Positions 1-64,000 of a stretch of 64,000 nt of DNA are shown here, one piece after another. Where the stretch lies: positions 1-64,000 of the forward strand of contig NZ_WTVN01000005.1 of NCBI RefSeq assembly GCF_012910905.1. The letters are read 5' to 3'. Both the position numbers and the translations under genes were made by a program. The notes below the pieces were generated by a model that searched no databases, had not been told where the DNA came from, and saw nothing but the letters and a program-made list of their open reading frames with translations. The stretch is from Aromatoleum toluvorans (GTDB lineage Bacteria > Pseudomonadota > Gammaproteobacteria > Burkholderiales > Rhodocyclaceae). The first letter of the stretch is position 1; each line of letters begins with the position of its first letter.

Positions 1-124
1 TTTGCCTTCGGCTTCCTCCAGATTCGCAGTTACCCGCGACACCCTTGCCGTTCGGCTAACTCTTCCCCTTGCCGGGCGAGTAGAGGACTTCCACCTCCAA
101 GTGAGTGCGCCCTGCCGGGCGCAC
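1..124 (-). mobile_element. Group II intron, 5' end (continues beyond the left edge)
   Basis: Read on the minus strand, the sequence starting at 124 opens with GTGCGCCCGGC, matching the GUGYG 5' consensus of bacterial group II introns. It continues with a short hairpin (GTGCGCCC/GGGCGCAC) and a G-rich, structured region that I recognise from memory as the start of ltrA-carrying introns in proteobacteria. The intron body, its reverse transcriptase and its 3' end would lie left of the window. It begins just after the T-tract of the pcc terminator. Insertion downstream of intrinsic terminators is a known habit of class C introns, but I cannot assign the class from 124 bases. Confidence 0.65.
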
Positions 125-125
125 C

Positions 126-155
126 AAAAAGAAAAAGCCCGCTTACGCGGGCTTT
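126..155 (-). terminator. Intrinsic terminator of the pcc genes
   Basis: A perfect 9-bp stem (AAAGCCCGC, loop of 4, GCGGGCTTT; 134-155) is followed on the minus strand by a T-rich tract running to about 126. It lies about 50 nt past the stop of the propionyl-CoA carboxylase alpha gene. The group II intron starts immediately beyond the T-tract. Confidence 0.85.
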
Positions 156-203
156 CGGGAAAAGCGCTGTGCGCCGCCGCATCTGCGACGGCGCCCGCGG
201 CGA

Positions 204-2198
204 TCACTCGAACTCGATGATCACCTCGTCCACCGACAGGCTCGCGCCCGGCTTCGCGACGAGCTTCTTGACCTTGCCATCCTGCTCGGCCTTGAGCACG
301 TTTTCCATCTTCATCGCCTCGATGATCGCGAGCTTCTCGCCCGCCTTCACTTCCTGGCCTTCGGCGACGCAGATGTCGCGCAGCAGGCCGGGCATCGGCG
401 ACAGCAGGAACTTCGACATGTCCGGCGGCAGCTTCTCGGGCATCAGCGACAGCAGCTTGGCCGCGCGCTCGGTCATCACGATCGGCTCGACCTGCAGGCC
501 GCAGTGCGAGATGCGGTAGCGCAGGCCGCGGCGCTCGATCTGCAGGCAGATCGGCACGCCATTGACCGTGCCCTGGAACAGCAGGTCGCCGAAGGTCCAG
601 TCGGAGACGATGCGGTAGGTCTTGTCGGCGTGGGTGATCTCCAGCCCGCCGCCTTCCAGACGCTGAACCGCGACCGGGTACTGCTTGCCGCCCATCACCA
701 CCACCCATGCGCCGCCGACCTTGCGGCCGTGGCCGGCGAGCTGGCCGTCGATCTGCACGGCGCGGTCGATGTAGCGCAGGCGCGCGAAGGTCGCGACCGC
801 CGCGAGCAGCGCCGGATCGTCGTGCGGCACCATCGACGCGTCGAAGCCCTGCGGGTATTCCTCGGCGATGAAGCCGGTGTTGAAGTTGCCCGAGCAGAAG
901 CGCGGATGCTGCAGCAGCGCGGCCTGGAAGGGGATGTTCGAGCTGATGCCGCGGATCACGAAGGCGTTGAGCGCGTCGCGCATGCGCTCGATGGCCTGCT
1001 CGCGGTTCGCGCCATGCACGATCAGCTTGGCGATCATCGAGTCGTAGTACATCGAGATCTCGCCGCCTTCGAACACGCCGGTGTCGACGCGCACCTGGCC
1101 CGGCACTTCGGCCGGCGCCTGGAACTTCACGAGGCGGCCGGTCGAGGGCAGGAAGCCGCGGAAGGGATCTTCCGCGTTGATGCGGCATTCCATCGACCAG
1201 CCGTTGATCGTGACATCGGCCTGCGCGAGCGGCAGCTTCTCGCCGTAGGCGACACGGATCATCTGCTCGACGAGATCGAGGCCGGTGATGAGCTCGGTGA
1301 CCGGATGCTCGACCTGCAGGCGGGTGTTCATCTCGAGGAAGTAGAACTCCTTGGTCGCACCGCTGACGACGAACTCGACCGTGCCGGCCGACTCGTAGTT
1401 CACCGCGCGCGCCAGCGCCACCGCCTGCTCGCCCATCGCCTTGCGCGTCTCCGGGTCGAGGAAGGGGCTCGGCGCCTCTTCGATGACCTTCTGGTGACGA
1501 CGCTGGATCGAGCACTCGCGCTCGTTCAGATACACGTAGTTGCCGAACGAGTCGCCCAGCACCTGGATCTCGATATGGCGCGGCTCGAGCACGTACTTCT
1601 CGATGAAGACGCGGTCGTCGCCGAAGGAGTTGCGCGCTTCATTGACGCAGGACGAGAAGCCTTCGAAGGCCTCCTGGTCGTTGTACGCGACGCGCAGGCC
1701 CTTGCCGCCGCCGCCGGCGGAGGCCTTGATCATCACCGGGTAGCCAATCTTCTTGGCGATCTCGACCGCTTCGGCCGGACCGGCAATCGCGTCGTTGTAG
1801 CCGGGGATGGTGTTCACGCCGGCTTCGATCGCGAGCTTCTTCGACTCGATCTTGTCGCCCATCTTGGCGACCGAGTAGTGCTTCGGCCCGATGAACTTGA
1901 TGCCTTCCTCTTCGAGGCGGCGCGAGAACTCGGCGTTTTCCGACAGGAAGCCGTAACCCGGATGGACCGCCTCGGCGCCCGTCTGCTTGCAGGCGGCGAT
2001 GATCTTGTCCATCACCAGGTAGGACTCTTTCGACGGCGCCGGGCCGATGCACACGGCCTCGTCGGCGAGCTCGACGAAGAGCGCGTCCTTGTCGGCCTCG
2101 GAATGCACGGCGACGGTGGCGATGCCCATCTTGCGGGCGGTCTTGATCACGCGGCAGGCGATTTCGCCGCGGTTTGCGATCAGGATTTTCTTGAACAT
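204..2198 (-). CDS. pccA: Propionyl-CoA carboxylase, biotin-carboxylase (alpha) subunit
   Basis: A 664-residue cytoplasmic biotin-dependent carboxylase subunit. It carboxylates biotin with ATP and bicarbonate and passes CO2 to the beta subunit to make methylmalonyl-CoA. The N-terminus ([13 protein letters not shown]) and the ATP-grasp glycine-rich loop (ASAGGGGKG) belong to the biotin carboxylase domain, about residues 1-450. A linker domain follows, and the C-terminal biotinyl domain carries EAMKMEN with the biotinylated Lys about 35 residues from the end (near K630). The ATG at 2198 is preceded by GAGGAAAG; an in-frame TTG 12 nt upstream is less likely. The partner beta gene lies upstream and the mutase genes further upstream, so the substrate is most likely propionyl-CoA, although acetyl- or methylcrotonyl-CoA cannot be excluded from this subunit alone. 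Confidence 0.93.
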
Positions 2199-2340
2199 TT
2201 CTTTCCTCAATTCGAAGCGACAACTGAGCGATATGGCGCACGCAGGGCAAGGCGGCGACGCAGGCGGCGACGAGACAGTACGCCAGTACGGCGAGGAGCA
2301 GACGAGGAAGCCAACGCCGCCATGCGTGATGCCAGATCGG

Positions 2341-3873
<1,533 letters not shown>

Positions 3874-3941
3874 TGATGACCTCCTTGACTTGTTCTGCTG
3901 TCCCGGCCTTGTGCCGGCCGGGCGTTCAACTCTATTCAGAT

Positions 3942-4064
3942 CGTAGGGCGGAAAAGCGAAGCGCCTTCCGCCGCATGCGCCAATCCGACCTTCCTCGGCT
4001 CCGATTCATGCGGCGGCGCATGTGCCCAATCCGGCCTTCGGCTCATCCGCCCTACGGAGCGTCC
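3942..4064. repeat. Dispersed inverted repeat, copy 1 (between pccB and meaB)
   Basis: The left arm starts CGTAGGGCGGAAAAGCGAAG and the right arm ends CATCCGCCCTACGG followed by AGCGTCC. It fills most of the gap between pccB and meaB, and its right edge reaches into meaB: the TAG stop of meaB (4054-4052 on the minus strand) lies inside CCGCCCTACGG. Related copies occur at 5092, 8428, 35042 and 52718. Confidence 0.85.
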
Positions 4065-5068
4065 TTCTCCACATATCCAAGCAATCGCATCGCTGCGGCC
4101 GAGGGCGTCGTGGTGCCCTCCTCCACCGCCCGCGCGAGCGCGGGCAATTCCTGCTTCACCTGCGCGTGCCCACGGAAATGGCTGCGCAGCCCGGCATCGA
4201 TCAGGTCCCACATCCACGCCAGCGCCTGGTGGCGCCGCTTCGCCTCGAACTCGCCCGAGGCCGTCATCGCCTTGCGGTAGTCCGTCACCGCCGTCCAGAA
4301 ATCGGCGATGCCCTGCTTCTGCAGCGCGGAGAGCGTCAGCACCGGCACCGTCCAGTTCGGGCTCGCCGGGCGCAGCATGTGCAGCGCCGTCTTCATCTGC
4401 GACTTGGCGCGCATCGCCGCACCCGCATCGATGTCCGCCTTGTTGATGACGATCAGGTCGGCGATCTCCATGATGCCCTTCTTGATCGCCTGCAGGTCGT
4501 CACCCGCGTTCGGCAGCTGCAGCAGGCAGAAGATGTCGCTCATGCCCGCCACCGCGGTCTCGCTCTGGCCGACGCCGACGGTCTCGATGATGATCACGTC
4601 GAAACCCGCGGCCTCGCACACCAGCATCGTCTCGCGCGTCTTCTCGGCGACGCCGCCGAGGCTGCCCGCGGACGGGCTCGGGCGGATGAAGGCCGCCGGG
4701 TTCTGGCTCAGCAGCTCCATGCGCGTCTTGTCGCCGAGGATCGAGCCGCCCGTCAGCGACGAGGACGGATCGACGGCCAGTACCGCGACGCGCAGGCCCT
4801 GCTCGATGAGGTACAGGCCCAGCGCCTCGATGAAGGTCGACTTGCCCACCCCCGGCACACCGGAGATGCCCACCCGCATCGCGCCACCGGTCTGCGGCAG
4901 CAGCGCCTCCAGCACCTGGCGCGCGCGGGCCTTGTGGTCCTCGCGCTGCGACTCGATCAAGGTGATCGTCTTCGCGAGCGGACGCAGCTGACGCGCACGC
5001 ACGCCCTCGACCAACGCCTGGTCGGCGGCATCGAGGGCGGGCAGGTGTTCGGGCTTGTTCATCGACAT
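4052..5068 (-). CDS. meaB: Methylmalonyl-CoA mutase-associated GTPase (MeaB/ArgK family)
   Basis: A G3E-family P-loop GTPase that guards and reloads methylmalonyl-CoA mutase with adenosylcobalamin. Visible motifs are the P-loop GVPGVGKST (about residues 70-78 from this start), the DPSSSLTGGSILGDKTRM region, ETVGVGQSE (switch/Walker B) and the NKAD base-recognition motif. I place the start at the ATG of MSMNKPEHLP. A GTG 24 nt further upstream is in frame but falls on the edge of a dispersed repeat. The next gene upstream encodes the mutase, as expected for its client. The last residues (Asp-Ala-Pro) and the stop codon are contributed by repeat copy 1. Confidence 0.92.
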   Translation of the reverse strand: MSMNKPEHLPALDAADQALVEGVRARQLRPLAKTITLIESQREDHKARARQVLEALLPQTGGAMRVGISGVPGVGKSTFIEALGLYLIEQGLRVAVLAVDPSSSLTGGSILGDKTRMELLSQNPAAFIRPSPSAGSLGGVAEKTRETMLVCEAAGFDVIIIETVGVGQSETAVAGMSDIFCLLQLPNAGDDLQAIKKGIMEIADLIVINKADIDAGAAMRAKSQMKTALHMLRPASPNWTVPVLTLSALQKQGIADFWTAVTDYRKAMTASGEFEAKRRHQALAWMWDLIDAGLRSHFRGHAQVKQELPALARAVEEGTTTPSAAAMRLLGYVEKDAP

Positions 5069-5091
5069 CGAGGCATCAACGGGGCGGTTCA

Positions 5092-5171
5092 CGTAGGGCG
5101 GAAAAGCGAAGCGCCTTCCGCCACCGGTGCGACATACGGCGGAAGGCGCCTTCGGCTTTTCCGCCCTACGG
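5092..5171. repeat. Dispersed inverted repeat, copy 2 (between meaB and the mutase)
   Basis: Two nearly perfect opposing arms (CGTAGGGCGGAAAAGCGAAG... and its reverse complement ending TTTTCCGCCCTACGG) with an 18-nt centre fill the gap between the mutase stop and the meaB start. The transcript could form a stem of about 30 bp. It is the most symmetric copy in the window. Confidence 0.88.
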
Positions 5172-5174
5172 AAA

Positions 5175-7334
5175 TCAGGCCTTCGCGGCGCGGATCTGCT
5201 TCAGCACTTCGCGCGCGGCCACCGGAATCGGCGTGCCCGGCCCGAAGATGCCTTTTGCCCCGGCAGCATACAGCGTGTCGTAATCCTGTGCCGGGATCAC
5301 GCCGCCGACGAAGACGACGATGTCGTCCGCGCCGAGCTTCTTCAGCTCGCCGACGATCTGCGGCACCAGCGTCTTGTGGCCCGCGGCGAGGCTGGAGCAG
5401 CCGACCGCATGCACGTCGTTCTCGACCGCGTGGCGCGCGGCCTCTTCCGGCGTCTGGAAGAGCGGGCCGATGTCGATGTCGAAGCCGAGGTCGGCGAACG
5501 CGGACGCAACCACCTTCGCGCCGCGATCGTGGCCGTCCTGGCCGAGCTTGGCGATCATGATGCGCGGGCGGCGCCCCTCTTCGGCGACGAAGGCTTCGAT
5601 CTCGGCCTTCAGGTCCTTCCAGTCGACATCGTTTTCCACGACGGCTCCATACACGCCGGACACGGCTTGCGGGTTGGCACGGAAGCGGCCGAAGACCTTC
5701 TCCAGCGCATCCGAGATCTCGCCGACGGTGGCGCGCAGGCGCACCGCCTTGACGGCGAGATCGAGCAGGTTGCCCTCATTGGTTTCGGCACACTTCGTCA
5801 GCGCCGCCAGCGCGGCCTGCACCGCGGCGTTGTCGCGCGTCGCGCGGATCTTGGTGAGGCGCGCGATCTGCGCCTCGCGCACGGCGTGGTTGTCGATGTC
5901 GAGGATCTCGATCGGGTCTTCCTTCGCCAGCTTGTACTTGTTCACGCCGACGATGACGTCCTTGCCCGAGTCGATGCGCGCCTGCTTGTCGGCGGCGCAT
6001 TCCTCGACCTTCATCTTGGCCCAGCCGGACTCGACCGCCTTGGTCATGCCGCCCATCGCCTCGATTTCCTCGATCAGCGCCCAGGCCTTGTCGGCCATGT
6101 CCTGCGTGAGCTTCTCCATCATGTAGGAGCCGGCCCACGGATCGACGACGTTACAGATGTGCGTCTCTTCCTGGATGATGATCTGGGTGTTGCGCGCGAT
6201 ACGCGCCGAGAAGTCGGTCGGCAGCGCGATCGCTTCGTCGAGCGCGTTGGTGTGCAGCGACTGCGTGCCGCCGAACACCGCGGCCATCGCCTCGATCGTC
6301 GTGCGCACGACGTTGTTGTACGGGTCCTGCTCGGTGAGCGACCAGCCGGAAGTCTGCGAGTGCGTGCGCAGCATCATCGACTTCGCGCTCTTCGGGTTGA
6401 ACTGCTTCATGATCCGCCACCACAGCAGACGCGCCGCGCGCATCTTGGCGATCTCGAGGTAGAAGTTCATGCCGACCGCCCAGAAGAAGGACAGGCGGCC
6501 CGCGAAGGTGTCGACGTCCATGCCGCTCTTGATACCGGTGCGGACGTACTCGAGGCCGTCGGCGAGCGTGAAGGCGAGTTCGATCGCCTGGTTCGCGCCC
6601 GCTTCCTGGATGTGGTAGCCGGAGATCGAGATGCTGTTGAACTTCGGCATGTGCGACGACGTGTACTGGAAGATGTCGGCGATGATCTTCATCGACGGCG
6701 TCGGCGGGTAGATGTAGGTGTTGCGGACCATGAACTCCTTGAGGATGTCGTTCTGGATGGTCCCCGAGAGCTTGTCCTGCGAGACGCCCTGCTCCTCGGC
6801 GGCGATGATGTAGCCGGCGAGGATCGGCAGCACGGCGCCGTTCATCGTCATCGACACGGAAATCTTGTCGAGCGGGATGCCGTCGAAGAGGATCTTCATG
6901 TCTTCCACGGAATCGATCGCGACACCGGCCTTGCCGACATCGCCGGTCACGCGCGGATGGTCGGAGTCGTAGCCGCGGTGCGTCGCGAGGTCGAACGCGA
7001 CCGACACGCCCTGGCCGCCGGCGGCGAGCGCCTTGCGGTAGAAGGCGTTGGATTCCTCGGCGGTCGAGAAGCCGGCGTACTGGCGGATGGTCCACGGCTT
7101 CACCGCGTACATCGTCGGCTGCGGGCCGCGCAGGAAGGGTTCGAAACCGGGCAAGGTATCGGCGTGCTGCAGGTCGGCGGTGTCGGCCTTCGTATACAGC
7201 GGCTTCACCGCGATGCCTTCGGGCGTGACCCAGTTGAGCTTCTCCACGTCGCCACCCGGCGCCTGCTTCGCGGCGGCCTTGTTCCAGGCTTCCACGTCCG
7301 ACTGCGGATAAGCCGGCATCTTGTCGTTCGGCAT
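5175..7334 (-). CDS. scpA: Methylmalonyl-CoA mutase, large (catalytic, B12-binding) subunit
   Basis: A 719-residue adenosylcobalamin-dependent mutase interconverting (R)-methylmalonyl-CoA and succinyl-CoA. The N-terminal TIM-barrel domain carries substrate-binding segments such as [22 protein letters not shown] and the [13 protein letters not shown] region. The C-terminal flavodoxin-like domain binds cobalamin through the DxHxxG motif (GQDGHDRG, His near residue 602), with later GGVIPAQD and GPGTPI segments. Length fits single-chain homodimeric mutases (the Sbm/ScpA type). The ATG chosen ([11 protein letters not shown]) has AGAGGG upstream; the open frame runs further 5' but through non-coding sequence. 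The meaB GTPase follows and the promoter region is shared with a divergent GntR regulator. Confidence 0.95.
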
Positions 7335-7737
7335 GACAAACCCTCTCTGATTCCAAAGGCCGCGGCAAGCGGCGTTGCTATGTTGTGTACTGCTGATCAA
7401 ACGTCTTGTCGGCGACGACGAGACCGCCCGCAGTCCATGGACCACGGGCGGTCGCCGGCGCTCCCGCGCTATCGACGCAGCTCCCTCTCCCTCTCGCCCC
7501 GCAAACGCAATGGCGTCGACCGGACGATTTCCCTTTCTGCGTCGTGCCCGGGAAGTTGACTTGTGCGAGCGGAGAAATAATACTTTATCCATAATTATGA
7601 ATGCAACAGCGAAATCGACCGCGCGTCGCTGAGGCGTTTTCCGGGAAACCGCGCGTGAGCCGATCCGGCCCGTGCAGAAGGTTTCTCGCAGATCCGTTAG
7701 ACTCGCGGCCGCCACACCCTGCCAGCAAAAATTACTC
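7335..7737. other. 403-bp intergenic region between the mutase and GntR genes
   Basis: No gene is seen here. The mutase-proximal half is GC-rich and unremarkable. Near 7556-7610 the sequence becomes AT-rich and contains two opposing sigma70-like promoters and a palindrome, listed separately. Confidence 0.7.
7556..7606. promoter_or_regulatory. Overlapping divergent promoters with a central palindrome
   Basis: On the plus strand TTGACT (7556-7561), a 16-nt spacer and TAATAC (7578-7583) point toward the GntR gene. On the minus strand TTGCAT (7606-7601), an 18-nt spacer and TATTAT (7582-7577) point toward the mutase. The -10 boxes overlap. A perfect 10-bp palindrome, CATAATTATG (7590-7599), lies in the spacer of the minus promoter and at the probable start point of the plus promoter, where a bound regulator could control both. 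Confidence 0.55.
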
Positions 7738-8409
7738 ATGACTGCATCCCGCATCGCCCCCCTCGCCCTGTACCAGGAGGTGGCCGAAAGACTGCGCCAG
7801 CGAATCTTCTCGCACGAACTGCCGCCCGGCACCTGGGTGGACGAACAGGCGCTGGCCGACGACTACGGGATCTCGCGCACGCCGCTGCGCGAAGCGCTGA
7901 AGGTGCTCGCCTCCGAGGGCCTGGTCACGCTCAAGCCGCGTCGCGGCTGCTACGTCACCGAGATCTCCGAGCGCGACCTCGACGAGATCTTCACCGTGAT
8001 GGCGCTGCTCGAAGGTCAGTGCGCGCAGACGACCGCGCAGAAGGCCACCGACGCCGATCTCGATCGCCTGCGCGGCATCCACGCCGACCTCGAAAAGGCG
8101 GCGGCGGCCGAGGACATCAACGGCTTCTTCGAGGCCAACCAGGCCTTCCACCTCGCCCTGCAGGAGATCACCGACAACCGCTGGCTGCAGCACGCGATCG
8201 AGGACCTGCGCCGCGTCATCAAGCTGTCGCGCCACCATTCGCTGTTCAGCGAAGGACGCCTCGAACAGTCGCTCGCGGAACATCGGGGCATCCTCGCGGC
8301 ACTGACCGGGCGCCGTGCCGATGAGGCCGAACTGCTGATGCGCGCCCACATCCGCAGCGGCCGCGCCGCCCTCGGGCGCATCGCCAAGGCGCGCAACAAG
8401 GTCGCGTGA
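7738..8409 (+). CDS. GntR-family transcriptional regulator (FCD domain)
   Basis: A 223-residue DNA-binding regulator. The N-terminal winged helix is typical Gnt[28 protein letters not shown], then the recognition helix region [19 protein letters not shown] and the wing [12 protein letters not shown]. The C-terminal all-helical FCD ligand domain follows, with FHLALQE and [10 protein letters not shown] segments carrying the histidines that bind metal or acid ligands in this subfamily. The start is the ATG at 7738; an in-frame GTG at 7672 is upstream of it. It is divergent from the mutase gene and probably controls it and itself, with an acyl-CoA or organic acid as effector. The effector is an inference. 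Confidence 0.88.
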
Positions 8410-8427
8410 GCAACGGCGTCGAAGAAT

Positions 8428-8530
8428 CGTAGGGCGGAAAAGCGAAGCGCCTTCCGCCGTCTGCGCGGGTCGATCCGCACACCCCATCCGGCGGATAACG
8501 CCTTCGGCTCATCCGCCCTGCGGAGCGTCC
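8428..8530. repeat. Dispersed inverted repeat, copy 3 (between GntR and fumC)
   Basis: Starts CGTAGGGCGGAAAAGCGAAG, 19 nt after the GntR stop, and ends CATCCGCCCTGCGGAGCGTCC, 1 nt before the fumC stop. The two genes converge here, so the element may act as a bidirectional terminator. The right-hand tail GGAGCGTCC is the same as in copy 1. Confidence 0.85.
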
Positions 8531-8531
8531 C

Positions 8532-9932
<1,401 letters not shown>

Positions 9933-10120
9933 GCTCGTCTCCCGGCCGTTTTCCGGCGTACTTTTCTTTGACGCCCGCTGCCGGCGGGGATTCCTCCTCG
10001 CACGGGCTCCGTGATTTTGTAACTTAGCGCAAACATTCCGCACGGCTACCATTCACACCGGGCAAGGAAGCGGCGACTTCGGGCCGCGAGCGACGCGCAG
10101 CCCGGGAGAGACTCCACGCG

Positions 10121-11824
10121 ATGCCTGGAACCGACGGCAACTCCAATAGACAAGCCCGCATGTACACAACGGCCGCCGGCGCGGGCAGCAGCCCGGAACT
10201 GCGGCGGGTGCTGGCGAACATCCGCGTCCTCGTCGCAATCGTCGCGGCCACGGAAGCGATGACGCTGTCGGTGGCGACGCGCCCGACGATGATGCTCGTT
10301 GTGCTCGGCTACGCCGTCTGGGCCGGCTGGCTGTGCTGGGTCGAGCTCAACGGCCTGCGCTCGCTACGCTCGCCGCTTACCTCGTGGATCGACGCGGCCT
10401 GGATCCTGCTCTTCGCGTGGCTCGCCGGCACGCAGGGCACCACCTACACGCTGCTGCTGCTCTTTCCCGTGCTCTTCGCCGCCCTCAGCTTCGGCTTCCT
10501 GACCGGCCTGGCCGTGTCGCTGTTCGCCGCGACGGGGGCCACTGCCGAGATCATGCTGCGCGACCTGCAGGTGGGCAAAGTCGCGCTCGAAGTGATCCTG
10601 CAACCGCTCTCCATCCTGATACTCGGCCCCCTGGTAGCAGGGCTCGCACGCGCGGGCGTGCGAATGAACGAACAAATCACGGTGGCCGACCGGCTTCTCG
10701 GCGAGGCCGACCCGCGCCTCGGCGTGAAGCGCGTTGCCAAAACGCTGCTGCAAGGGCTCACCCGCCACTTTGCCGCCGACCCCGGTCTTCTCATGATCTG
10801 GCTCCCCGGCGGCGAAGCACACCTGTTTCGCACCGACCGCGGCTGCGACTTCAGCGAAGTCACCGGCGAACTGCGCAGCGCCCTCGTCGACGCGCTCGCG
10901 GCACTGCCTGCAAACATTGCAAGCATGCATCACCATACCTACCTGTTCGGCCGGATTCCGCTGCGCTACACGAGCGGCTTCGACCTCGTCAGGCGGACCC
11001 CGACCGCCGCGGCACGCGCCGCCGTCCAGGACCTCGCCGACGCGCTCGACGCTCACTCCATGCTCGCGATTCCGCTGTGCCGCCGCGGCCCCCATCCCTG
11101 CCGCCTTGTGCTCGCATCCAGTCAGCGCCGCTACCGCTCGCACGATGCCGAACTGCTCGCGGGCATACTCGACCAGCTCACCCCGGTGATCGAGAACGCC
11201 GGCCTGCTCGAACGCCTTGCCGACGAAGCCATGGCCACCGAACGTGCGCGCATCGGCCGCGATCTGCACGACACGGCGATCCAGCCCTACCTCGGGCTCA
11301 AATACGGCATCGAAGCCCTCGCCCGCAAGGCCGGGCCGGACAATCCGCTACGCGACGACGTGCAAGCCCTGCAGCAGATCGCTCTGGAGGAACTGCACAC
11401 GCTGCGCGAACTCGTCAGCGGCATGCGCGACGGCAGCGGCAACGGGGACGACGCCCTGCTTCCGGCGCTGCGGCGCCAGGCCAAACGCTTCCGCGAGCTG
11501 TTCGGGATCGACGTGGCGGTGCAATGCGAAGGCGCCATTCCAATGCGGCGCAAGCTCGCCGCGACAATATTCCCGATGGTCAGCGAGGCGCTCACGAACA
11601 TCCGCCGCCACACCCCGGCAACCCGTTCGGAGATCCTCGTGCGCAACCACGACGATGCATGCGTCGTGAATATCCGCAATCCACACGACATCCAATCGCC
11701 GCCGCAACCCTTTGTGCCGCGGTCGATCGTCGAACGCGCGGAGTCTGTAAATGGATGTGTCGTAGTCGACATCCGGCGGGACGGCATTACTGATCTAATG
11801 ATCTCAATCCCGAAGACAGCATAA
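10121..11824 (+). CDS. Membrane sensor histidine kinase (HisKA_3, NarX/DegS-like)
   Basis: A 567-residue kinase. About five hydrophobic segments lie between residues 30 and 180 with very short external loops, suggesting sensing within the membrane. A region resembling a GAF fold (about 195-360) follows, then a HisKA_3 dimerisation helix with ERARIGRDLHD (His383), and an HATPase domain with the N-box EALTNIRRH. The C-terminal ATPase domain is short and its later glycine boxes are weak. A GGGAGAG lies upstream of the ATG. The cognate response regulator starts 12 nt downstream. The signal is unknown. The gene is divergent from fumC. Confidence 0.87.
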   Translation: MPGTDGNSNRQARMYTTAAGAGSSPELRRVLANIRVLVAIVAATEAMTLSVATRPTMMLVVLGYAVWAGWLCWVELNGLRSLRSPLTSWIDAAWILLFAWLAGTQGTTYTLLLLFPVLFAALSFGFLTGLAVSLFAATGATAEIMLRDLQVGKVALEVILQPLSILILGPLVAGLARAGVRMNEQITVADRLLGEADPRLGVKRVAKTLLQGLTRHFAADPGLLMIWLPGGEAHLFRTDRGCDFSEVTGELRSALVDALAALPANIASMHHHTYLFGRIPLRYTSGFDLVRRTPTAAARAAVQDLADALDAHSMLAIPLCRRGPHPCRLVLASSQRRYRSHDAELLAGILDQLTPVIENAGLLERLADEAMATERARIGRDLHDTAIQPYLGLKYGIEALARKAGPDNPLRDDVQALQQIALEELHTLRELVSGMRDGSGNGDDALLPALRRQAKRFRELFGIDVAVQCEGAIPMRRKLAATIFPMVSEALTNIRRHTPATRSEILVRNHDDACVVNIRNPHDIQSPPQPFVPRSIVERAESVNGCVVVDIRRDGITDLMISIPKTA

Positions 11825-11836
11825 GCGGCAACGATC

Positions 11837-12523
11837 ATGCTCGATGTCACCGAACGCACCATTCAGGTATTCCTGGTCGATGACCATCGCGCCACCCTGT
11901 GGGGGCTGGAACGCCTCATCGGCGCGGCCGACCGCATGCGCCTCGCCGGCAGCGCGACCAGCGTCGCCGAACTGCTCGCCTCCCCCGCCAGCCGCGACGC
12001 GGACGTGATCGTCATCGATCTCGATCTCGGCGGGGCGGATTCCAGCGCATCCTTCGCCGAACTGTTGCACACTTACGGCGCGAAGATCCTCGTACTGACA
12101 GGGTCGCGCGACCTCGACACCCACCGCCGCGCCGTGCTCGCAGGCGCTCGCGGCGTCGTACGCAAGGAAGAGCCGGTCGAAATCCTGCTACGCGCCATCG
12201 AAAAGGTGGACGAAGGCGACGTGTGGGTGAACCGCGCCCTCATCGGCGACATCATGAACATGCTCACCGGCGCCCGCCAGGCCGTCCCCAACCCCGACGA
12301 CGCCCGCATCGCCACGCTCACGCCCAAGGAAATCGAAGTCATTACCGCCGTCGTCCGCCACAAAGGCGCCAAGAGCCTCGTCATTGCCGACGACCTCGGT
12401 ATCAGCGAACACACCCTGCGCAACCACCTCACGACGATCTACCACAAGCTCGAAGTGCATGGCCGGCTCGAGCTCTATGTGTACGCGAAGGAACGCAGGA
12501 TCGGTACGGAAGCCCATTCCTGA
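11837..12523 (+). CDS. LuxR/NarL-family response regulator
   Basis: A 228-residue two-component regulator. The receiver domain has the acidic pair DD (15-16), the phospho-acceptor Asp in VIVIDLDLGG (D61), the conserved Thr in VLTGS and Lys in VRKEEP. The C-terminal GerE/LuxR helix-turn-helix starts at TLTPKEIEVI and contains IADDLGISEHTLRNHLTTIYHKL. It is co-transcribed with the kinase upstream. Targets cannot be read from the sequence; the nearest genes are fumC and the following membrane methyltransferase. Confidence 0.9.
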   Translation: MLDVTERTIQVFLVDDHRATLWGLERLIGAADRMRLAGSATSVAELLASPASRDADVIVIDLDLGGADSSASFAELLHTYGAKILVLTGSRDLDTHRRAVLAGARGVVRKEEPVEILLRAIEKVDEGDVWVNRALIGDIMNMLTGARQAVPNPDDARIATLTPKEIEVITAVVRHKGAKSLVIADDLGISEHTLRNHLTTIYHKLEVHGRLELYVYAKERRIGTEAHS

Positions 12524-12550
12524 GCGGTCTCGCGACACCCAGGACAATGT

Positions 12551-12619
12551 TTCGGCGCAGCGAAAAGCGAAGCGCCTCCACCGCATGCAGATGCCCTTCG
12601 ACCGGCTCAGGGCGAACGG
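12551..12619. repeat. Decayed repeat copy plus a second repeat type
   Basis: 12551-12588 (GCGAAAAGCGAAGCGCCTCCACCGCATGC) resembles a degraded arm of the CGTAGGGCGG family. It runs into 12594-12619, CCCTTCGACCGGCTCAGGGCGAACGG, which I recognise as a form of a short repeat widespread in proteobacterial genomes. No gene is seen between the response regulator and the next coding region. Confidence 0.55.
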
Positions 12620-12781
12620 AGGTATCAGTGTCTCGTACAGGAGCGCCCCCGAACGCGCGCCCTCACTCCCGCGTGTTTGATTGACCACTTAGCCGTCGAT
12701 GCCCTTTCAAACACCTCGTGCCACCGCTGAGCGATTCGTGGCACGTGCGAGCCATTGCGTGACCGAATCGCATGTGGAGAT

Positions 12782-13408
12782 ATGAACATGAAGCCCCTCG
12801 AAAAGACCGCAGCGTCAGCGCACCTTCACCGAGCGTCCGGGGTGATATTGTCTATATTGTGGGCCTTATTCGCGATCGCGCACTTCAACGGTTTTCACCT
12901 CACCGGAAGAACTAGTCTGTTGATGTTTGGTCTCGCCGAGACGGCCATCGGCGTTTTCTTCCTGCTCCGCACCCAACCGAAATCCTGCACGACGCGGCCC
13001 CATGAATGGGTCACCGCGCTGGCGGGGACATTTCTTCCCCTATTCTTGCGTCCGACCACTGACACCCCGATAGCGATTGCCGACTGGTGCCTCGTTCTAG
13101 GATCGACCGTGCAGATCGTTGGCGTGCTCTCGCTCAACCGCAGCTTCGCTCTGGTTCCCGCCTTGCGCGAACTAAAGACCCATGGCATGTACCGCTTCGT
13201 CCGTCATCCAATCTATTTCAGCTACCTGATCAATTACACTTCCTATCTGACCGCCAACTTCTCGGCCGAAAACCTGCTGATCATATTGGGAAGCATTGGC
13301 TTCCTTGTCGCGCGCGTGTTCTTCGAGGAACGACATCTGAGTCAAACACCCGAGTATCGCGCCTATCAAGACCGGGTCAGGTGGCGCCTCCTCCCATATG
13401 TCTTTTGA
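12782..13408 (+). CDS. Isoprenylcysteine carboxyl methyltransferase-like membrane protein
   Basis: A polytopic protein of 208 residues with about five hydrophobic segments. The C-terminal half carries the signature of the ICMT/PEMT group: GMYRFVRHPIYFSYL followed by EERHLSQTPEYRAYQDRVRWRLLPYVF, where the RHP and the terminal EE...Y...Y residues bind S-adenosylmethionine in known members. Bacterial relatives act on unknown substrates in the membrane. GGAG lies upstream of ATGs at 12782 and 12788, and the second has better spacing. It is 258 nt after the response regulator, so co-transcription is uncertain. GC is lower than in its neighbours (note TCTATATTGTGG near 12850). Confidence 0.75.
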   Translation: MNMKPLEKTAASAHLHRASGVILSILWALFAIAHFNGFHLTGRTSLLMFGLAETAIGVFFLLRTQPKSCTTRPHEWVTALAGTFLPLFLRPTTDTPIAIADWCLVLGSTVQIVGVLSLNRSFALVPALRELKTHGMYRFVRHPIYFSYLINYTSYLTANFSAENLLIILGSIGFLVARVFFEERHLSQTPEYRAYQDRVRWRLLPYVF

Positions 13409-13684
13409 ACACAGCCCTCCTCTGGGACAACTGTCAGCCCCGCGCCGAATTCGGCAGCCTGGCTCAGTTACGCACTGCGCCAATCCGCGAGCCCCTCGAA
13501 TACCTCGACCATCGCCGCCAGCTTTTCCGTCTCCATTGCCGGTAAAAAAAAGAAAGCCCCACAATACAGGCGGTCGCAAACAAATGCATGCACGCACATG
13601 ATTATCAACGTATTTTTTTGCTGCGCTCCTGCAATATGGGTAGCTATGGAAGTCCTGGTCATCCGTCCCCCACGACTCGCGCTC

Positions 13685-14788
13685 CTATCGACCGACTTTC
13701 TGCTCGCCCATAACCAATAAACGGTCCCGATCGAGACCGCCGAGCCGACCATCCCCGTTTACCTCCACTTGCACATCCCACACTCGGCCCTGCCGGTCCA
13801 CTACGTCACCGGCCTCACTGACGAATTTGTCGCCAGATCCGCCGAATCCGCTTCCGATTTGCCCCTCAACGACGTACCGGGGCCGTCGCTTGCTCTCGAT
13901 ATACGTCTTCGCGACGTATTCACCGATCACTCCCAAGCTGAGCAACTGAACGCCCCCGAGAAAAAACATCGGGACGAGCGTCGACGCCCACCCTGGCACC
14001 CCCTCGTGATTCACCAAGCGCTCCCACAACGCCCATAGCCCACCAGCAAAGCTCAGAAGCGAAACCACGAACCCCACGAGCGTAATTGCACGCAGCGGGG
14101 CCGCCGAAAACGACGTAACGCCCTCGAGTGCAAACGCCACCATCTTTCCGAGCGGATACTTGGTTTCACCCGCAGGCCGTTCGGTCCGGTCGTAATGCAC
14201 CATCGCGCTATTGAAACCAAGCCGAGGGACGACACCGCGCAGGAAGATATTCCGTTCGTCGTACCCCTTCAACGCGTCGATTGCGCGGCGCGACAACAGA
14301 CGGAAGTCCGCGTGATTGAAAATGATTTCGACCCCAAGGCGCTCCAGCAACCAGTAGTAGCCCTCCGCACTGAAGCGCTTGAAGAACGAATCGGCCGTGC
14401 GGCAGCGGCGCACCCCGTAGACGACATCGGCTCCACCATGGTACGCATCGAGCATGCCCGAGATTGCCTCCGGATCGTCCTGCAGGTCGGCATCAATTGT
14501 GATCACGGCATCGCCCGACGCTGAGAAAAGGCCCGCCAACAATGCGTTCTGGTGTCCGCAATTGCGTGACAGCTTGATACCCTGGACTCGCCGTTCCTTA
14601 GCAGCGAGCGCCTCCACAATCTGCCACGTCCCGTCGGATGAGCCATCGTCAACGAAATACAAGGCGCTCCCCTCGTCGGCTTTGCCCCGCGCCCGCAGAT
14701 CGGCCAGCACGGTCAGCAGCCGCCGCGCGGTATCCGGAAGTACCGCTGCCTCGTTGTAGCAGGGCACAACGACGGCAAGTCGTGTCAT
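13685..14788 (-). CDS. Family 2 glycosyltransferase (GtrB/DPM1-like) with two membrane helices
   Basis: A 367-residue enzyme that probably moves a sugar from a nucleotide donor to undecaprenyl phosphate on the inner face of the inner membrane. The GT-A domain begins AVVVPCYNEAAVLP and has the metal-binding ITIDADLQDDPEAI motif. Two hydrophobic segments (about 230-300) follow. The C-terminal tail past TYIESKRRPRYVV is about 60 residues long, glycine- and charge-rich, and longer than usual for GtrB. GGAGGAGAC precedes the ATG, which overlaps the stop of the GtrA-like gene by 4 nt. With GtrA-like flippases such enzymes supply sugars for glycan decoration. Confidence 0.87.
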   Translation of the reverse strand: MTRLAVVVPCYNEAAVLPDTARRLLTVLADLRARGKADEGSALYFVDDGSSDGTWQIVEALAAKERRVQGIKLSRNCGHQNALLAGLFSASGDAVITIDADLQDDPEAISGMLDAYHGGADVVYGVRRCRTADSFFKRFSAEGYYWLLERLGVEIIFNHADFRLLSRRAIDALKGYDERNIFLRGVVPRLGFNSAMVHYDRTERPAGETKYPLGKMVAFALEGVTSFSAAPLRAITLVGFVVSLLSFAGGLWALWERLVNHEGVPGWASTLVPMFFLGGVQLLSLGVIGEYVAKTYIESKRRPRYVVEGQIGSGFGGSGDKFVSEAGDVVDRQGRVWDVQVEVNGDGRLGGLDRDRLLVMGEQKVGR

Positions 14789-15192
14789 GTCGTCTCCTCC
14801 GCCTGCGAGGGTCGATCCGCAAACACCCACCATCGACATCCGCAGTAGCTGACCAGCACATAAGGCAGAACCGCCACCGCCTGAGCCCAGGCCGCGGCCA
14901 ACCCCACCTCTATGGCACCCAACAACGTGACGATATTCAGCAACCACGCAGACAGTACGACAAGCAAGAATTTCACGGCATGTCGTAACAAGGGGCCACG
15001 CCCCGCAAAGGTCCAGTGTCGGTTCAGCGCAAAACTGAACATCAATCCGATCGCATATCCTGCCGCGTTGGCTGCAACCTCGCCCAATCCCGACGCCCGC
15101 GCCCCGTAAATGGAAGCCAGCCCGACGGCCGTGTTGCCCACACCTACCGCGCCAAAGCGCCACACGGTCGCGCATCGCTTCACGGCTTGCAT
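14785..15192 (-). CDS. GtrA-like membrane protein
   Basis: A small protein (135 residues from this start) with four hydrophobic segments and the GtrA/DPMS signature: WRFGAVGVGNTAVGLASIYGA at the start and NRHWTFAGRG in the middle loop. Members are thought to flip polyprenyl-phosphate-linked sugars. Its stop overlaps the start of the GT2 gene (ATGA), and its start overlaps the end of the upstream methyltransferase by 13 nt, so all three are translationally coupled. An earlier ATG at 15234 is possible but would overlap far more. Confidence 0.82.
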   Translation of the reverse strand: MQAVKRCATVWRFGAVGVGNTAVGLASIYGARASGLGEVAANAAGYAIGLMFSFALNRHWTFAGRGPLLRHAVKFLLVVLSAWLLNIVTLLGAIEVGLAAAWAQAVAVLPYVLVSYCGCRWWVFADRPSQAEETT

Positions 15193-15875
15193 CTCCGCGC
15201 ACAAAGACGGTATTGCGCGCCGAGCGGCAACCATTCGAGATACGGCTCCAGAGGTCGCAGAAAGCGCAAAGCGCCGGGAAAGAAAATGCGGTATGCAAGT
15301 GTGACGCTGCCAAAACCTGCCGCGCGCAGGCGCTCCCTCATCGTACGCGCCCGAATCAGTACGGCATTGGCGTCGAACGGACAGGTATCCACGGCATGTC
15401 GTGTCAACGGATTCAGCGGGTTATGCTCGAACAGAAACAGGCTCCCGCCGTCGGCCAGCGTCCGTAGCAGTTCGCGCAAGAGCGCCAGATGCGCGGCGGC
15501 ATCAATGTGATGGAAGACACAGGCCGCAAACGCCACGTCGAAGGTCCCGTCCTCGAACGGAATCGTGACGCCGTCAAAGCAGCAATACTCTACAGCCCCC
15601 GGATAGCGATCACGCGCAATCGCCAGCGAGCGCTCCGATACGTCGAGACAGGTCAGCGATGCCCGCGGAAAGAACTCGCGCCAATAGGGAACGGAACCAC
15701 CTATGCCTGCACCGAAGTCCAGAATGCGCGTGGTGGCCTGTGCTGCGGGAGAACGCGCAACATCCTGAACCTTGTAGCGTGCGAAGTAAGCCGGACTTTC
15801 ACCCGAAAGCCCGATATTGGCAGCATGCTGCTGCTCGTATTCGTCCGCACAACGGTCGAACTCGGCTCGCTCCAT
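15180..15875 (-). CDS. Class I SAM-dependent methyltransferase
   Basis: A 231-residue Rossmann-fold methyltransferase. Motif I is ILDFGAGIGGSVPY, the acidic residue after strand 2 is in LTCLDVS, and motif II/III follows as FDVAFAACVFHHI. The C-terminal half (FFPGALRFLRPLEPYLEWLPLG) is hydrophobic and may contact membrane. GAGAG lies upstream of the ATG (MERAEFDRCADEYEQQH). It sits 10 nt after the large membrane protein gene and overlaps the GtrA-like gene, so it probably methylates a lipid-linked sugar or related envelope molecule. The substrate is not identifiable. Confidence 0.82.
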   Translation of the reverse strand: MERAEFDRCADEYEQQHAANIGLSGESPAYFARYKVQDVARSPAAQATTRILDFGAGIGGSVPYWREFFPRASLTCLDVSERSLAIARDRYPGAVEYCCFDGVTIPFEDGTFDVAFAACVFHHIDAAAHLALLRELLRTLADGGSLFLFEHNPLNPLTRHAVDTCPFDANAVLIRARTMRERLRAAGFGSVTLAYRIFFPGALRFLRPLEPYLEWLPLGAQYRLCARRCKP

Positions 15876-15885
15876 CAATGCTCTC

Positions 15886-17397
15886 TCATTGAACCGCACC
15901 GACGGAGTCCCTGACGTGGGCGACGGCCACCCCGTCGGCATGAACCCGCCTCCAGCCGGGAAGGTGGTCCAACAACGCCACAGCGGGTGTCCCCGTTCCC
16001 AGCAAGGTCCAGCCGATACGGTAATCCGCCAGCAACTTCTCGAGTGCGGCTGTATCCGCCAGTCCCACCGCGTCGATATAACGCTTCAGCAGTTCGTCGC
16101 CATACATGTCGGCACGTCCATCGATGAACACAGGTATGCCGCGATAGATCAGGTAACCACCAAAATTGTACGAATTGAGAACTGGCCCTGAAGCTCCCAC
16201 GCGAATGGCGGCGTCGACCGCCGCTTCGGGCGAGCTCGCGGCTGCGGGCGAGAAACGCCCTGTCTGAAGCACTGCACCGATCACTACTGCGGCAAGCACC
16301 ACTGCCACGGCAATTGCCCCGCGTCGTGCGGGCAAGGCAAATGCCGAAAAAATGCGATCCAGGGACTCCGCATCAGGCATAGCTCCCTTCGTCTTGTGCC
16401 AGACAGCCGCGAAAGGCGTCGCGATCAGGAAGGGGCTGACCAGCCCCAGAACCGACATATGGCGGTGATGTTTGAGCGCGAGGTGCACCAGTCCCAGCAT
16501 GAGGATCAGTCTCAACAACGGCAGCCGCATGCGCCCCGAGCACGCTGCAGCCAATACCAGCATGAGCCAGACTTCCAATGTCTGCAGTTTCTGGAAATCC
16601 GGCGAGCGCCACTCCGAAATAACCTTGAGGGCGAGATCCATGCCGCTCACCTGCACCGGATACCAAAGCCCCCACCAGCCCGAGGGAGTAATCATCGCCG
16701 CAAAGACGGCCAAGCCGACAAAACACGCCCATCGGACAGCCGCCTTGCGCCGACATTCGGCAGCTTGGCTCAGCACCGCATCCAGCGCCAGAACGCCGCT
16801 CAAGCCAAGCCCGAGAACAAAGCTGCCGTGCAAATTCGCCCACAACACCATCAGGATCAGCGCCCCCCACGGAGGATCGCTTCGACGTTCCCCCGCATCC
16901 ACCAGGGTTCCCACCCAAACGGCAAGCAGCGGCCATACGAGAACGTGAGGGCGCGCCAGCAAATGCCCCATCAACATGCCGGCAGCCAATGCCGTCAGCA
17001 GCAGCGCATGTATCGGCTCCATCCGGCCGAGCAGAAAACGCAGCAGATACGCCAAGGTTCCGGCAAAAAGCAGCGCAACCAATACGACCAGCCCCGTCCA
17101 ATCCGCGAGTGCCTGCACGCTTGCGAGCACCACCTCCGACAGCCATTCATGTGCTGTCCAGGGAACACCGGGCATCGAATGTGAAAACGGGTCAACGTGC
17201 GGAACCGCTTTGTTCGCCAGGATCCACTGCCCCGCAGCGATATGCCAGTAAGTATCCGGATCGCCAAGAATTGCGTTGAACCGCTGATTGGTCAATATCT
17301 GCGAAAAAGCAAAAAACGCAGTCAGCAATGGCCAGGAAAACCCGAAAGTCCGGAATCCAGGCGGATTGACGTTACAGGCACGTTCCACTGTCGACAT
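15886..17397 (-). CDS. Large polytopic membrane protein, possibly a GT-C-type glycosyltransferase
   Basis: A 503-residue protein with about ten hydrophobic segments, an early acidic motif GDPDTYWHIAAG in the first predicted periplasmic loop and a soluble C-terminal domain of about 110 residues (from about 390). The acidic loop after the first helix resembles lipid-linked GT-C sugar transferases, but I do not recognise a defined family. It is the first gene of the four-gene envelope operon. The ATG at 17397 has no strong ribosome site; an in-frame TTG lies 9 nt upstream. The operon points away from the Tad pilus locus, with about 600 bp between. Confidence 0.6.
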   Translation of the reverse strand: MSTVERACNVNPPGFRTFGFSWPLLTAFFAFSQILTNQRFNAILGDPDTYWHIAAGQWILANKAVPHVDPFSHSMPGVPWTAHEWLSEVVLASVQALADWTGLVVLVALLFAGTLAYLLRFLLGRMEPIHALLLTALAAGMLMGHLLARPHVLVWPLLAVWVGTLVDAGERRSDPPWGALILMVLWANLHGSFVLGLGLSGVLALDAVLSQAAECRRKAAVRWACFVGLAVFAAMITPSGWWGLWYPVQVSGMDLALKVISEWRSPDFQKLQTLEVWLMLVLAAACSGRMRLPLLRLILMLGLVHLALKHHRHMSVLGLVSPFLIATPFAAVWHKTKGAMPDAESLDRIFSAFALPARRGAIAVAVVLAAVVIGAVLQTGRFSPAAASSPEAAVDAAIRVGASGPVLNSYNFGGYLIYRGIPVFIDGRADMYGDELLKRYIDAVGLADTAALEKLLADYRIGWTLLGTGTPAVALLDHLPGWRRVHADGVAVAHVRDSVGAVQ

Positions 17398-18003
17398 ATC
17401 GATCAACGAATTCCAGTTTCAAGGACTGACAATCCCGGATCATTCATGAGAGGCCGTGACCCCGTGCGTAAGGCTGCCACACAACATAATCATCCATTCA
17501 AGCATGACAACCCGAAATCATGGATACCTATCCACCTAGGGCACGATTCGCTGAAACGAGAAGCACGCGCGCTGATAGCGAGGCATGTATCGTTCGCGAG
17601 CTCACAATCAGGCTTCACAAGCAAGGTGAGTAGGCAGCTCAGAACGGGGGTGACCGCATCCCTTATAAACTTGTCCCGAGTGGACAAGACGTGCGTATTT
17701 CACGGGCTACACGAGACATCAAAGCATTATGTGAAAGATGTCACGGCCTCGGAAAACCAATCCGATCGATCGTCGCCCCTGATACCCGGGCATGAAAAAC
17801 ATCGAGCTGTCCTTGTTTGCTCGCGAGCCAAGCCCCTTCTGTTTCGAGCCCGTCCCGCCCGCCCGGTGAATTCCCCGCGGGCCCGTGACATTCGTCCCGG
17901 TCGCGACAGTCACATATGCCTAAGCCGTCAGGGCGCAATGAACGATGTATGGAGAATCACGTTTTCATAAGCTGGCATCAAGGGTTCAGGACGGAGCGGA
18001 ACG
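17398..18003. other. 606-bp intergenic region upstream of the Tad pilus locus
   Basis: Lower GC than its surroundings and without a convincing gene; short open frames here lack ribosome sites and family features. It must hold the divergent promoters for the envelope operon (minus) and the flp/tad locus (plus). A 7-bp inverted repeat at 17670-17688 is listed separately. Confidence 0.65.
17670..17688. promoter_or_regulatory. Inverted repeat CTTGTCC-N5-GGACAAG, candidate operator
   Basis: Perfect 7-bp arms separated by CGAGT, in the divergent control region between the envelope operon and the flp genes, about 315 nt before the first pilin start. No T-tract follows, so it looks more like a protein-binding site than a terminator. 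Confidence 0.4.
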
Positions 18004-18189
18004 ATGAAAGCCAGCCGGTTCAAGACGCTCGCAATTTCGTTCTATCAGGAGCAGGACGCGGTCACGGCAATCGAGTATGCACTGCTGGCTTCGCTGATTT
18101 TTGCAGTGATAGTGACCGGCGTCACGCTCCTCGGAACCGAAGTAAAGGCAATGTATGACGCACTGGCCGCCGCAATACCACCGCAGTGA
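18004..18189 (+). CDS. flp1: Flp-type IVb pilin 1
   Basis: A 61-residue pilin precursor. The leader ends in a charged stretch (FYQEQDAVTAIEYALLASLIFAVIVTG), and the Flp motif is followed by a single hydrophobic helix. Flp pilins are cleaved after a conserved Gly by the TadV peptidase; here the position before the hydrophobic segment reads QEQDAVTAIEY, so the usual Gly is replaced by Asp-Ala. The following pilin has the normal EEGVTAIEYGLL. GGAGCGGAACG precedes the ATG. It opens the Tad locus. Confidence 0.85.
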   Translation: MKASRFKTLAISFYQEQDAVTAIEYALLASLIFAVIVTGVTLLGTEVKAMYDALAAAIPPQ

Positions 18190-18213
18190 TCCAGCGCGTA
18201 CTGATTTCCGGAA

Positions 18214-18249
18214 CGGGCCTCCCGCTCCGGGTGACAGCCGGGAGGCCCG
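18214..18249 (+). promoter_or_regulatory. mRNA hairpin between the two pilin genes
   Basis: A perfect 11-bp inverted repeat (CGGGCCTCCCG, 14-nt loop, CGGGAGGCCCG) lies in the 86-nt gap between flp1 and flp2. No strong T-tract follows, so it may stabilise or process the pilin mRNA instead of ending it. Confidence 0.6.
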
Positions 18250-18275
18250 GCGTATTCTTGACGAAGGAGAGGATC

Positions 18276-18473
18276 ATGCTGGAAATGCTCAAACAATTCA
18301 TTCGTGACGAGGAAGGGGTGACGGCGATCGAGTACGGTCTGCTTGCAGCCCTAATCGCGGTGGCGATCATTCTGGGTGCATCGACGCTGGGCACCAACCT
18401 CAACACCCTCTTCAACAAGATCGCAACGTGTATCTCGACTCCCTCCAGCACATGCTTCAGCGGCGGCGCGTAA
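18276..18473 (+). CDS. flp2: Flp-type IVb pilin 2
   Basis: A 65-residue pilin precursor with the classic Flp features: short charged leader MLEMLKQFIRDEEG, presumed cleavage after Gly14, mature start VTAIEYGLLAALIAVAII with Glu5 and Tyr6, and a small C-terminal tail with a cysteine pair (ATCISTPSSTCFSGG) that could form a disulfide. AAGGAGAGG precedes the ATG. It is the more canonical of the two pilins and the likely major subunit of the Flp fibre. A strong terminator-like hairpin follows directly. Confidence 0.9.
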   Translation: MLEMLKQFIRDEEGVTAIEYGLLAALIAVAIILGASTLGTNLNTLFNKIATCISTPSSTCFSGGA

Positions 18474-18496
18474 TCAAGCACACCTGACACGCCCAA

Positions 18497-18540
18497 CCAG
18501 TTGTGGGAACGGACGGGGTCCGTACCCACACTGGCTTTTG
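18497..18540 (+). terminator. Terminator/attenuator after the pilin genes
   Basis: A long, slightly imperfect stem of about 17 bp (left arm CCAGTTGTGGGAACGGAC, right arm GTCCGTACCCACACTGG, loop GGG) is followed by CTTTTG. It begins 23 nt after the flp2 stop and 34 nt before tadV, so it can separate abundant pilin transcripts from the assembly genes. The T-tract is short, so read-through is likely. Confidence 0.72.
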
Positions 18541-18573
18541 GATATTTGAGCTACCCGCCAGGATGGATGGCAA

Positions 18574-19143
18574 ATGAACATCGGACTCGCGGCGCTGATC
18601 GGAGCACTGGCGTTTGCCGTGGTCACGGACATACGCCACGCCAGGGTGCCTAACCTCCTCGTGGCTCTTGGGACCGTGGCAGCCGGTCTGTACCACGGAA
18701 TCTCCGTATATGGCGGAGGCGTACTGCATGTTCTCTCGGGAAGTATCGGATTGATCTCCCTCCTGGAAGGGATGATGGTCGGATTCGTCTGCCTGCTGCC
18801 TCTTTACGCGCTCCGGGCAATGGGTGCAGGCGACGTCAAGCTGATGATGATGGTCGGCGCCTTTCTCGGCCCGCTTCAGACCCTCGGCGTCGTCGTGCTG
18901 ACCTTTGCCGCCGGAGGAGCCCTCGCGATCGTGATGGCCTTGTGGCAGCGCTCGTTGCGCCAGGTCGCATCGAACCTGCGCTTCCTGCTGACGACCTACG
19001 CCGTACGCGCCACCGGCGGCACCGGCCCCGAACTGGAACCCCTGCAGCAAACCGCCGGCCGCATGCCCTACGCCGTCGCCATTGCCGCCGGCACCCTCCT
19101 GCAGCTCATCCTGGTCCGCTCCGGAGGCTGGGCGCTGAGCTGA
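18574..19143 (+). CDS. tadV: Type IV prepilin peptidase of the Tad system (TadV/CpaA)
   Basis: A 189-residue inner-membrane aspartyl protease with about five or six hydrophobic segments. It carries the two catalytic aspartates of the A24 family: one in VVTDIRHARVPN (Asp18) and one in the GxGD motif MGAGDVKLMM. It lacks the N-terminal methyltransferase domain of PilD, as is normal for TadV. It processes the Flp pilins and TadE/F-like pseudopilins encoded alongside. AGGATGG precedes the ATG. Confidence 0.92.
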   Translation: MNIGLAALIGALAFAVVTDIRHARVPNLLVALGTVAAGLYHGISVYGGGVLHVLSGSIGLISLLEGMMVGFVCLLPLYALRAMGAGDVKLMMMVGAFLGPLQTLGVVVLTFAAGGALAIVMALWQRSLRQVASNLRFLLTTYAVRATGGTGPELEPLQQTAGRMPYAVAIAAGTLLQLILVRSGGWALS

Positions 19144-19169
19144 TTTCGTTCGTCTCTCGGAGCACCGCC

Positions 19170-20477
19170 ATGAACGCACCTACCAGCGCCCGGGTCATCC
19201 CGATGGATGAATCCGGTGCCTTTCCGCGTGCGCCGCGCACGCTGGACGAAACCGGCCTGCCGCTGCTGTTCCTCGTGGAGCTCGCGACGAAGCTGCTGTT
19301 CCTGCGCGGGCAGATGCGGCTCACCGAGATCTCGCACCACCTTCACTTGCCCGCAAGCGTGCTCGAAGCCCTGCTCGCCTTCATGCGCTCCGAGCGCATC
19401 TGCGAGGTAGTGCGGCGGGGCGAAACCGACGGCGACATCCTCTTCGGGCTGACCGATTCCGGGCGGGCGCGGGCATCCGAGTTTCTCGGTCGCTGCAAGT
19501 ACGCTGGCCCGGCGCCCGTCAGCCTCGCGAATTACGTCGAACAGACGGACCTTCAGTCCGTGACCAGGATGCGCATCACGCGCGAGGATGTGAACGAAGC
19601 CTTCCGCGGCCTGATCATCAAGCCCGACGTTCAGGACCAGCTCGGTGCCGCGATGGGCTCGGGGCGCGCGATGTTCCTCTACGGCCCGGCCGGCGCCGGC
19701 AAGACCTACCTCGCCGAACGCCTATCGCTGCTGCTGGAAGGCAACGTCGCAGTACCGCACGCGATCATGGTCGACGGCGAGATCATCCAGGTGTTCGACC
19801 CGCTGATCCACACTCCCGTGGACGACGGACAGCGCCCTGCCGGGCTGGACAACCTGCAGCGCGCGGATCTGCGCTGGGTGCGCTGCAAGCGCCCCGTGGC
19901 GATCACCGGCGGCGAGCTGACCATGCGCATGCTCGACCTGGACTACGACATGAGCACCGGCTACTACCAGGCGCCGCCCCACGTAAAGGCCAACAACGGC
20001 ATCTTCGTCGTGGACGACCTCGGCCGCCAGCTCGTCAAGCCCGAGCAGCTCATGAACCGCTGGATCGTGCCGATGGACCGCCACCACGACTACCTCGCGC
20101 TGCATAGCGGCACCAAATTCACCCTGCCCTTCGACGTGGTCCTCGTCTTCTCCACCAACCTCATGCCCTCGGAAGTGGCCGACCCCGCCTTCCTGCGCCG
20201 CCTCGGCTACAAGATCCACATCGGCCCGATGAATGAAGACGAATACAGGAACATATTCACGCGCGTCTGCGAGGAACGGGGCGTACCTTACGACGAAGCG
20301 GCCTTCCGCACGCTGCTGGACGAGTACCACAAGGTCCACAACAAGCCGCTCCTGGCTTGTTTCCCGCGGGACATCATCGGCCAGATCGCAGATCTCGCAC
20401 GCTACCGTGGGGAGCCCGCAAGGCTGACGCCGGACGCCCTTCACTGGGCCTGGCACAACTACTTCGCGTCGCGCTGA
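19170..20477 (+). CDS. AAA+ ATPase with an N-terminal winged-helix-like domain, within the Tad locus
   Basis: A 435-residue protein. Residues about 30-107 read like a winged helix: MRLTEISHHLHLPASVLEALL (helix-turn-helix), FMRSERICEVVRRGE and the wing LFGLTDSGRARASEFL. Residues about 140-435 form an AAA+ module with Walker A GPAGAGKT (172-179), Walker B-like GIFVVDDLGRQ (about 277-287) and the sensor segment VLVFSTNL. It is not a TadA-type secretion ATPase. It lies between tadV and rcpC, 26 nt after tadV. Role unknown; remodelling of pilus parts or control of the locus are possibilities. Confidence 0.72.
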   Translation: MNAPTSARVIPMDESGAFPRAPRTLDETGLPLLFLVELATKLLFLRGQMRLTEISHHLHLPASVLEALLAFMRSERICEVVRRGETDGDILFGLTDSGRARASEFLGRCKYAGPAPVSLANYVEQTDLQSVTRMRITREDVNEAFRGLIIKPDVQDQLGAAMGSGRAMFLYGPAGAGKTYLAERLSLLLEGNVAVPHAIMVDGEIIQVFDPLIHTPVDDGQRPAGLDNLQRADLRWVRCKRPVAITGGELTMRMLDLDYDMSTGYYQAPPHVKANNGIFVVDDLGRQLVKPEQLMNRWIVPMDRHHDYLALHSGTKFTLPFDVVLVFSTNLMPSEVADPAFLRRLGYKIHIGPMNEDEYRNIFTRVCEERGVPYDEAAFRTLLDEYHKVHNKPLLACFPRDIIGQIADLARYRGEPARLTPDALHWAWHNYFASR

Positions 20478-20566
20478 CCCGCGCGACGGAATAACGGGGC
20501 CCGCCACGGCGGGCATTGGCAGGGCCGCAAGCCGCGCGCCGGCGGCCCGGAAACAGGGGGACGCAC

Positions 20567-21430
20567 ATGAAGACCAAAGGTCTCGTCTTTCTTTTCATAG
20601 CGGTGCTCGCTGGGCTGGCCGCCGTGGTGCTCGGAACGCGATGGCTGCAAACGATGGCCAAGCCGGGCGACAACCGCCTTGCCGTCGCGGCGGTCGAGCT
20701 GCAGCTCGGGGGGCGCATCACGCCCGATGCGATCCGCATGGTGGAATGGCCGTCCGGCAGCGTGCCCACTGGGGCCTTCAAGGATGCCGCTTCGCTCGAC
20801 GGCCGCATCGCGGTCGCCAGCATCCTGCCCGGGGAGCCGATCCTCGAATCGCGGCTCGCCCCCGTCGGCACCAAGGGCGGGCTTTCGTCCGTCGTTCCCG
20901 AGGGCAAGCGGGCGATCACCGTGCGCGTGAATGACGTGATCGGCGTGGCCGGCTTCGCGCTGCCCGGCAACTACGTCGACATCATGGTCAACACCGAGAA
21001 GGCCGAGGCCAGCCGCGGCACCGGCGACGACAACATGATCTCCAAGATAGTCCTCGAGCGCATCCTCGTGCTGGCCGTGGCGCAGGAAGCCAACCGCGAC
21101 GAAACCAAGCCCAAGGTCGTGAACGCCGTGACGCTCGAGGTCACGCCCGAACAGGCCGAACGGCTCGATCTTGCGCGCAGCGTCGGCACCCTGTCGCTGG
21201 TGCTGCGCAACCAGGTCGATTCGGATCCGGCAAAAACCGCCGGTATCACGAAGGCGGAACTGCTGCGCACGTCGGCGCTGGTGCCGCCGACTCCGGTTTC
21301 GCCCCCCCCGGCAGCGAAGGTGAAGAAGCCCGCCGCGAGCCGCCCGCGTCAACCAACCCGCGCTCCGGCGCCATCGACCGACAAGGTGGAAGTCATCCGC
21401 GGCCTGCAGCGCTCCACGGCCGAGTTCTGA
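20567..21430 (+). CDS. rcpC: Flp pilus assembly protein RcpC/CpaB
   Basis: A 287-residue envelope protein with one N-terminal membrane helix (GLVFLFIAVLAGLAAVVLG), a SAF domain (about 45-110, including LPGEPILESRLAP), the RcpC core (AITVRVNDVIGVAGFALPGNYVDIM) and a proline-rich tail ending near a coiled segment. It anchors or gates the outer-membrane secretin, whose gene is next. CAGGGGGA lies before the ATG; in-frame sequence upstream is non-coding. Confidence 0.9.
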   Translation: MKTKGLVFLFIAVLAGLAAVVLGTRWLQTMAKPGDNRLAVAAVELQLGGRITPDAIRMVEWPSGSVPTGAFKDAASLDGRIAVASILPGEPILESRLAPVGTKGGLSSVVPEGKRAITVRVNDVIGVAGFALPGNYVDIMVNTEKAEASRGTGDDNMISKIVLERILVLAVAQEANRDETKPKVVNAVTLEVTPEQAERLDLARSVGTLSLVLRNQVDSDPAKTAGITKAELLRTSALVPPTPVSPPPAAKVKKPAASRPRQPTRAPAPSTDKVEVIRGLQRSTAEF

Positions 21431-21467
21431 GCACGCAGCGAATCTCGTACTGTAGGGAGCAACAACA

Positions 21468-23021
21468 ATGAAAAGCCAATCTGCCGTACTCCGTGCCAAA
21501 CCCGGCTTCAGTCACCTTGCCGCCTTCGCGCTGGCTGCAAGCCTGTCCGTCCCGATGTCCGCGATCGCCGCCAAGACCCCACCGGCCAAGGCTCCGGACC
21601 GGGGAGTGGAAACCGTTTACGCCGAATCGGCAGAAATCGGGCCGGCGATGAATCTCATGCTCGGAAAATCCACGCTACTGCGGCTGCCCGGCGCGATCGA
21701 CCGGATCTCGGTCGGCAATCCGAACGTGGCCGACGTGACGCTCATCAGCGCACGCGAGCTGTACCTGCTGGGCAAGACCGTCGGTTCGACCAACGTCATC
21801 CTGTGGCGCAAGGGCGGTGCAACAACCATCGTCGACGTGTCGGTGAACGTGGATGCCGGCCGCCTGCAATCACGCATTCACGAGTTGCTGCCCGGGGAAC
21901 AGGGCATCCGTGTCACTACCGCAGCCGAATCCATCGTCCTCACCGGCGAGGTCTCCAGCTCGTTGCGCGCCGAGGAGGCCGTTTCTATCGCGGAGGCCTA
22001 CGTGCGCAACCTCAATCGCGGCCTCGTCCTGCCGGTGGTCGCAGGCGGCGGCCAAGTAGCATCGGGCACCACGATCAGCGTCGGTGAATCGCGCAGCACC
22101 ACCGGGGCAGTGCGGGCGGCAGGCTCGCAAGTCGTCAACATGATGCGCGTCAGCGCGCCCCAGCAGGTGATGCTCGAGGTGAAGGTCGCCGAGATATCGA
22201 AAACCCTGCTCGACAAGTTGGGCGCCGAATTCCGCTTCTCGACGACCGGCGGCAACTGGACCTATTCCATCATCAACAGCCTGCTGACCGACAGCGCGGG
22301 CGTGCTGACCGCGATCAAGAGCCCCACCAAGCTGCTCGCGATCGACGCCGAGAAGCGCGACGGCCTGTTGAAGATCCTCGCCGAACCCAACATCGTCGCG
22401 ATCAGCGGACAGGAAGGCAGCTTCCTCGCCGGCGGCAAGATCTTCATTCCGGTCGCGCGAGCCAACGCGACGACCGGCGGAACGACCATCACGCTGGAGG
22501 AAAAGGAGTTCGGTGTCGGCCTGAAGTTCACCCCGACAGTGCTGGACGGTGGCCGCATCAACCTGAAGGTCGCCCCGGAAGTATCCGAACTGTCGCAGAC
22601 CGGCTCGCCCTTCACGACAATAGACGGCACCACCGCGATCCTGCCCAGCTTCACGGTCCGGCGCGCGCAGACGACGGTGCAGCTGATCGATGGACAGAGC
22701 TTCGCGATCGCCGGCCTGATCAAGAACAACGTCACCGAATCCGTGAAGCGCTTCCCCGGCCTCGGCGAAATTCCGATCCTCGGCGCCCTGTTCCGCAGCA
22801 GCGAGTTCCAGACCGACCGCAGCGAACTGATGTTCGTGATCACGCCGCGCCTCGTGAAACCTCTGGCGGCCAACTACGCGCTGCCGACCGACAACTTCGT
22901 GCCGCCGTCACGCGGGGAGTTCTTCCTGGAAGGCAGGATGGAAGGCCGCCCCTCGTTCGACGAAGCGCCTGCAGGCAACACACCGTCCGCCCCGGCCGAC
23001 GGCGGATTCCAGACCCGATAA
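21468..23021 (+). CDS. rcpA: Outer-membrane secretin of the Tad system (RcpA/CpaC)
   Basis: A 517-residue secretin with a signal peptide (FALAASLSVPMSAIAA). An N-terminal pilus-secretion domain (RLPGAIDRISVGNPNVADV) and a BON-like region follow, then the secretin core (about 250-470) containing VPVARANATTGG-like gate residues and the end motif RRSELMFVITPRLV-type (here DRSELMFVITPRLVKPL). It forms the pore through which the Flp fibre leaves. AGGGAGC precedes the ATG. The following small lipoprotein gene could encode its pilot. Confidence 0.93.
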   Translation: MKSQSAVLRAKPGFSHLAAFALAASLSVPMSAIAAKTPPAKAPDRGVETVYAESAEIGPAMNLMLGKSTLLRLPGAIDRISVGNPNVADVTLISARELYLLGKTVGSTNVILWRKGGATTIVDVSVNVDAGRLQSRIHELLPGEQGIRVTTAAESIVLTGEVSSSLRAEEAVSIAEAYVRNLNRGLVLPVVAGGGQVASGTTISVGESRSTTGAVRAAGSQVVNMMRVSAPQQVMLEVKVAEISKTLLDKLGAEFRFSTTGGNWTYSIINSLLTDSAGVLTAIKSPTKLLAIDAEKRDGLLKILAEPNIVAISGQEGSFLAGGKIFIPVARANATTGGTTITLEEKEFGVGLKFTPTVLDGGRINLKVAPEVSELSQTGSPFTTIDGTTAILPSFTVRRAQTTVQLIDGQSFAIAGLIKNNVTESVKRFPGLGEIPILGALFRSSEFQTDRSELMFVITPRLVKPLAANYALPTDNFVPPSRGEFFLEGRMEGRPSFDEAPAGNTPSAPADGGFQTR

Positions 23022-23033
23022 GAGGAGATGGCC

Positions 23034-23315
23034 ATGCTCAGAGCACTTTCCACCCTCGTGTTCGTCGCCTCGGCCGTCGCGTCCGGATGCGCGACCACCA
23101 CGCCCAACCTCGATGCAAAGTTCGGACATGCAGTCACCGCTGCGCGCGCGTTGCAGACGATCAATCCGGACGCGTCGCGCAACGCCGACCCGGTCGCCGG
23201 CATCGATGGCGAATCCGCCGGACACAGCATCGACCGCTACCACGACAGCTTCAAGGCGCCGCCCACTACCTTCTCGGTCATCAACATCGGCGAAGGCATC
23301 AGCAGCGGCCAATGA
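23034..23315 (+). CDS. Small lipoprotein of the Tad locus (candidate secretin partner)
   Basis: A 93-residue predicted lipoprotein. The signal peptide MLRALSTLVFVASAVASGC ends in a lipobox with the acylated Cys about residue 19. The mature part has conserved-looking segments FGHAVTAARALQTINPDA and SIDRYHDSFKAPP. I choose the ATG at 23034, because AGGAG is 6 nt before it, whereas the ATG at 23028 touches the ribosome site. Its place after the secretin fits a pilotin or RcpB/CpaD-like part, but I do not recognise a family. Its stop overlaps the next start by 4 nt. Confidence 0.75.
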   Translation: MLRALSTLVFVASAVASGCATTTPNLDAKFGHAVTAARALQTINPDASRNADPVAGIDGESAGHSIDRYHDSFKAPPTTFSVINIGEGISSGQ

Positions 23316-25024
23316 GCGCGGCAGGGGTTAGCGCAACCAGGGGAAACGCGGCAATGGCACCGACACCCTCGTTCAGGCACCGCCAGCGCGGCGTCGTGGC
23401 CGTCATGGCCGGGCTGACTGCCGTGACGCTATTCGCCTTCGGCGGAATCGTCCTCGACCTGGGACATCTCTACATCGCGAAGACGGAGTTGCAGAACGCC
23501 TCCGACGCGGCCGCACTGGCGGGTGCGAAGGAGCTGAACAACAAGTTGAGCGGGGTGACGGCCGCAGTGAACCGAGCCATTGCCACCGCCGCGCAGCACG
23601 AATACAACTTCAACTCCCCGGTAACGATCACCATCGCCAATATCCGCCTGGGCTCATGCCCGAATGCCAACAACCTCAACACCTGGAACCGCCCAGTCCT
23701 TCGTACACCGCCATGCACCTTCGTTTCCGCGGCGAGCGTCACCAGCGACACGGCTGCGTCCGGATTGACGTTCATGGAGGTGGATACGGGCGACCAGACC
23801 CTGAACACCTACCTGATGCGGGTCGCGAGTGCAGCCTTCGAGACGACGCAAACCGCCGGATATTCCGTTGCGGGACGTTTCTTCACCAACGTGACGCCCA
23901 TTGGCGTGTGTGCGGTCGATCCTGACAACCTCACACGCAGCTATGTCTACCCTGACGGCAGCACCGAGTTGATCGAGCTCGGTTTCCGTCGCGGCGTGAG
24001 TTACAACATCATCGAACTGAACCCGCTTGGCAGCGCCTCCGGCACGCCGATGCTGATCAACCCGGTCGACGCCCCTCCGGCGATCTGCGATCCGAATCAT
24101 TCGAGCGCCAATTTCACCGCGCCCTTCGTCTGCCAGGGCAACAGCGCGGTTGCCAACAACGTTGGCGCGAGTACTAAGGTCTATGTAAACACCGGCTTTT
24201 CTGCAGGGCCGATCCAGAGAGCACTTAACAGCCGTTTTGCCGATTTCGGTGGCGGCTCCCCTTGTGACCCGGCCACTGCTCCATCCGACAGTAACATTAG
24301 ATATTTTGCAAAAAACCCTCCACCCCCTGCAATCGGTCAGCCCCGCGATTGGATGGAAAAAGACGCGAACGTTCTCCCTAAGGATTATCAGACGGTGACC
24401 CTGAACCGGGATGCTTCCGGAAATCTGACAGGTCTGCACGAACCGGATTATTGGCCGTATGCCGTGCCGCCTTCGCTTGCCGCGAACCCTTTCGCCCCGG
24501 CCCCCCCTCCTGTAACACCGACCCTGCCTTTCGAGCGGTATGGAGTTCTCTGGTCCTATTCGCGGCCTTATTCGGCGATCGGAACTCCCCCAAAGGCTGG
24601 CGACCCGATCACAGCGACGAATTTGAACTGGGCGAAACTCTACAACGCAGGAAGTCCGCAGACGACCACGGGAAAAGATCTGCTGGACGTCTACCCAACC
24701 GAAATTGGGTCCAATTTCACGGCGAACTCCCCTTCCTCACCCTCGCCTTATAACCAGACCGGCGGAAGTTATTTTGACCCGCCTCCGTTTGCATATCGCC
24801 CGGGCCGCGCGAACCGGCGAGTACTGAACATTGTGATCGTAGATTGCCGTGCTTTCGTCGGCACAACAGGCGGCTTGTCATGCGACGCGCTCCCCGTAAA
24901 AGCCATCGGCAAGTTCTTCATGCAGGTACCGGCCGATCTCAACGGATCGCCGAAGAAGATCGAAACCGAGTTCGCCGGACTTGTAGCCCCCACTCCCACT
25001 TCAGAAATAATGCTGTATCGGTGA
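23312..25024 (+). CDS. tadG: TadG-like pilus assembly protein
   Basis: A 570-residue protein with a TadG/TadE-like N-terminus: RQRGVVAVMAGLTAVTLFAFGGIVLDLG, then YIAKTELQNASDAAALAGAKEL, typical of the Flp-pilus TadG family. The large remainder is predicted extracytoplasmic, rich in Pro, Asn, Ser and Thr, with several Cys. I do not see a clear von Willebrand A motif. From about 24200 to 24800 GC drops and codon use changes, as in a variable surface region. The start at 23312 overlaps the lipoprotein stop; a second ATG at 23354 with AGGGGAAA upstream is an alternative. Confidence 0.78.
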   Translation: MSAAGVSATRGNAAMAPTPSFRHRQRGVVAVMAGLTAVTLFAFGGIVLDLGHLYIAKTELQNASDAAALAGAKELNNKLSGVTAAVNRAIATAAQHEYNFNSPVTITIANIRLGSCPNANNLNTWNRPVLRTPPCTFVSAASVTSDTAASGLTFMEVDTGDQTLNTYLMRVASAAFETTQTAGYSVAGRFFTNVTPIGVCAVDPDNLTRSYVYPDGSTELIELGFRRGVSYNIIELNPLGSASGTPMLINPVDAPPAICDPNHSSANFTAPFVCQGNSAVANNVGASTKVYVNTGFSAGPIQRALNSRFADFGGGSPCDPATAPSDSNIRYFAKNPPPPAIGQPRDWMEKDANVLPKDYQTVTLNRDASGNLTGLHEPDYWPYAVPPSLAANPFAPAPPPVTPTLPFERYGVLWSYSRPYSAIGTPPKAGDPITATNLNWAKLYNAGSPQTTTGKDLLDVYPTEIGSNFTANSPSSPSPYNQTGGSYFDPPPFAYRPGRANRRVLNIVIVDCRAFVGTTGGLSCDALPVKAIGKFFMQVPADLNGSPKKIETEFAGLVAPTPTSEIMLYR

Positions 25025-25028
25025 AGCC

Positions 25029-25520
25029 ATGAACGGACGCAATCTGCATTGTTGTCCAGCGGGTCAGCGCCAGACGGGAGTTGCCGCCGTCGAGCTGGCT
25101 TTCGTGATTTTCTTCCTGCTGCTGCTGGTGGCCGGCATCATCGAATTCGGCCGCGCCTTCTGGTATTACGACGCGCTGACGAAGGCAACGCGCGACGGTG
25201 CGCGGCTGCTGAGCATCGCCGAGCGCGCAGATTTCACATCCCATATCGGAACAGCCCAGACCCGCGTAATGAATTTGGGAAACGCAGCAAATCTGAGACC
25301 GCCCCTGACGGAATCCAACGTTGCCGTGACCTGCATGAACAAGGACTTCGGCGCGATCGGCTGCGGCAACGGCACCAGCGCACCCGAAAATATCCGCGTT
25401 GCCATTTCCGGCTACGCGATCGACATAGGGGGATTGTTTCCGTTCATTCTGCCGGGCACCGCAACAGTATTCGGGGGAATCCCCCTCGCGCCGCACACGA
25501 CGATGCCCTACATGAAGTGA
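25029..25520 (+). CDS. tadE: TadE-like pseudopilin
   Basis: A 163-residue protein with a leader ending QRQTG and the TadE motif VAAVELAFVIFFLLLLVAGIIEFGR, then WYYDALTKATRDGARLL. The Glu-Phe-Gly-Arg after the helix is characteristic. It is probably cleaved by TadV and acts as a minor pilin or assembly factor. It begins 4 nt after the tadG-like stop. Confidence 0.87.
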   Translation: MNGRNLHCCPAGQRQTGVAAVELAFVIFFLLLLVAGIIEFGRAFWYYDALTKATRDGARLLSIAERADFTSHIGTAQTRVMNLGNAANLRPPLTESNVAVTCMNKDFGAIGCGNGTSAPENIRVAISGYAIDIGGLFPFILPGTATVFGGIPLAPHTTMPYMK

Positions 25521-25528
25521 GGCGCGCG

Positions 25529-26113
25529 ATGAAAAACCCCATTCACAGACAACAGATTGTGCGGCGGGAAAACGGCACCACTGCAGTGGAGTTCGCGATC
25601 GTTGCGATGGTATTTCTTATGATCGTGTTAGGCATCATGGAATTCGGCCGCCTCCTGTATGTGTGGAACACCGTGCAGGAGGTTACCCGCCGCGCAGCGC
25701 GCGAGGCAGTAGTTCGTACGGCGGACGACGCAAACAGGATTGCCCGCATGGCGGTATTTCACGATGAAGCCGGAAGCGGGACGGTGCACCTGCCCGCCGG
25801 ACTCGAAATCAGCAATGCGGAAGTGAAACTCAATTATCTGAGGGGCGATCTTGCCGCTCCCAGCCCGATGCCCGTGGATGCGAGCGGCCGGTTTGATCCG
25901 GCCAAGAACCTCGCCGCATGCAATAGTGCCGACCCCACGGAACTGGCAAGCTGCGTCCGATTCGTCGAGGCATGCCTGGCCACGGACGGAGCATGCGCGA
26001 ACACTGTGAAATACGCGCCGATGATCGGTCTCTTCCCGTTTCTTGCGATCGACATTCCTGTATCGCGCGTGCTCATGCCCGCCGAAAGCCTCGGCTTCAA
26101 CATATCCGAATAG
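25529..26113 (+). CDS. tadF: Second TadE/TadF-like pseudopilin
   Basis: A 194-residue protein built like the preceding one: leader ending RRENG, hydrophobic helix TTAVEFAIVAMVFLMIVLGIMEFGR, then YVWNTVQEVTRRAAREAVVR. The C-terminal part contains four cysteines (NLAACNS, ASCVRFVEACLATDGAC) likely to pair in the periplasm. It starts 8 nt after tadE. By position it corresponds to TadF, but the helix is TadE-type, so the name is tentative. Confidence 0.8.
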   Translation: MKNPIHRQQIVRRENGTTAVEFAIVAMVFLMIVLGIMEFGRLLYVWNTVQEVTRRAAREAVVRTADDANRIARMAVFHDEAGSGTVHLPAGLEISNAEVKLNYLRGDLAAPSPMPVDASGRFDPAKNLAACNSADPTELASCVRFVEACLATDGACANTVKYAPMIGLFPFLAIDIPVSRVLMPAESLGFNISE

Positions 26114-26149
26114 AAATAACCTTACGCCGCCCCCAAACAGGTCGCCAAC

Positions 26150-27310
26150 ATGAGCAAAACGCGCATCACCGTCGCATCCCTGGACAAGCAGCACCTGTCC
26201 GAGATCACCAGCATCCTCGAACAGGACGTGTCGATCGGCGAGGTCGTTCCGCTCCAGTGCCAGGCGGAGGGGCTCGACGCGATCAAGACCGCGCCGGACG
26301 TCCTCATCCTCAACGGCAACCTGCCCGAAACGGGCGGACTGGAAAGCCTCGAGCGGCTGCGTCTGAGAAGCCCCGAGACCGGGTTCATCGTCATCAGCGA
26401 CAACAAGACCCCCGAATTCCTGCTGCGGGCGATGCGCGCCGGCGTGCGCGAGGTGCTGCCGAAGCCTGTGACCGACATGCAGCTGCGCGCAGCGATTCAC
26501 CGCGTGGCGCCCAGGCGGAAAGTCGCGGAAGTGGGGCAGATTCTCGCGCTGACCTCATGCAAGGGCGGGAGCGGGTCGAGTTTTCTCGCGACCAACCTGG
26601 CGTGGATGCTCGCGGAGCAGTTCGGCAAGCGCGTCGCGCTGATCGACCTGAACCTGCAGTTCGGCGATGCGGCGATGTACGTCACCGACCAGAAGCCGGC
26701 CAGCAATCTGGCGCTCGTGTGCCAGCAGATCCATCGCCTGGACGCCGCTTTCCTGGAATCCGCGATGATCCAGGTGACACCGCGTTTCAGCCTGCTCGCC
26801 GCGCCCGACGATCCGGCCCACGCGGTCGACGTGCGCGCAGAGCATGTGGAGGCGATCCTGAAGGTGGCGCGGGCGAATTTCGACTTCGTGGTGGTGGACG
26901 TGGGCCGGTCGCTCGACGGGGTGAGCCTGAAGCCTTTCGACATGGCGGACATGATCTTCCCGGTGGTGCAATTGACGCTGCCCTTCATCCGCGAAGGAAA
27001 GCGCCTCGTTCAGGTATTCCAGTCCCTCGGATATCCGATGTCGAAGGTCGGCCTGATCGTCAATCGTTTCGACAAATCCAGCGAGATCAGCCTCGAGGAC
27101 GTCGAGCGCACCGTGAACGCGAAGGTCTTCAAGGCGATCCCGAACGCATACGAGGCGGTCGCCGCATCGGTCAATCAGGGACGGCCGATTGCCCTGCTGG
27201 CGAAGAACAGCCCGGTCACGAAAACGCTGCGCGAGATCGCGGAATCGCTCACCAACGATTCCCCGAAAGCGGACAGGCCCTGGTTCTCGCGCCTGTTTGC
27301 GTCACGTTGA
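26150..27310 (+). CDS. tadZ: Tad localisation ATPase TadZ/CpaE
   Basis: A 386-residue two-domain protein. The N-terminal 125 residues form an atypical receiver domain (VLILNGNLPE, ISDNKTPEFLLRAMRAGVREVLPKPV), while the C-terminal part is a ParA/MinD-like ATPase with the deviant Walker A CKGGSGSSFLATNLA (KGGSGSS 138-144) and the segment VALIDLNLQFGDAA. The usual signature Lys of the KGGxGKT loop is replaced by Ser, as in several TadZ proteins. It places the pilus machine at a cell site and is followed directly by the TadA ATPase gene. Confidence 0.9.
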   Translation: MSKTRITVASLDKQHLSEITSILEQDVSIGEVVPLQCQAEGLDAIKTAPDVLILNGNLPETGGLESLERLRLRSPETGFIVISDNKTPEFLLRAMRAGVREVLPKPVTDMQLRAAIHRVAPRRKVAEVGQILALTSCKGGSGSSFLATNLAWMLAEQFGKRVALIDLNLQFGDAAMYVTDQKPASNLALVCQQIHRLDAAFLESAMIQVTPRFSLLAAPDDPAHAVDVRAEHVEAILKVARANFDFVVVDVGRSLDGVSLKPFDMADMIFPVVQLTLPFIREGKRLVQVFQSLGYPMSKVGLIVNRFDKSSEISLEDVERTVNAKVFKAIPNAYEAVAASVNQGRPIALLAKNSPVTKTLREIAESLTNDSPKADRPWFSRLFASR

Positions 27311-27334
27311 AGATTTTGAGCGGGAGAACCTGAA

Positions 27335-28687
27335 ATGAGCTTGCGTCAGCGACTCGAAGCGGTATCGGCGGAGACTGCCCCGCACGAGATCGGGACCCCC
27401 GATGCCACCACCGGCCGGGCCTACCAGGCCCTGAAGCTGCGTATCCACCAGTTGCTGCTCTCGCGCATCGACCTCGAGGCGATGGAGAACCTGTCACCCG
27501 AGCAGTTGCGCGACGAACTGCGGCTGATGGTGGAACGCCTGCTTTCCGAGGAAAACATCGTCGTCAATGCCAACGAACGGCGCGATCTGGTGCGGGACAT
27601 CCAGTACGAAATGCTGGGTCTGGGGCCGATCGAGCCACTGCTGGCCGACCCCACGGTGTCCGACATCCTGATCAACGGCTCACAGCAGGTCTATGTGGAG
27701 CGCCACGGCAAGCTCGAGTCGACCAACGTGAGCTTCAGCGACGACGCGCACCTGATGAAGATCATCGACAAGATCGTGTCGCGGGTCGGCCGGCGCGTCG
27801 ATGAGTCCAGCCCCATGGTCGATGCGCGCCTGCCCGACGGCTCGCGCGTGAACGCGATCATTCCCCCGCTCGCGCTCGACGGCCCCATCGTCTCGATCCG
27901 GCGCTTCGCCGCGACGCCGCTGACGATGATGAAGCTCATCGACTACAAGACGCTCACGCCGCCGATGGCCGAGCTTCTTTCCGGGCTCGTGCGTTCCAAG
28001 GTGAACATTCTGATCTCGGGCGGCACGGGCAGCGGCAAGACGACGCTGCTGAACATTCTCTCCGGCTACATCCCTGGCGACGAGCGCATCGTGACGATCG
28101 AGGACGCAGCGGAACTGCAGCTGCAGCAGCCGCACGTGGTGCGCCTGGAAACCCGTCCGCCCAACATCGAAGGCAAGGGTGAGGTTACGCAGCGTTCGCT
28201 GGTGCGCAACGCGCTGCGCATGCGCCCGGACCGCATCATCCTCGGCGAGACACGCGGCGGGGAGGCCTTCGACGTGATGCAGGCGATGAACACCGGCCAC
28301 GAAGGCTCGATGACGACGGTGCACGCGAACTCGGCGCGGGACGCCCTGGGCCGGATGGAGAACATGATCGGCATGGCCGGCGCGAACCTGCCACCCAAGG
28401 TGGCCCGCTCCCAGATCGCGAGCGCGATCGGCGTGATCGTGCAGACCAGCCGCCTGACCGACGGCAAGCGCAAGCTGATGAGCCTGCAGGAGATCACCGG
28501 CATGGAAGGCGACGTGATCACGATGCAGGAGATCTTCACCTTCCGCCAGACGGGCATTTCCGACAACGGGGCGGTTGAAGGGTATTTCACCGCGACAGGG
28601 GTACGCCCGCACTTCGCGGACCGGTTGCGCTCCTTCGGCGTGACGCTGCCCGAAGACATGTTCAACCCGGCGCGGCGCTTCGAGTGA
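27335..28687 (+). CDS. tadA: Secretion ATPase TadA/CpaF
   Basis: A 450-residue hexameric ATPase of the type II/IV secretion superfamily that powers Flp pilus extension, and retraction in some species. Walker A GGTGSGKT is at 229-236. The Asp box, Walker B ([18 protein letters not shown]) and His box ([20 protein letters not shown]) follow. The N-terminal domain has the typical [34 protein letters not shown] precedes the ATG. Confidence 0.96.
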
Positions 28688-28694
28688 GGTAGCC

Positions 28695-29669
28695 ATGGAC
28701 ATCCTGAGCGTCCTCTTTGCCCTCGCGGTGTTTATCGCGGTGGTGCTGGCCCTGGAAGGCGGCTTCCTGTGGTGGAACGCGACACATAGCGCAGAAGCGC
28801 AGCGTCTGAGCCGACGGTTGGAAGAAGTCGCAACTGGCGTCACGCAGGAACGTCCCCGTACGCTCCTCAAGGATCCGAAGGGCACCGGTTCGGAGTTTGG
28901 GGACCGCATCCTCGAGGCGATTCCGCACCTGCATGGACTGAACCGCCTCATCGTGCAATCACGCCTGAATCTGAGCTTCGCACAGTTCGTCGGCTGGACC
29001 CTCGGGCTGGCAGCGCTGGGGTTCATCCTGGCGCTGGTCCTCAAGCTGCACATCGTGGTGGCATTGATCGCGGCAGCCCTTCTCGCGCTGATACCCCTGA
29101 TCTATGTGGTCCGCGCACGCAAAAAGCATATGGAGACCTTCGAGCGCCAGCTTCCGGAGGCCCTGGACCTGATGGGGCGGGCGCTGCGCGCCGGACATGC
29201 CTTCCCGACCGCGGTAAAGATGGTTGCCGATGAAATGAAGGATCCCATCGGCGGCGAATTCCGCATCCTGTTCGACGAAACGAACTACGGAGTGCCGCAG
29301 CAGACCGCCCTGCTCAACCTCGCCTCCCGAACTGACAGCACGGACCTGAGCTACTTCGTGATCGCGGTGCTGATCCAGCGCGATTCCGGCGGCAACCTCG
29401 CCGAGTTGCTGGACAACATCAGCGCCATCATTCGCGCACGCCTGAAGCTCTACGGGGAAATCCGCACGCTGTCTGCCGAAGGGCGCCTGTCCGCTTGGAT
29501 TCTTGGCCTGTTACCTTTCGTGATGACCGGAGTGATCAACCTTGTAAATCCCGGATTCATGAGGATCCTTTGGCACGATGAACTCGGCCTGAAGATGATC
29601 GGTGTTGCCCTGACAATGATGGTGATCGGCGTGCTGTGGATGCGCAAGATCATCCGGATTCGTGTCTAG
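28695..29669 (+). CDS. tadB: Tad inner-membrane platform protein TadB
   Basis: A 324-residue inner-membrane protein with an N-terminal helix, a helix pair around residues 90-140, the type II secretion F domain ([56 protein letters not shown]) and C-terminal helices. It docks onto TadA together with TadC. It starts 7 nt after tadA. Confidence 0.93.
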
Positions 29670-29696
29670 CACAGCGGAACGGAGGAGAAAACGGAT

Positions 29697-30647
29697 ATGG
29701 ACTACAACCAGATCGCATTCCTCGCGCTGCTGTTCATTGCCGTAACGGCCGGCGCGTTTTTTGTGATGACGCGCTTCACCCGGTCGGCAACGGTCGAGCG
29801 TATGCAGGCGCTCGGCGGCGGGCACAAGGCCGCAGCACCCCCGGTATCCGACACCTGGATCGAGCACATGGTAAAGCTCACCGGGCCGCTCGCGAAGCTT
29901 TCCACCCCCGAGGACAGCGAGCACATATCGGCACTGCACATCCGCTTCCTGCATGCTGGCATCCGCAATCAGTCTGCGCCCTACGCCTACTTTGGCATCA
30001 AGACCGCGCTCGCGCTGGGGCTGCCGCTGCTGGCGTATTTCACAATCCTGATCACGACACCCGAACTGAAGTTTCAGGGGACGCTGCTGGTAATCCTGAT
30101 TACTGCAGCGATCGGCTACTACCTGCCGAATTCGATTCTGGAGCGATTGATCTTTCTGCGGCAGAGGGAAATCTTCGAGAGTTTTCCCGACGCGCTGGAC
30201 TTGATGACCGTGTGCGTGGAGGCAGGCTTGGGTATCGAGGCCGCGCTCGTTCGCGTGGCGGACGAAATGCAGCACAAGAGCGCGGCGCTGTCGGAGGAAC
30301 TGCACCTCGTCACGCTGGAACTGCGTGCTGGCATGGAACGCGCGCGCGCATTGCGCAATCTTGCGATCCGCACGGGCGTCGAAGAGGTGGAAGGGTTCGT
30401 CGCGATGATCATCCAGGCTGAACGTTTCGGTACCAGCATCGCATCGTCGCTCCGCGTGCATTCCGACATGCTGCGCACGCGGCGGCGCCAGAAGGCCGAG
30501 GAAGCCGCGGCCAAGATCGCATTGAAACTCCTATTCCCGCTGATTTTCTGTATTTTCCCGTCGCTGATGCTCGTGCTGCTCGGACCGGCAGTGATTCAGG
30601 TCTACCGCATCCTGTTGCCTACCCTCGCCGGCACGTCAGGCGGCTGA
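29697..30647 (+). CDS. tadC: Tad inner-membrane platform protein TadC
   Basis: A 316-residue partner of TadB with the same architecture: N-terminal helix, helix pair near 100-150, and the T2SF domain (SFPDALDLMTVCVEAGLGIEAAL, AERFGTSIASSLRVHSDMLRTRRRQKAEEAAAKIALKLLFPL), then a last helix. GGAGGAG lies 10 nt before the ATG. It is 27 nt after tadB. Confidence 0.93.
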   Translation: MDYNQIAFLALLFIAVTAGAFFVMTRFTRSATVERMQALGGGHKAAAPPVSDTWIEHMVKLTGPLAKLSTPEDSEHISALHIRFLHAGIRNQSAPYAYFGIKTALALGLPLLAYFTILITTPELKFQGTLLVILITAAIGYYLPNSILERLIFLRQREIFESFPDALDLMTVCVEAGLGIEAALVRVADEMQHKSAALSEELHLVTLELRAGMERARALRNLAIRTGVEEVEGFVAMIIQAERFGTSIASSLRVHSDMLRTRRRQKAEEAAAKIALKLLFPLIFCIFPSLMLVLLGPAVIQVYRILLPTLAGTSGG

Positions 30648-30664
30648 CCCCAAAGGGGACTGCG

Positions 30665-31951
30665 ATGACAAAGAACAAGATCGTATTCGCGCTGAAACCC
30701 GTGCTCGCGGCGATGGTGTTCGGCGCGTGCAGCACGACACCGACCATGCCGCCCAAGGCATGGTCGGTCGACCCGGTGCTCGAAATCCAGCACGCCGGCC
30801 GCGACGCGGACACCTACTACCAGCTCGGCCGCTATCATGACGGACAGGACCGGCTCGGCGTTGCGGTCGCCGCCTACAGGGTCGCCGTGGCTGCGAATCC
30901 GCAGCACGGCATGGCATGGAATGCGCTGGGAACGGCACTTGCGAGGACCGGCAGACTCGCCGAAGCCATCGGCGCGTTCGAGACGGCAGCGGCGATTGCG
31001 TCCGATGCGAGCCACATCCAGAACAATCTCGGATATGCGCTGATGCTCGCGGGGCGCGACAAGGACGCCGTCGTGCCGCTCCGCCGCGCAATCGGTCTGG
31101 ACCGCAGCAACCGCCACGCCTGGCGCAACCTGGAAACTGCCTATGGGCGCATGGGTGAGCGCGAACAGGCGATGGTGGCCAAGGCATTCGCGGACGCCGG
31201 CCAGCCACCGACCACCGCACCGGAAACACAGCCCGTCGCAGCAACCGAAGACCCGCCGCAGACCGGCAGCGTCCTCGTGCAAATCGCGGAGAACGTGTTC
31301 GAACTGCGGGCCCCCGCTGCGTCGCACACCGAAGCCGTCGCGGAGGCCGCAACCATTATCACGGCAGCGGTCGCGCCGGTTGCCGGTGCGCCTGTCGCAA
31401 TGGCTCATCCCGTCCCGGCGTCAGGAGAAGCCATCCGCAGCAGCACGTTGCCGCCCGAGCCGCGAATCGAGGCGATCGCCCCCACTGCTGCCGCCACTTC
31501 GGTCCCGGCCCCGCGGAGACCGCAGCTCGTCGCACGCATCGTCCGGTACGAAATCACCAACGGCCAGGGCGGCGAAGGACTCGCCCGCCGCCTCTCCGCG
31601 CTGCTGGGACGCGAGGGTTTTGAGCGTCCCCGCCTCACGAACCACAAACCCTTCGACCAGATGGCGTCCTACGTTGAATACCGCGAAGGCTACCGTGAAG
31701 CTGCCGCGGCCTTCGCGAAGCGACTGCCATTCGGCACCGAACTGCGCGCCGCATCCGGCAACCTTGTCATGACCGACGTGCGCCTGATGTTGGGCAAGGA
31801 CCTGAACGTCAGCGATGCCTGTTCGGCGCTGGGGCTCTGCTCCAACTACGCGCGCAATGCGGCACCGGCCAAGCAGGCCCAGACGGGAGGATTCACTCGC
31901 GCCAGCGGCAAGGCCCGCGAAGCGCGACGCCAGACTAGCGATCCGATCTGA
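30665..31951 (+). CDS. tadD: TPR lipoprotein TadD with a C-terminal LytR_C-like domain
   Basis: A 428-residue predicted lipoprotein (lipobox AAMVFGAC, Cys about residue 20). Residues about 50-180 hold TPR repeats (YYQLGRYHDGQDRLGVAVAAYRVAVAANP, AWNALGTALARTGRLAEAIGAFETA and the next). A Pro/Ala-rich linker (about 180-290) leads to a C-terminal domain starting IVRYEITNGQGGEGLARRLSALLGREGF, which resembles the LytR_C domain known from cell-wall attachment proteins. TadD normally helps assemble the secretin; the extra domain could bind the cell wall. It is the last gene of the Tad locus and ends near a strong terminator. Confidence 0.85.
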   Translation: MTKNKIVFALKPVLAAMVFGACSTTPTMPPKAWSVDPVLEIQHAGRDADTYYQLGRYHDGQDRLGVAVAAYRVAVAANPQHGMAWNALGTALARTGRLAEAIGAFETAAAIASDASHIQNNLGYALMLAGRDKDAVVPLRRAIGLDRSNRHAWRNLETAYGRMGEREQAMVAKAFADAGQPPTTAPETQPVAATEDPPQTGSVLVQIAENVFELRAPAASHTEAVAEAATIITAAVAPVAGAPVAMAHPVPASGEAIRSSTLPPEPRIEAIAPTAAATSVPAPRRPQLVARIVRYEITNGQGGEGLARRLSALLGREGFERPRLTNHKPFDQMASYVEYREGYREAAAAFAKRLPFGTELRAASGNLVMTDVRLMLGKDLNVSDACSALGLCSNYARNAAPAKQAQTGGFTRASGKAREARRQTSDPI

Positions 31952-31977
31952 CACCCGCGCTCAGAGACCCGAATCCG

Positions 31978-32018
31978 CAAAAACAAACGCCCGCAAGACA
32001 ATCCTTGCGGGCGTTTGT
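31978..32018 (-). terminator. Intrinsic terminator between tadD and actP
   Basis: A perfect 15-bp stem (31983-31997 with 32004-32018, loop ACAATC). On the minus strand it is followed by six T, ending the actP transcript. On the plus strand the T-tract is weaker (TGTCTTG), but the stem can also slow transcripts from tadD. Confidence 0.9.
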
Positions 32019-32056
32019 CTTGATGGGCCCCGCGCCGCGGAGCCCCGGATGCACGC

Positions 32057-33733
32057 TCAGTGCGACGCCGCGCTCGCCGCGCCCACACCCGTCTGCGCAC
32101 GCACATACTGGTCGTCGAAAGCCTCGATTTCCTTCTGTGCAGCGACGCTGCTGTCCATCTTCGACACGACGATCGCGAGGATGAAGGCGATCGGCATCGA
32201 GAACAGCGCCGGCTGGGTGTAGGGGAAGATCGCCGAGGCGTTGTGCAGCACGTCGACCCACACGGATTTCGACAGCACGACGAAGGTCACGGCGCTGGCG
32301 AGGCCGGAGTAGCCGCCGACAAGCGCGCCGCGGGTCGTCAGGCCCTTCCAGTACATCGACAGGATCAGCACCGGGAAGTTGGCCGAGGCCGCGACGCCGA
32401 AGGCCAGCGCGACCATGAACGCGATGTTCATCTTCTCGAAGGCCATGCCGAGCAGGACGGCGACGATACCGAGGCCGATGGTGGCGAACTTCGACACCTT
32501 CAGCTCGGTCGTCTCGGACGCCTTGCCCTTCATGATGACGCGGGCGTAGATGTCGTGCGAGATCGCCGAGGCGCCTGCGAGAGCGAGGCCGGCCACCACC
32601 GCGAGGATGGTCGCGAAGGCCACCGCCGACAGGAAGCCCAACAGCAGGTTGCCGCCGACCGCCTTGGCGAGGTGCATCGCGATCATGTTGCCGCCGCCGA
32701 TGACCTTGCCACCGATCTGGCCGCCCTCGAAGAACTCGGGGTTGGTGCCGACGATCAGGATCGCGCACAGGCCCATGATAGCGATGACGTTGAAGAAGTA
32801 CGCGACGATGCCCGAGGCGTAGAGCACCGACTTGCGCGCTTCCTTGGCGTCGGTGACGGTGAAGAAGCGCATCAGGATGTGCGGCAGACCGGCGGTGCCG
32901 AACATCAGGCCGAGGCCCAGCGAGATCGCGGTGACCGGATCGGCGAGCAGGCTGCCCGGGGCGAGGAGCTTGCCGCCGAGCTTGTGCACTTCCATCGCGC
33001 GGGTGGTCAGCTCGTCGAAGCTGAAGCCGAACTGGCTGAACGCGAGCAGCATCACGGTGGTGCCACCGATCAGCAGCATGCAGGCCTTGATGATCTGCAC
33101 CCAGGTCGTGGCGACCATGCCGCCGAAGGTCACGTACACCATCATCAGCGCGCCGACCACGAACAGCGCGATGTTGTAGTCGAGGCCGAACAGCAGCTTG
33201 ATGAGCTGGCCGGCGCCGACCATCTGCGCGACGAGGTAGAAGCACACCACGGTCAGCGAGCTGACGGCGGCCATCGTGCGCACCTTGCCCTGGTCGAGGC
33301 GGTAGGCGGTGATGTCGGCGAAGGTGAACTTGCCGAGGTTGCGCAGGCGTTCGGCCATCAGGAACAGGATGATGGGCCAGCCGACGAAGAACGCAATCAT
33401 GTAGATGTACGCATCGACGCCCTGCGTGTACATCATCGCGGTGAGACCCAGCAGGGTCGCGGCGGACATGTAGTCGCCCGCGATCGCCAGCCCGTTCTGC
33501 CAGCCGGTGATGCCACCGCCGGCGGTGTAGAAGTCGGACGTCGACTTGGTGCGCGATGCGGCCCAGTAGGTGATGCCGAGCGTCAGCATCACGAACACGA
33601 AGAACATGCCGATCGCGTGCAGGTTGAGGCCCTGCTTTTCGGTCTGGGCGATGGCGTCACCGGCGATCGCCGATGCGCTCACGGACAGCGGCAACAGGCC
33701 GGCGGCCAGGCGCGAGATAACGGAGGCTTTCAT
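32057..33733 (-). CDS. actP: Acetate/cation symporter (ActP family)
   Basis: A 558-residue sodium:solute symporter with about 13 hydrophobic segments and a signal-like N-terminus ([15 protein letters not shown]), as in E. coli ActP. Family features include [46 protein letters not shown] and [16 protein letters not shown]. It takes up acetate and related short-chain monocarboxylates. GAGGAAAA precedes the ATG, which shares one base with the stop of the upstream DUF485 gene. Confidence 0.94.
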
Positions 33734-34053
33734 TATTTTTCCTCCTTCCACGCGGCGCGCACGATCTCGTTGTTGATGTCGTCGAATTCGCCGTTGGCGC
33801 GACGCACGTAGATCAGGGTCAGAACCCAGAAGAACACGAACTGGAACAACCCGACCGCAACGCCGAAGGTCAGGTTGCTGCCTTCGGACAGCCGCTTCGC
33901 GATGAGCTCGGGCGCGAACGCGACGAGCAGCACGAAGCCGTAGAAGATCGCCAGGACGACGATCGACAGGATCGTGGCAAAGCGGGTGCGCTTCGCCACG
34001 AGTTCCGCGAAACGCGGATTGCGCCGGATGTGCGCATACATTGATACAGACAT
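33733..34053 (-). CDS. DUF485 membrane protein (YjcH-like), ActP partner
   Basis: A 106-residue protein with two hydrophobic segments ([20 protein letters not shown] and [21 protein letters not shown]) and the DUF485 pattern around them. It is normally encoded just before actP, as here, and probably aids its folding or regulation. GGGAGAGGGAA lies directly before the ATG. Confidence 0.88.
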
Positions 34054-34148
34054 TTCCCTCTCCCTCCAAGAAAAGCAACGATGTCACGCTGCCCTCCACA
34101 CTCCGCCTCTTGCCCACCCGATGTCTGTCGCACCGGTGTCGGCGAGCG

Positions 34149-34162
34149 GATGATATATCATC
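34149..34162. promoter_or_regulatory. Palindrome GATGATATATCATC upstream of the DUF485-actP operon
   Basis: A perfect 14-bp palindrome about 95 nt before the DUF485 start. Its TATATC can serve as the -10 box of that minus-strand operon, with ATGGTA 17 nt before it, so a protein bound here would block RNA polymerase. Confidence 0.42.
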
Positions 34163-34168
34163 TACAAG

Positions 34169-34192
34169 ACTCCATACCATGACGTATGGAGT
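34169..34192. promoter_or_regulatory. Inverted repeat TCCATAC-N6-GTATGGA (copy 1)
   Basis: The core is flanked by one more pair on each side (ACTCCATAC...GTATGGAGT, 9-bp arms, loop CATGAC), followed on the plus strand by a T-run at 34193-34198. It could fold as an intrinsic terminator, but no plus-strand gene lies upstream. An identical core stands at the same distance before the CoA-transferase gene at 54.3 kb, so I favour a regulator site between the divergent actP and enoyl-CoA hydratase-like genes. Confidence 0.55.
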
Positions 34193-34256
34193 TTTTTTAA
34201 TTAATTGATAAATTGAATTTTTCTACCATTTTCGAAGCGACGGACAAACCCCGGAC

Positions 34257-35039
34257 ATGAGCGGCGAGATACTCTTTTCCACCGACGGCGACATCGCCAC
34301 GCTGACCCTCTCCAACCCCGACAAGCTGAACGCGATCGACTCCGCAATGTGGGTCGCGCTGCGCGAAGCCTTCGAGCGCATCGCCGCCGATTCCGCGCTG
34401 CGCGGCGTGATCCTGCGCGGCGCGGGCGACAAGGCGTTCGCTGCGGGCGGCGACATCGAGGAATTTTTGACCGTGCGCGCGACTGTCGATGACGCCCTGC
34501 ACTACCACGACACGCTGGTCGCGGCGGCGCTGGACGCGATCCGTGCCTGCGCGATTCCCACGGTGGCGGCGATCCAGGGTGCCTGTGTCGGCGGCGGACT
34601 GGAGATCGCCGGCTGCTGCGACCTGCGCATCGCCGGCGAGTCGGCGCGCTTCGGCGCCCCGATCAACCGCCTGGGCTTCTCGATGTATCCGGGCGAGATG
34701 GCGGGCCTGCTGGAGCTCGTCGGCCCGGCGGTGCTGCTGGAGATCCTGCTCGAAGGGCGCATCCTCGACGCGCGCGAGGCGCTGCAGAAGGGCCTGCTGA
34801 CGCGCGTGACCGACGACGAGAAGGTGCTCGACGAAGCCCGCGCGAGCGCCGCGCGCATCGCCGCCGGCGCGCCACTGGTCGCGCGCTGGCACAAGCAGTG
34901 GGTGCACCGCCTGATGCGCGGCGGCGCCCTGGGCGAGGAAGAAAAGCGCGCCGCCTTCGACTTCCTCGCGACGAACGACTACAAGGAAGGCTTGGACGCC
35001 TTCTTCGCGAAGCGCAAGCCGGTATTCAAGGGGCGTTGA
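34257..35039 (+). CDS. Enoyl-CoA hydratase/isomerase family protein with an altered active site
   Basis: A 260-residue crotonase-fold protein. The CoA/oxyanion segments FAAGGDIEEF and ACVGGGLEIAGCCDLRIA are present, and the first catalytic Glu is kept (GGGLE, E116). The second one, in the PEI motif of true hydratases, is replaced (FGAPINRLGF, P135-I136), so water addition may not be the reaction; an isomerase, lyase or hydrolase are alternatives. The ATG lacks a strong ribosome site. It is divergent from the acetate permease operon and shares its control region. Confidence 0.82.
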   Translation: MSGEILFSTDGDIATLTLSNPDKLNAIDSAMWVALREAFERIAADSALRGVILRGAGDKAFAAGGDIEEFLTVRATVDDALHYHDTLVAAALDAIRACAIPTVAAIQGACVGGGLEIAGCCDLRIAGESARFGAPINRLGFSMYPGEMAGLLELVGPAVLLEILLEGRILDAREALQKGLLTRVTDDEKVLDEARASAARIAAGAPLVARWHKQWVHRLMRGGALGEEEKRAAFDFLATNDYKEGLDAFFAKRKPVFKGR

Positions 35040-35041
35040 CT

Positions 35042-35154
35042 CGTAGGGCGGATGAGCCGAAGGCGTTATCCGCCGGATGGGTTATGACGAAGGGCATTTG
35101 ATAGGCGTGACGTGGCACATGCGGCGGAAGGCGCTTCGCTTTTCCGCCCTACGG
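35042..35154. repeat. Dispersed inverted repeat, copy 4 (between echA-like gene and cobQ)
   Basis: Starts CGTAGGGCGGATGAGCCGAAGG, 2 nt after the stop of the crotonase-fold gene, and ends GCTTTTCCGCCCTACGG, 8 nt before the cobQ stop. It lies between convergent genes and may end both transcripts. Confidence 0.85.
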
Positions 35155-35162
35155 ATCAAGCG

Positions 35163-36629
35163 TCAAACGGCCCACGCCGCCGGCAACACCGCCGACAGAT
35201 CCAGGTTCGCCGCGACGCTGTCCGCCAGCCGATCAAGATCGGCCTCGCGCCGCGCCGCGAGATCGACCGTCTCGACCTCCCCCGCCCCGGCCCACGCGAG
35301 CAGCGCGGACAGCGCTTCCGGCGCATCGAACAGGCCGTGCAGGTAGGTGCCGAGGATCTGCCCGTCGGCCGACAGCGCGCCGTCGGGCCGGCCATCGGCG
35401 AAGTGCAGCGCGGGGCGGTCGAGCGCTGCGCCGCGGCTCACGCCCATGTGGATCTCGTAGCCCGTGACCGCGGCCGCGCCGGGCAGGCACAGTTCGCCGC
35501 GACGGTTCTCGAGCTGCTTTTCGGCCTCGAGGACGGTTTCCATGTCGAGCAGCCCCAAGCCCGCGACGGTGCTCGGCGCCCCTTCCAGCCCCTGCGGGTC
35601 GGCGAGCGCGGAGCCGAGCATCTGGAAGCCGCCGCAGACCCCCACCACCTTGCCGCCGTAGCGCAGATGGCGCTTGAGCGCGGGCTCCCAGCCCTGCGCG
35701 CGCAGCCAGGCGAGGTCCGCCTGCACGCTCTTGGAGCCGGGCAGCACGATCAGGTCGGCGGACGGGATCGCCTGGCCCGGTCCGACCCAGCGGAAATCGA
35801 CCTGCGGGTGCAGGCGCAGCGCGTCGAGGTCGGTGTGGTTCGAGATGCGCGGATAGACCGGCGCGACCACCCGCAGGCGCGCCTCGCCCTTGTCGACGCG
35901 GGCTTCGCCGAGCGCGTCCTCGGCGTCGAGGAAGAGGCCGTGCAGGTAGGGCAGCACGCCCAGCACCGGCCGGCCGGTGCGTTCTTCAAGCCAGTCCAGC
36001 CCCGACTGCAACAGGCCGATGTCGCCGCGGAAGCGGTTGATGACGAAGCCTTTCACGCGCGCCTGCTCGGACGGCGACAGCAGTTCCAGCGTGCCGACGA
36101 GATGCGCGAACACGCCGCCGCGGTCGATGTCGGCGACGAGGATCACCGGCACGTCGGCCGCTTCGGCAAAGCCCATGTTGGCGATGTCGCGATCGCGCAG
36201 GTTGATCTCCGCGGGGCTGCCAGCGCCTTCGACGAGCACGCAGTCGTAGGCGCTGGTGAGGCGGTCCCAGGACTGCATCACCGCCTTCATCGCGGTCGGC
36301 TTGTAGGCGTGGTAATCGCGTGCCGAGAGGTTCGCGGCGACCTTGCCATGGATGACGACCTGCGCGCCGATGTCGGTCGACGGCTTGAGCAGCACCGGAT
36401 TGAAGTCGGTGTGCGGCTGCAGCCCGGCGGCCAGCGCCTGCAGGGCCTGCGCACGGCCGATCTCGCCGCCATCGCTCGTCACCGCGGAATTGAGCGCCAT
36501 GTTCTGCGGCTTGAACGGCGCCACGCGCACGCCACGCCGCGCCAGCATGCGCGCGAGTCCCGCGACCAGCGTGCTCTTGCCCGCATCGGAGGTCGTTCCC
36601 TGCACCATCAGGGTGATTGCTTGCGGCAT
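35163..36629 (-). CDS. cobQ: Cobyric acid synthase
   Basis: A 488-residue amidotransferase that adds four amide groups from glutamine to adenosylcobyrinic acid a,c-diamide. The N-terminal P-loop domain begins [18 protein letters not shown] and has [12 protein letters not shown]. The C-terminal class I glutaminase-like domain has the nucleophile Cys in [10 protein letters not shown] and the late His in GTYLHGLFD. The ATG ([11 protein letters not shown]) is chosen over an upstream in-frame TTG. It is divergent from cbiB with a 57-nt gap and has no riboswitch of its own that I can see. Confidence 0.95.
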
Positions 36630-36686
36630 GGCGTAGAATCCCGGCTCGTTCAAAGTGGCGGATTATCGCCGATAAGCTTCGCGCCG

Positions 36687-37604
36687 ATGATTTCCCTGTT
36701 CATCAAACTCCTCGCCGGCATCGCCCTCGACCGTCTGCTCGGCGAGCCACGCCGCTGGCATCCGCTGGTCGGCTTCGGCCGCTGGGCCGGCTGGCTCGAA
36801 ACGCGCCTGCGCCCGCTGCTGCCGACCCGCGCGGGCGGGCTGCTGGCGTGGCTGCTGGCGATCGGGCCGTGGCTCGCGCTCGCGCTGTGGCTGCGCGCCA
36901 GCCATCCCGCCGCGCACTGGGTCGTCGACATCGGCCTGCTGTATTTCGCGCTCGGCGCGCGCAGCCTCGCGCAGCATGCCGAGGCGATCGCGGCACCGCT
37001 CGCGGCCGGCGACCTCGACGCGGCGCGCGAGCGCGTCGGCTGGATCGTCAGCCGCGATACGCGCGCGCTGGACGCGACCGGCGTCGCGAAGGCCGGCACC
37101 GAGTCGGTGCTTGAGAACGGCAACGATGCGGTCTTCGGCGCGCTGTTCTGGTTCTGCATCGCGGGCGGCGCCGGGGCGCTGGTGTTCCGCCTCGCCAACA
37201 CGCTCGACGCGATGTGGGGTTACCGCACCGAACGCTTCATCCGCTTCGGCTGGGCGGCGGCGCGCCTCGACGACGCGCTGAACTGGATCCCCGCGCGACT
37301 CACCGCGCTGACCTACACGCTGCTCGGCCGCAGCCGCGACGCGCTCGCATGCTGGCGCGAGCAGGCCCCCGCCTGGGACAGCCCCAACGCCGGGCCGGTG
37401 ATGGCGGCAGGCGCGGGTGCGCTCGGCGTCCGCCTCGGCGGTGCAGCGATCTACCACGGGCGCGAGGAACAGCGCCCGCCGCTCGGCTGCGGCAACGCGC
37501 CCGATGCCGCGAGCGTGCGCGCGGCGGTGCGCTTGCTGGAACGCGGCATGCTGCTGTGGCTGGGCATCGTGGCCGCCGGCGCGCTGCTCGCAGGCATCGC
37601 ATGA
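36687..37604 (+). CDS. cbiB: Adenosylcobinamide-phosphate synthase CbiB
   Basis: A 305-residue inner-membrane protein with several hydrophobic segments that joins adenosylcobyric acid to aminopropanol (phosphate). Family segments are [42 protein letters not shown] and [21 protein letters not shown]. It is called CobD in some aerobic-pathway naming. It is followed after 18 nt by the threonine-phosphate decarboxylase gene, which supplies the aminopropanol part. Confidence 0.93.
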
Positions 37605-37622
37605 GCTTCGCCGGGGACGCAC

Positions 37623-38606
37623 ATGCTTGAGCACGGCGGACGCCTGCGCCGCGCGGCGCAACAATACGGCATCCCGCTCGCCGACTGGCTGGACCTGTCG
37701 ACCGGGATCAATCCGCACGCGTGGCCCGTCCCGCCCGTTCCGGGCGCCGCGTGGCACCGTCTGCCGGAGGATGATGACGGGCTGGAGGGCGCCGCCGCGG
37801 CCTACTACGGCACCGACCAGCTGCTGCCGGTCGCCGGCTCGCAACCGGCGATCCAGGCCCTGCCGGCGCTGATCCCGGGCGAGCGCGTGACCGTGCTCGC
37901 GCCGACCTACGCCGAGCATCCTCACGCCTGGCGCGGCCGCAGGCTGCGCGCGCTCGCCGCCGACGCCGTCGATGCGGCGATCGACGACACCGACGTGCTG
38001 CTCCTCGTGCATCCCAACAACCCGTCCGGGGCACGCTTTGCGCGCGAGAAGCTGCTCGACTGGCACGCGCGCCTCGCGGCCCGTGGCGGCTGGCTGGTGG
38101 TCGACGAAGCCTTCATCGATGCGGCGCCGGCCGAAAGTCTCGCGTCGGCCGCCGGGCGGCCGAACCTCGTGGTCCTGCGCTCGCTCGGCAAGTTCTTCGG
38201 CCTCGCCGGCGCGCGCGTCGGCTTCGTGCTCGCCCCGGCGGAACTGCGCGCACGCCTCGCCGACCTGCTGGGCCCGTGGACACTCAGCGGCCCGGCGCGC
38301 CATGTCGCGCGCGCGGCGCTCACCGACCGCGGGTGGCAGGACGCGATGCGCGCCCGCCTGGAAGGCGAAGCGGCACGCCTCGCCGCCCTGCTGCGCCACG
38401 GCGGCCTCGGCGAACCCGCCGGGCCGGCGCTGTTCCAGTGGGTGCGGCATGCGGATGCCCCCACCGTGCAGGACCACCTCGCGCGCGCCGGCATCCTCGT
38501 GCGCCGTTTCGACGCACCGGCCAGCCTGCGCTTCGGCCTGCCGCCCGACGAAACCGGCTGGGAGCGCCTCGCCGCGGCGCTCGACACCTTGCGCCCACGC
38601 GCCTGA
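37623..38606 (+). CDS. cobD: Threonine-phosphate decarboxylase (PLP enzyme, CobD/CobC type)
   Basis: A 327-residue class I/II aminotransferase-fold enzyme giving (R)-1-amino-2-propanol phosphate for the cobalamin lower loop. It has LDLSTGINPHAWP, VHPNNPSGARF, the DEAFID segment and the PLP-lysine region LVVLRSLGKFFGLAGARVGF. The pathway partner CbiB is encoded immediately upstream, and the stop is 1 nt before the next gene. In aerobic-pathway naming this would be cobC. Confidence 0.92.
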   Translation: MLEHGGRLRRAAQQYGIPLADWLDLSTGINPHAWPVPPVPGAAWHRLPEDDDGLEGAAAAYYGTDQLLPVAGSQPAIQALPALIPGERVTVLAPTYAEHPHAWRGRRLRALAADAVDAAIDDTDVLLLVHPNNPSGARFAREKLLDWHARLAARGGWLVVDEAFIDAAPAESLASAAGRPNLVVLRSLGKFFGLAGARVGFVLAPAELRARLADLLGPWTLSGPARHVARAALTDRGWQDAMRARLEGEAARLAALLRHGGLGEPAGPALFQWVRHADAPTVQDHLARAGILVRRFDAPASLRFGLPPDETGWERLAAALDTLRPRA

Positions 38607-38607
38607 C

Positions 38608-39558
38608 ATGCAGCTCGACCACCACGTCAACACCATCGGGCGCCACCTGCGTGCACGCTTCGGCGAGCGCGTGCACAAGCTGCCGCTGCACGCGAACTTC
38701 ACCTGCCCGAACCGCGACGGCACGCTCGGACGCGGTGGCTGCACCTTCTGCAACGTGCGCGCGTTCAGCGACGAAGCCGAAGCGCCGATCGCTCAGCAGC
38801 TCGACACCGGGCGCGTGCGCACCGACCGCGCGCGCCGCTACCTCGCCTACTTCCAGGCCTACACCAGCACTTACGCGGAAGTGGCGACGCTGCAGCGGCT
38901 GTATGAGGAGGCCCTCGCGGGCGCCGACATCGTCGGACTGTGCGTCGGCACGCGCCCCGACTGCGTGCCCGACGCCGCGCTGGATCTCCTCGCCGGCTAC
39001 CACGAGCGCGGCTACGAAGTGTGGCTGGAACTGGGCCTGCAGAGCGCCTTCGACGACACCCTCGCGCGCGTCAATCGCGGTCACGGCTTCGCCGCCTACG
39101 CCGACGCGGTGGCGCGCGCCCGTGCCCGCGGGATTCCCGTGTGCACGCACCTCATCGTCGGCCTGCCGGGCGAGTCGCCCGAGCGCAGCCTCGACACGCT
39201 CGAGCGCGTGCTCGAATGCGGCGTCGCGGGGCTGAAACTGCATCCGCTGATGATCGTCAAGGGCAGCCGGCTCGCCGCCGCGTGGCGCCGCGGCGAGATC
39301 GCGCCGCCGGACGCCGCCCGCTACGCCGACGTCGCCGCCGAGATGATCCGCCGCACGCCCGCGAACGTCGTGTACCACCGCGTCTCGGCCACCGCCAACG
39401 CGCCGACCCTGCTCGCGCCGGCCTGGTGCGCGTCACGCTTCGAAGGCATCCACGCGATCGCCCGCCGGCTTGCCGCGACCGGCCCGCAGGGCAGCCTCAC
39501 GGCGCAGCCGCTCGGCCCCCCGCTCCCTTTTTCCCGCGAACACCGCGCCCCTGCCTGA
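38608..39558 (+). CDS. Radical SAM protein of the YhcC/TIGR01212 type
   Basis: A 316-residue predicted [4Fe-4S] radical SAM enzyme. The cluster motif is spread as FTCPNRDGTLGRGGCTFCN, which is usual for this family in place of the tight CxxxCxxC. Later segments YFQAYTSTYA, GTRPDCVPD and LELGLQSAFDDTL are characteristic. Its substrate is unknown in general. It lies between cobD and btuF with 1-nt gaps on both sides, so it is co-transcribed with cobalamin genes, but a role in B12 metabolism is not shown. Confidence 0.87.
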   Translation: MQLDHHVNTIGRHLRARFGERVHKLPLHANFTCPNRDGTLGRGGCTFCNVRAFSDEAEAPIAQQLDTGRVRTDRARRYLAYFQAYTSTYAEVATLQRLYEEALAGADIVGLCVGTRPDCVPDAALDLLAGYHERGYEVWLELGLQSAFDDTLARVNRGHGFAAYADAVARARARGIPVCTHLIVGLPGESPERSLDTLERVLECGVAGLKLHPLMIVKGSRLAAAWRRGEIAPPDAARYADVAAEMIRRTPANVVYHRVSATANAPTLLAPAWCASRFEGIHAIARRLAATGPQGSLTAQPLGPPLPFSREHRAPA

Positions 39559-39559
39559 C

Positions 39560-40486
39560 ATGCCCACGCCCCTCCGCCTGTACCCCCGGTTCGGTGCCCT
39601 CTGCTGCGCGCTCTCGATCGCCGCAAGCCTGTTCATTGCAGTCCCTGCCCAGGCCGAGCTGCTGATGCGCGACGACACCGGCCACGAACTGCGGCTCGCG
39701 CGACCCGCCGAACGCATCGTCAGCCTCGCACCGCACGTCACCGAGCTGCTGTATGCCGCCGGCGCCGGCGCGCGCGTCGTCGGCGCCGTCGCCTACAGCG
39801 ACTTTCCCGAAGCCGCACGCAAGCTGCCGCGCGTCGGCGGCTACAGCAACGTGGATATGGAGGCCATCGCCGCGCTCAAGCCCGATCTGGTGATCGCCTG
39901 GAAGAGCGGCAACCGCGATGCGCACCTCGACAAGCTCGCGGCGCTCGGCATCCCCGTCTACATGAACGAACCGCGCAGCCTGGACGACGTCGCGCACAGC
40001 CTGGAAAACATCGGCCGGCTGGCCGGAACGGACAAGTCAGCCCGCGCCGCGGCCGATGCCTTCCGCGCCCGCAAGGCGGCGCTCGCCGAACGCTACAGCC
40101 AGCGGCCGCGCGTGCGCATGTTCTACCAGATCTGGGACAAGCCGCTGATGACGATCAACGACGAGCACCTCATCTCGGACGTGATCCGGCTGTGCGGCGG
40201 GGAAAACGTGTTCGGCCGACTGAGCCAGCTCGCGCCGACGATCGGCGTGGAGAGCGTGCTCGCGGCCGATCCGGAAGCGATCGTCGCCAGCGGCATGGGC
40301 GAGGCGCGCCCGGATTGGCTCGATCACTGGAAGCGCTGGCCGAAGCTGGCGGCCGTTGCGCGCGACAACCTGTACTTCGTCCCGCCGGAGCTGATCCAGC
40401 GCCACACGCCGCGCATCCTCGACGGCGCGACGATGCTGTGCGAACAGCTGGAAGAGGCGCGCCGCAAGCGCCGCGGCGCGAAGTGA
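39560..40486 (+). CDS. btuF: Periplasmic cobalamin-binding protein (BtuF-like)
   Basis: A 308-residue class III solute-binding protein with a signal peptide (ALSIAASLFIAVPAQA). The ERIVSLAPHVTELLYAAGAG start, the YSDFPEAARKLPRVGGYSNVDMEAIAALKPDLV region and the long backbone helix are typical of BtuF. Given its position among cobalamin genes, the ligand is probably vitamin B12 or cobinamide, though iron-siderophore binding proteins share the fold. The BtuC and BtuD transporter genes are not in the window. Confidence 0.86.
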   Translation: MPTPLRLYPRFGALCCALSIAASLFIAVPAQAELLMRDDTGHELRLARPAERIVSLAPHVTELLYAAGAGARVVGAVAYSDFPEAARKLPRVGGYSNVDMEAIAALKPDLVIAWKSGNRDAHLDKLAALGIPVYMNEPRSLDDVAHSLENIGRLAGTDKSARAAADAFRARKAALAERYSQRPRVRMFYQIWDKPLMTINDEHLISDVIRLCGGENVFGRLSQLAPTIGVESVLAADPEAIVASGMGEARPDWLDHWKRWPKLAAVARDNLYFVPPELIQRHTPRILDGATMLCEQLEEARRKRRGAK

Positions 40487-40496
40487 CGCGGCGAAC

Positions 40497-41630
40497 TCAG
40501 GCGCGGCGCGCACGCTCGTAGCGGCGGCGCCAGTCGCGCCGGGAGTCCTGCCACCACGCGCGGTCGAAGACCCACGACAGCGTCGGCAGGATGGGGCCGA
40601 GATGCGTCGTCGCCAGCGACTCGCCGCCGCACACCGGCACGGCCGGATCGACGCGCAGCACGCGCAGCCGGTCCGCCAGGGTCGGGTGGAAGTCCGCGGT
40701 CGACGCGGTGCCGCCGAACATGTCGCGAATGTCGACCGGGCCGGGTTCCGGGCGGCGGAAGCCGGCCATCACCCCGAGGCCCATCTCGCGGAACGGACGG
40801 ACCAGCGGCTGCGGCGCCGTACGGCTTTGCTCCATGATCTTGCGCCAGTAATCCTCGTTGAGGAAACGCTCCTTCAGCGCGACCTCGACGAGCGCTTCGC
40901 CGACGCGCTGCGCCCCGACGACGTGCGCTGCGCCCGCGTCCGCCTCGAATTCCTCCAGCCGCGACAGGCGCATCGCCGCGCGCAGGTCGCCCGCAGACCA
41001 GCGCTCGAGCATGCCGCCCAGGCGCGGCATGTCTTCGATGCAGCGATCGAGCGCGCGGAACCACCACGCGCGCAGGTGCCCCCACCATGCATGCAAGCCC
41101 TGGCGCTGCGCCGCGAGGTGGGCAAATTCGTGCGCGAGGATGGCGCCGAACTGGCGCCGTGAGACGCTGTGGGCGAGCGGCAGTCCGATCATCAGGTGGG
41201 TTTCGAGCGGCCCGACCCAGCCCCAGCGCGGGCGCTGCAGGATCGCGGCGTTCATGTCGCCGACCACCCACACGGCGTCGATGCGGATGCCGCCGAAACG
41301 CTTGCCCATCCTGTCCACGAGGCCGAACAGTTCTTCCGCGAGCTCGCGCGGCAGCCGGACGCCGTCCGGCTTCGCCGTCGGTGCAAGAAGCCAGCCGAGG
41401 ATCAACGCACACGCGGCAAGCGCGACGAGGAAACTGACCACCGCCGCCACGGCGTGGGCGACGTCGCCGTCGACGAGCGCCGCCCAGGTCCAGCCGACCA
41501 GCAGCACCGCCGCCGTGCCGAGGACGGCGGCGAGCAGCGTCATCGTCGAAAGGCCGATCGCAGCGCGCAGCCCGAGTGTGCGGGCGAGGCGTGCGCGGGT
41601 GCGCGAGAGGCGGGTCGGGACGGCTGCCAT
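40497..41630 (-). CDS. M48-family zinc metallopeptidase with membrane helices
   Basis: A 377-residue membrane peptidase. Two hydrophobic segments (about residues 22-55 and 58-83) precede the HtpX/Ste24-like domain with HEFAH (167-171), and EEFEADAGAA provides the third zinc ligand. The long C-terminal part is soluble. AGCGGAG lies before the ATG at 41630; an ATG 24 nt upstream is also in frame. It converges with btuF, only 10 nt away. Substrate unknown; relatives act in membrane-protein quality control. Confidence 0.82.
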   Translation of the reverse strand: MAAVPTRLSRTRARLARTLGLRAAIGLSTMTLLAAVLGTAAVLLVGWTWAALVDGDVAHAVAAVVSFLVALAACALILGWLLAPTAKPDGVRLPRELAEELFGLVDRMGKRFGGIRIDAVWVVGDMNAAILQRPRWGWVGPLETHLMIGLPLAHSVSRRQFGAILAHEFAHLAAQRQGLHAWWGHLRAWWFRALDRCIEDMPRLGGMLERWSAGDLRAAMRLSRLEEFEADAGAAHVVGAQRVGEALVEVALKERFLNEDYWRKIMEQSRTAPQPLVRPFREMGLGVMAGFRRPEPGPVDIRDMFGGTASTADFHPTLADRLRVLRVDPAVPVCGGESLATTHLGPILPTLSWVFDRAWWQDSRRDWRRRYERARRA

Positions 41631-41956
41631 GAACGATGCTCCGCTATAAACCATGCTGGAAACGCGGAATATACTGAACCAGCGGTAAACGCAACAGTGC
41701 ACCTTAGTGATACGCGACCCGACAAATTGCATATAAATCAAGGCTAAAGCCGCGAAGACCGGAGCTGGGCGGCGCGTCGACACCTTGCTGCAGCGCAAGA
41801 AAGACGTGTACAATTACAACACCTGCAGCCTTGCCAATCGGCCGCAGCCCTCCCATAACGACCGCTGACGACCCGTTTCCCGGTCGCACGTCCCCCCGCC
41901 CGCCTCGATTGGTGCCGCTCGCAACGCAGCGGCAGGCCGTCGCTGGAGCATCCTAC
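41631..41956. other. Intergenic region between the M48 gene and the helicase gene
   Basis: Holds divergent control sequences. A plausible plus-strand promoter for the helicase is listed at 41785-41814. The 140-nt stretch between it and the TTG start would be an untranslated leader. No other gene is seen. Confidence 0.6.
41785..41814 (+). promoter_or_regulatory. Candidate sigma70 promoter of the RhlE-type helicase gene
   Basis: TTGCTG (41785-41790), an 18-nt spacer and TACAAT (41809-41814) give a good match to the consensus. Transcription would start near 41821, leaving a leader of about 135 nt before the TTG start codon. Confidence 0.45.
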
Positions 41957-43483
<1,527 letters not shown>

Positions 43484-43505
43484 GCATCAGCGCGGCCGGC
43501 GCGGC

Positions 43506-44225
43506 TCAGCCGCGCCGCACCCCGACGAGCTTCTGGTAAAGACCACCGAAACAGGTGGTCTTTTTCCATGTGAAGGCCTCGCCCAGCGGCGATAGCGTCG
43601 TGATGTCGGTGTCGAGCAGCGAGGGCGCGAACGGTTCGAGCCAGCGGAACACCTGCGCCATGATCGGCCGCAGCGGGTGCCACGGGCGGGTGCGGTGGTA
43701 ATCGACGAACACGATCTTGCCGCCCGGGCGCACCGCCCCCAGCAGGTTGTGCACGATGCACGCGCGCTCGACCGGCGGAACTTCATGCAGCAGAAAGAAG
43801 CAGCATACGGCGTCGCTGGCCTCGGCGGCGACGCAGCCGGGCCGCGCCAGATCGCCCTGGCGTACCTGCGCGTGCGCGAGGCCGTCGAGCTTGCGGCGGG
43901 CGTTGGCGACCTGGATCGGCGCGACGTCGACGACATCCAGCACCCCTTCGGGGCCGACACGCTCGGCGAGCATGCGCGAGAAGCGGCCATACACGCAGGC
44001 GGCCTGCAGCAGCCGCTGCCCGGGCGCAAACTCCTCCACCGCCGCGCGCATCAGGCGCCCGGCATTGCCCCACAGGATCGCGGAGACCACCAGCGAGCGG
44101 TCGAGCCAGGGCAGCGTATGACGGTTCAGATAGGCCCAGTGATAGGTGCGCGACAGATACGACGGGACGGCGCAGGCGCGGGTCACGGGTGGCGTCATGG
44201 CGGGATCGGCGGAAAGCTCTGTCAT
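43506..44225 (-). CDS. rquA: RquA-like protein (rhodoquinone biosynthesis)
   Basis: A 239-residue protein related to UbiE/UbiG-like SAM enzymes. The usual glycine-rich motif I is replaced by LLQAACVYGRFS (72-83), and DVVDVAPIQVANARRKL, CCFFLLHEVP, IVFVDYHRTRPWHPL and the C-terminal KKTTCFGGLYQK follow. From memory this set matches RquA, which converts ubiquinone to rhodoquinone, an electron carrier for fumarate reduction. The ATG at 44225 has GGCGG upstream. It is divergent from the cobalamin riboswitch. If not RquA, it is a closely related quinone or lipid methyltransferase. The last codons contain the terminator of the opposite helicase gene. Confidence 0.65.
   Translation of the reverse strand: MTELSADPAMTPPVTRACAVPSYLSRTYHWAYLNRHTLPWLDRSLVVSAILWGNAGRLMRAAVEEFAPGQRLLQAACVYGRFSRMLAERVGPEGVLDVVDVAPIQVANARRKLDGLAHAQVRQGDLARPGCVAAEASDAVCCFFLLHEVPPVERACIVHNLLGAVRPGGKIVFVDYHRTRPWHPLRPIMAQVFRWLEPFAPSLLDTDITTLSPLGEAFTWKKTTCFGGLYQKLVGVRRG
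43538..43565 (+). terminator. Intrinsic terminator of the helicase gene, inside the RquA-like coding region
   Basis: A 10-bp perfect stem (AAAGACCACC, 43538-43547; GGTGGTCTTT, 43554-43563), 6-nt loop, with T-run on the plus strand (43561-43565), 54 nt after the helicase stop. On the other strand the same bases encode the conserved KTTCFGGL of the RquA-like protein. Confidence 0.82.
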
Positions 44226-44384
44226 ATCCGCCAGCATAACCGGATCCGCATCGCGGCGGAACGCGGCCTGCATACGCCGGAATAATCGCGCGACCTGCCC
44301 GGTCGGCAAGCGGCTGGCAAATGACGCAACGGGCACTTGCGTTGCACCGGAAGCTTCGCCTATCCTCTGCGTGTTTCGATCCGG
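44226..44384. promoter_or_regulatory. Divergent control region of rquA and the cobalamin operon
   Basis: The 159-nt stretch between the RquA-like start and the riboswitch must hold both promoters. I see no unambiguous -35/-10 pair and no gene. Confidence 0.4.
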
Positions 44385-44611
44385 GTTCCCCGCCGTGCGA
44401 CCGCGCGACGGGGTGAAACGGGAAGTCCGGTGACGTCCGGGAGCACACGCTTCCGACCAGTCCGGCGCAGCCCCCGCTGCTGTAAGCCTGACGGATCCGC
44501 CACACGCCACTGAGCCTTGCGCTCGGGAAGGCGGCGGAATCCGGGAGAAGGCAAGCCAGAAGACCGGCCCGATCGATTTGGTAGGTTTGTGCCTCGGGGT
44601 GAGGGCTTGCC
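44385..44611 (+). ncRNA. Cobalamin (AdoCbl) riboswitch
   Basis: Conserved blocks occur in order: GGGTGAAACGGGAAGTCCGG (44411-44430), GCAGCCCCCGCTGCTGTAAGC (44467-44487) and the B12 box AAGCCAGAAGACCGGCC (44553-44569). This matches the class I cobalamin riboswitch. GGCAAGCC (44550-44557), touching the B12 box, is complementary to GGCTTGCC (44604-44611), a possible alternative helix for switching. About 150 nt follow before the cobM start. Binding of adenosylcobalamin should reduce expression of the corrin operon. Outer boundaries are approximate. Confidence 0.95.
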
Positions 44612-44762
44612 GACTGGAATCCGATCGCGTCCGCCGCAACCAGCGCTCCGCACGCACTCAGCGACCAGCCACAAGTACCGACCGGACTGCGCCCGCTTCG
44701 CGACGCCCGTCCATCGACTCCCTTCCCCCGATGCGTTTTCAGACGCGCGCGTGGGAGTCGTC

Positions 44763-45569
44763 ATGCAATCCGATCACAAGCCCGGCACCGTATGGTTCGT
44801 CGGCGCCGGCCCGGGAGACCCGGACCTGATCACCGTCAAAGGCCGTCGCCTGCTTGAGCAGGCAGGCGGCATCCTGTTCGCGGGATCGCTCGTCGATCAG
44901 GCGGCAACCCTCTATGCCCCCGAAGGCTGCGCGATCCGCGACTCGAAGGACATGACGCTCGAGGAAATGAGCGCGTGGCTGATCGACGCCGCGTCGCGCT
45001 GCGAGACCGTGGTGCGCCTGCAGACCGGCGATCCGGGCCTGTACGGGGCGCTCGTCGAGATGACGCGCCTGCTCGATGCCGCCGGCGTGCCGTGGAAGGT
45101 CGTGCCGGGCGTGTCCTCGGCGCTCGCTTCGGCCGCGGCCGCCGGCGAGACGCTGACGCTGCCGGAAGTCACGCAGACCGTGATCCTCACGCGCGTCGCC
45201 GGCCGCACGCCGATGCCCGCGGGCGAGGAGCTCGACGCGCTCGCGGCGCACCGCACGACGCTGTGCATCTTCCTCTCGATCACGCTGCTGCACGAGGTGC
45301 AGGACGCGCTGCGCCGCGCCGGCTGGCCGGAGGACGCGCCGATCCTGGTCGTGCAGAAGGCGAGCTGGCCGGGCGAGGAGAAGATCGTCCGCGGCACGCT
45401 CGCCGACATCAAGAAGAAGTGCCAGGCCGAGAAAATCGCCTCGCAGGCGATGATCATCGCGAGCCCCGCGCTGGGCGCCCGCGACTGGCCCGAGATCGCC
45501 CGTTCCAAACTCTACGACCCGAGCTTCAGCCACCGCTTCCGCCGGGCCTCCGTCACGGAGAACGCATGA
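44763..45569 (+). CDS. cobM: Precorrin-4/cobalt-precorrin-4 C11-methyltransferase
   Basis: A 268-residue uroporphyrin-type methyltransferase that methylates C11 in corrin synthesis (CobM, or CbiF in the anaerobic pathway). The SAM site starts WFVGAGPGDPDLITVKG; PGVSSALASAAAAGETLTLPEV and TVILTRVAGRTPMP are CobM-type segments. GGGAG precedes the ATG. It is the first gene behind the cobalamin riboswitch and overlaps cbiX by 4 nt. Confidence 0.94.
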   Translation: MQSDHKPGTVWFVGAGPGDPDLITVKGRRLLEQAGGILFAGSLVDQAATLYAPEGCAIRDSKDMTLEEMSAWLIDAASRCETVVRLQTGDPGLYGALVEMTRLLDAAGVPWKVVPGVSSALASAAAAGETLTLPEVTQTVILTRVAGRTPMPAGEELDALAAHRTTLCIFLSITLLHEVQDALRRAGWPEDAPILVVQKASWPGEEKIVRGTLADIKKKCQAEKIASQAMIIASPALGARDWPEIARSKLYDPSFSHRFRRASVTENA

Positions 45570-46543
45570 TGCAAGACACCACGATCCTGCTGGTCGGCCA
45601 CGGCTCGCGCAACCGCGCGGGCAACGACGAGATCGAACGCTTTGCCGCCGAGTGGCGCGCGCGACGCCCCGAGTGGCGCATCGAGGCCTGCTTCATCGAG
45701 TACGCCGACGTGCTGCTCGACACGGGACTGGATCGCGCGGCTCACGACGCGAAGCGCGTGATCGTGATCCCCTTCATCCTCAACGCCGCGGGCCACGTGA
45801 AGATGGAAATCCCCGCCGCGATCGAGGCCGCGCGCGAACGCCACCCGGAAGTGGCCTTCGAATGCACGCGCCACCTCGGCATGGGACGCGAAATCTTCGA
45901 CGTGCTGATGGGGCAGCTCGACCGCCTGATGCACGCGCTGCACATGCCCGATCCCTGCACCACGGGCGTGATCCTGCTCGGGCGCGGCTCGTCGGACGCG
46001 GGCGCGAACGGCGAGCTCGCGAAGATGGCGCGCTGGATGTTCGAAGCCACCGACCACGAGCTGGTCGATCTCGCCTTCACCGGCGTGACCTGGCCGCGGC
46101 TCGAGACGGCCGTGCAGCGCCAGGTGCGCCTCGGCATGACGCAGATCGCGGTGGTGCCGGTGTATCTCTTCACCGGGGTGCTGATCGAGCGCATCGACGC
46201 GCAGCTCGCGCGCCTGCGTGCGCAGTATCCGCAGATCGCGTTCGCGCTCGGCACGCATTTCGGCTTCGACAAGGGGATCTTCACGCTCGTCGAAGCGCGG
46301 GTCGCCGACGCACACAGCGATGAAGAGGCGCTCCTCGAATGCGACGGCTGCAAGTACCGCCTCGCCGCCGAAGCCGAGCACCTGCACGACCACAGCCACA
46401 CCGCTGGCCACCACGATCACGGCGCGCACCACCACGATCACGGCCACGAGCACCACGACCACGATCATGGCCACGGCTGCGCCCACACCCCATCGACCAG
46501 CAATCGGCCGCACGCCGGCTGCGCCCACCACGCCCACGCCTGA
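45566..46543 (+). CDS. cbiX: Sirohydrochlorin cobaltochelatase, long CbiX with a His-rich tail
   Basis: A 325-residue two-domain chelatase inserting Co2+ early into the ring. The N-terminal half has LLVGHGSRNRAG, the second half GVILLGRGSSDAGANGE. The C-terminus carries ECDGCKYR, a CxxC that may hold an Fe-S cluster or metal, then about 50 residues extremely rich in His and Asp (about 15 His), likely to store or deliver cobalt. Two ATGs (45566 and 45569) are possible; the first overlaps the cobM stop. Its presence indicates the early-cobalt (anaerobic-type) pathway. Confidence 0.93.
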   Translation: MMQDTTILLVGHGSRNRAGNDEIERFAAEWRARRPEWRIEACFIEYADVLLDTGLDRAAHDAKRVIVIPFILNAAGHVKMEIPAAIEAARERHPEVAFECTRHLGMGREIFDVLMGQLDRLMHALHMPDPCTTGVILLGRGSSDAGANGELAKMARWMFEATDHELVDLAFTGVTWPRLETAVQRQVRLGMTQIAVVPVYLFTGVLIERIDAQLARLRAQYPQIAFALGTHFGFDKGIFTLVEARVADAHSDEEALLECDGCKYRLAAEAEHLHDHSHTAGHHDHGAHHHDHGHEHHDHDHGHGCAHTPSTSNRPHAGCAHHAHA

Positions 46544-46547
46544 AACC

Positions 46548-47234
46548 ATGAACAGCAACGTCGTCACCGAACAGCTCACCGCCGCCGGACGCGCGATCGA
46601 GCACGATTCCTTCGCGATCATCGACGCCGAGGTCGGCCGTCACGACTACCGGCCGGAGCAATGGCCGATCGTGCGTCGCATGATCCACGCGAACGCGGAC
46701 TTCGAATTCAACGGCCTCACCGACTTCCACGCGGACGCGGTCGCGGCGGGCCTCGCGGCGATCCTCGCCGGCGGCACGCGCGTCGTCGCGGACGTCGAGA
46801 TGATCTGCGTCGGGTTGTCGGCGTCGCGCCTCGCGCACTTCGGCATCACGACCCACCAGTTCATCTCGGACGCGGACGTGATCGAGCAGGCGAAGGCCGA
46901 GGAGACCACGCGCGCCGTGCAGGCGATGCGCAAGGCTCACCGCCAGGGCCTGCTCGACGGCGCGATCGTCGGCATCGGCAACGCGCCGACGGCGCTGATC
47001 GAGGTCGTGCGCCTGATCCGCGAGGAAGGCGCGCGCCCGGCACTGGTGATCGGCATGCCGGTCGGCTTCGTGTCGGCGGCCGAGTCGAAGGATCTGATGG
47101 CTGAAGTCGCGGACGTGCCGTGGATCGTGATCCGCGGCCGCAAGGGCGGCTCGACGCTGGTCGTCGCGGCGATCCACGCGCTGCTGGGTATCGCCGAAGC
47201 GCGCCAGCGCGAACAGCAGGCGTCGGCAGCCTAA
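46548..47234 (+). CDS. cobH: Precorrin-8X/cobalt-precorrin-8 methylmutase
   Basis: A 228-residue enzyme moving a methyl group from C11 to C12 (CobH/CbiC). The catalytic His is in the RRMIHANADFEF segment (H47), and GGTRVVADVEMICVGLS and IGNAPTALIEVVRLI are family segments. It is 4 nt after cbiX. Confidence 0.94.
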   Translation: MNSNVVTEQLTAAGRAIEHDSFAIIDAEVGRHDYRPEQWPIVRRMIHANADFEFNGLTDFHADAVAAGLAAILAGGTRVVADVEMICVGLSASRLAHFGITTHQFISDADVIEQAKAEETTRAVQAMRKAHRQGLLDGAIVGIGNAPTALIEVVRLIREEGARPALVIGMPVGFVSAAESKDLMAEVADVPWIVIRGRKGGSTLVVAAIHALLGIAEARQREQQASAA

Positions 47235-47255
47235 ACCAGCAACCAACGGAGTCGA

Positions 47256-48422
47256 ATGATGGCAGCGGGCCACGCGGTGCCGGAGAAAGTGCGCAAGGGC
47301 GACGCGAAGCGCGAGCGCGGAAATCGCTCGGGTTTCACGACCGGCGCGAACTCGGCCGCCGCGGCGACTGCGGCGACCCTCGGCCTCGTGCACGGCGAAG
47401 TCCCCACCGAGATCGAGTGCGTGCTGCCGAACACGACGCATGTGACTTTCCGCATCACCGACGGGCGCGTCGAGGACGACTGCGCGCACGCGGTGAGCAT
47501 CAAGGACGCGGGCGACGACCCGGACGCGACCGACAAGGCGCATCTGACCGTCGACGTGCGCCGCATCCGCGACGGCAGCGGCGAGGTGATCCTGAAGGGC
47601 GGGCCGGGCGTGGGCGTGGTCACGAAACCGGGCCTCGGGCTCGACGTCGGCGGCCCCGCGATCAACCCGGTGCCGCGCAAGAACATCTGCGAGAACGTCG
47701 CGCGCGCCGGTGCCGAAATACTGGCCACGGGCGACAGCCTGGAGGTGACCATCTCGGTGCCCGGCGGCGAGGAGATGGCGAAGAAGACGCTCAATGCGCG
47801 CCTCGGCATCCTCGGCGGGATCAGCATCCTCGGCACCACCGGCATCGTGCGCCCGTTTTCCACCGCGGCCTGGCGGGCGAGCGTGGTGCAGGCGATCGAA
47901 GTCGCCGCCGCCCAGGGGCAGACCACGGTGGTGCTGACCACCGGCGGGCGCACCGAGAAGGGCGCGATGCGCGTGTTTCCCGAACTCGACGAAGCCTGTT
48001 TCGTCGAGTTCGGGGACTTCGTCAAGGCCGCCTTCACCGCCGCGGTAAAGCTGGGCATGCGCCACATCGTGCTCGGCGCGATGGTCGGCAAGCTGACCAA
48101 GATCGCGCAGGGCCTGTCGGTGACGCACGCGTGGCGCGCGGAAATCGACCGCACGCTGATCGCCGACGCCGCGATCGAAGCGGGCGCGCCGGAGGAGATC
48201 GTGGAGCAGATCCGCGCCGCCGAGACCGCGCGCTTCGCCGCCGAAAGCCTCGCCGAACTGGGGCTCACCGTGCCCTTCCACCGCGCACTGGCGCTGCGCG
48301 CGGTCCGTACCCTGCGCGAACGCTACCCCGGCCCGTACCGCCTGACCGTCCTCGCGTTCAACTTCGAAGGCGTGCCCATCGTCACCGTGGAGGAATCCGA
48401 ATGTCCGACCATCGCTGCCTGA
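47256..48422 (+). CDS. cbiD: Cobalt-precorrin-5B C1-methyltransferase CbiD
   Basis: A 388-residue enzyme of the anaerobic corrin pathway, unrelated to the CobM-type methyltransferases. It has RSGFTTGANSAAAATAA near the start, GPAINPVPRKNI, NARLGILGGISILGTTGIVRPFS and the GGRTEKGAMRVFPELDEACFVEFGDF region. CbiD replaces CobF, which again supports early cobalt insertion. Two ATGs (47256, 47259) follow GGAG. The 3' end overlaps cobL by 22 nt. Confidence 0.94.
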   Translation: MMAAGHAVPEKVRKGDAKRERGNRSGFTTGANSAAAATAATLGLVHGEVPTEIECVLPNTTHVTFRITDGRVEDDCAHAVSIKDAGDDPDATDKAHLTVDVRRIRDGSGEVILKGGPGVGVVTKPGLGLDVGGPAINPVPRKNICENVARAGAEILATGDSLEVTISVPGGEEMAKKTLNARLGILGGISILGTTGIVRPFSTAAWRASVVQAIEVAAAQGQTTVVLTTGGRTEKGAMRVFPELDEACFVEFGDFVKAAFTAAVKLGMRHIVLGAMVGKLTKIAQGLSVTHAWRAEIDRTLIADAAIEAGAPEEIVEQIRAAETARFAAESLAELGLTVPFHRALALRAVRTLRERYPGPYRLTVLAFNFEGVPIVTVEESECPTIAA

Positions 48423-49708
48423 TCCTGGGCATTCTCGACGACGGCTGGGAGGGGCTTTCCGCCGCCGGCCGCGCACGCCTTGCCGCGAGCCGCGTGGTGA
48501 TCGGCGCGCGCCGCACGCTGGACCTCGTCGCGCCGCATCTGGGCAGCGAGATCGAACTGCGCGACATGGACGGCGCCCTCGGCAAGACGCCCGAATGGGT
48601 GCGCGCCGCGCTCGCCGACCATCTGCCGGTGACCTTGCTCGCGACCGGCGACCCGCTGTGCCACGGCATCGCACGCTTCCTCGTCGACAAGCTCGGCGCG
48701 GCGTGCGTGGAAGTGCTTCCGGCGCCGTCGACGGTCGCGCTCGCCTGTGCGCGGCTCAACAAGACCTGGCAGGACGCGGCGATCCGCTCCTGCCACGGCG
48801 CGGATGCCGGCGAATGGTTCGACGGCGCCGCACCCGGCCACGGCCTTTACGCCATCGTGCGGGCAGTCGCCGAACAGACTCGCGTCGCCGCCTTCACGAG
48901 CCCCGCGAACAGCCCGGACCGCGTCGCGCGGGCGCTGCTGGCTGCGGGCTACGGCGACGACGTGCGCATCTCGGTCGCGGCGCGCCTGTGCCTGCCTGAC
49001 GAAGCGCTCTTCGCCGACCTGACGCTTGCGGAGGCGGCCGCGCGACGCTTCCCCGATCCGAACATCGTCGTCATCGACCGTGCACCAGCGCCCTCCCCGC
49101 GCGCCGTGTTCGGCTTCGAGGATTCCGACTTCGTGCAGCGCCAGCCCGAGAAGGGGCTGATCACCAAGCTCGAAGCGCGCGCCGTGTCGCTCGCGAAGCT
49201 GGGGCTACGCAGCGACAGCCTCGTCTGGGACATCGGCGCGGGCTCGGGCTCGGTCGGACTGGAAGCCTCGCGCATCGCCCGCGCGGGCCACGTCTGGGCG
49301 ATCGAAAAGAACACCGGCGACGCCGCCAATGCGCGCGAGAACGCCCGCCGCCTGCAGGCGACGAACTACACGCTGGTCGAGGGCAAGGCGCCCGACGGCC
49401 TCGACGCCTGGCCCGATCCGGACGCCGTGTTCATCGGCGGTTCGGGCGGCGAGCTCGCGGGCCTGATCGAGCTGATTCTCGCGCGTCTGCGACCCTCCGG
49501 CCGCCTCGTGATGAACTTCGTCACGATCGAGAACCTCGCGACCGCGACCGCCGCGCTCGCTGCCGCCGGTGCCCAATGGGACGTGACGATGCTGTCGGCC
49601 GCGCGCAGCCAGCCGATCCTCGACATGCACCGGCTGGCCGCGCAAAACCCGGTGTGGATCGTCACCGCGTACAAGAACACTCCCCAAGCAGAGAACAACA
49701 ATGAATGA
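48401..49708 (+). CDS. cobL: Precorrin-6Y C5,15-methyltransferase (decarboxylating), CbiE-CbiT fusion
   Basis: A 435-residue fusion. The N-terminal CbiE-like part (about 1-200) methylates C5, and the C-terminal Rossmann-type CbiT-like part (about 235-435) methylates C15 with decarboxylation; its motif I is VWDIGAGSGSVGLEAS. The fused form equals CobL. Start and stop overlap cbiD by 22 nt and cobI by 8 nt. Confidence 0.94.
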   Translation: MSDHRCLILGILDDGWEGLSAAGRARLAASRVVIGARRTLDLVAPHLGSEIELRDMDGALGKTPEWVRAALADHLPVTLLATGDPLCHGIARFLVDKLGAACVEVLPAPSTVALACARLNKTWQDAAIRSCHGADAGEWFDGAAPGHGLYAIVRAVAEQTRVAAFTSPANSPDRVARALLAAGYGDDVRISVAARLCLPDEALFADLTLAEAAARRFPDPNIVVIDRAPAPSPRAVFGFEDSDFVQRQPEKGLITKLEARAVSLAKLGLRSDSLVWDIGAGSGSVGLEASRIARAGHVWAIEKNTGDAANARENARRLQATNYTLVEGKAPDGLDAWPDPDAVFIGGSGGELAGLIELILARLRPSGRLVMNFVTIENLATATAALAAAGAQWDVTMLSAARSQPILDMHRLAAQNPVWIVTAYKNTPQAENNNE

Positions 49709-50510
49709 CGCTCTCCCCACGCCCCGCTACGGCCGCCTGATCGGCGTGTCGCTCGGCCCCGGCGATCCCGACCTGATCACGCGCCGCGGCTGGACCGCGC
49801 TACAGTCGGACGCACGCTGGACCTATCCGGTGAAGAAGGCCGAGGAACGCTCCTACGCGCTCGACATCGTCGTGCGCGCCGGCCTGGCCGTGCCGGCCGA
49901 CGCGGTCGAACTGGTGTTCCCGATGACGCGCGACGCGGTGGCGCTGGCGAAAGCCTGGGCGCGCGCGGCGGCCCGCACCGCCGAACTCCTCGCCGAAGGG
50001 CGCGACGTCGCCTTCCTCGTCGAGGGCGACGCCTCGACCTACTCGACCTTCCGCCACCTCGCCCGCGCCGTGCGCGAGCTCGCGCCCGAAGTCGAAGTCG
50101 AGACCATCCCCGGCGTGAGCTCCTTCGCCGCCGCGGCCGCCTGCGCCGACCTCGCGCTCGCCGAGGAAGACGAAACGGTCGCGGTGATCCCGGCCGCCTA
50201 CGGCGTGTCGGTGATCGACCACCTCCTCGACGAATTCGACACGCTGGTGCTGATGAAGGTGAAGCCGCTGATGGACGAGATCCTCGACCTCCTCGAAGCG
50301 CGCGACCTCGTCGCGACGAGCTGCTTCGTCGAGAAGGTCGGCTCACCCGAGGAGCGCGTCGTCAAGGACGTCGCGAGCCTGCGCGGCGAGAAGGTCAATT
50401 ACCTGTCGCTGCTGCTGGTGCAGAACCCCAAGCGCGCGCGCGGCGAGCTGCGGCGCGGCTGCCGCAAGCGCGCGGCGGCGGCCGAGGCAACGACGGAAGC
50501 TGCAGCATGA
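49701..50510 (+). CDS. cobI: Precorrin-2/cobalt-factor II C20-methyltransferase
   Basis: A 269-residue uroporphyrin-type methyltransferase (CobI/CbiL). SAM site GVSLGPGDPDLITRRGW, ARWTYPVKKAEERSYALDIV, VAFLVEGDASTYSTFRHLARAV and TIPGVSSFAAAAA. The C-terminal 25 residues are Arg/Ala-rich and longer than usual. The stop overlaps cbiG (ATGA). Confidence 0.93.
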   Translation: MNDALPTPRYGRLIGVSLGPGDPDLITRRGWTALQSDARWTYPVKKAEERSYALDIVVRAGLAVPADAVELVFPMTRDAVALAKAWARAAARTAELLAEGRDVAFLVEGDASTYSTFRHLARAVRELAPEVEVETIPGVSSFAAAAACADLALAEEDETVAVIPAAYGVSVIDHLLDEFDTLVLMKVKPLMDEILDLLEARDLVATSCFVEKVGSPEERVVKDVASLRGEKVNYLSLLLVQNPKRARGELRRGCRKRAAAAEATTEAAA

Positions 50511-51280
50511 GCGCGCAACTGCCCTTCCCCAACGAACGCGTCGCGGTCGTCTCGATCACGAAGCACGGCATCGCGCTCGCCGGCCGCGTCGTCGCGGCGA
50601 TCCCCGGCGCCCGGCTGTTCGCGCCGGAGAAGTTCCGCGCCGAAGCCGAAGCCGCCGCGCCCGGCGCCGCCGCCTGCTACACCGGCAAGACCGGCGACCA
50701 GATCCCGGCGCTCTTCGCGGGCTTCGACGGCATCGTCGCGATCGTCTCGCTCGGCGCCGTCGTGCGCCTGATCGCGCCGCACCTGAAGGCCAAGGAACAG
50801 GACCCCGGCATCGTCGTGCTGGATGAAGGCGCCCGCTACGCGATCCCGATGCTGTCCGGCCACCTCGGCGGCGCCAACGCGCTCGCGGGCGTGCTCGCCG
50901 CGGCGCTCGGCGCCCAGGCGGTGCTCACGACCGCGTCCGACGCGCGCGAGACGCTCGCCGTCGACCTCCTCGGCCGCGAACTCGGCTGGACCTTCGACGC
51001 GAGCCACGACGAGATCGTGCGCGCGAGCGCCGCGGTCGTGAACGACGAACCCGTCGCCCTCGTGCAGGAAGCCGGCAGCGGCGACTGGTGGGCGCGTCAC
51101 GCCAACGGCCGCAGCGGTCCGCTGCCCGCGAACCTCAAGCGCTTCGAGCGCCTCGAGGACGTCGATCCGGACCAGTTCGGTGCCGTGCTGTGGATCAGCC
51201 AGCGTGATCTGCCCGCCGGCTGGAGCGAACGTCTCGCCGGCCGCCGCGTGATCTACCGCCCGCCGCAGGAGGCAGCGTGA
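50507..51280 (+). CDS. cbiG: Cobalt-precorrin-5A hydrolase CbiG (N-terminal and central part)
   Basis: A 257-residue protein that opens the lactone of cobalt-precorrin-5A. N-terminal AVVSITKHGIALAGRVVAAIPG and central IVSLGAVVRLIAPHLKAKEQDPGIVVLDEG, SGHLGGANALAGVLAAALGA are CbiG signatures. The C-terminal CobE-like domain of full-length CbiG is absent here and encoded by the next gene, overlapping by 4 nt (GTGA). Confidence 0.92.
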   Translation: MSAQLPFPNERVAVVSITKHGIALAGRVVAAIPGARLFAPEKFRAEAEAAAPGAAACYTGKTGDQIPALFAGFDGIVAIVSLGAVVRLIAPHLKAKEQDPGIVVLDEGARYAIPMLSGHLGGANALAGVLAAALGAQAVLTTASDARETLAVDLLGRELGWTFDASHDEIVRASAAVVNDEPVALVQEAGSGDWWARHANGRSGPLPANLKRFERLEDVDPDQFGAVLWISQRDLPAGWSERLAGRRVIYRPPQEAA

Positions 51281-51693
51281 CGGCCTCCCCCGGTCCCGTC
51301 GCCCTCGGCCTCGGCTGCGACCGCGGCACGCCCGCGCAGACGATCGCGCGCGCGATCGACGAGGCCCTCGCCCAGGCGGGTGCGAGCCTCGCCGACGTGT
51401 GCGCGGTCGCGAGCATCGATCTCAAGGCCGACGAAGCCGGATTGCTCGACGTCGCCTCGCGGCGCGGCTGGACCATCGCCTTCCACCCCGCGGCGACGCT
51501 CGCGGCCGTGCCCGTGCCGAACCCGTCGGAGACGGTGCGCCGCTACACCGGCACGCCCTCGGTGTCGGAAGCCGCAGCCCTGATCGCAGCCGGCACGGAC
51601 CGCACGCAACTCGTCGTCGAAAAGCACAAGCTGCGCGGCCCGGACGGCCGCAACGCAACGGTGTCGGTCGCCCGCATGCCGGCATCCCACTGA
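51277..51693 (+). CDS. cobE: CobE/CbiG C-terminal domain protein
   Basis: A 138-residue protein equal to the C-terminal part of CbiG or to stand-alone CobE: GLGCDRGTPAQTIARAIDEAL, VASIDLKADEAGLLDVA, YTGTPSVSEAAALIAAG and LVVEKHKLRG. It uses a GTG start overlapping the cbiG stop. A small overlap in different frames shows a natural split and not a recent frameshift, though only comparison would prove it. Confidence 0.91.
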   Translation: MTASPGPVALGLGCDRGTPAQTIARAIDEALAQAGASLADVCAVASIDLKADEAGLLDVASRRGWTIAFHPAATLAAVPVPNPSETVRRYTGTPSVSEAAALIAAGTDRTQLVVEKHKLRGPDGRNATVSVARMPASH

Positions 51694-51733
51694 GTTTCAC
51701 ACCCTGTCACACCATCAAAAAAGGAGAACCACC

Positions 51734-51919
51734 ATGCAGCAACAAGCCACCCTGCAAATCGCCCGCCCGAAAAGCGCCCTGCTGGCGATCGCGATGCCCG
51801 TCCTCACCGCCGTGCTGCTCGGCGCCGTGATCGTCTACGGCGTCGGCTTCAGCCACATCGCCGCGGCCCACAACGCCGCGCACGACACGCGTCACTCCAA
51901 CGTCTTCCCCTGCCACTGA
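51734..51919 (+). CDS. cbtB: Cobalt transporter subunit CbtB
   Basis: A 61-residue protein with one transmembrane helix (LLAIAMPVLTAVLLGAVIVYG) and a His-rich C-terminus ending HSNVFPCH, matching CbtB of predicted B12-regulated cobalt transport. AAGGAG precedes the ATG. CbtA follows 14 nt later. Confidence 0.88.
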   Translation: MQQQATLQIARPKSALLAIAMPVLTAVLLGAVIVYGVGFSHIAAAHNAAHDTRHSNVFPCH

Positions 51920-51933
51920 GCCCGGAGCCCGAC

Positions 51934-52722
51934 ATGCTGTTCCGCCGCATCGTCCTGTGCGCCCTGTTCGTCGGGGTGCTCGCCGGCCTGCTCGTGAGTG
52001 CCGTGCAGCACTGGCAGGTCATCCCGATCATCGCCGCCGCGGAAGTGTTCGAAGGCTCGGCCGAAGGTGCCGAAGCCGCCGAGCCTGCTGCCACGATGGC
52101 TCATGATCACGACCATGGCGCCGCCCATGTCCATGACGAAGCAGCCTGGGAACCCGAAGACGGCACGGAGCGGCATGTCTGGACCTTGATCGCCAACGTG
52201 CTGACCGCGATCGGCTTCAGCCTCGTGCTGATCGCCGCGATCACGACCTGGGAACACCTGCGCGGCGGCCGCGTCGCCTCGGCGCGCAGCGGCCTCGTGT
52301 GGGGCGCCGCCGCTTGGCTGTGCGTCTTCGCTGCGCCCTCGCTGGGCCTGCCGCCCGAGATCCCCGGCACCGCCGCAGCCGCCCTCGACGCGCGCCAGAC
52401 CTGGTGGCTCATCGCCGTCCTCTGCTCCGCGACCGGCCTCAGCGTCCTCGCCTTCGTCCCCGGCCGCCTGCGCTGGCTCGGCATCGCCCTGCTGGCCCTG
52501 CCCTACGCGCTCGGCGCACCGCATATCGACGGTGCCTTCGCCGCCTACAGCGACGAAGTGGCACGCCAGATGGAAGTTCTGACCGGCCAGTTCGCCATCG
52601 CCACCGCAATCTCCAGCGCGATCGAATGGCTTGCCCTTGGCAGCCTCGCCGGCTGGGCGGTCGCCCGCTGGGTGCGCCCGGCGCTCGCGACGCTGGGAAC
52701 CCCGGCCACCGCCCGCGCGTAG
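51934..52722 (+). CDS. cbtA: Cobalt transporter subunit CbtA
   Basis: A 262-residue membrane protein with about five to six hydrophobic segments and a His/Asp-rich loop after the first helix (AHDHDHGAAHVHDEAAWEPE), consistent with CbtA. The pair CbtAB is a predicted cobalt importer under B12 control. GGAG precedes the ATG. Its TAG stop is supplied by the first bases of a dispersed repeat (CGTAGGGCGG). Confidence 0.88.
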   Translation: MLFRRIVLCALFVGVLAGLLVSAVQHWQVIPIIAAAEVFEGSAEGAEAAEPAATMAHDHDHGAAHVHDEAAWEPEDGTERHVWTLIANVLTAIGFSLVLIAAITTWEHLRGGRVASARSGLVWGAAAWLCVFAAPSLGLPPEIPGTAAAALDARQTWWLIAVLCSATGLSVLAFVPGRLRWLGIALLALPYALGAPHIDGAFAAYSDEVARQMEVLTGQFAIATAISSAIEWLALGSLAGWAVARWVRPALATLGTPATARA

Positions 52723-52857
52723 GGCGGAAGAGCGAAGCGCCTTCCGCCGCATGGATAGTCATCGACGACACATGCGGCGGATAAGGCTCCTGCACCACAT
52801 TTGACACGCGACCGTCGGCCACCCGGCGGAAAACGGCGGGATTTCATCCCGCCCTAC
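52718..52857. repeat. Dispersed inverted repeat, copy 5 (between cbtA and cobJ)
   Basis: Starts CGTAGGGCGGAAGAGCGAAG, where the TAG is the cbtA stop, and contains CATGCGGCGGATAAGGCTCC. A second hairpin GGCGGGAT-TTC-ATCCCGCC ends in CTACG at 52857, 23 nt before cobJ. It lies inside the corrin operon and so may partly separate cobJ from the upstream genes. Confidence 0.8.
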
Positions 52858-52880
52858 GCCCTCAACACAGAGAGAACACC

Positions 52881-53846
52881 ATGAGCACAGGCAAGATCAT
52901 GCTCGTCGGGCTCGGCCCCGGCAGCGTCGAGCACATGAGCGGCCGCGCCCGCGCCGCGATCGCCGAAGCCGACACCATCATCGGCTACGTCACCTACATC
53001 CGCCTCGTCGCCGACCTCGTCGAAGGCAAGGAAGTCGTCAAGAAGTCGATGACCGAGGAACTCGACCGCGCGATCGAGGCGCTCGACCGCGCCCGGCAGG
53101 GCAAGAAGGTCGCGCTGATCTCGTCGGGCGATGCGGGCGTCTACGGCATGGCCGGTCCGACCTTCGAAGTGCTGTTCCAGGCCGGGTGGACCCCGGACTC
53201 GGACATCGAAGTCGAGATCATTCCCGGCGCTTCCGCGCTCAACACCTGCGCGGCACTGGTCGGCGCCCCGCTGACGCACGATTTCTGCGCGATCTCGCTC
53301 TCCGACCTGCTGACGCCGTGGCCGGCCATCGCGCGCCGCCTCAACGCCGCCGCCGCCGCCGACTTCGTCGTCGCACTGTACAACCCCAAGAGCGGCCGCC
53401 GCGCGCGCCAGATCGTCGAAGCGCAGCGCCTCTTCCTCGCGCACCGCCGCCCCGACACGCCCGTCGCGATCGTGAAGTCCGCCTACCGCCCCAAGCAGCG
53501 CATCGAGTTCACGACCCTCGACAAGATGACCGAGTGCGACATCGGCATGCTGAGCACCGTGCTGATCGGCAACTCCAACACCTTCGTGCGCGACGGCCTG
53601 ATGGTCACGCCGCGCGGCTACGCGAACAAGTACGACGTCGAGTCGGGCTCCACCCGTGACGGCGAAAAAGCCGGCCGCTCGCTGTCGACCGGCCTCAACG
53701 GCTGGCTCGAAAGCCTGCGCGAAAGCGGCGAGAGCGCCGAGGAGCTCGCCCGCCGTTACGCGCTGCCGGTCGACTACATCACCGCGGCACTCGCCGACGA
53801 GGTCGTCGAAGACGACACCGCCGACGAAGGCGAAGCGCTCGCATGA
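52881..53846 (+). CDS. cobJ: Precorrin-3B/cobalt-factor III C17-methyltransferase
   Basis: A 321-residue ring-contracting methyltransferase (CobJ/CbiH). SAM site MLVGLGPGSVEHMSGRA; TIIGYVTYIRLV, ISSGDAGVYGMAGP, IPGASALNTCAALVGAPLTHDFCAISLSDLL and VALYNPKSGRR follow. A C-terminal extension of about 70 residues after the enzyme domain is helical and charged. It overlaps the ferredoxin gene by 4 nt. Confidence 0.94.
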   Translation: MSTGKIMLVGLGPGSVEHMSGRARAAIAEADTIIGYVTYIRLVADLVEGKEVVKKSMTEELDRAIEALDRARQGKKVALISSGDAGVYGMAGPTFEVLFQAGWTPDSDIEVEIIPGASALNTCAALVGAPLTHDFCAISLSDLLTPWPAIARRLNAAAAADFVVALYNPKSGRRARQIVEAQRLFLAHRRPDTPVAIVKSAYRPKQRIEFTTLDKMTECDIGMLSTVLIGNSNTFVRDGLMVTPRGYANKYDVESGSTRDGEKAGRSLSTGLNGWLESLRESGESAEELARRYALPVDYITAALADEVVEDDTADEGEALA

Positions 53847-54232
53847 GCGCCCCCGCGGATATCCCACCGCGATCGGAGGGTAGTCCGGTGGGCGACGCCA
53901 CAAAGCCGAAACTCGGCAGCTACCGCCGCCACCTGCTGGTGTGCACCGGACCGCGCTGCACGCAGAACGGCGAAGCGCAGGCGCTCTTCGACAGCCTCGG
54001 CGAGACCTTCAAGGCTGCCGGTCTCGACCAGGGCGAACTGCGCGTCAAGCGTACCCGCGTGTCCTGCTTCGCCGCCTGCAAGGGCGGCCCGATCGTCTGC
54101 ATTCAACCCGATGGCATCTGGTACTACAATGCCATTCGGGAGAACATGCAGCGCATCGTCGATCAGCACCTCGTTGGCGGGCAACCGGTCGAGGAACTGG
54201 TTTTCCACCGCGGCCCCTCCGCGCCCTGCTGA
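53843..54232 (+). CDS. (2Fe-2S) thioredoxin-fold ferredoxin of the cobalamin operon
   Basis: A 129-residue protein with the four cysteines of a thioredoxin-like [2Fe-2S] ferredoxin: HLLVCTGPRCTQNG, then SCFAACKGGPIVC, with extra Cys nearby. Such proteins are often encoded next to cobalt-corrin genes and may donate electrons, for example to the ring-contraction step or cobalt reduction. Overlap with cobJ supports a linked function. A 9-bp hairpin follows the stop. Confidence 0.86.
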   Translation: MSAPADIPPRSEGSPVGDATKPKLGSYRRHLLVCTGPRCTQNGEAQALFDSLGETFKAAGLDQGELRVKRTRVSCFAACKGGPIVCIQPDGIWYYNAIRENMQRIVDQHLVGGQPVEELVFHRGPSAPC

Positions 54233-54237
54233 ACGCC

Positions 54238-54259
54238 GGCTCCGCCCATAGGCGGAGCC
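54238..54259 (+). terminator. Hairpin at the end of the corrin operon
   Basis: GGCTCCGCC-CATA-GGCGGAGCC, a perfect 9-bp stem 5 nt after the ferredoxin stop. It lacks a T-tract, so termination may be incomplete or Rho-assisted. Confidence 0.5.
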
Positions 54260-54270
54260 AATCGAATCTC

Positions 54271-54310
54271 CCATACGCATCCGTACGTTTTCCATACGCA
54301 TCAGTATGGA
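54271..54310. promoter_or_regulatory. Inverted repeat TCCATAC-N6-GTATGGA (copy 2) with a related half site
   Basis: 54291-54310 carries the same 7-bp arms and the same 6-nt spacing as the site at 34171-34190, with a different spacer (GCATCA). 54271-54288 (CCATACGCATCCGTACGT) is a weaker relative 21 nt upstream. The pair ends 60 nt before the start of the CoA-transferase gene, in the expected promoter region. Confidence 0.6.
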
Positions 54311-54370
54311 CGCGAGTATCATCGCGCCCGAATCGATTCATAGATAGTCGAAGTCAGGGAGAGGAAGGAC

Positions 54371-55666
54371 ATGAGCGTACATACCCAGTATCAGCAGAAA
54401 AGAATGAGCGCGGCCGACGCGGCCGGCCTCGTGCAATCCGGCGACACCGTCGTCGTGCCGACCGGCGTCGGCGAGCCGCCCGCGCTGCTCGAAGCGCTGT
54501 CCGCGCGCCGCCGTAGCCTCGAAGGCGTCGTCGTCAGCCAGATCCTGCCCTTGCGCAAGTACGGCTATTTCGACCCCGAGACGGTCGCCAACGTGCGCCA
54601 CAGCGCCTACTTCTTCGGCGGCGCGTCGCGCCCGGGCGGCCAGGCGGGCTGGGTGGACTTCATGCCCAACTACTTCTCCGAGATCCCGCAGCTCATCGAG
54701 CGCGGCCTGACGCCGGCCGACGTCGTGTTCTCGATGGCCTCGCCGATGGACGAACACGGCTATTTCGCGCTCTCGCTCGGCCCGGACTACACGATGGCCG
54801 CGGTGAAGAAGGCGCGCGCCGTGGTCCTGGAAGTGAACCCGAACGTCCCCTTCGCCTACGGCGACTGCCACGTGCATATCTCGCAGGTCGCGGCACTAGT
54901 CGAAAGCGACGCCCCGATTCTCGAAGTGGGCCTGCCGACGATCGGCCCGGTGCAGGAAGCGATCGGCAAGTACGTCGCCGACCTGATCGACGACGGCGCG
55001 ACGCTGCAGATCGGCTACGGCGGCATCCCCGACGCGGTCGTGATGCAGCTCAAGCACAAGCACGACCTCGGCATCCACACCGAGATGATCGGCGACGGCA
55101 TCCTGTCGCTGATCGAAGCCGGCGCGGTGACGAACCGCAGGAAGACGCTCAAGCCCGGCAAGATGCTCGCGACCTTCGCGCTCGGCTCGAAGAAGCTCTA
55201 CCAGTACATGCACCGCAACCCGACGCTCGAGATGCACCCGGTCGACGTCACCAACGACCCCTACTACGCCGCGCAGAACGACAATCTCGTCGCGATCAAC
55301 GCGACGATGCAGGTGGATTTCCTCGGCCAGTGCGGCTCCGAAAGCCTCGGCCCCTCGCCCTACTCCGGCACCGGCGGCCAGGTCGACTTCGTGCGCGCCG
55401 CGAACCGCTCGAAGGGCGGCAAGGCCTTCATCGTGCTGCCCTCGACGGCCAAGGACGACACCATCTCGCGCATCGTCCCGACGCTGACACCGGGCACCCA
55501 CGTCACGACCAGCAAGAACGACATCAACTACATCGTCACGGAATACGGCGTCGCGCAACTGCGCGGCAAGACTGCCAAGCAGCGCTGCGAAGCGCTGATC
55601 GGCATCGCGCACCCGGACTTCCGCGGGGAACTGCGCGCGGCAGCGAAGCGAATAAAGCTGTTGTAA
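54371..55666 (+). CDS. Acetyl-CoA hydrolase/CoA-transferase family protein (4-hydroxybutyrate or butyryl-CoA transferase-like)
   Basis: A 431-residue enzyme of the family I CoA-transferase fold. The N-terminal domain has GDTVVVPTGVGEPPALLEAL, and the C-terminal domain GYGGIPDAVVMQL, the presumed catalytic Glu in GIHTEMIGDG (E238) and GQVDFVRAANRSKGGKAFI. Closest by memory are 4-hydroxybutyrate/butyryl-CoA:acetate CoA-transferases, but the acyl group cannot be set from sequence. GGGAGAGGAAGG precedes the ATG. A candidate operator stands upstream. Confidence 0.85.
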   Translation: MSVHTQYQQKRMSAADAAGLVQSGDTVVVPTGVGEPPALLEALSARRRSLEGVVVSQILPLRKYGYFDPETVANVRHSAYFFGGASRPGGQAGWVDFMPNYFSEIPQLIERGLTPADVVFSMASPMDEHGYFALSLGPDYTMAAVKKARAVVLEVNPNVPFAYGDCHVHISQVAALVESDAPILEVGLPTIGPVQEAIGKYVADLIDDGATLQIGYGGIPDAVVMQLKHKHDLGIHTEMIGDGILSLIEAGAVTNRRKTLKPGKMLATFALGSKKLYQYMHRNPTLEMHPVDVTNDPYYAAQNDNLVAINATMQVDFLGQCGSESLGPSPYSGTGGQVDFVRAANRSKGGKAFIVLPSTAKDDTISRIVPTLTPGTHVTTSKNDINYIVTEYGVAQLRGKTAKQRCEALIGIAHPDFRGELRAAAKRIKLL

Positions 55667-55687
55667 GCAACACCTCGCACACCACCC

Positions 55688-55873
55688 CGCGGCGGGACCT
55701 TCGCCCGCCGGGCTGTCGTGAGCGCCGGTGTGTTCGGGGTTGCGGGGGAAACAAGGCGACGCATGTCTGAGGCCGCGTAGCGGCCGAGTTTGCGTCGCCG
55801 CCCCCGCGGCCCCGAACACGCCGGGAAGCCGAAGGCCGCGAGCGTCTGCCCGCCGGGTGAAGGTCCCGCCGCG
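55688..55873. repeat. 186-nt nested long inverted repeat
   Basis: Outer arms of 15 bp are perfect (CGCGGCGGGACCTTC at 55688-55702; its complement at 55859-55873). Inside are arms of about 23 bp (55725-55748 with 55801-55823, two to three mismatches), then GGCGACGCA/TGCGTCGCC (55755-55763/55791-55799) and a tip GGCCG-CGTAG-CGGCC (55771-55785). Transcribed from either strand it would form one long rod. It lies between the CoA-transferase and dinB genes; no coding signal is seen. Confidence 0.85.
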
Positions 55874-55933
55874 CCCCCAACGGCCCGAGATGCCGCAAAA
55901 TATCGCCGTCTCAACGGCCCTCCCGCGCGTCCC

Positions 55934-57073
55934 ATGCAACGCCGCATCGCCCACCTCGACATGGACGCCTTCTTCGCGTCCGTCGAACTCCTGCGCTACC
56001 CGCAACTCGCCGGCCTGCCCGTCGTCGTGGGCGGACGGCGCGGTACGCTCGCGGGCGACCGCATCGAAGACTTCCCGCGCCTGCGCGACTACGTCGGCCG
56101 CGGCGTCGCCACCACCGCGACCTACCCCGCGCGCGCGCTCGGCGTGCATTCCGGCATCGGACTGATGAAGGCCGCCGCGCTCGCCCCTGACGCCATCCTG
56201 CTGCCGGCCAACTTCGACGACTACATCCGCTATTCGCGCCTATTCAAGGCCGCGGTCGCCGAGATCGCCCCGCTGATCGAGGACCGCGGCATCGACGAGA
56301 TCTACATCGACCTCACCGACGTGCCCGGCGAGACGGTCGAACTCGCACAGCGCCTCAAGGACGCCGTGCGCGCCGCGACCGGACTCGTCTGCTCGATCGG
56401 CGTCACCCCCAACAAGCTGCTGTCGAAGATCGCCTCCGACCTGCAGAAGCCCGACGGCCTCACCGTGCTCGACTACGCCGACATCCCTGCGCGCATCTGG
56501 CCGCTCGCCGCGCGCAAGATCAACGGCATCGGCCCGCGCGCGGGCGAAAAGCTCGACGCGATGGGCATCCACACCATCGGCGAGCTCGCCGCCGCGGCGC
56601 CCGAAAGCCTGATAGCGGAATTCGGCCAGCACTACGGCCACTGGCTCACGGAAGTCGCGCACGGCCGCGACGAGCGCCCGGTCGTGACGGAACGCGAAAC
56701 GAAGTCGGTCAGCCGCGAGACCACCTTCGAACGCGATCTCGACGTGCGCGCCGACCGCGACACGCTCACCGAGATCCTCGTGAAACTGTGCGAGCGTGTC
56801 GCCGGCGACCTCAAACGCAAGGGCTATGTCGGCCGCACGATCGGCCTCAAGCTGCGCTACGACGATTTCCGCACCGTGACGCGCGACCTCACGATCGAGC
56901 ACGCGACCGACGACGCGCCGGCGATCCTCGCCGCGGTGCGCAGCTGCCTCAAGCGCGTGCCGCTCGACCGCCGCCTGCGCCTGCTCGGGGTGCGCGTCGG
57001 CACGCTCGCGCCGCCCGGCGAGGCCGGTCCCCGCCCGCCGCAGCCGGGCGAGAACCTGCGCCTTTTCGATTGA
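55934..57073 (+). CDS. dinB: DNA polymerase IV (Y family)
   Basis: A 379-residue translesion DNA polymerase. Metal-binding acids are in HLDMDAFFASVE and GIDEIYIDL, the helix-hairpin-helix is KINGIGPRAGEKLDAMGI, and the little-finger domain has VSRETTFERDL. The usual SIDEAYLD reads GIDEIYIDL, and the finger region has the longer GTLAGDRIEDFPRLRDYVGRG, so it belongs to a divergent branch. The ATG at 55934 begins the conserved MQRRIAHLDMD. It converges with the next gene, 4 nt away. Confidence 0.9.
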   Translation: MQRRIAHLDMDAFFASVELLRYPQLAGLPVVVGGRRGTLAGDRIEDFPRLRDYVGRGVATTATYPARALGVHSGIGLMKAAALAPDAILLPANFDDYIRYSRLFKAAVAEIAPLIEDRGIDEIYIDLTDVPGETVELAQRLKDAVRAATGLVCSIGVTPNKLLSKIASDLQKPDGLTVLDYADIPARIWPLAARKINGIGPRAGEKLDAMGIHTIGELAAAAPESLIAEFGQHYGHWLTEVAHGRDERPVVTERETKSVSRETTFERDLDVRADRDTLTEILVKLCERVAGDLKRKGYVGRTIGLKLRYDDFRTVTRDLTIEHATDDAPAILAAVRSCLKRVPLDRRLRLLGVRVGTLAPPGEAGPRPPQPGENLRLFD

Positions 57074-57077
57074 AGGC

Positions 57078-58589
57078 TTACATCCGCTCGCCGCGCAGCG
57101 CGCGCAGGTGCCAGCCGAACACCTCTTCCAGCAGGTGCGGCGTCTGCTTGCCGGGCGAGAACTCCAGCGCGCGCTTGTAATAATCGCTCAGCGCCGGCTT
57201 GAAGTTCGGATGCGCGCAGTTCTCGATGATCACCTTCGCGCGCTGCTTGGGCGACAGCCCGCGCAGGTCGGCGAGGCCCTGCTCAGTCACCAGCACCTGC
57301 ACGTCGTGCTCGGTGTGGTCGACGTGCGAGGCCATCGGCACGATGCACGAGATCGCCCCGCCCTTCGCCTGCGACGGCGTCATGAAGATCGACAGGTAGG
57401 CGTTGCGCGCGAAGTCGCCCGAGCCGCCGATGCCGTTCATGATCTTCGAGCCCATCACGTGGGTCGAGTTGACGTTGCCGTAGATGTCGGCCTCGATCAG
57501 GCCGTTCATCGCAATGATGCCCAGACGGCGGATCACTTCCGGATGGTTGCTGATCTCCTGCGGGCGCAGGATGATGCGCTCGCGGTACTTCGCGAGGTCC
57601 GCATTCAGCTCCGCCAACGCCTGGTTGCTGAGCGAGAAGGCGGTCGCCGACGCGCTCGCGAGCTTGCCGGATTTGAGCATCTCCAGCATGCCGTCCTGCA
57701 GCACCTCGGTGTAGGCGGTGAGGTTCTCGAACGGCCCCTCGTTGAGCCCCGCCATCACCGCGTTGGCGATGTTGCCGACGCCCGATTGCAACGGCAGCAG
57801 CTCGCGCGGCAGGCGTCCCTTCTTCACCTCGTGCTGCAGGAATTCCAGGATGTGGCCGGCGATCTTCTTCGAGTTCTCGTCCGGCGGCGCGAAGGCCGAG
57901 TTGCGGTCCGGCGCGTGCGTCTCGACCACCGCGATCACCTTCTCCGGGTCGCAGCGCAGGTAGGGCTCGCCGATGCGGTCGGAGCTGCGCACGAGCGGGA
58001 TCGGCTGGCGGTTCGGCGGCAGCTGCGTGCCGTACCAGATGTCGTGCATGCCTTCGAGCTGGGCGCTCTGCCACGAGTTGACCTCGAGGATCACCTTGTC
58101 GGCCTGGTCCAGCCAGGTCTTGTTGTTGCCGATCGACGACGACGGGATCAGGCGCCCGTCTTCCAGGATGCCCGCGACCTCGACGACCGCGACGTCGAGC
58201 TTGCCGAGGAAACCGAACCACACGAACTGCGCGACGTGCGACAGGTGGATGTCGATGTACTCCATCTCGCCGGCGTTGATGCGCTTGCGGCAGGTCGGGT
58301 CCGACTGGTAGGGCAGGCGCATCTCGATGCCGTCGACCATCGCCAGCGCACCGTCGAGTTCCGGCGCCGTCGAGGCGCCCGTCCACACGCCGATCTTGAA
58401 GCGCTTGCCGTTCAGGTTTGCGTCCATGATGTGCTTGGCCAGCGCGGACGGCACGGCTTTCGGGTAGCCCGAACCGGTGAAGCCGCTCATGCCCACGTTC
58501 ATGCCCGACTGGATCAGGCTCGCCGCCTCGGTGGCGGACATGACCTTGCTGCGCAGCGCCGCGTTATGGATGCGATTTTCTTTGTTCAT
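57078..58589 (-). CDS. Acetyl-CoA hydrolase / succinyl-CoA:acetate CoA-transferase
   Basis: A 503-residue family I CoA-transferase of the AarC/Ach1/Cat1 type. MNVGMSGFTGSGYPKAVPSAL, LPLQSGVGNIANAVMAGL, the catalytic Glu in TAYTEVLQDG (E295) and the C-terminal IIPMASHVDHTEHDV-like segment (CIVPMASHVDHTEHDV) are typical. It likely exchanges CoA between succinyl-CoA and acetate or propionate, joining the mutase product to acetate metabolism. The ATG starts MNKENRIHN; a GTG 9 nt upstream is too close to GGAGAC. A hairpin (CCGGGATG/CATCCCGG, 58611-58630) is in the leader. Divergent from a LysR gene. Confidence 0.9.
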   Translation of the reverse strand: MNKENRIHNAALRSKVMSATEAASLIQSGMNVGMSGFTGSGYPKAVPSALAKHIMDANLNGKRFKIGVWTGASTAPELDGALAMVDGIEMRLPYQSDPTCRKRINAGEMEYIDIHLSHVAQFVWFGFLGKLDVAVVEVAGILEDGRLIPSSSIGNNKTWLDQADKVILEVNSWQSAQLEGMHDIWYGTQLPPNRQPIPLVRSSDRIGEPYLRCDPEKVIAVVETHAPDRNSAFAPPDENSKKIAGHILEFLQHEVKKGRLPRELLPLQSGVGNIANAVMAGLNEGPFENLTAYTEVLQDGMLEMLKSGKLASASATAFSLSNQALAELNADLAKYRERIILRPQEISNHPEVIRRLGIIAMNGLIEADIYGNVNSTHVMGSKIMNGIGGSGDFARNAYLSIFMTPSQAKGGAISCIVPMASHVDHTEHDVQVLVTEQGLADLRGLSPKQRAKVIIENCAHPNFKPALSDYYKRALEFSPGKQTPHLLEEVFGWHLRALRGERM

Positions 58590-58916
58590 GCGATTCACGT
58601 CTCCTGGAAGCCGGGATGTCTGCATCCCGGTGCAAACGGCCGCCCGGTGGAGGAGCCCGCAAAGCTGCCCTGCGTGGAATCCGCTGCCGGAACGGCGCGA
58701 CAAGGCGCGGCACAAACGGAGCAGGCCGCGCACGTAATGCGCGCCACCGGTAACCCGATGGCGCGCATTCCGATCGATCGAAGATTCCCGGCGGTGGAGG
58801 AGGGAGGGAGACCGCCGGACACCACGAAGGATGTGGGACAGAGTCTAGGCAACCGCTGGCCCGCCGACAAACGACGATTTATGATGCAACAGTTAAGAAT
58901 CACTTAACTATCGACG
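58590..58916. promoter_or_regulatory. Divergent control region of the CoA-transferase and LysR genes
   Basis: No gene is seen in these 327 nt. AGTTAAGAATCACTTAACT (58891-58909) is a perfect inverted repeat with 7-bp arms, fitting the T-N11-A type of LysR sites, just before the LysR start. On the minus strand TTAAGT (within it) with TCATAA 17 nt on could be the CoA-transferase promoter, so regulator binding would affect both genes. Confidence 0.55.
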
Positions 58917-59876
58917 ATGAACTACCGCCTGCCCGGCCTCACCCTGCTGCGCACCTTCGAATCCGCCGCGCGTCACCTGAGCTTCAAGCAGGCCGCGGCG
59001 GAGCTGTGCGTCACCCCCGCCGCCGTGAGCCAGCACATCAAGGCGCTGGAGGACTGGCTGGGCGTCCCGCTGTTCCGCCGCATGACGCGCGCGCTGGCGC
59101 TCACCGAACACGGCCGCGCGATGCTGCCCAAGGTGCGCGAAGGCTTCGACTGCTTCGCCGCAGCGGTCGAGAGCACGCGCCAGGCGATCGCCGGGCCGCT
59201 CACGGTGATAGCGCCGCCCTCGTTCGCGAGCCACTGGCTGGTGCCGCACCTCGCGAGCTTCACCAGCGCACACCCGGAAGTCGAGCTGCAGCTCTCGAGC
59301 ACGGCCGACACCGTCGATCGCGCCGGCCAGGCGGCCATCGTCGCCGCGCTCGCCGTCGACCCGCGCGACGCCGAAAGCCGCGTCGCCATCTTGTACGGCA
59401 CCGGCCACTATCCCGGCCGCGTCGTCGACAAGCTCTTCTCCCCCGACTACGTGCCGGTGTGCGCGCCCGCCCTGCTGCGCGGCGACAACGCGCTGCGCGA
59501 GCCGGCCGACCTCGCCCGCCATGTGCTGATCCACGACGACACGCTGCGCGACGCCGGCCCCGGCATCGCGCGCTCGGGCTGGGGGCTGTGGCTCGAACGG
59601 GCGGGCGTCGCCGGCGTCGATGCGAAGCGCGGCCCGCGCTTTGCCAACGCCGCCCTCGCCCTCGCGGCGGTGCTCGCCGGCCAGGGGGTCACGCTCGCGT
59701 CGCGCTCGCTGATCACATCGCGCGTCGCCGAAGGCAGCCTCGCGATCCCCTTCGACATACCGCTGCCCTCGCCCTTCGCCTATTATCTGGTCATGCACGA
59801 GGCGATCGCGCAGCGCCCCGCGGTCGCCGCCTTCCGCGCCTGGCTGACGGCCGAGACCGCCGCCCAGGCTGTCTGA
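58917..59876 (+). CDS. LysR-family regulator (GcvA-like)
   Basis: A 319-residue regulator. N-terminal helix-turn-helix [48 protein letters not shown] is GcvA-type, and the effector domain follows. It starts directly after a likely LysR operator and is divergent from the CoA-transferase gene, which it probably regulates. The SDR gene downstream, after 18 nt, may be co-transcribed. Confidence 0.9.
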
Positions 59877-59894
59877 CCCGGAAACACCACCGCA

Positions 59895-60629
59895 ATGAAA
59901 GCCATCCTGACCGGACACACCCAAGGCCTCGGCGCCGCGATCGCCGAAGAGCTCCTCGCACGCACGATCCCCGTGCTGGGCCTCGCGCGGCGCACCAACG
60001 ACGCCCTCGCCGAACGCTACCCCGACGATCTCTCGCAGGTGCAGATCGACCTCGCCGACACCGAGGTCCTCGCCGACTGGCTCGCCAGCGCGACCCTGCG
60101 CAGCTTCCTCGCCGATTGTTCGCAGGCCTTCCTGATCAACAACGCCGGGGTACTGCAGCCGGTCGGCCAGTCCGACATCCTGCCGCCGGAGGCGATCGCC
60201 CGCGCCATCGCGCTCAACACCGCTGCGCCGCTGATGCTCGCGAGCGCCTTCGCCGCCGCCAGCAGCGAGGTCGCGGATCGGCGCATCCTGCACGTGTCGA
60301 GCGGCGCCGCGCGCAGCGCCTATGCCGGTTGGAGCGTGTATTGCGCATCGAAGGCGGCGCTCGACCAGCACGCGCGCGCCGTCGCGATGGACGGCACGCC
60401 CGGCCTGCGCATCTGCAGCCTCGCCCCGGGTGTCGTCGATACCGCGATGCAGGCGGAGATCCGCGCGACGCCCGAGGACCGCTTCCCGGTGCGCGCCCGC
60501 TTCGAGGCGCTCAAGCGCGACAACGCCCTCGCCCGCCCCGACGAATGCGCCTTCCGGCTCGTGAACTACCTGCTCGGCGACGAATTCGGCACGGCGGCCA
60601 CGGCCGACCTGCGCCAGCTCGCAAGCTGA
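59895..60629 (+). CDS. Short-chain dehydrogenase/reductase
   Basis: A 244-residue SDR protein. The cofactor loop is [21 protein letters not shown] follows, and the catalytic set is Ser (HVSSGAA) and YCASK. NAD(P) preference and substrate are not evident. The segment after the catalytic Lys ([14 protein letters not shown]) is as usual. It follows the LysR gene. Confidence 0.87.
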
Positions 60630-60670
60630 TCCCTGCCCTCATTCCTGTCACTCAACAAGGAAACACCGCC

Positions 60671-60991
60671 ATGCTGATGACCACCACGCCCACCGTCGAA
60701 GGCAAGACCATCCGCGCCTACCACGGCGTCGTCACCGGTGAAGCGATCATCGGCGCGAACTTCCTCAAGGACATGTTCGCCGCCGTGCGCGACTTCGTCG
60801 GCGGGCGCTCGGGCGCCTACGAGAAGACGCTGCGCTCGGCGCGCGAGACCGCCTTCGAGGAAATGGCCGAAGCGGCGGAGAAGCTCGGCGCCAACGCCAT
60901 CGTCGGCATCGACCTCGACTACGAGGTGCTGGGCGAAACCAATGGCATGCTGATGGTGGCGGTCAGCGGCACGGCCGTCACGCTCGCCTGA
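60671..60991 (+). CDS. YbjQ/UPF0145 family protein
   Basis: A 106-residue protein of the YbjQ family: [25 protein letters not shown] at the start and [17 protein letters not shown] near the end. Members form small oligomers and are sometimes called heavy-metal-binding, but function is unclear. It is 41 nt after the SDR gene. A 7-bp hairpin (CGCCTGA/TCAGGCG) covers its stop codon. Confidence 0.87.
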
Positions 60992-61007
60992 GTTTTCAGG
61001 CGGGTAT

Positions 61008-61634
61008 TCAGCGCTCGGCCAGCACCAGCCGCGCCGCGAGACCGAGGAACACCAGCCCCGCCGACTTGTTCAGCACGCGCCGCGCAGTCGCCGAACGGCG
61101 CAGGCGCTGCCCGATCGACGCCGCGAACAGCGCGATCGCGCCGAAGGTCAGCAGCGTCGCGACGATGAACACGAAGCCCAGCCACATCACCTGCAGCGCC
61201 ACCGGCCCCGCGCCGGCCTCGACGAACTGCGGCAGGAAGGCGAGGAAGAACAGGATCACCTTGGGATTGGTGAGGTTCATGACGATGCCGCGCACGTACA
61301 TGCGCCAGCCGTCCGGCGCCGCCGCGCCGACGGTCGGATCGCCCCCGTCGGGCGCCGTCAGCACCTGCCACGCGAGCCACGCGAGATAGGCCGCACCGGC
61401 GAACTTCAGCACCGTGAAGGCCGTCGCCGACGCGGCGAAGACGGCTGCCAGCCCCACCGCGACCGCCGCCGTGTGCCCGAGCAGGCCCGTGCACAGGCCG
61501 AGGACGACCAGCATCCCCGCGCGGCGCCCGCGCATGGCCGACTGCATCAGCACGAACAGGTTGTCCGGCCCCGGCGCCGCGCCGAGCAGCACCGACACGG
61601 CAAAAAAGGCGAGGGTCGTCTCGATGGAAGTCAT
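61008..61634 (-). CDS. LysE/RhtB-family amino-acid exporter
   Basis: A 208-residue membrane protein with about six hydrophobic segments and the family start FFAVSVLLGAAPGPDNLFVL, then NLTNPKVILFFLAFLPQFV. It exports an amino acid or related metabolite; the substrate is unknown. It converges with the YbjQ gene. Confidence 0.88.
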   Translation of the reverse strand: MTSIETTLAFFAVSVLLGAAPGPDNLFVLMQSAMRGRRAGMLVVLGLCTGLLGHTAAVAVGLAAVFAASATAFTVLKFAGAAYLAWLAWQVLTAPDGGDPTVGAAAPDGWRMYVRGIVMNLTNPKVILFFLAFLPQFVEAGAGPVALQVMWLGFVFIVATLLTFGAIALFAASIGQRLRRSATARRVLNKSAGLVFLGLAARLVLAER

Positions 61635-61679
61635 TTCAGCTCAAGGGAAGCGCGCAGGGCAGACCGCGACCCGTCCGGC

Positions 61680-62327
61680 TCAACGCAGCCCCGACGCGAT
61701 GCGCGGCGCCGCCGCGGCGAGGTTCCCGGCGCTGCGCACCTCGGTGAAGCGCTGCCGCGCGCGCTGGCCGTTCGCCAGATAGTCGATGCCGAAGCAATCC
61801 AGGCCGAGCAGGTGCGTGCGCGCCGGCACGTTCCCGGCGATCTGCTGCAGCAGCCCGGCCTCCTCCTCGACCGCCAGCACGGGCAGCGTCGTCCAGCGCT
61901 CCTCCTCGATCCATCCCATGCGCCCCACGCCGCCGATGAAGCGGATGCGTTTCGGGTGCAGGCGGAAGAACGCGAAGTCGAGCTCCAGGTACTGCTTAGC
62001 GTCCGGCTGGTAGCGCAGGTAACGGGCGACGAGTTCCGGCGACGGTTCGAAGCGTTCGACGTCGCCGATCAGCGTCATGCGCGCCCCGGCCTGGATGTTG
62101 CCATTCTCGGCGCCGACGACGGACAGGCTCGCGCGCGGGTCGGCGAGCAGGTTCTTGGTGTGCTCGGCGAGCAGGCTGATGCAGAACAGCGGGCGGTGCG
62201 CCTCGTCGACGACGCAGGGCAGCGCGGTTGCGTACGGGTAGCCGGCGAGCTGCGTCGAATGCGTCGCCAGCGTGGCGTGCCCCGCTTCGTGCAGCAGGTG
62301 GATGGCGGGGGCGACGGAGAGGTTCAT
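61680..62327 (-). CDS. Pyridoxamine-5'-phosphate-oxidase-like protein (HugZ-type)
   Basis: A 215-residue protein. The split-barrel FMN/haem-binding domain starts LLHEAGHATLATHSTQLAGYPYATALPCVVD, with CISLLAEHTKNLLADPRASLSV. The C-terminal part has IGGVGRMGWI followed by a DUF2470-like domain with LLGLDCFGIDYLANGQRARQRFTE, as in HugZ haem-degrading proteins. Whether it degrades haem is not shown. ATG chosen at MNLSVAPAI. It is 45 nt upstream of the LysE-type gene on the same strand. Confidence 0.82.
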   Translation of the reverse strand: MNLSVAPAIHLLHEAGHATLATHSTQLAGYPYATALPCVVDEAHRPLFCISLLAEHTKNLLADPRASLSVVGAENGNIQAGARMTLIGDVERFEPSPELVARYLRYQPDAKQYLELDFAFFRLHPKRIRFIGGVGRMGWIEEERWTTLPVLAVEEEAGLLQQIAGNVPARTHLLGLDCFGIDYLANGQRARQRFTEVRSAGNLAAAAPRIASGLR

Positions 62328-62405
62328 GTCCGTCACTCTGTCGCCCCCGCCTGCCGGCGTCAATGAGTTATTTCTCCTCCGCGCCGAAATCGCCTCCTGC
62401 GCCGC

Positions 62406-63638
62406 TCACAGGGATTTCAGGAATTCGACCAGGTCGGCCTTCTGCTCCGGCGTCAGACTCAGTATGAACTGCCTGTCGTAATGGTTCACGACATCCAGCA
62501 GCGTCCTGGCGCTGCCGTCGTGGAAGTACGGCGGATGCTGCCACAGCGCACGCAGCGGCGTGGTGCGATACATCTTGGTCGCCGAGCGCTGCGCATAGGC
62601 GGGGTCCATCCCCGTCTCGGCGGCGGCGTGCAGCCGCGGCGTGTTCGCGTCCGGGCCGTTCTGCACGTCGGTATAGGTCGGCGCCATATGGCACGTCCCG
62701 CAGCGCCCCACGCCGTTGAAGATCACCTCCCCGCGCTGCGCCGCCGCGTCATTCACCGTTCCCTCCGGCGGCCGGGGCGCCGGCAGGCTCAGCTGGTAGG
62801 CTAGCAGTTCAGGCAGCTTCGGCGTGACGAGATCCGGCGGCGTCTGTACGACGGATATGCCCAGCCGCGGATCGGAGAAATTGCCGTGCCCGCCCATCTG
62901 CGTCACCGCGACGTAGGCATTCCAGTAGGAGACCGGACCGTCGCCCGTATAGATCTCGAAGGGAACGCCCGCAAGGCCGTAGGCCGGCGGGATCACGACC
63001 GGCCCGTTGATGCCGTCGATGTTGAACCGCGGATCGTAGCGACCGGGCCCCCAGGAGTTGTAGACGGCCTTCTGGTCGGCCGTGAGTGCCGGCGACAGCG
63101 CGATGATCGCGCCCGGGTTGAGGTCGTGATTCGGCCAGCCGTCGAGCCGGTTGCCTATGCCCGGCGCCACCGAGTTGTCGACGGTCGAATGACACAGCGC
63201 GCAGGTCACTCCTACCCGCTTCAGCACCCCGCCTTCGACCTTGCCGACGACGCCGACGACGGCGTCGCGCCGCAGCAACTCCACCGTTGTCGCAGGATCG
63301 GTGAGATCGCTCCGGGCGAGGAAGTTCGGCGGCAGCCTGGTCGCGTCCACCTTCAGTCCGACGGAAAGCGCCGTCAGCGGGCTCACGGCCGCCGGGATCA
63401 CCTCGTGCATCCGCAGCGTGTCGGTCCACTGCTGCTCGTCGCCGAAGGTGTCGAAACGGAAGATGTGCTGCCCCTGATTCCGGTTGCCGCCGGGCATCGC
63501 GTCGGACAAGGCCGGCGTCGATGACAGGCCAAGGGCCACGGCCGCCGCGACAGCCGACAGGGTAAAGGCCGACGCCGCCACGATGCGGCGCCGTGCCGGC
63601 TTCCGCGCTGCGGAAGCGGAATCGATGCGCTTGTTCAT
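62406..63638 (-). CDS. Exported di-haem cytochrome c
   Basis: A 410-residue periplasmic protein with an N-terminal signal (ARRRIVAASAFTLSAVAAAVALGL) and two CxxCH haem sites: CALCH and CGTCH. The architecture, a large first part with one haem and a C-terminal c-type domain (RGEVIFNGVGRCGTCHMAPTYTD...RTTPLRALWQHPPYFHDGSARTL), resembles the di-haem peroxidase/MauG-like group, but peroxidase identity is uncertain. GAGGAGGAG precedes the ATG. Confidence 0.83.
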   Translation of the reverse strand: MNKRIDSASAARKPARRRIVAASAFTLSAVAAAVALGLSSTPALSDAMPGGNRNQGQHIFRFDTFGDEQQWTDTLRMHEVIPAAVSPLTALSVGLKVDATRLPPNFLARSDLTDPATTVELLRRDAVVGVVGKVEGGVLKRVGVTCALCHSTVDNSVAPGIGNRLDGWPNHDLNPGAIIALSPALTADQKAVYNSWGPGRYDPRFNIDGINGPVVIPPAYGLAGVPFEIYTGDGPVSYWNAYVAVTQMGGHGNFSDPRLGISVVQTPPDLVTPKLPELLAYQLSLPAPRPPEGTVNDAAAQRGEVIFNGVGRCGTCHMAPTYTDVQNGPDANTPRLHAAAETGMDPAYAQRSATKMYRTTPLRALWQHPPYFHDGSARTLLDVVNHYDRQFILSLTPEQKADLVEFLKSL

Positions 63639-63747
63639 GATGCACTCCTCCTCGGCCGGAAGAGGCATCGTCACGCAGGATGCGGCGCACCCCCTCCACT
63701 TGCTGCCGATTAGATGGAGTGCGCGATCGAAAGGTTACAGTGGCCGT

Positions 63748-64000
63748 TCAGCGCTTGACCTCGAGCAGTTCGACGACGAAGGTCAGCGTGCTGTTGGGCG
63801 GGATCGTCCCGGGGATGCCGCGCGCACCGTACGCCGTCTGCGGCGGACAGGTGATGCGCACCGACCCGCCCGGCTTCATCAGCTGCAGCACCTCGGTCCA
63901 GCACGGGATCACCCCGCCGACCGGGAACTCGGCCGGCTGCCCGCGGCTGTAGGAGCTGTCGAACTCGCGCCCGTTCGAGAGCGTGCCCTGGTAATGCACG
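63748..64000 (-). CDS. FKBP-type peptidyl-prolyl isomerase, truncated by the window end
   Basis: The visible 84 codons are the C-terminal part of an FKBP domain: HYQGTLSNGREFDSSYSRGQPAEFPVGGVIPCWTEVLQLMKPGG, SVRITCPPQTAYGARGIPGTIPPNSTLTFVVELLEVK. The N-terminus lies beyond 64000; the GTG at the very edge is the Val of VHYQG and not a start. It assists protein folding, possibly in the periplasm. Confidence 0.88.
   Translation of the reverse strand, partial: VHYQGTLSNGREFDSSYSRGQPAEFPVGGVIPCWTEVLQLMKPGGSVRITCPPQTAYGARGIPGTIPPNSTLTFVVELLEVKR

Follow-up and report, generated by a model that had tools for sequence, protein, structure and literature searches.

Two identical palindromes in a 64-kb stretch of Aromatoleum toluvorans DNA (the window, meaning the whole stretch analysed) are very probably, with a rough probability of 0.86, operators of an autoregulated TetR-family repressor of short-chain acyl-CoA oxidation whose gene is on another contig; that it binds there, represses and answers to an acyl-CoA ligand is predicted. 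Genomes of related bacteria suggest that the proposed switch is conserved. The anaerobic breakdown of aromatics and hydrocarbons is studied in the model genera Aromatoleum, Azoarcus and Thauera, and its pathways end in acyl-CoA oxidation. A literature search that took in excerpts of two Aromatoleum papers (PMC9795900, PMC9765128) turned up no published regulator of this common lower part of the pathways. The motif, the candidate regulator gene and the predicted targets open its control to direct tests.

Two palindromes in the window

An exact motif search of the window found TCCATAC-N6-GTATGGA at the two predicted positions (Table 1), with identical 7-nt arms standing 6 nt apart; the spacers, CATGAC and GCATCA, differ. 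The original prediction had placed both sites about 60-67 nt before plus-strand genes; the distances are 66 nt (crotonase ORF) and 60 nt (CoA-transferase ORF), with approximate start positions from a home-made gene caller. For the CoA-transferase we used the ATG at 54371; the caller gave 54404. The weaker copy expected beside the second site is there as CCCATACGCATCCGTACGTT. In agreement with the claim that no regulator gene adjoins either site, profile searches identified three of the genes around the sites, crotonase, actP and CoA-transferase, as non-regulators; the genes there also include two small ones, at 33733-34041 and 53888-54232. The degenerate tandem operator was also found in genome G044.

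Table 1. Features at the two loci of the window.
Feature	Position	Strand	Basis or remark
actP-like cation/acetate symporter	32057..33733	-	NCBIfam NF009135 and NF006903 above cut-off
small membrane protein gene, DUF485-type, first of minus-strand operon upstream of actP	33733..34041	-	gene call and relatives
palindrome GATGATATATCATC	34149..34162	.	-10-like TATCAT on each strand: 34150-34155 minus, 34156-34161 plus
hairpin and T-run, terminator-like	34166..34198	+	coincides with operator 1
operator 1 (putative), TCCATACCATGACGTATGGA	34171..34190	.	exact palindrome in actP/crotonase divergent intergenic region
crotonase-fold (enoyl-CoA hydratase family) gene	34257..35039	+	NCBIfam enoyl-CoA hydratases, best below cut-off
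degenerate tandem operator (putative)	54270..54289	.	4 mismatches; 21 bp from operator 2
operator 2 (putative), TCCATACGCATCAGTATGGA	54291..54310	.	exact palindrome
-10-like TATCAT, CoA-transferase promoter (predicted)	54317..54322	+	hexamer position after operator
CoA-transferase related to butyryl-CoA:acetate CoA-transferase	54371..55666	+	TIGR03948 E 1.4e-93, below equivalog cut-off

A candidate regulon and its TetR gene

Genome-wide, the motif occurs at 11 sites with at most 2 mismatches, compared with 1 for the reversed control. Seven of them, both window sites included, flank acyl-CoA, ETF (electron-transfer-flavoprotein) or tetR genes, much as a genome-wide search had been expected to show; of the other four, one precedes an MFS transporter gene and three are intragenic. 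All seven exact CATACN6GTATG sites are intergenic and flank acyl-CoA or ETF genes. Further site-linked genes are etfBA-acyl-CoA dehydrogenase, ETF-ubiquinone oxidoreductase (ETF-QO)/thioesterase, 3-hydroxybutyryl-CoA dehydrogenase and an acyl-CoA dehydrogenase-thiolase-ligase operon. On these site positions, the predicted regulon extends beyond acetate to ETF and acyl-CoA oxidation genes. Of 39 hand-chosen site regions of relatives, 13 again have 3-hydroxybutyryl-CoA dehydrogenase as the predicted target and 4 have the ETF-QO/thioesterase divergon.

The candidate regulator, P0001, is a 203-aa protein encoded at 26465-27073 of contig C44, divergently from etfB-etfA-acyl-CoA dehydrogenase. It has an N-terminal TetR helix-turn-helix domain (TetR_N) and the TetR fold. 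Three copies of the motif lie between etfBA and tetR, one overlapping the tetR start codon, and the putative operator stands both at the regulator's own gene and at its predicted target genes. The original prediction had one TetR- or GntR-like regulator controlling acetate uptake, the crotonase-fold gene and the CoA-transferase. The findings support this reading, with a gene of the class named first, TetR, beside three of the sites. It is refined in two ways: actP is probably the main target of the 34.2-kb site, and the predicted regulon is wider.

The motif also accompanies this gene in other genomes. Of the best 30 tetR orthologues, 29 have a site with at most 2 mismatches upstream, against 0.02 expected from dinucleotide shuffles. 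The tetR, crotonase and DUF485-type sets each comprise the best 30 matches; genomes with a match number 54 for the DUF485-type gene and 85 and 62 for the other two. A search with six short peptides gave 79 named loci (best 80 of 95), 24 of which were left out of the scan. All 46 named orthologues of at least 71% identity have the site upstream; among nine weaker named homologues, eight have no site at up to 2 mismatches and one has a site 174 nt away. Across 101 genomes of the family, exact CCATACN6GTATGG was present in 50 of 61 with the TetR gene (absent from 11) and in 3 of 40 without it (Fisher p 3e-14). The former hold 99 sites in total versus 2 for the control, the latter 3 versus 3. Because 20 of 29 crotonase loci and 11 of 22 CoA-transferase loci scanned in TetR-positive genomes have no site, these two predicted targets are lineage-specific.

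Predicted target promoters and proposed mechanism

At the 34.2-kb divergon, operator 1 is found at up to 2 mismatches in 9 of the best 30 crotonase loci and in 9 of 30 DUF485-type loci (best 30 of 54 genomes with a match); we take DUF485 to be the right name for the product of 33733..34041. In all nine site-bearing loci of either set, TATATCAT is present on the actP side. Two genomes keep the operator before actP although they have no crotonase gene there, so the site probably serves the divergent minus-strand actP promoter first, with the crotonase gene probably an additional or incidental target. Three actP-crotonase divergons (G003, G012 and G062) have no operator site. With up to 3 mismatches allowed, the window has no further copy of the neighbouring palindrome GATGATATATCATC; with up to 1 allowed, the genome has no second copy of its 12-mer core. 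We therefore rejected it as a shared GntR operator and regard it as more likely a promoter element.

Operator 2 is present at up to 2 mismatches in 11 of 24 CoA-transferase loci, namely the first 24 of 30, the rest being a partial copy and homologues of 37-41% identity. TATAAT or a one-off hexamer follows the operator by 5-7 nt in 10 of the 11 genomes.

We propose that one TetR-family repressor, encoded on C44, acts at both window palindromes and so would join acetate uptake with fatty-acid breakdown. A TetR dimer would sit on each CCATAC-N6-GTATGG; where operators stand in tandem, their spacing of about 21 and 30 bp would put the bound dimers on the same side of the helix. The operator before the CoA-transferase gene would cover the -35 region just ahead of the -10-like hexamer. 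If the TATCAT pair at the 34.2-kb divergon serves as -10 elements, the operator would lie over the actP -35 region and close to the crotonase transcription start. Target genes would be repressed when no inducer is present, and an acyl-CoA formed while fatty acids or acetate are being used probably takes the repressor off the DNA. Since no convincing -35 hexamer was seen at the sites by eye, the regulator could, formally, activate in place of repressing.

Alternative explanations

Chance could in principle have produced the window pair: perfect 7-N6-7 inverted repeats, whatever their sequence, number 21 in the window, and 10 of 100 shuffled sequences gave two or more matches at up to 3 mismatches (mean 0.54). 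Both observed matches are exact, and a first-order Markov model puts such a pair at 1e-5, an estimate made post hoc in a window with those 21 repeats. The significance of the palindromes was settled by the genome-wide and cross-species tests. The excess over control in the own genome and across genomes bears out the view that two exact matches are improbable by chance, and we rejected chance recurrence, whose probability is close to nil. The prediction had also foreseen that the 34.2-kb copy might be only a plus-strand intrinsic terminator or attenuator hairpin, which we consider very unlikely. A GC-bearing hairpin followed by a T-run does coincide with operator 1 (12-pair stem, 6-nt loop; fold -15.7 kcal/mol, z -4.3). 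Yet the T-run (scored by eye as at least six T starting no more than 2 nt from the palindrome) is present at just 4 of 9 orthologous sites and so is not kept with the hairpin, although the 14 arm bases are those of the genome-wide operator. Divergent genes flank the hairpin, leaving no upstream plus-strand gene to terminate; the 54.3-kb site has no T-run; and the two genomes with the site before actP alone likewise argue against a mere terminator.

It is equally improbable that the palindromes are real operators of another regulator, such as an MbdR-like TetR protein or the GntR-type gene at 7738-8409. MbdR of Azoarcus sp. CIB, as described in the part of the report drawn on here (PMC4424350), is a TetR repressor of 3-methylbenzoate degradation induced by an acyl-CoA, 3-methylbenzoyl-CoA. 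It resembles the present case in its family, its related host, its ATAC/GTAT half-sites, its several operators and their overlap with promoters, but it governs a local aromatic cluster, whereas the predicted regulon here is scattered over acyl-CoA genes, and its operator is ATACN10GTAT, whereas only 6 nt separate ATAC from GTAT here (PMC4424350). P0001 is 10% identical to 4uds, used for the MbdR comparison, in a structural alignment, a fold match shared with very many TetR proteins. A GntR orthologue directly precedes the crotonase gene in 13 of the best 30 crotonase loci, but none of these 13 has the site and none of the nine loci with the site has a GntR neighbour. The lack of locus overlap for GntR and the N10 versus N6 spacing for MbdR led us to reject both; the motif instead tracks the C44 TetR across genomes and adjoins its gene.

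Unlikely, though less so, is that this is the regulon known as FadP, here in another lineage; FadP is reportedly the subject of Kazakov 2009. In the excerpt consulted, fatty acid degradation in betaproteobacteria is placed under FadP, a TetR-family regulator reported for Ralstonia, Burkholderia and Comamonadaceae (PMC5343134). The likeness is control of fatty acid degradation genes by a TetR-family protein, and in silico P0001 too has sites at such genes; the difference, drawn from the published description, is one of lineage (PMC5343134). P0001 homologues at E<=1e-25 occur in just 8 of 273 sampled class genomes (the window's own excepted). None of the 79 named loci is titled Ralstonia, Burkholderia or Comamonadaceae, a weak point given six short peptides and the best 80 of 95.

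Related systems and distant homologues

An operator-bound TetR protein at acyl-CoA genes would belong to a known general kind, the acyl-CoA-responsive TetR-family repressor regulon. The TetR-type FadR of Thermus thermophilus, as far as the consulted part of its report goes, has candidate targets that include acetyl-coenzyme A dehydrogenase with etfBA, but its 15-bp consensus is TTRNACYNRGTNYAA and the organism is distant (PMC5597230). PA3973 of P. aeruginosa was rejected as a counterpart for its different motif, as given in the excerpt seen (PMC9736018). Fold searches match very many TetR proteins and gave no pointer to the ligand.

We lean slightly towards a broader proposal, in which TetR proteins that share the recognition helix VT[KR]GSFYWHF form a subfamily whose operator, across several lineages of proteobacteria, is CCATAC-N6-GTATGG. 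Among Rhodocyclaceae-type bacteria this subfamily would act as the master repressor that ties together acetate uptake, CoA transfer, beta-oxidation and the ETF branch to the quinone pool, and would be an undescribed equivalent of FadR and PsrA. In other families, 8 loci with TetR homologues of 35-48% identity were scored, and in 7 of them a site adjoins the gene. Two distant multi-site genomes that might have been counter-examples (G302 and G313) each have a TetR homologue of 34-38% identity beside a site. Of two further homologues, the one from Azospirillum (53%) has a single site, with 2 mismatches, and the one on a Pseudomonas plasmid (33%) has none at up to 2 mismatches. In G313 (L355) and at L249, from the same family, the site lies just past the end of the tetR gene, not in front of it. 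Other genomes of the class with a motif site mostly have one each.

Palindromic sites in the window and across the genome

The original prediction described two exact copies of TCCATAC-N6-GTATGGA in the window, a weaker copy beside the second and distances of about 60–67 nt to the following plus-strand genes. All positions were confirmed, and the distances are 66 nt (operator 1) and 60 nt (operator 2). It also held that two such copies were unlikely to arise by chance; from the window alone this is suggestive but not decisive, because the window contains 21 perfect 7-N6-7 inverted repeats of any sequence and 10 of 100 shuffles of it yielded at least two matches with up to three mismatches. Across the 4.80-Mb genome (117 contigs, of which C73 carries the window as bases 1–64000), the full pattern with up to two mismatches was found in 11 places, compared with one for a reversed control. 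Seven of these lie beside acyl-CoA, ETF or tetR genes, as had been anticipated for such a search, one precedes an MFS transporter gene and three are inside genes. The looser pattern CATACN6GTATG, allowing one mismatch, is about half noise (30 places versus 14 for the control), and its seven exact occurrences are all intergenic and flank acyl-CoA or ETF genes, as judged with our own gene caller and with gene families verified by Pfam and NCBIfam. The 16 regions inspected outside the window hold 18 sites, six of which are weaker, located inside genes and probably noise.

Sites and associated features (C, contigs of this genome; L, extracted loci)
Location	Feature	Context
34171-34190	Operator 1, exact site	actP (-)/crotonase divergon
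34149-34162	Perfect palindrome GATGATATATCATC	Adjoins operator 1; core unique in genome
34257-35039 (+)	Crotonase gene	
54291-54310	Operator 2, exact site	CoA-transferase locus
54270-54289	Weaker site	Neighbour of operator 2
C35	Exact site	Acyl-CoA dehydrogenase-thiolase-AMP ligase operon; AraC-type gene on opposite side
C44	Two exact sites, a third with one mismatch	etfBA-acyl-CoA dehydrogenase with tetR
C27	Exact site	3-hydroxybutyryl-CoA dehydrogenase
C51	Exact site	Thioesterase/ETF-ubiquinone oxidoreductase divergon
5175-7334	Gene read as methylmalonyl-CoA mutase	
7738-8409	GntR gene	
44365-44586	Cobalamin riboswitch (Rfam RF00174, 106 bits)	
57078-58589	ScpC/YgfH-type succinyl-CoA:acetate CoA-transferase gene	
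L036:6214-6233	Degenerate site CCCATACGGTAAGGTACGTT	5′ of bioB
L014:9759-9778	Site	5′ of transporter-like gene
L353:3385-3404	Site	5′ of thiolase-like gene, then FadB-like gene

A TetR gene that accompanies the motif

The C44 gene divergent from etfBA encodes a protein with a TetR_N domain, and the third operator there contains the ATG of tetR itself. The closest named TetR proteins among the matches listed, from Azoarcus sp. Aa7 and Aromatoleum species, are 95–96% identical. A site with at most two mismatches lies upstream of tetR for 29 of the 30 top-scoring orthologues (0.02 expected from dinucleotide shuffles) and for all 46 named orthologues of at least 71% identity; among eight distant homologues outside the family but within the class, such a site adjoins the gene in seven, once (L249) beyond its 3′ end. 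Among 101 family genomes, our own included, 61 encode a strong orthologue (E ≤ 3.4e-50). Exact CCATACN6GTATGG is found in 50 of them, compared with 3 of the 40 genomes without such an orthologue (Fisher p 3e-14, a value that overstates independence because genomes of one family are related). Total sites versus a control pattern were 99 versus 2 and 3 versus 3, respectively. The single TetR/GntR-like regulator originally proposed is supported by a TetR gene that lies beside sites and co-occurs with them.

Eighty sites with up to three mismatches gave the consensus [T]CCATAC-G-N4-C-GTATGG[A], in which the arms lean towards the pattern because sites were selected by similarity to it, the spacer positions being unaffected. 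Neighbouring sites are spaced by 20–24, 30–31 or 50–51 bp. In G302, a genome of another family that carries the L353 site, a 34% TetR homologue adjoins two further sites.

Judged from sequence, TetR dimers would most likely repress from operators overlapping the −35 region, and repress their own gene too, with an acyl-CoA lifting the repression. Relatives in kind are MbdR (PMC4424350), Thermus FadR (PMC5597230) and FadP (PMC5343134). Identity with the MbdR motif is excluded by its operator spacing (ATACN10GTAT in PMC4424350, compared with N6 here). Literature searches in a library with few subscription journals, covering the motif itself in a few spellings, found no description of the motif or regulator.

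Promoter context of the two operators

At the CoA-transferase locus, the site is kept in 11 of 24 loci scanned (shuffle expectation 0.02). TATAAT or a one-off hexamer starts 5–7 nt past the operator in 10 of the 11, which argues that the operator covers the −35 region of this promoter. By profile, the enzyme comes closest to butyryl-CoA:acetate CoA-transferase, yet it scores below the equivalog cut-off. Homologues of the window's ScpC/YgfH-type gene in two other genomes (G026 and G086, 84% identical) have a two-mismatch operator match ~190–200 nt upstream.

The site at operator 1 is kept, with at most two mismatches, in 9 of the 30 best crotonase loci; the divergent gene is of actP type in eight of them and a different gene in the ninth. 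Raised with the original prediction, as a refuting case, was that the 34.2-kb copy acts only as a terminator hairpin. A terminator-like hairpin does form on the plus strand, but only four of the nine orthologous crotonase sites have at least six T no more than 2 nt from the palindrome, while the arms are kept. Termination is not the reason for conservation, although in this genus the hairpin may still lower crotonase transcription.

The site is also present in 9 of the 30 best loci of the DUF485-type gene that precedes actP. In two of these (G020 and G081) an actP gene (73% identical) follows and the neighbour is not a crotonase, and in all nine TATATCAT lies on the actP side, 13–15 nt past the operator; we therefore take operator 1 as belonging primarily to the promoter of actP. 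TATATCAT is the half of the adjoining palindrome that orthologous loci carrying the operator retain on the actP side. Since a −10-like TATCAT is present on each strand of that palindrome, the crotonase promoter may use it as well, and the palindrome could be a symmetric −10 element common to both divergent promoters.

Three of the 21 crotonase loci without a site are actP divergons like the window's, and in 13 the crotonase is behind a GntR gene; the rest have other neighbours or none called. In these 13, out of the 30 loci, the crotonase orthologue of relatives directly follows the orthologue of the window's GntR gene, with a homologue of the mutase-like gene beyond it in two. With such neighbours, the crotonase may have its role in propionyl/methylmalonyl-CoA metabolism and not in β-oxidation.

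Other genes facing the sites

Thirty-nine further site regions were hand-picked from the matches listed, as a chosen set and not a census. The facing gene is 3-hydroxybutyryl-CoA dehydrogenase in 13, and the ETF-QO/thioesterase divergon recurs in four. One or two regions each have bioB, an SDR dehydrogenase, a thiolase-like gene, an ScpC-type CoA-transferase, other crotonases, the MFS gene or DUF485-actP. Two sites are inside genes, several regions have unrelated genes, and no facing gene start was found within 400 nt in four regions. The bioB site is degenerate; G020 and G081 have better ones before their bioB-like genes, which hints that the regulon may include biotin synthesis. The transporter-like gene of L014 looks like MFS by eye and had no NCBIfam match; its site recurs before a 92% identical orthologue in G044. 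Within the window, the cobalamin riboswitch precedes a plus-strand gene run from 44763 that appears by eye to be cobalamin biosynthesis-like.
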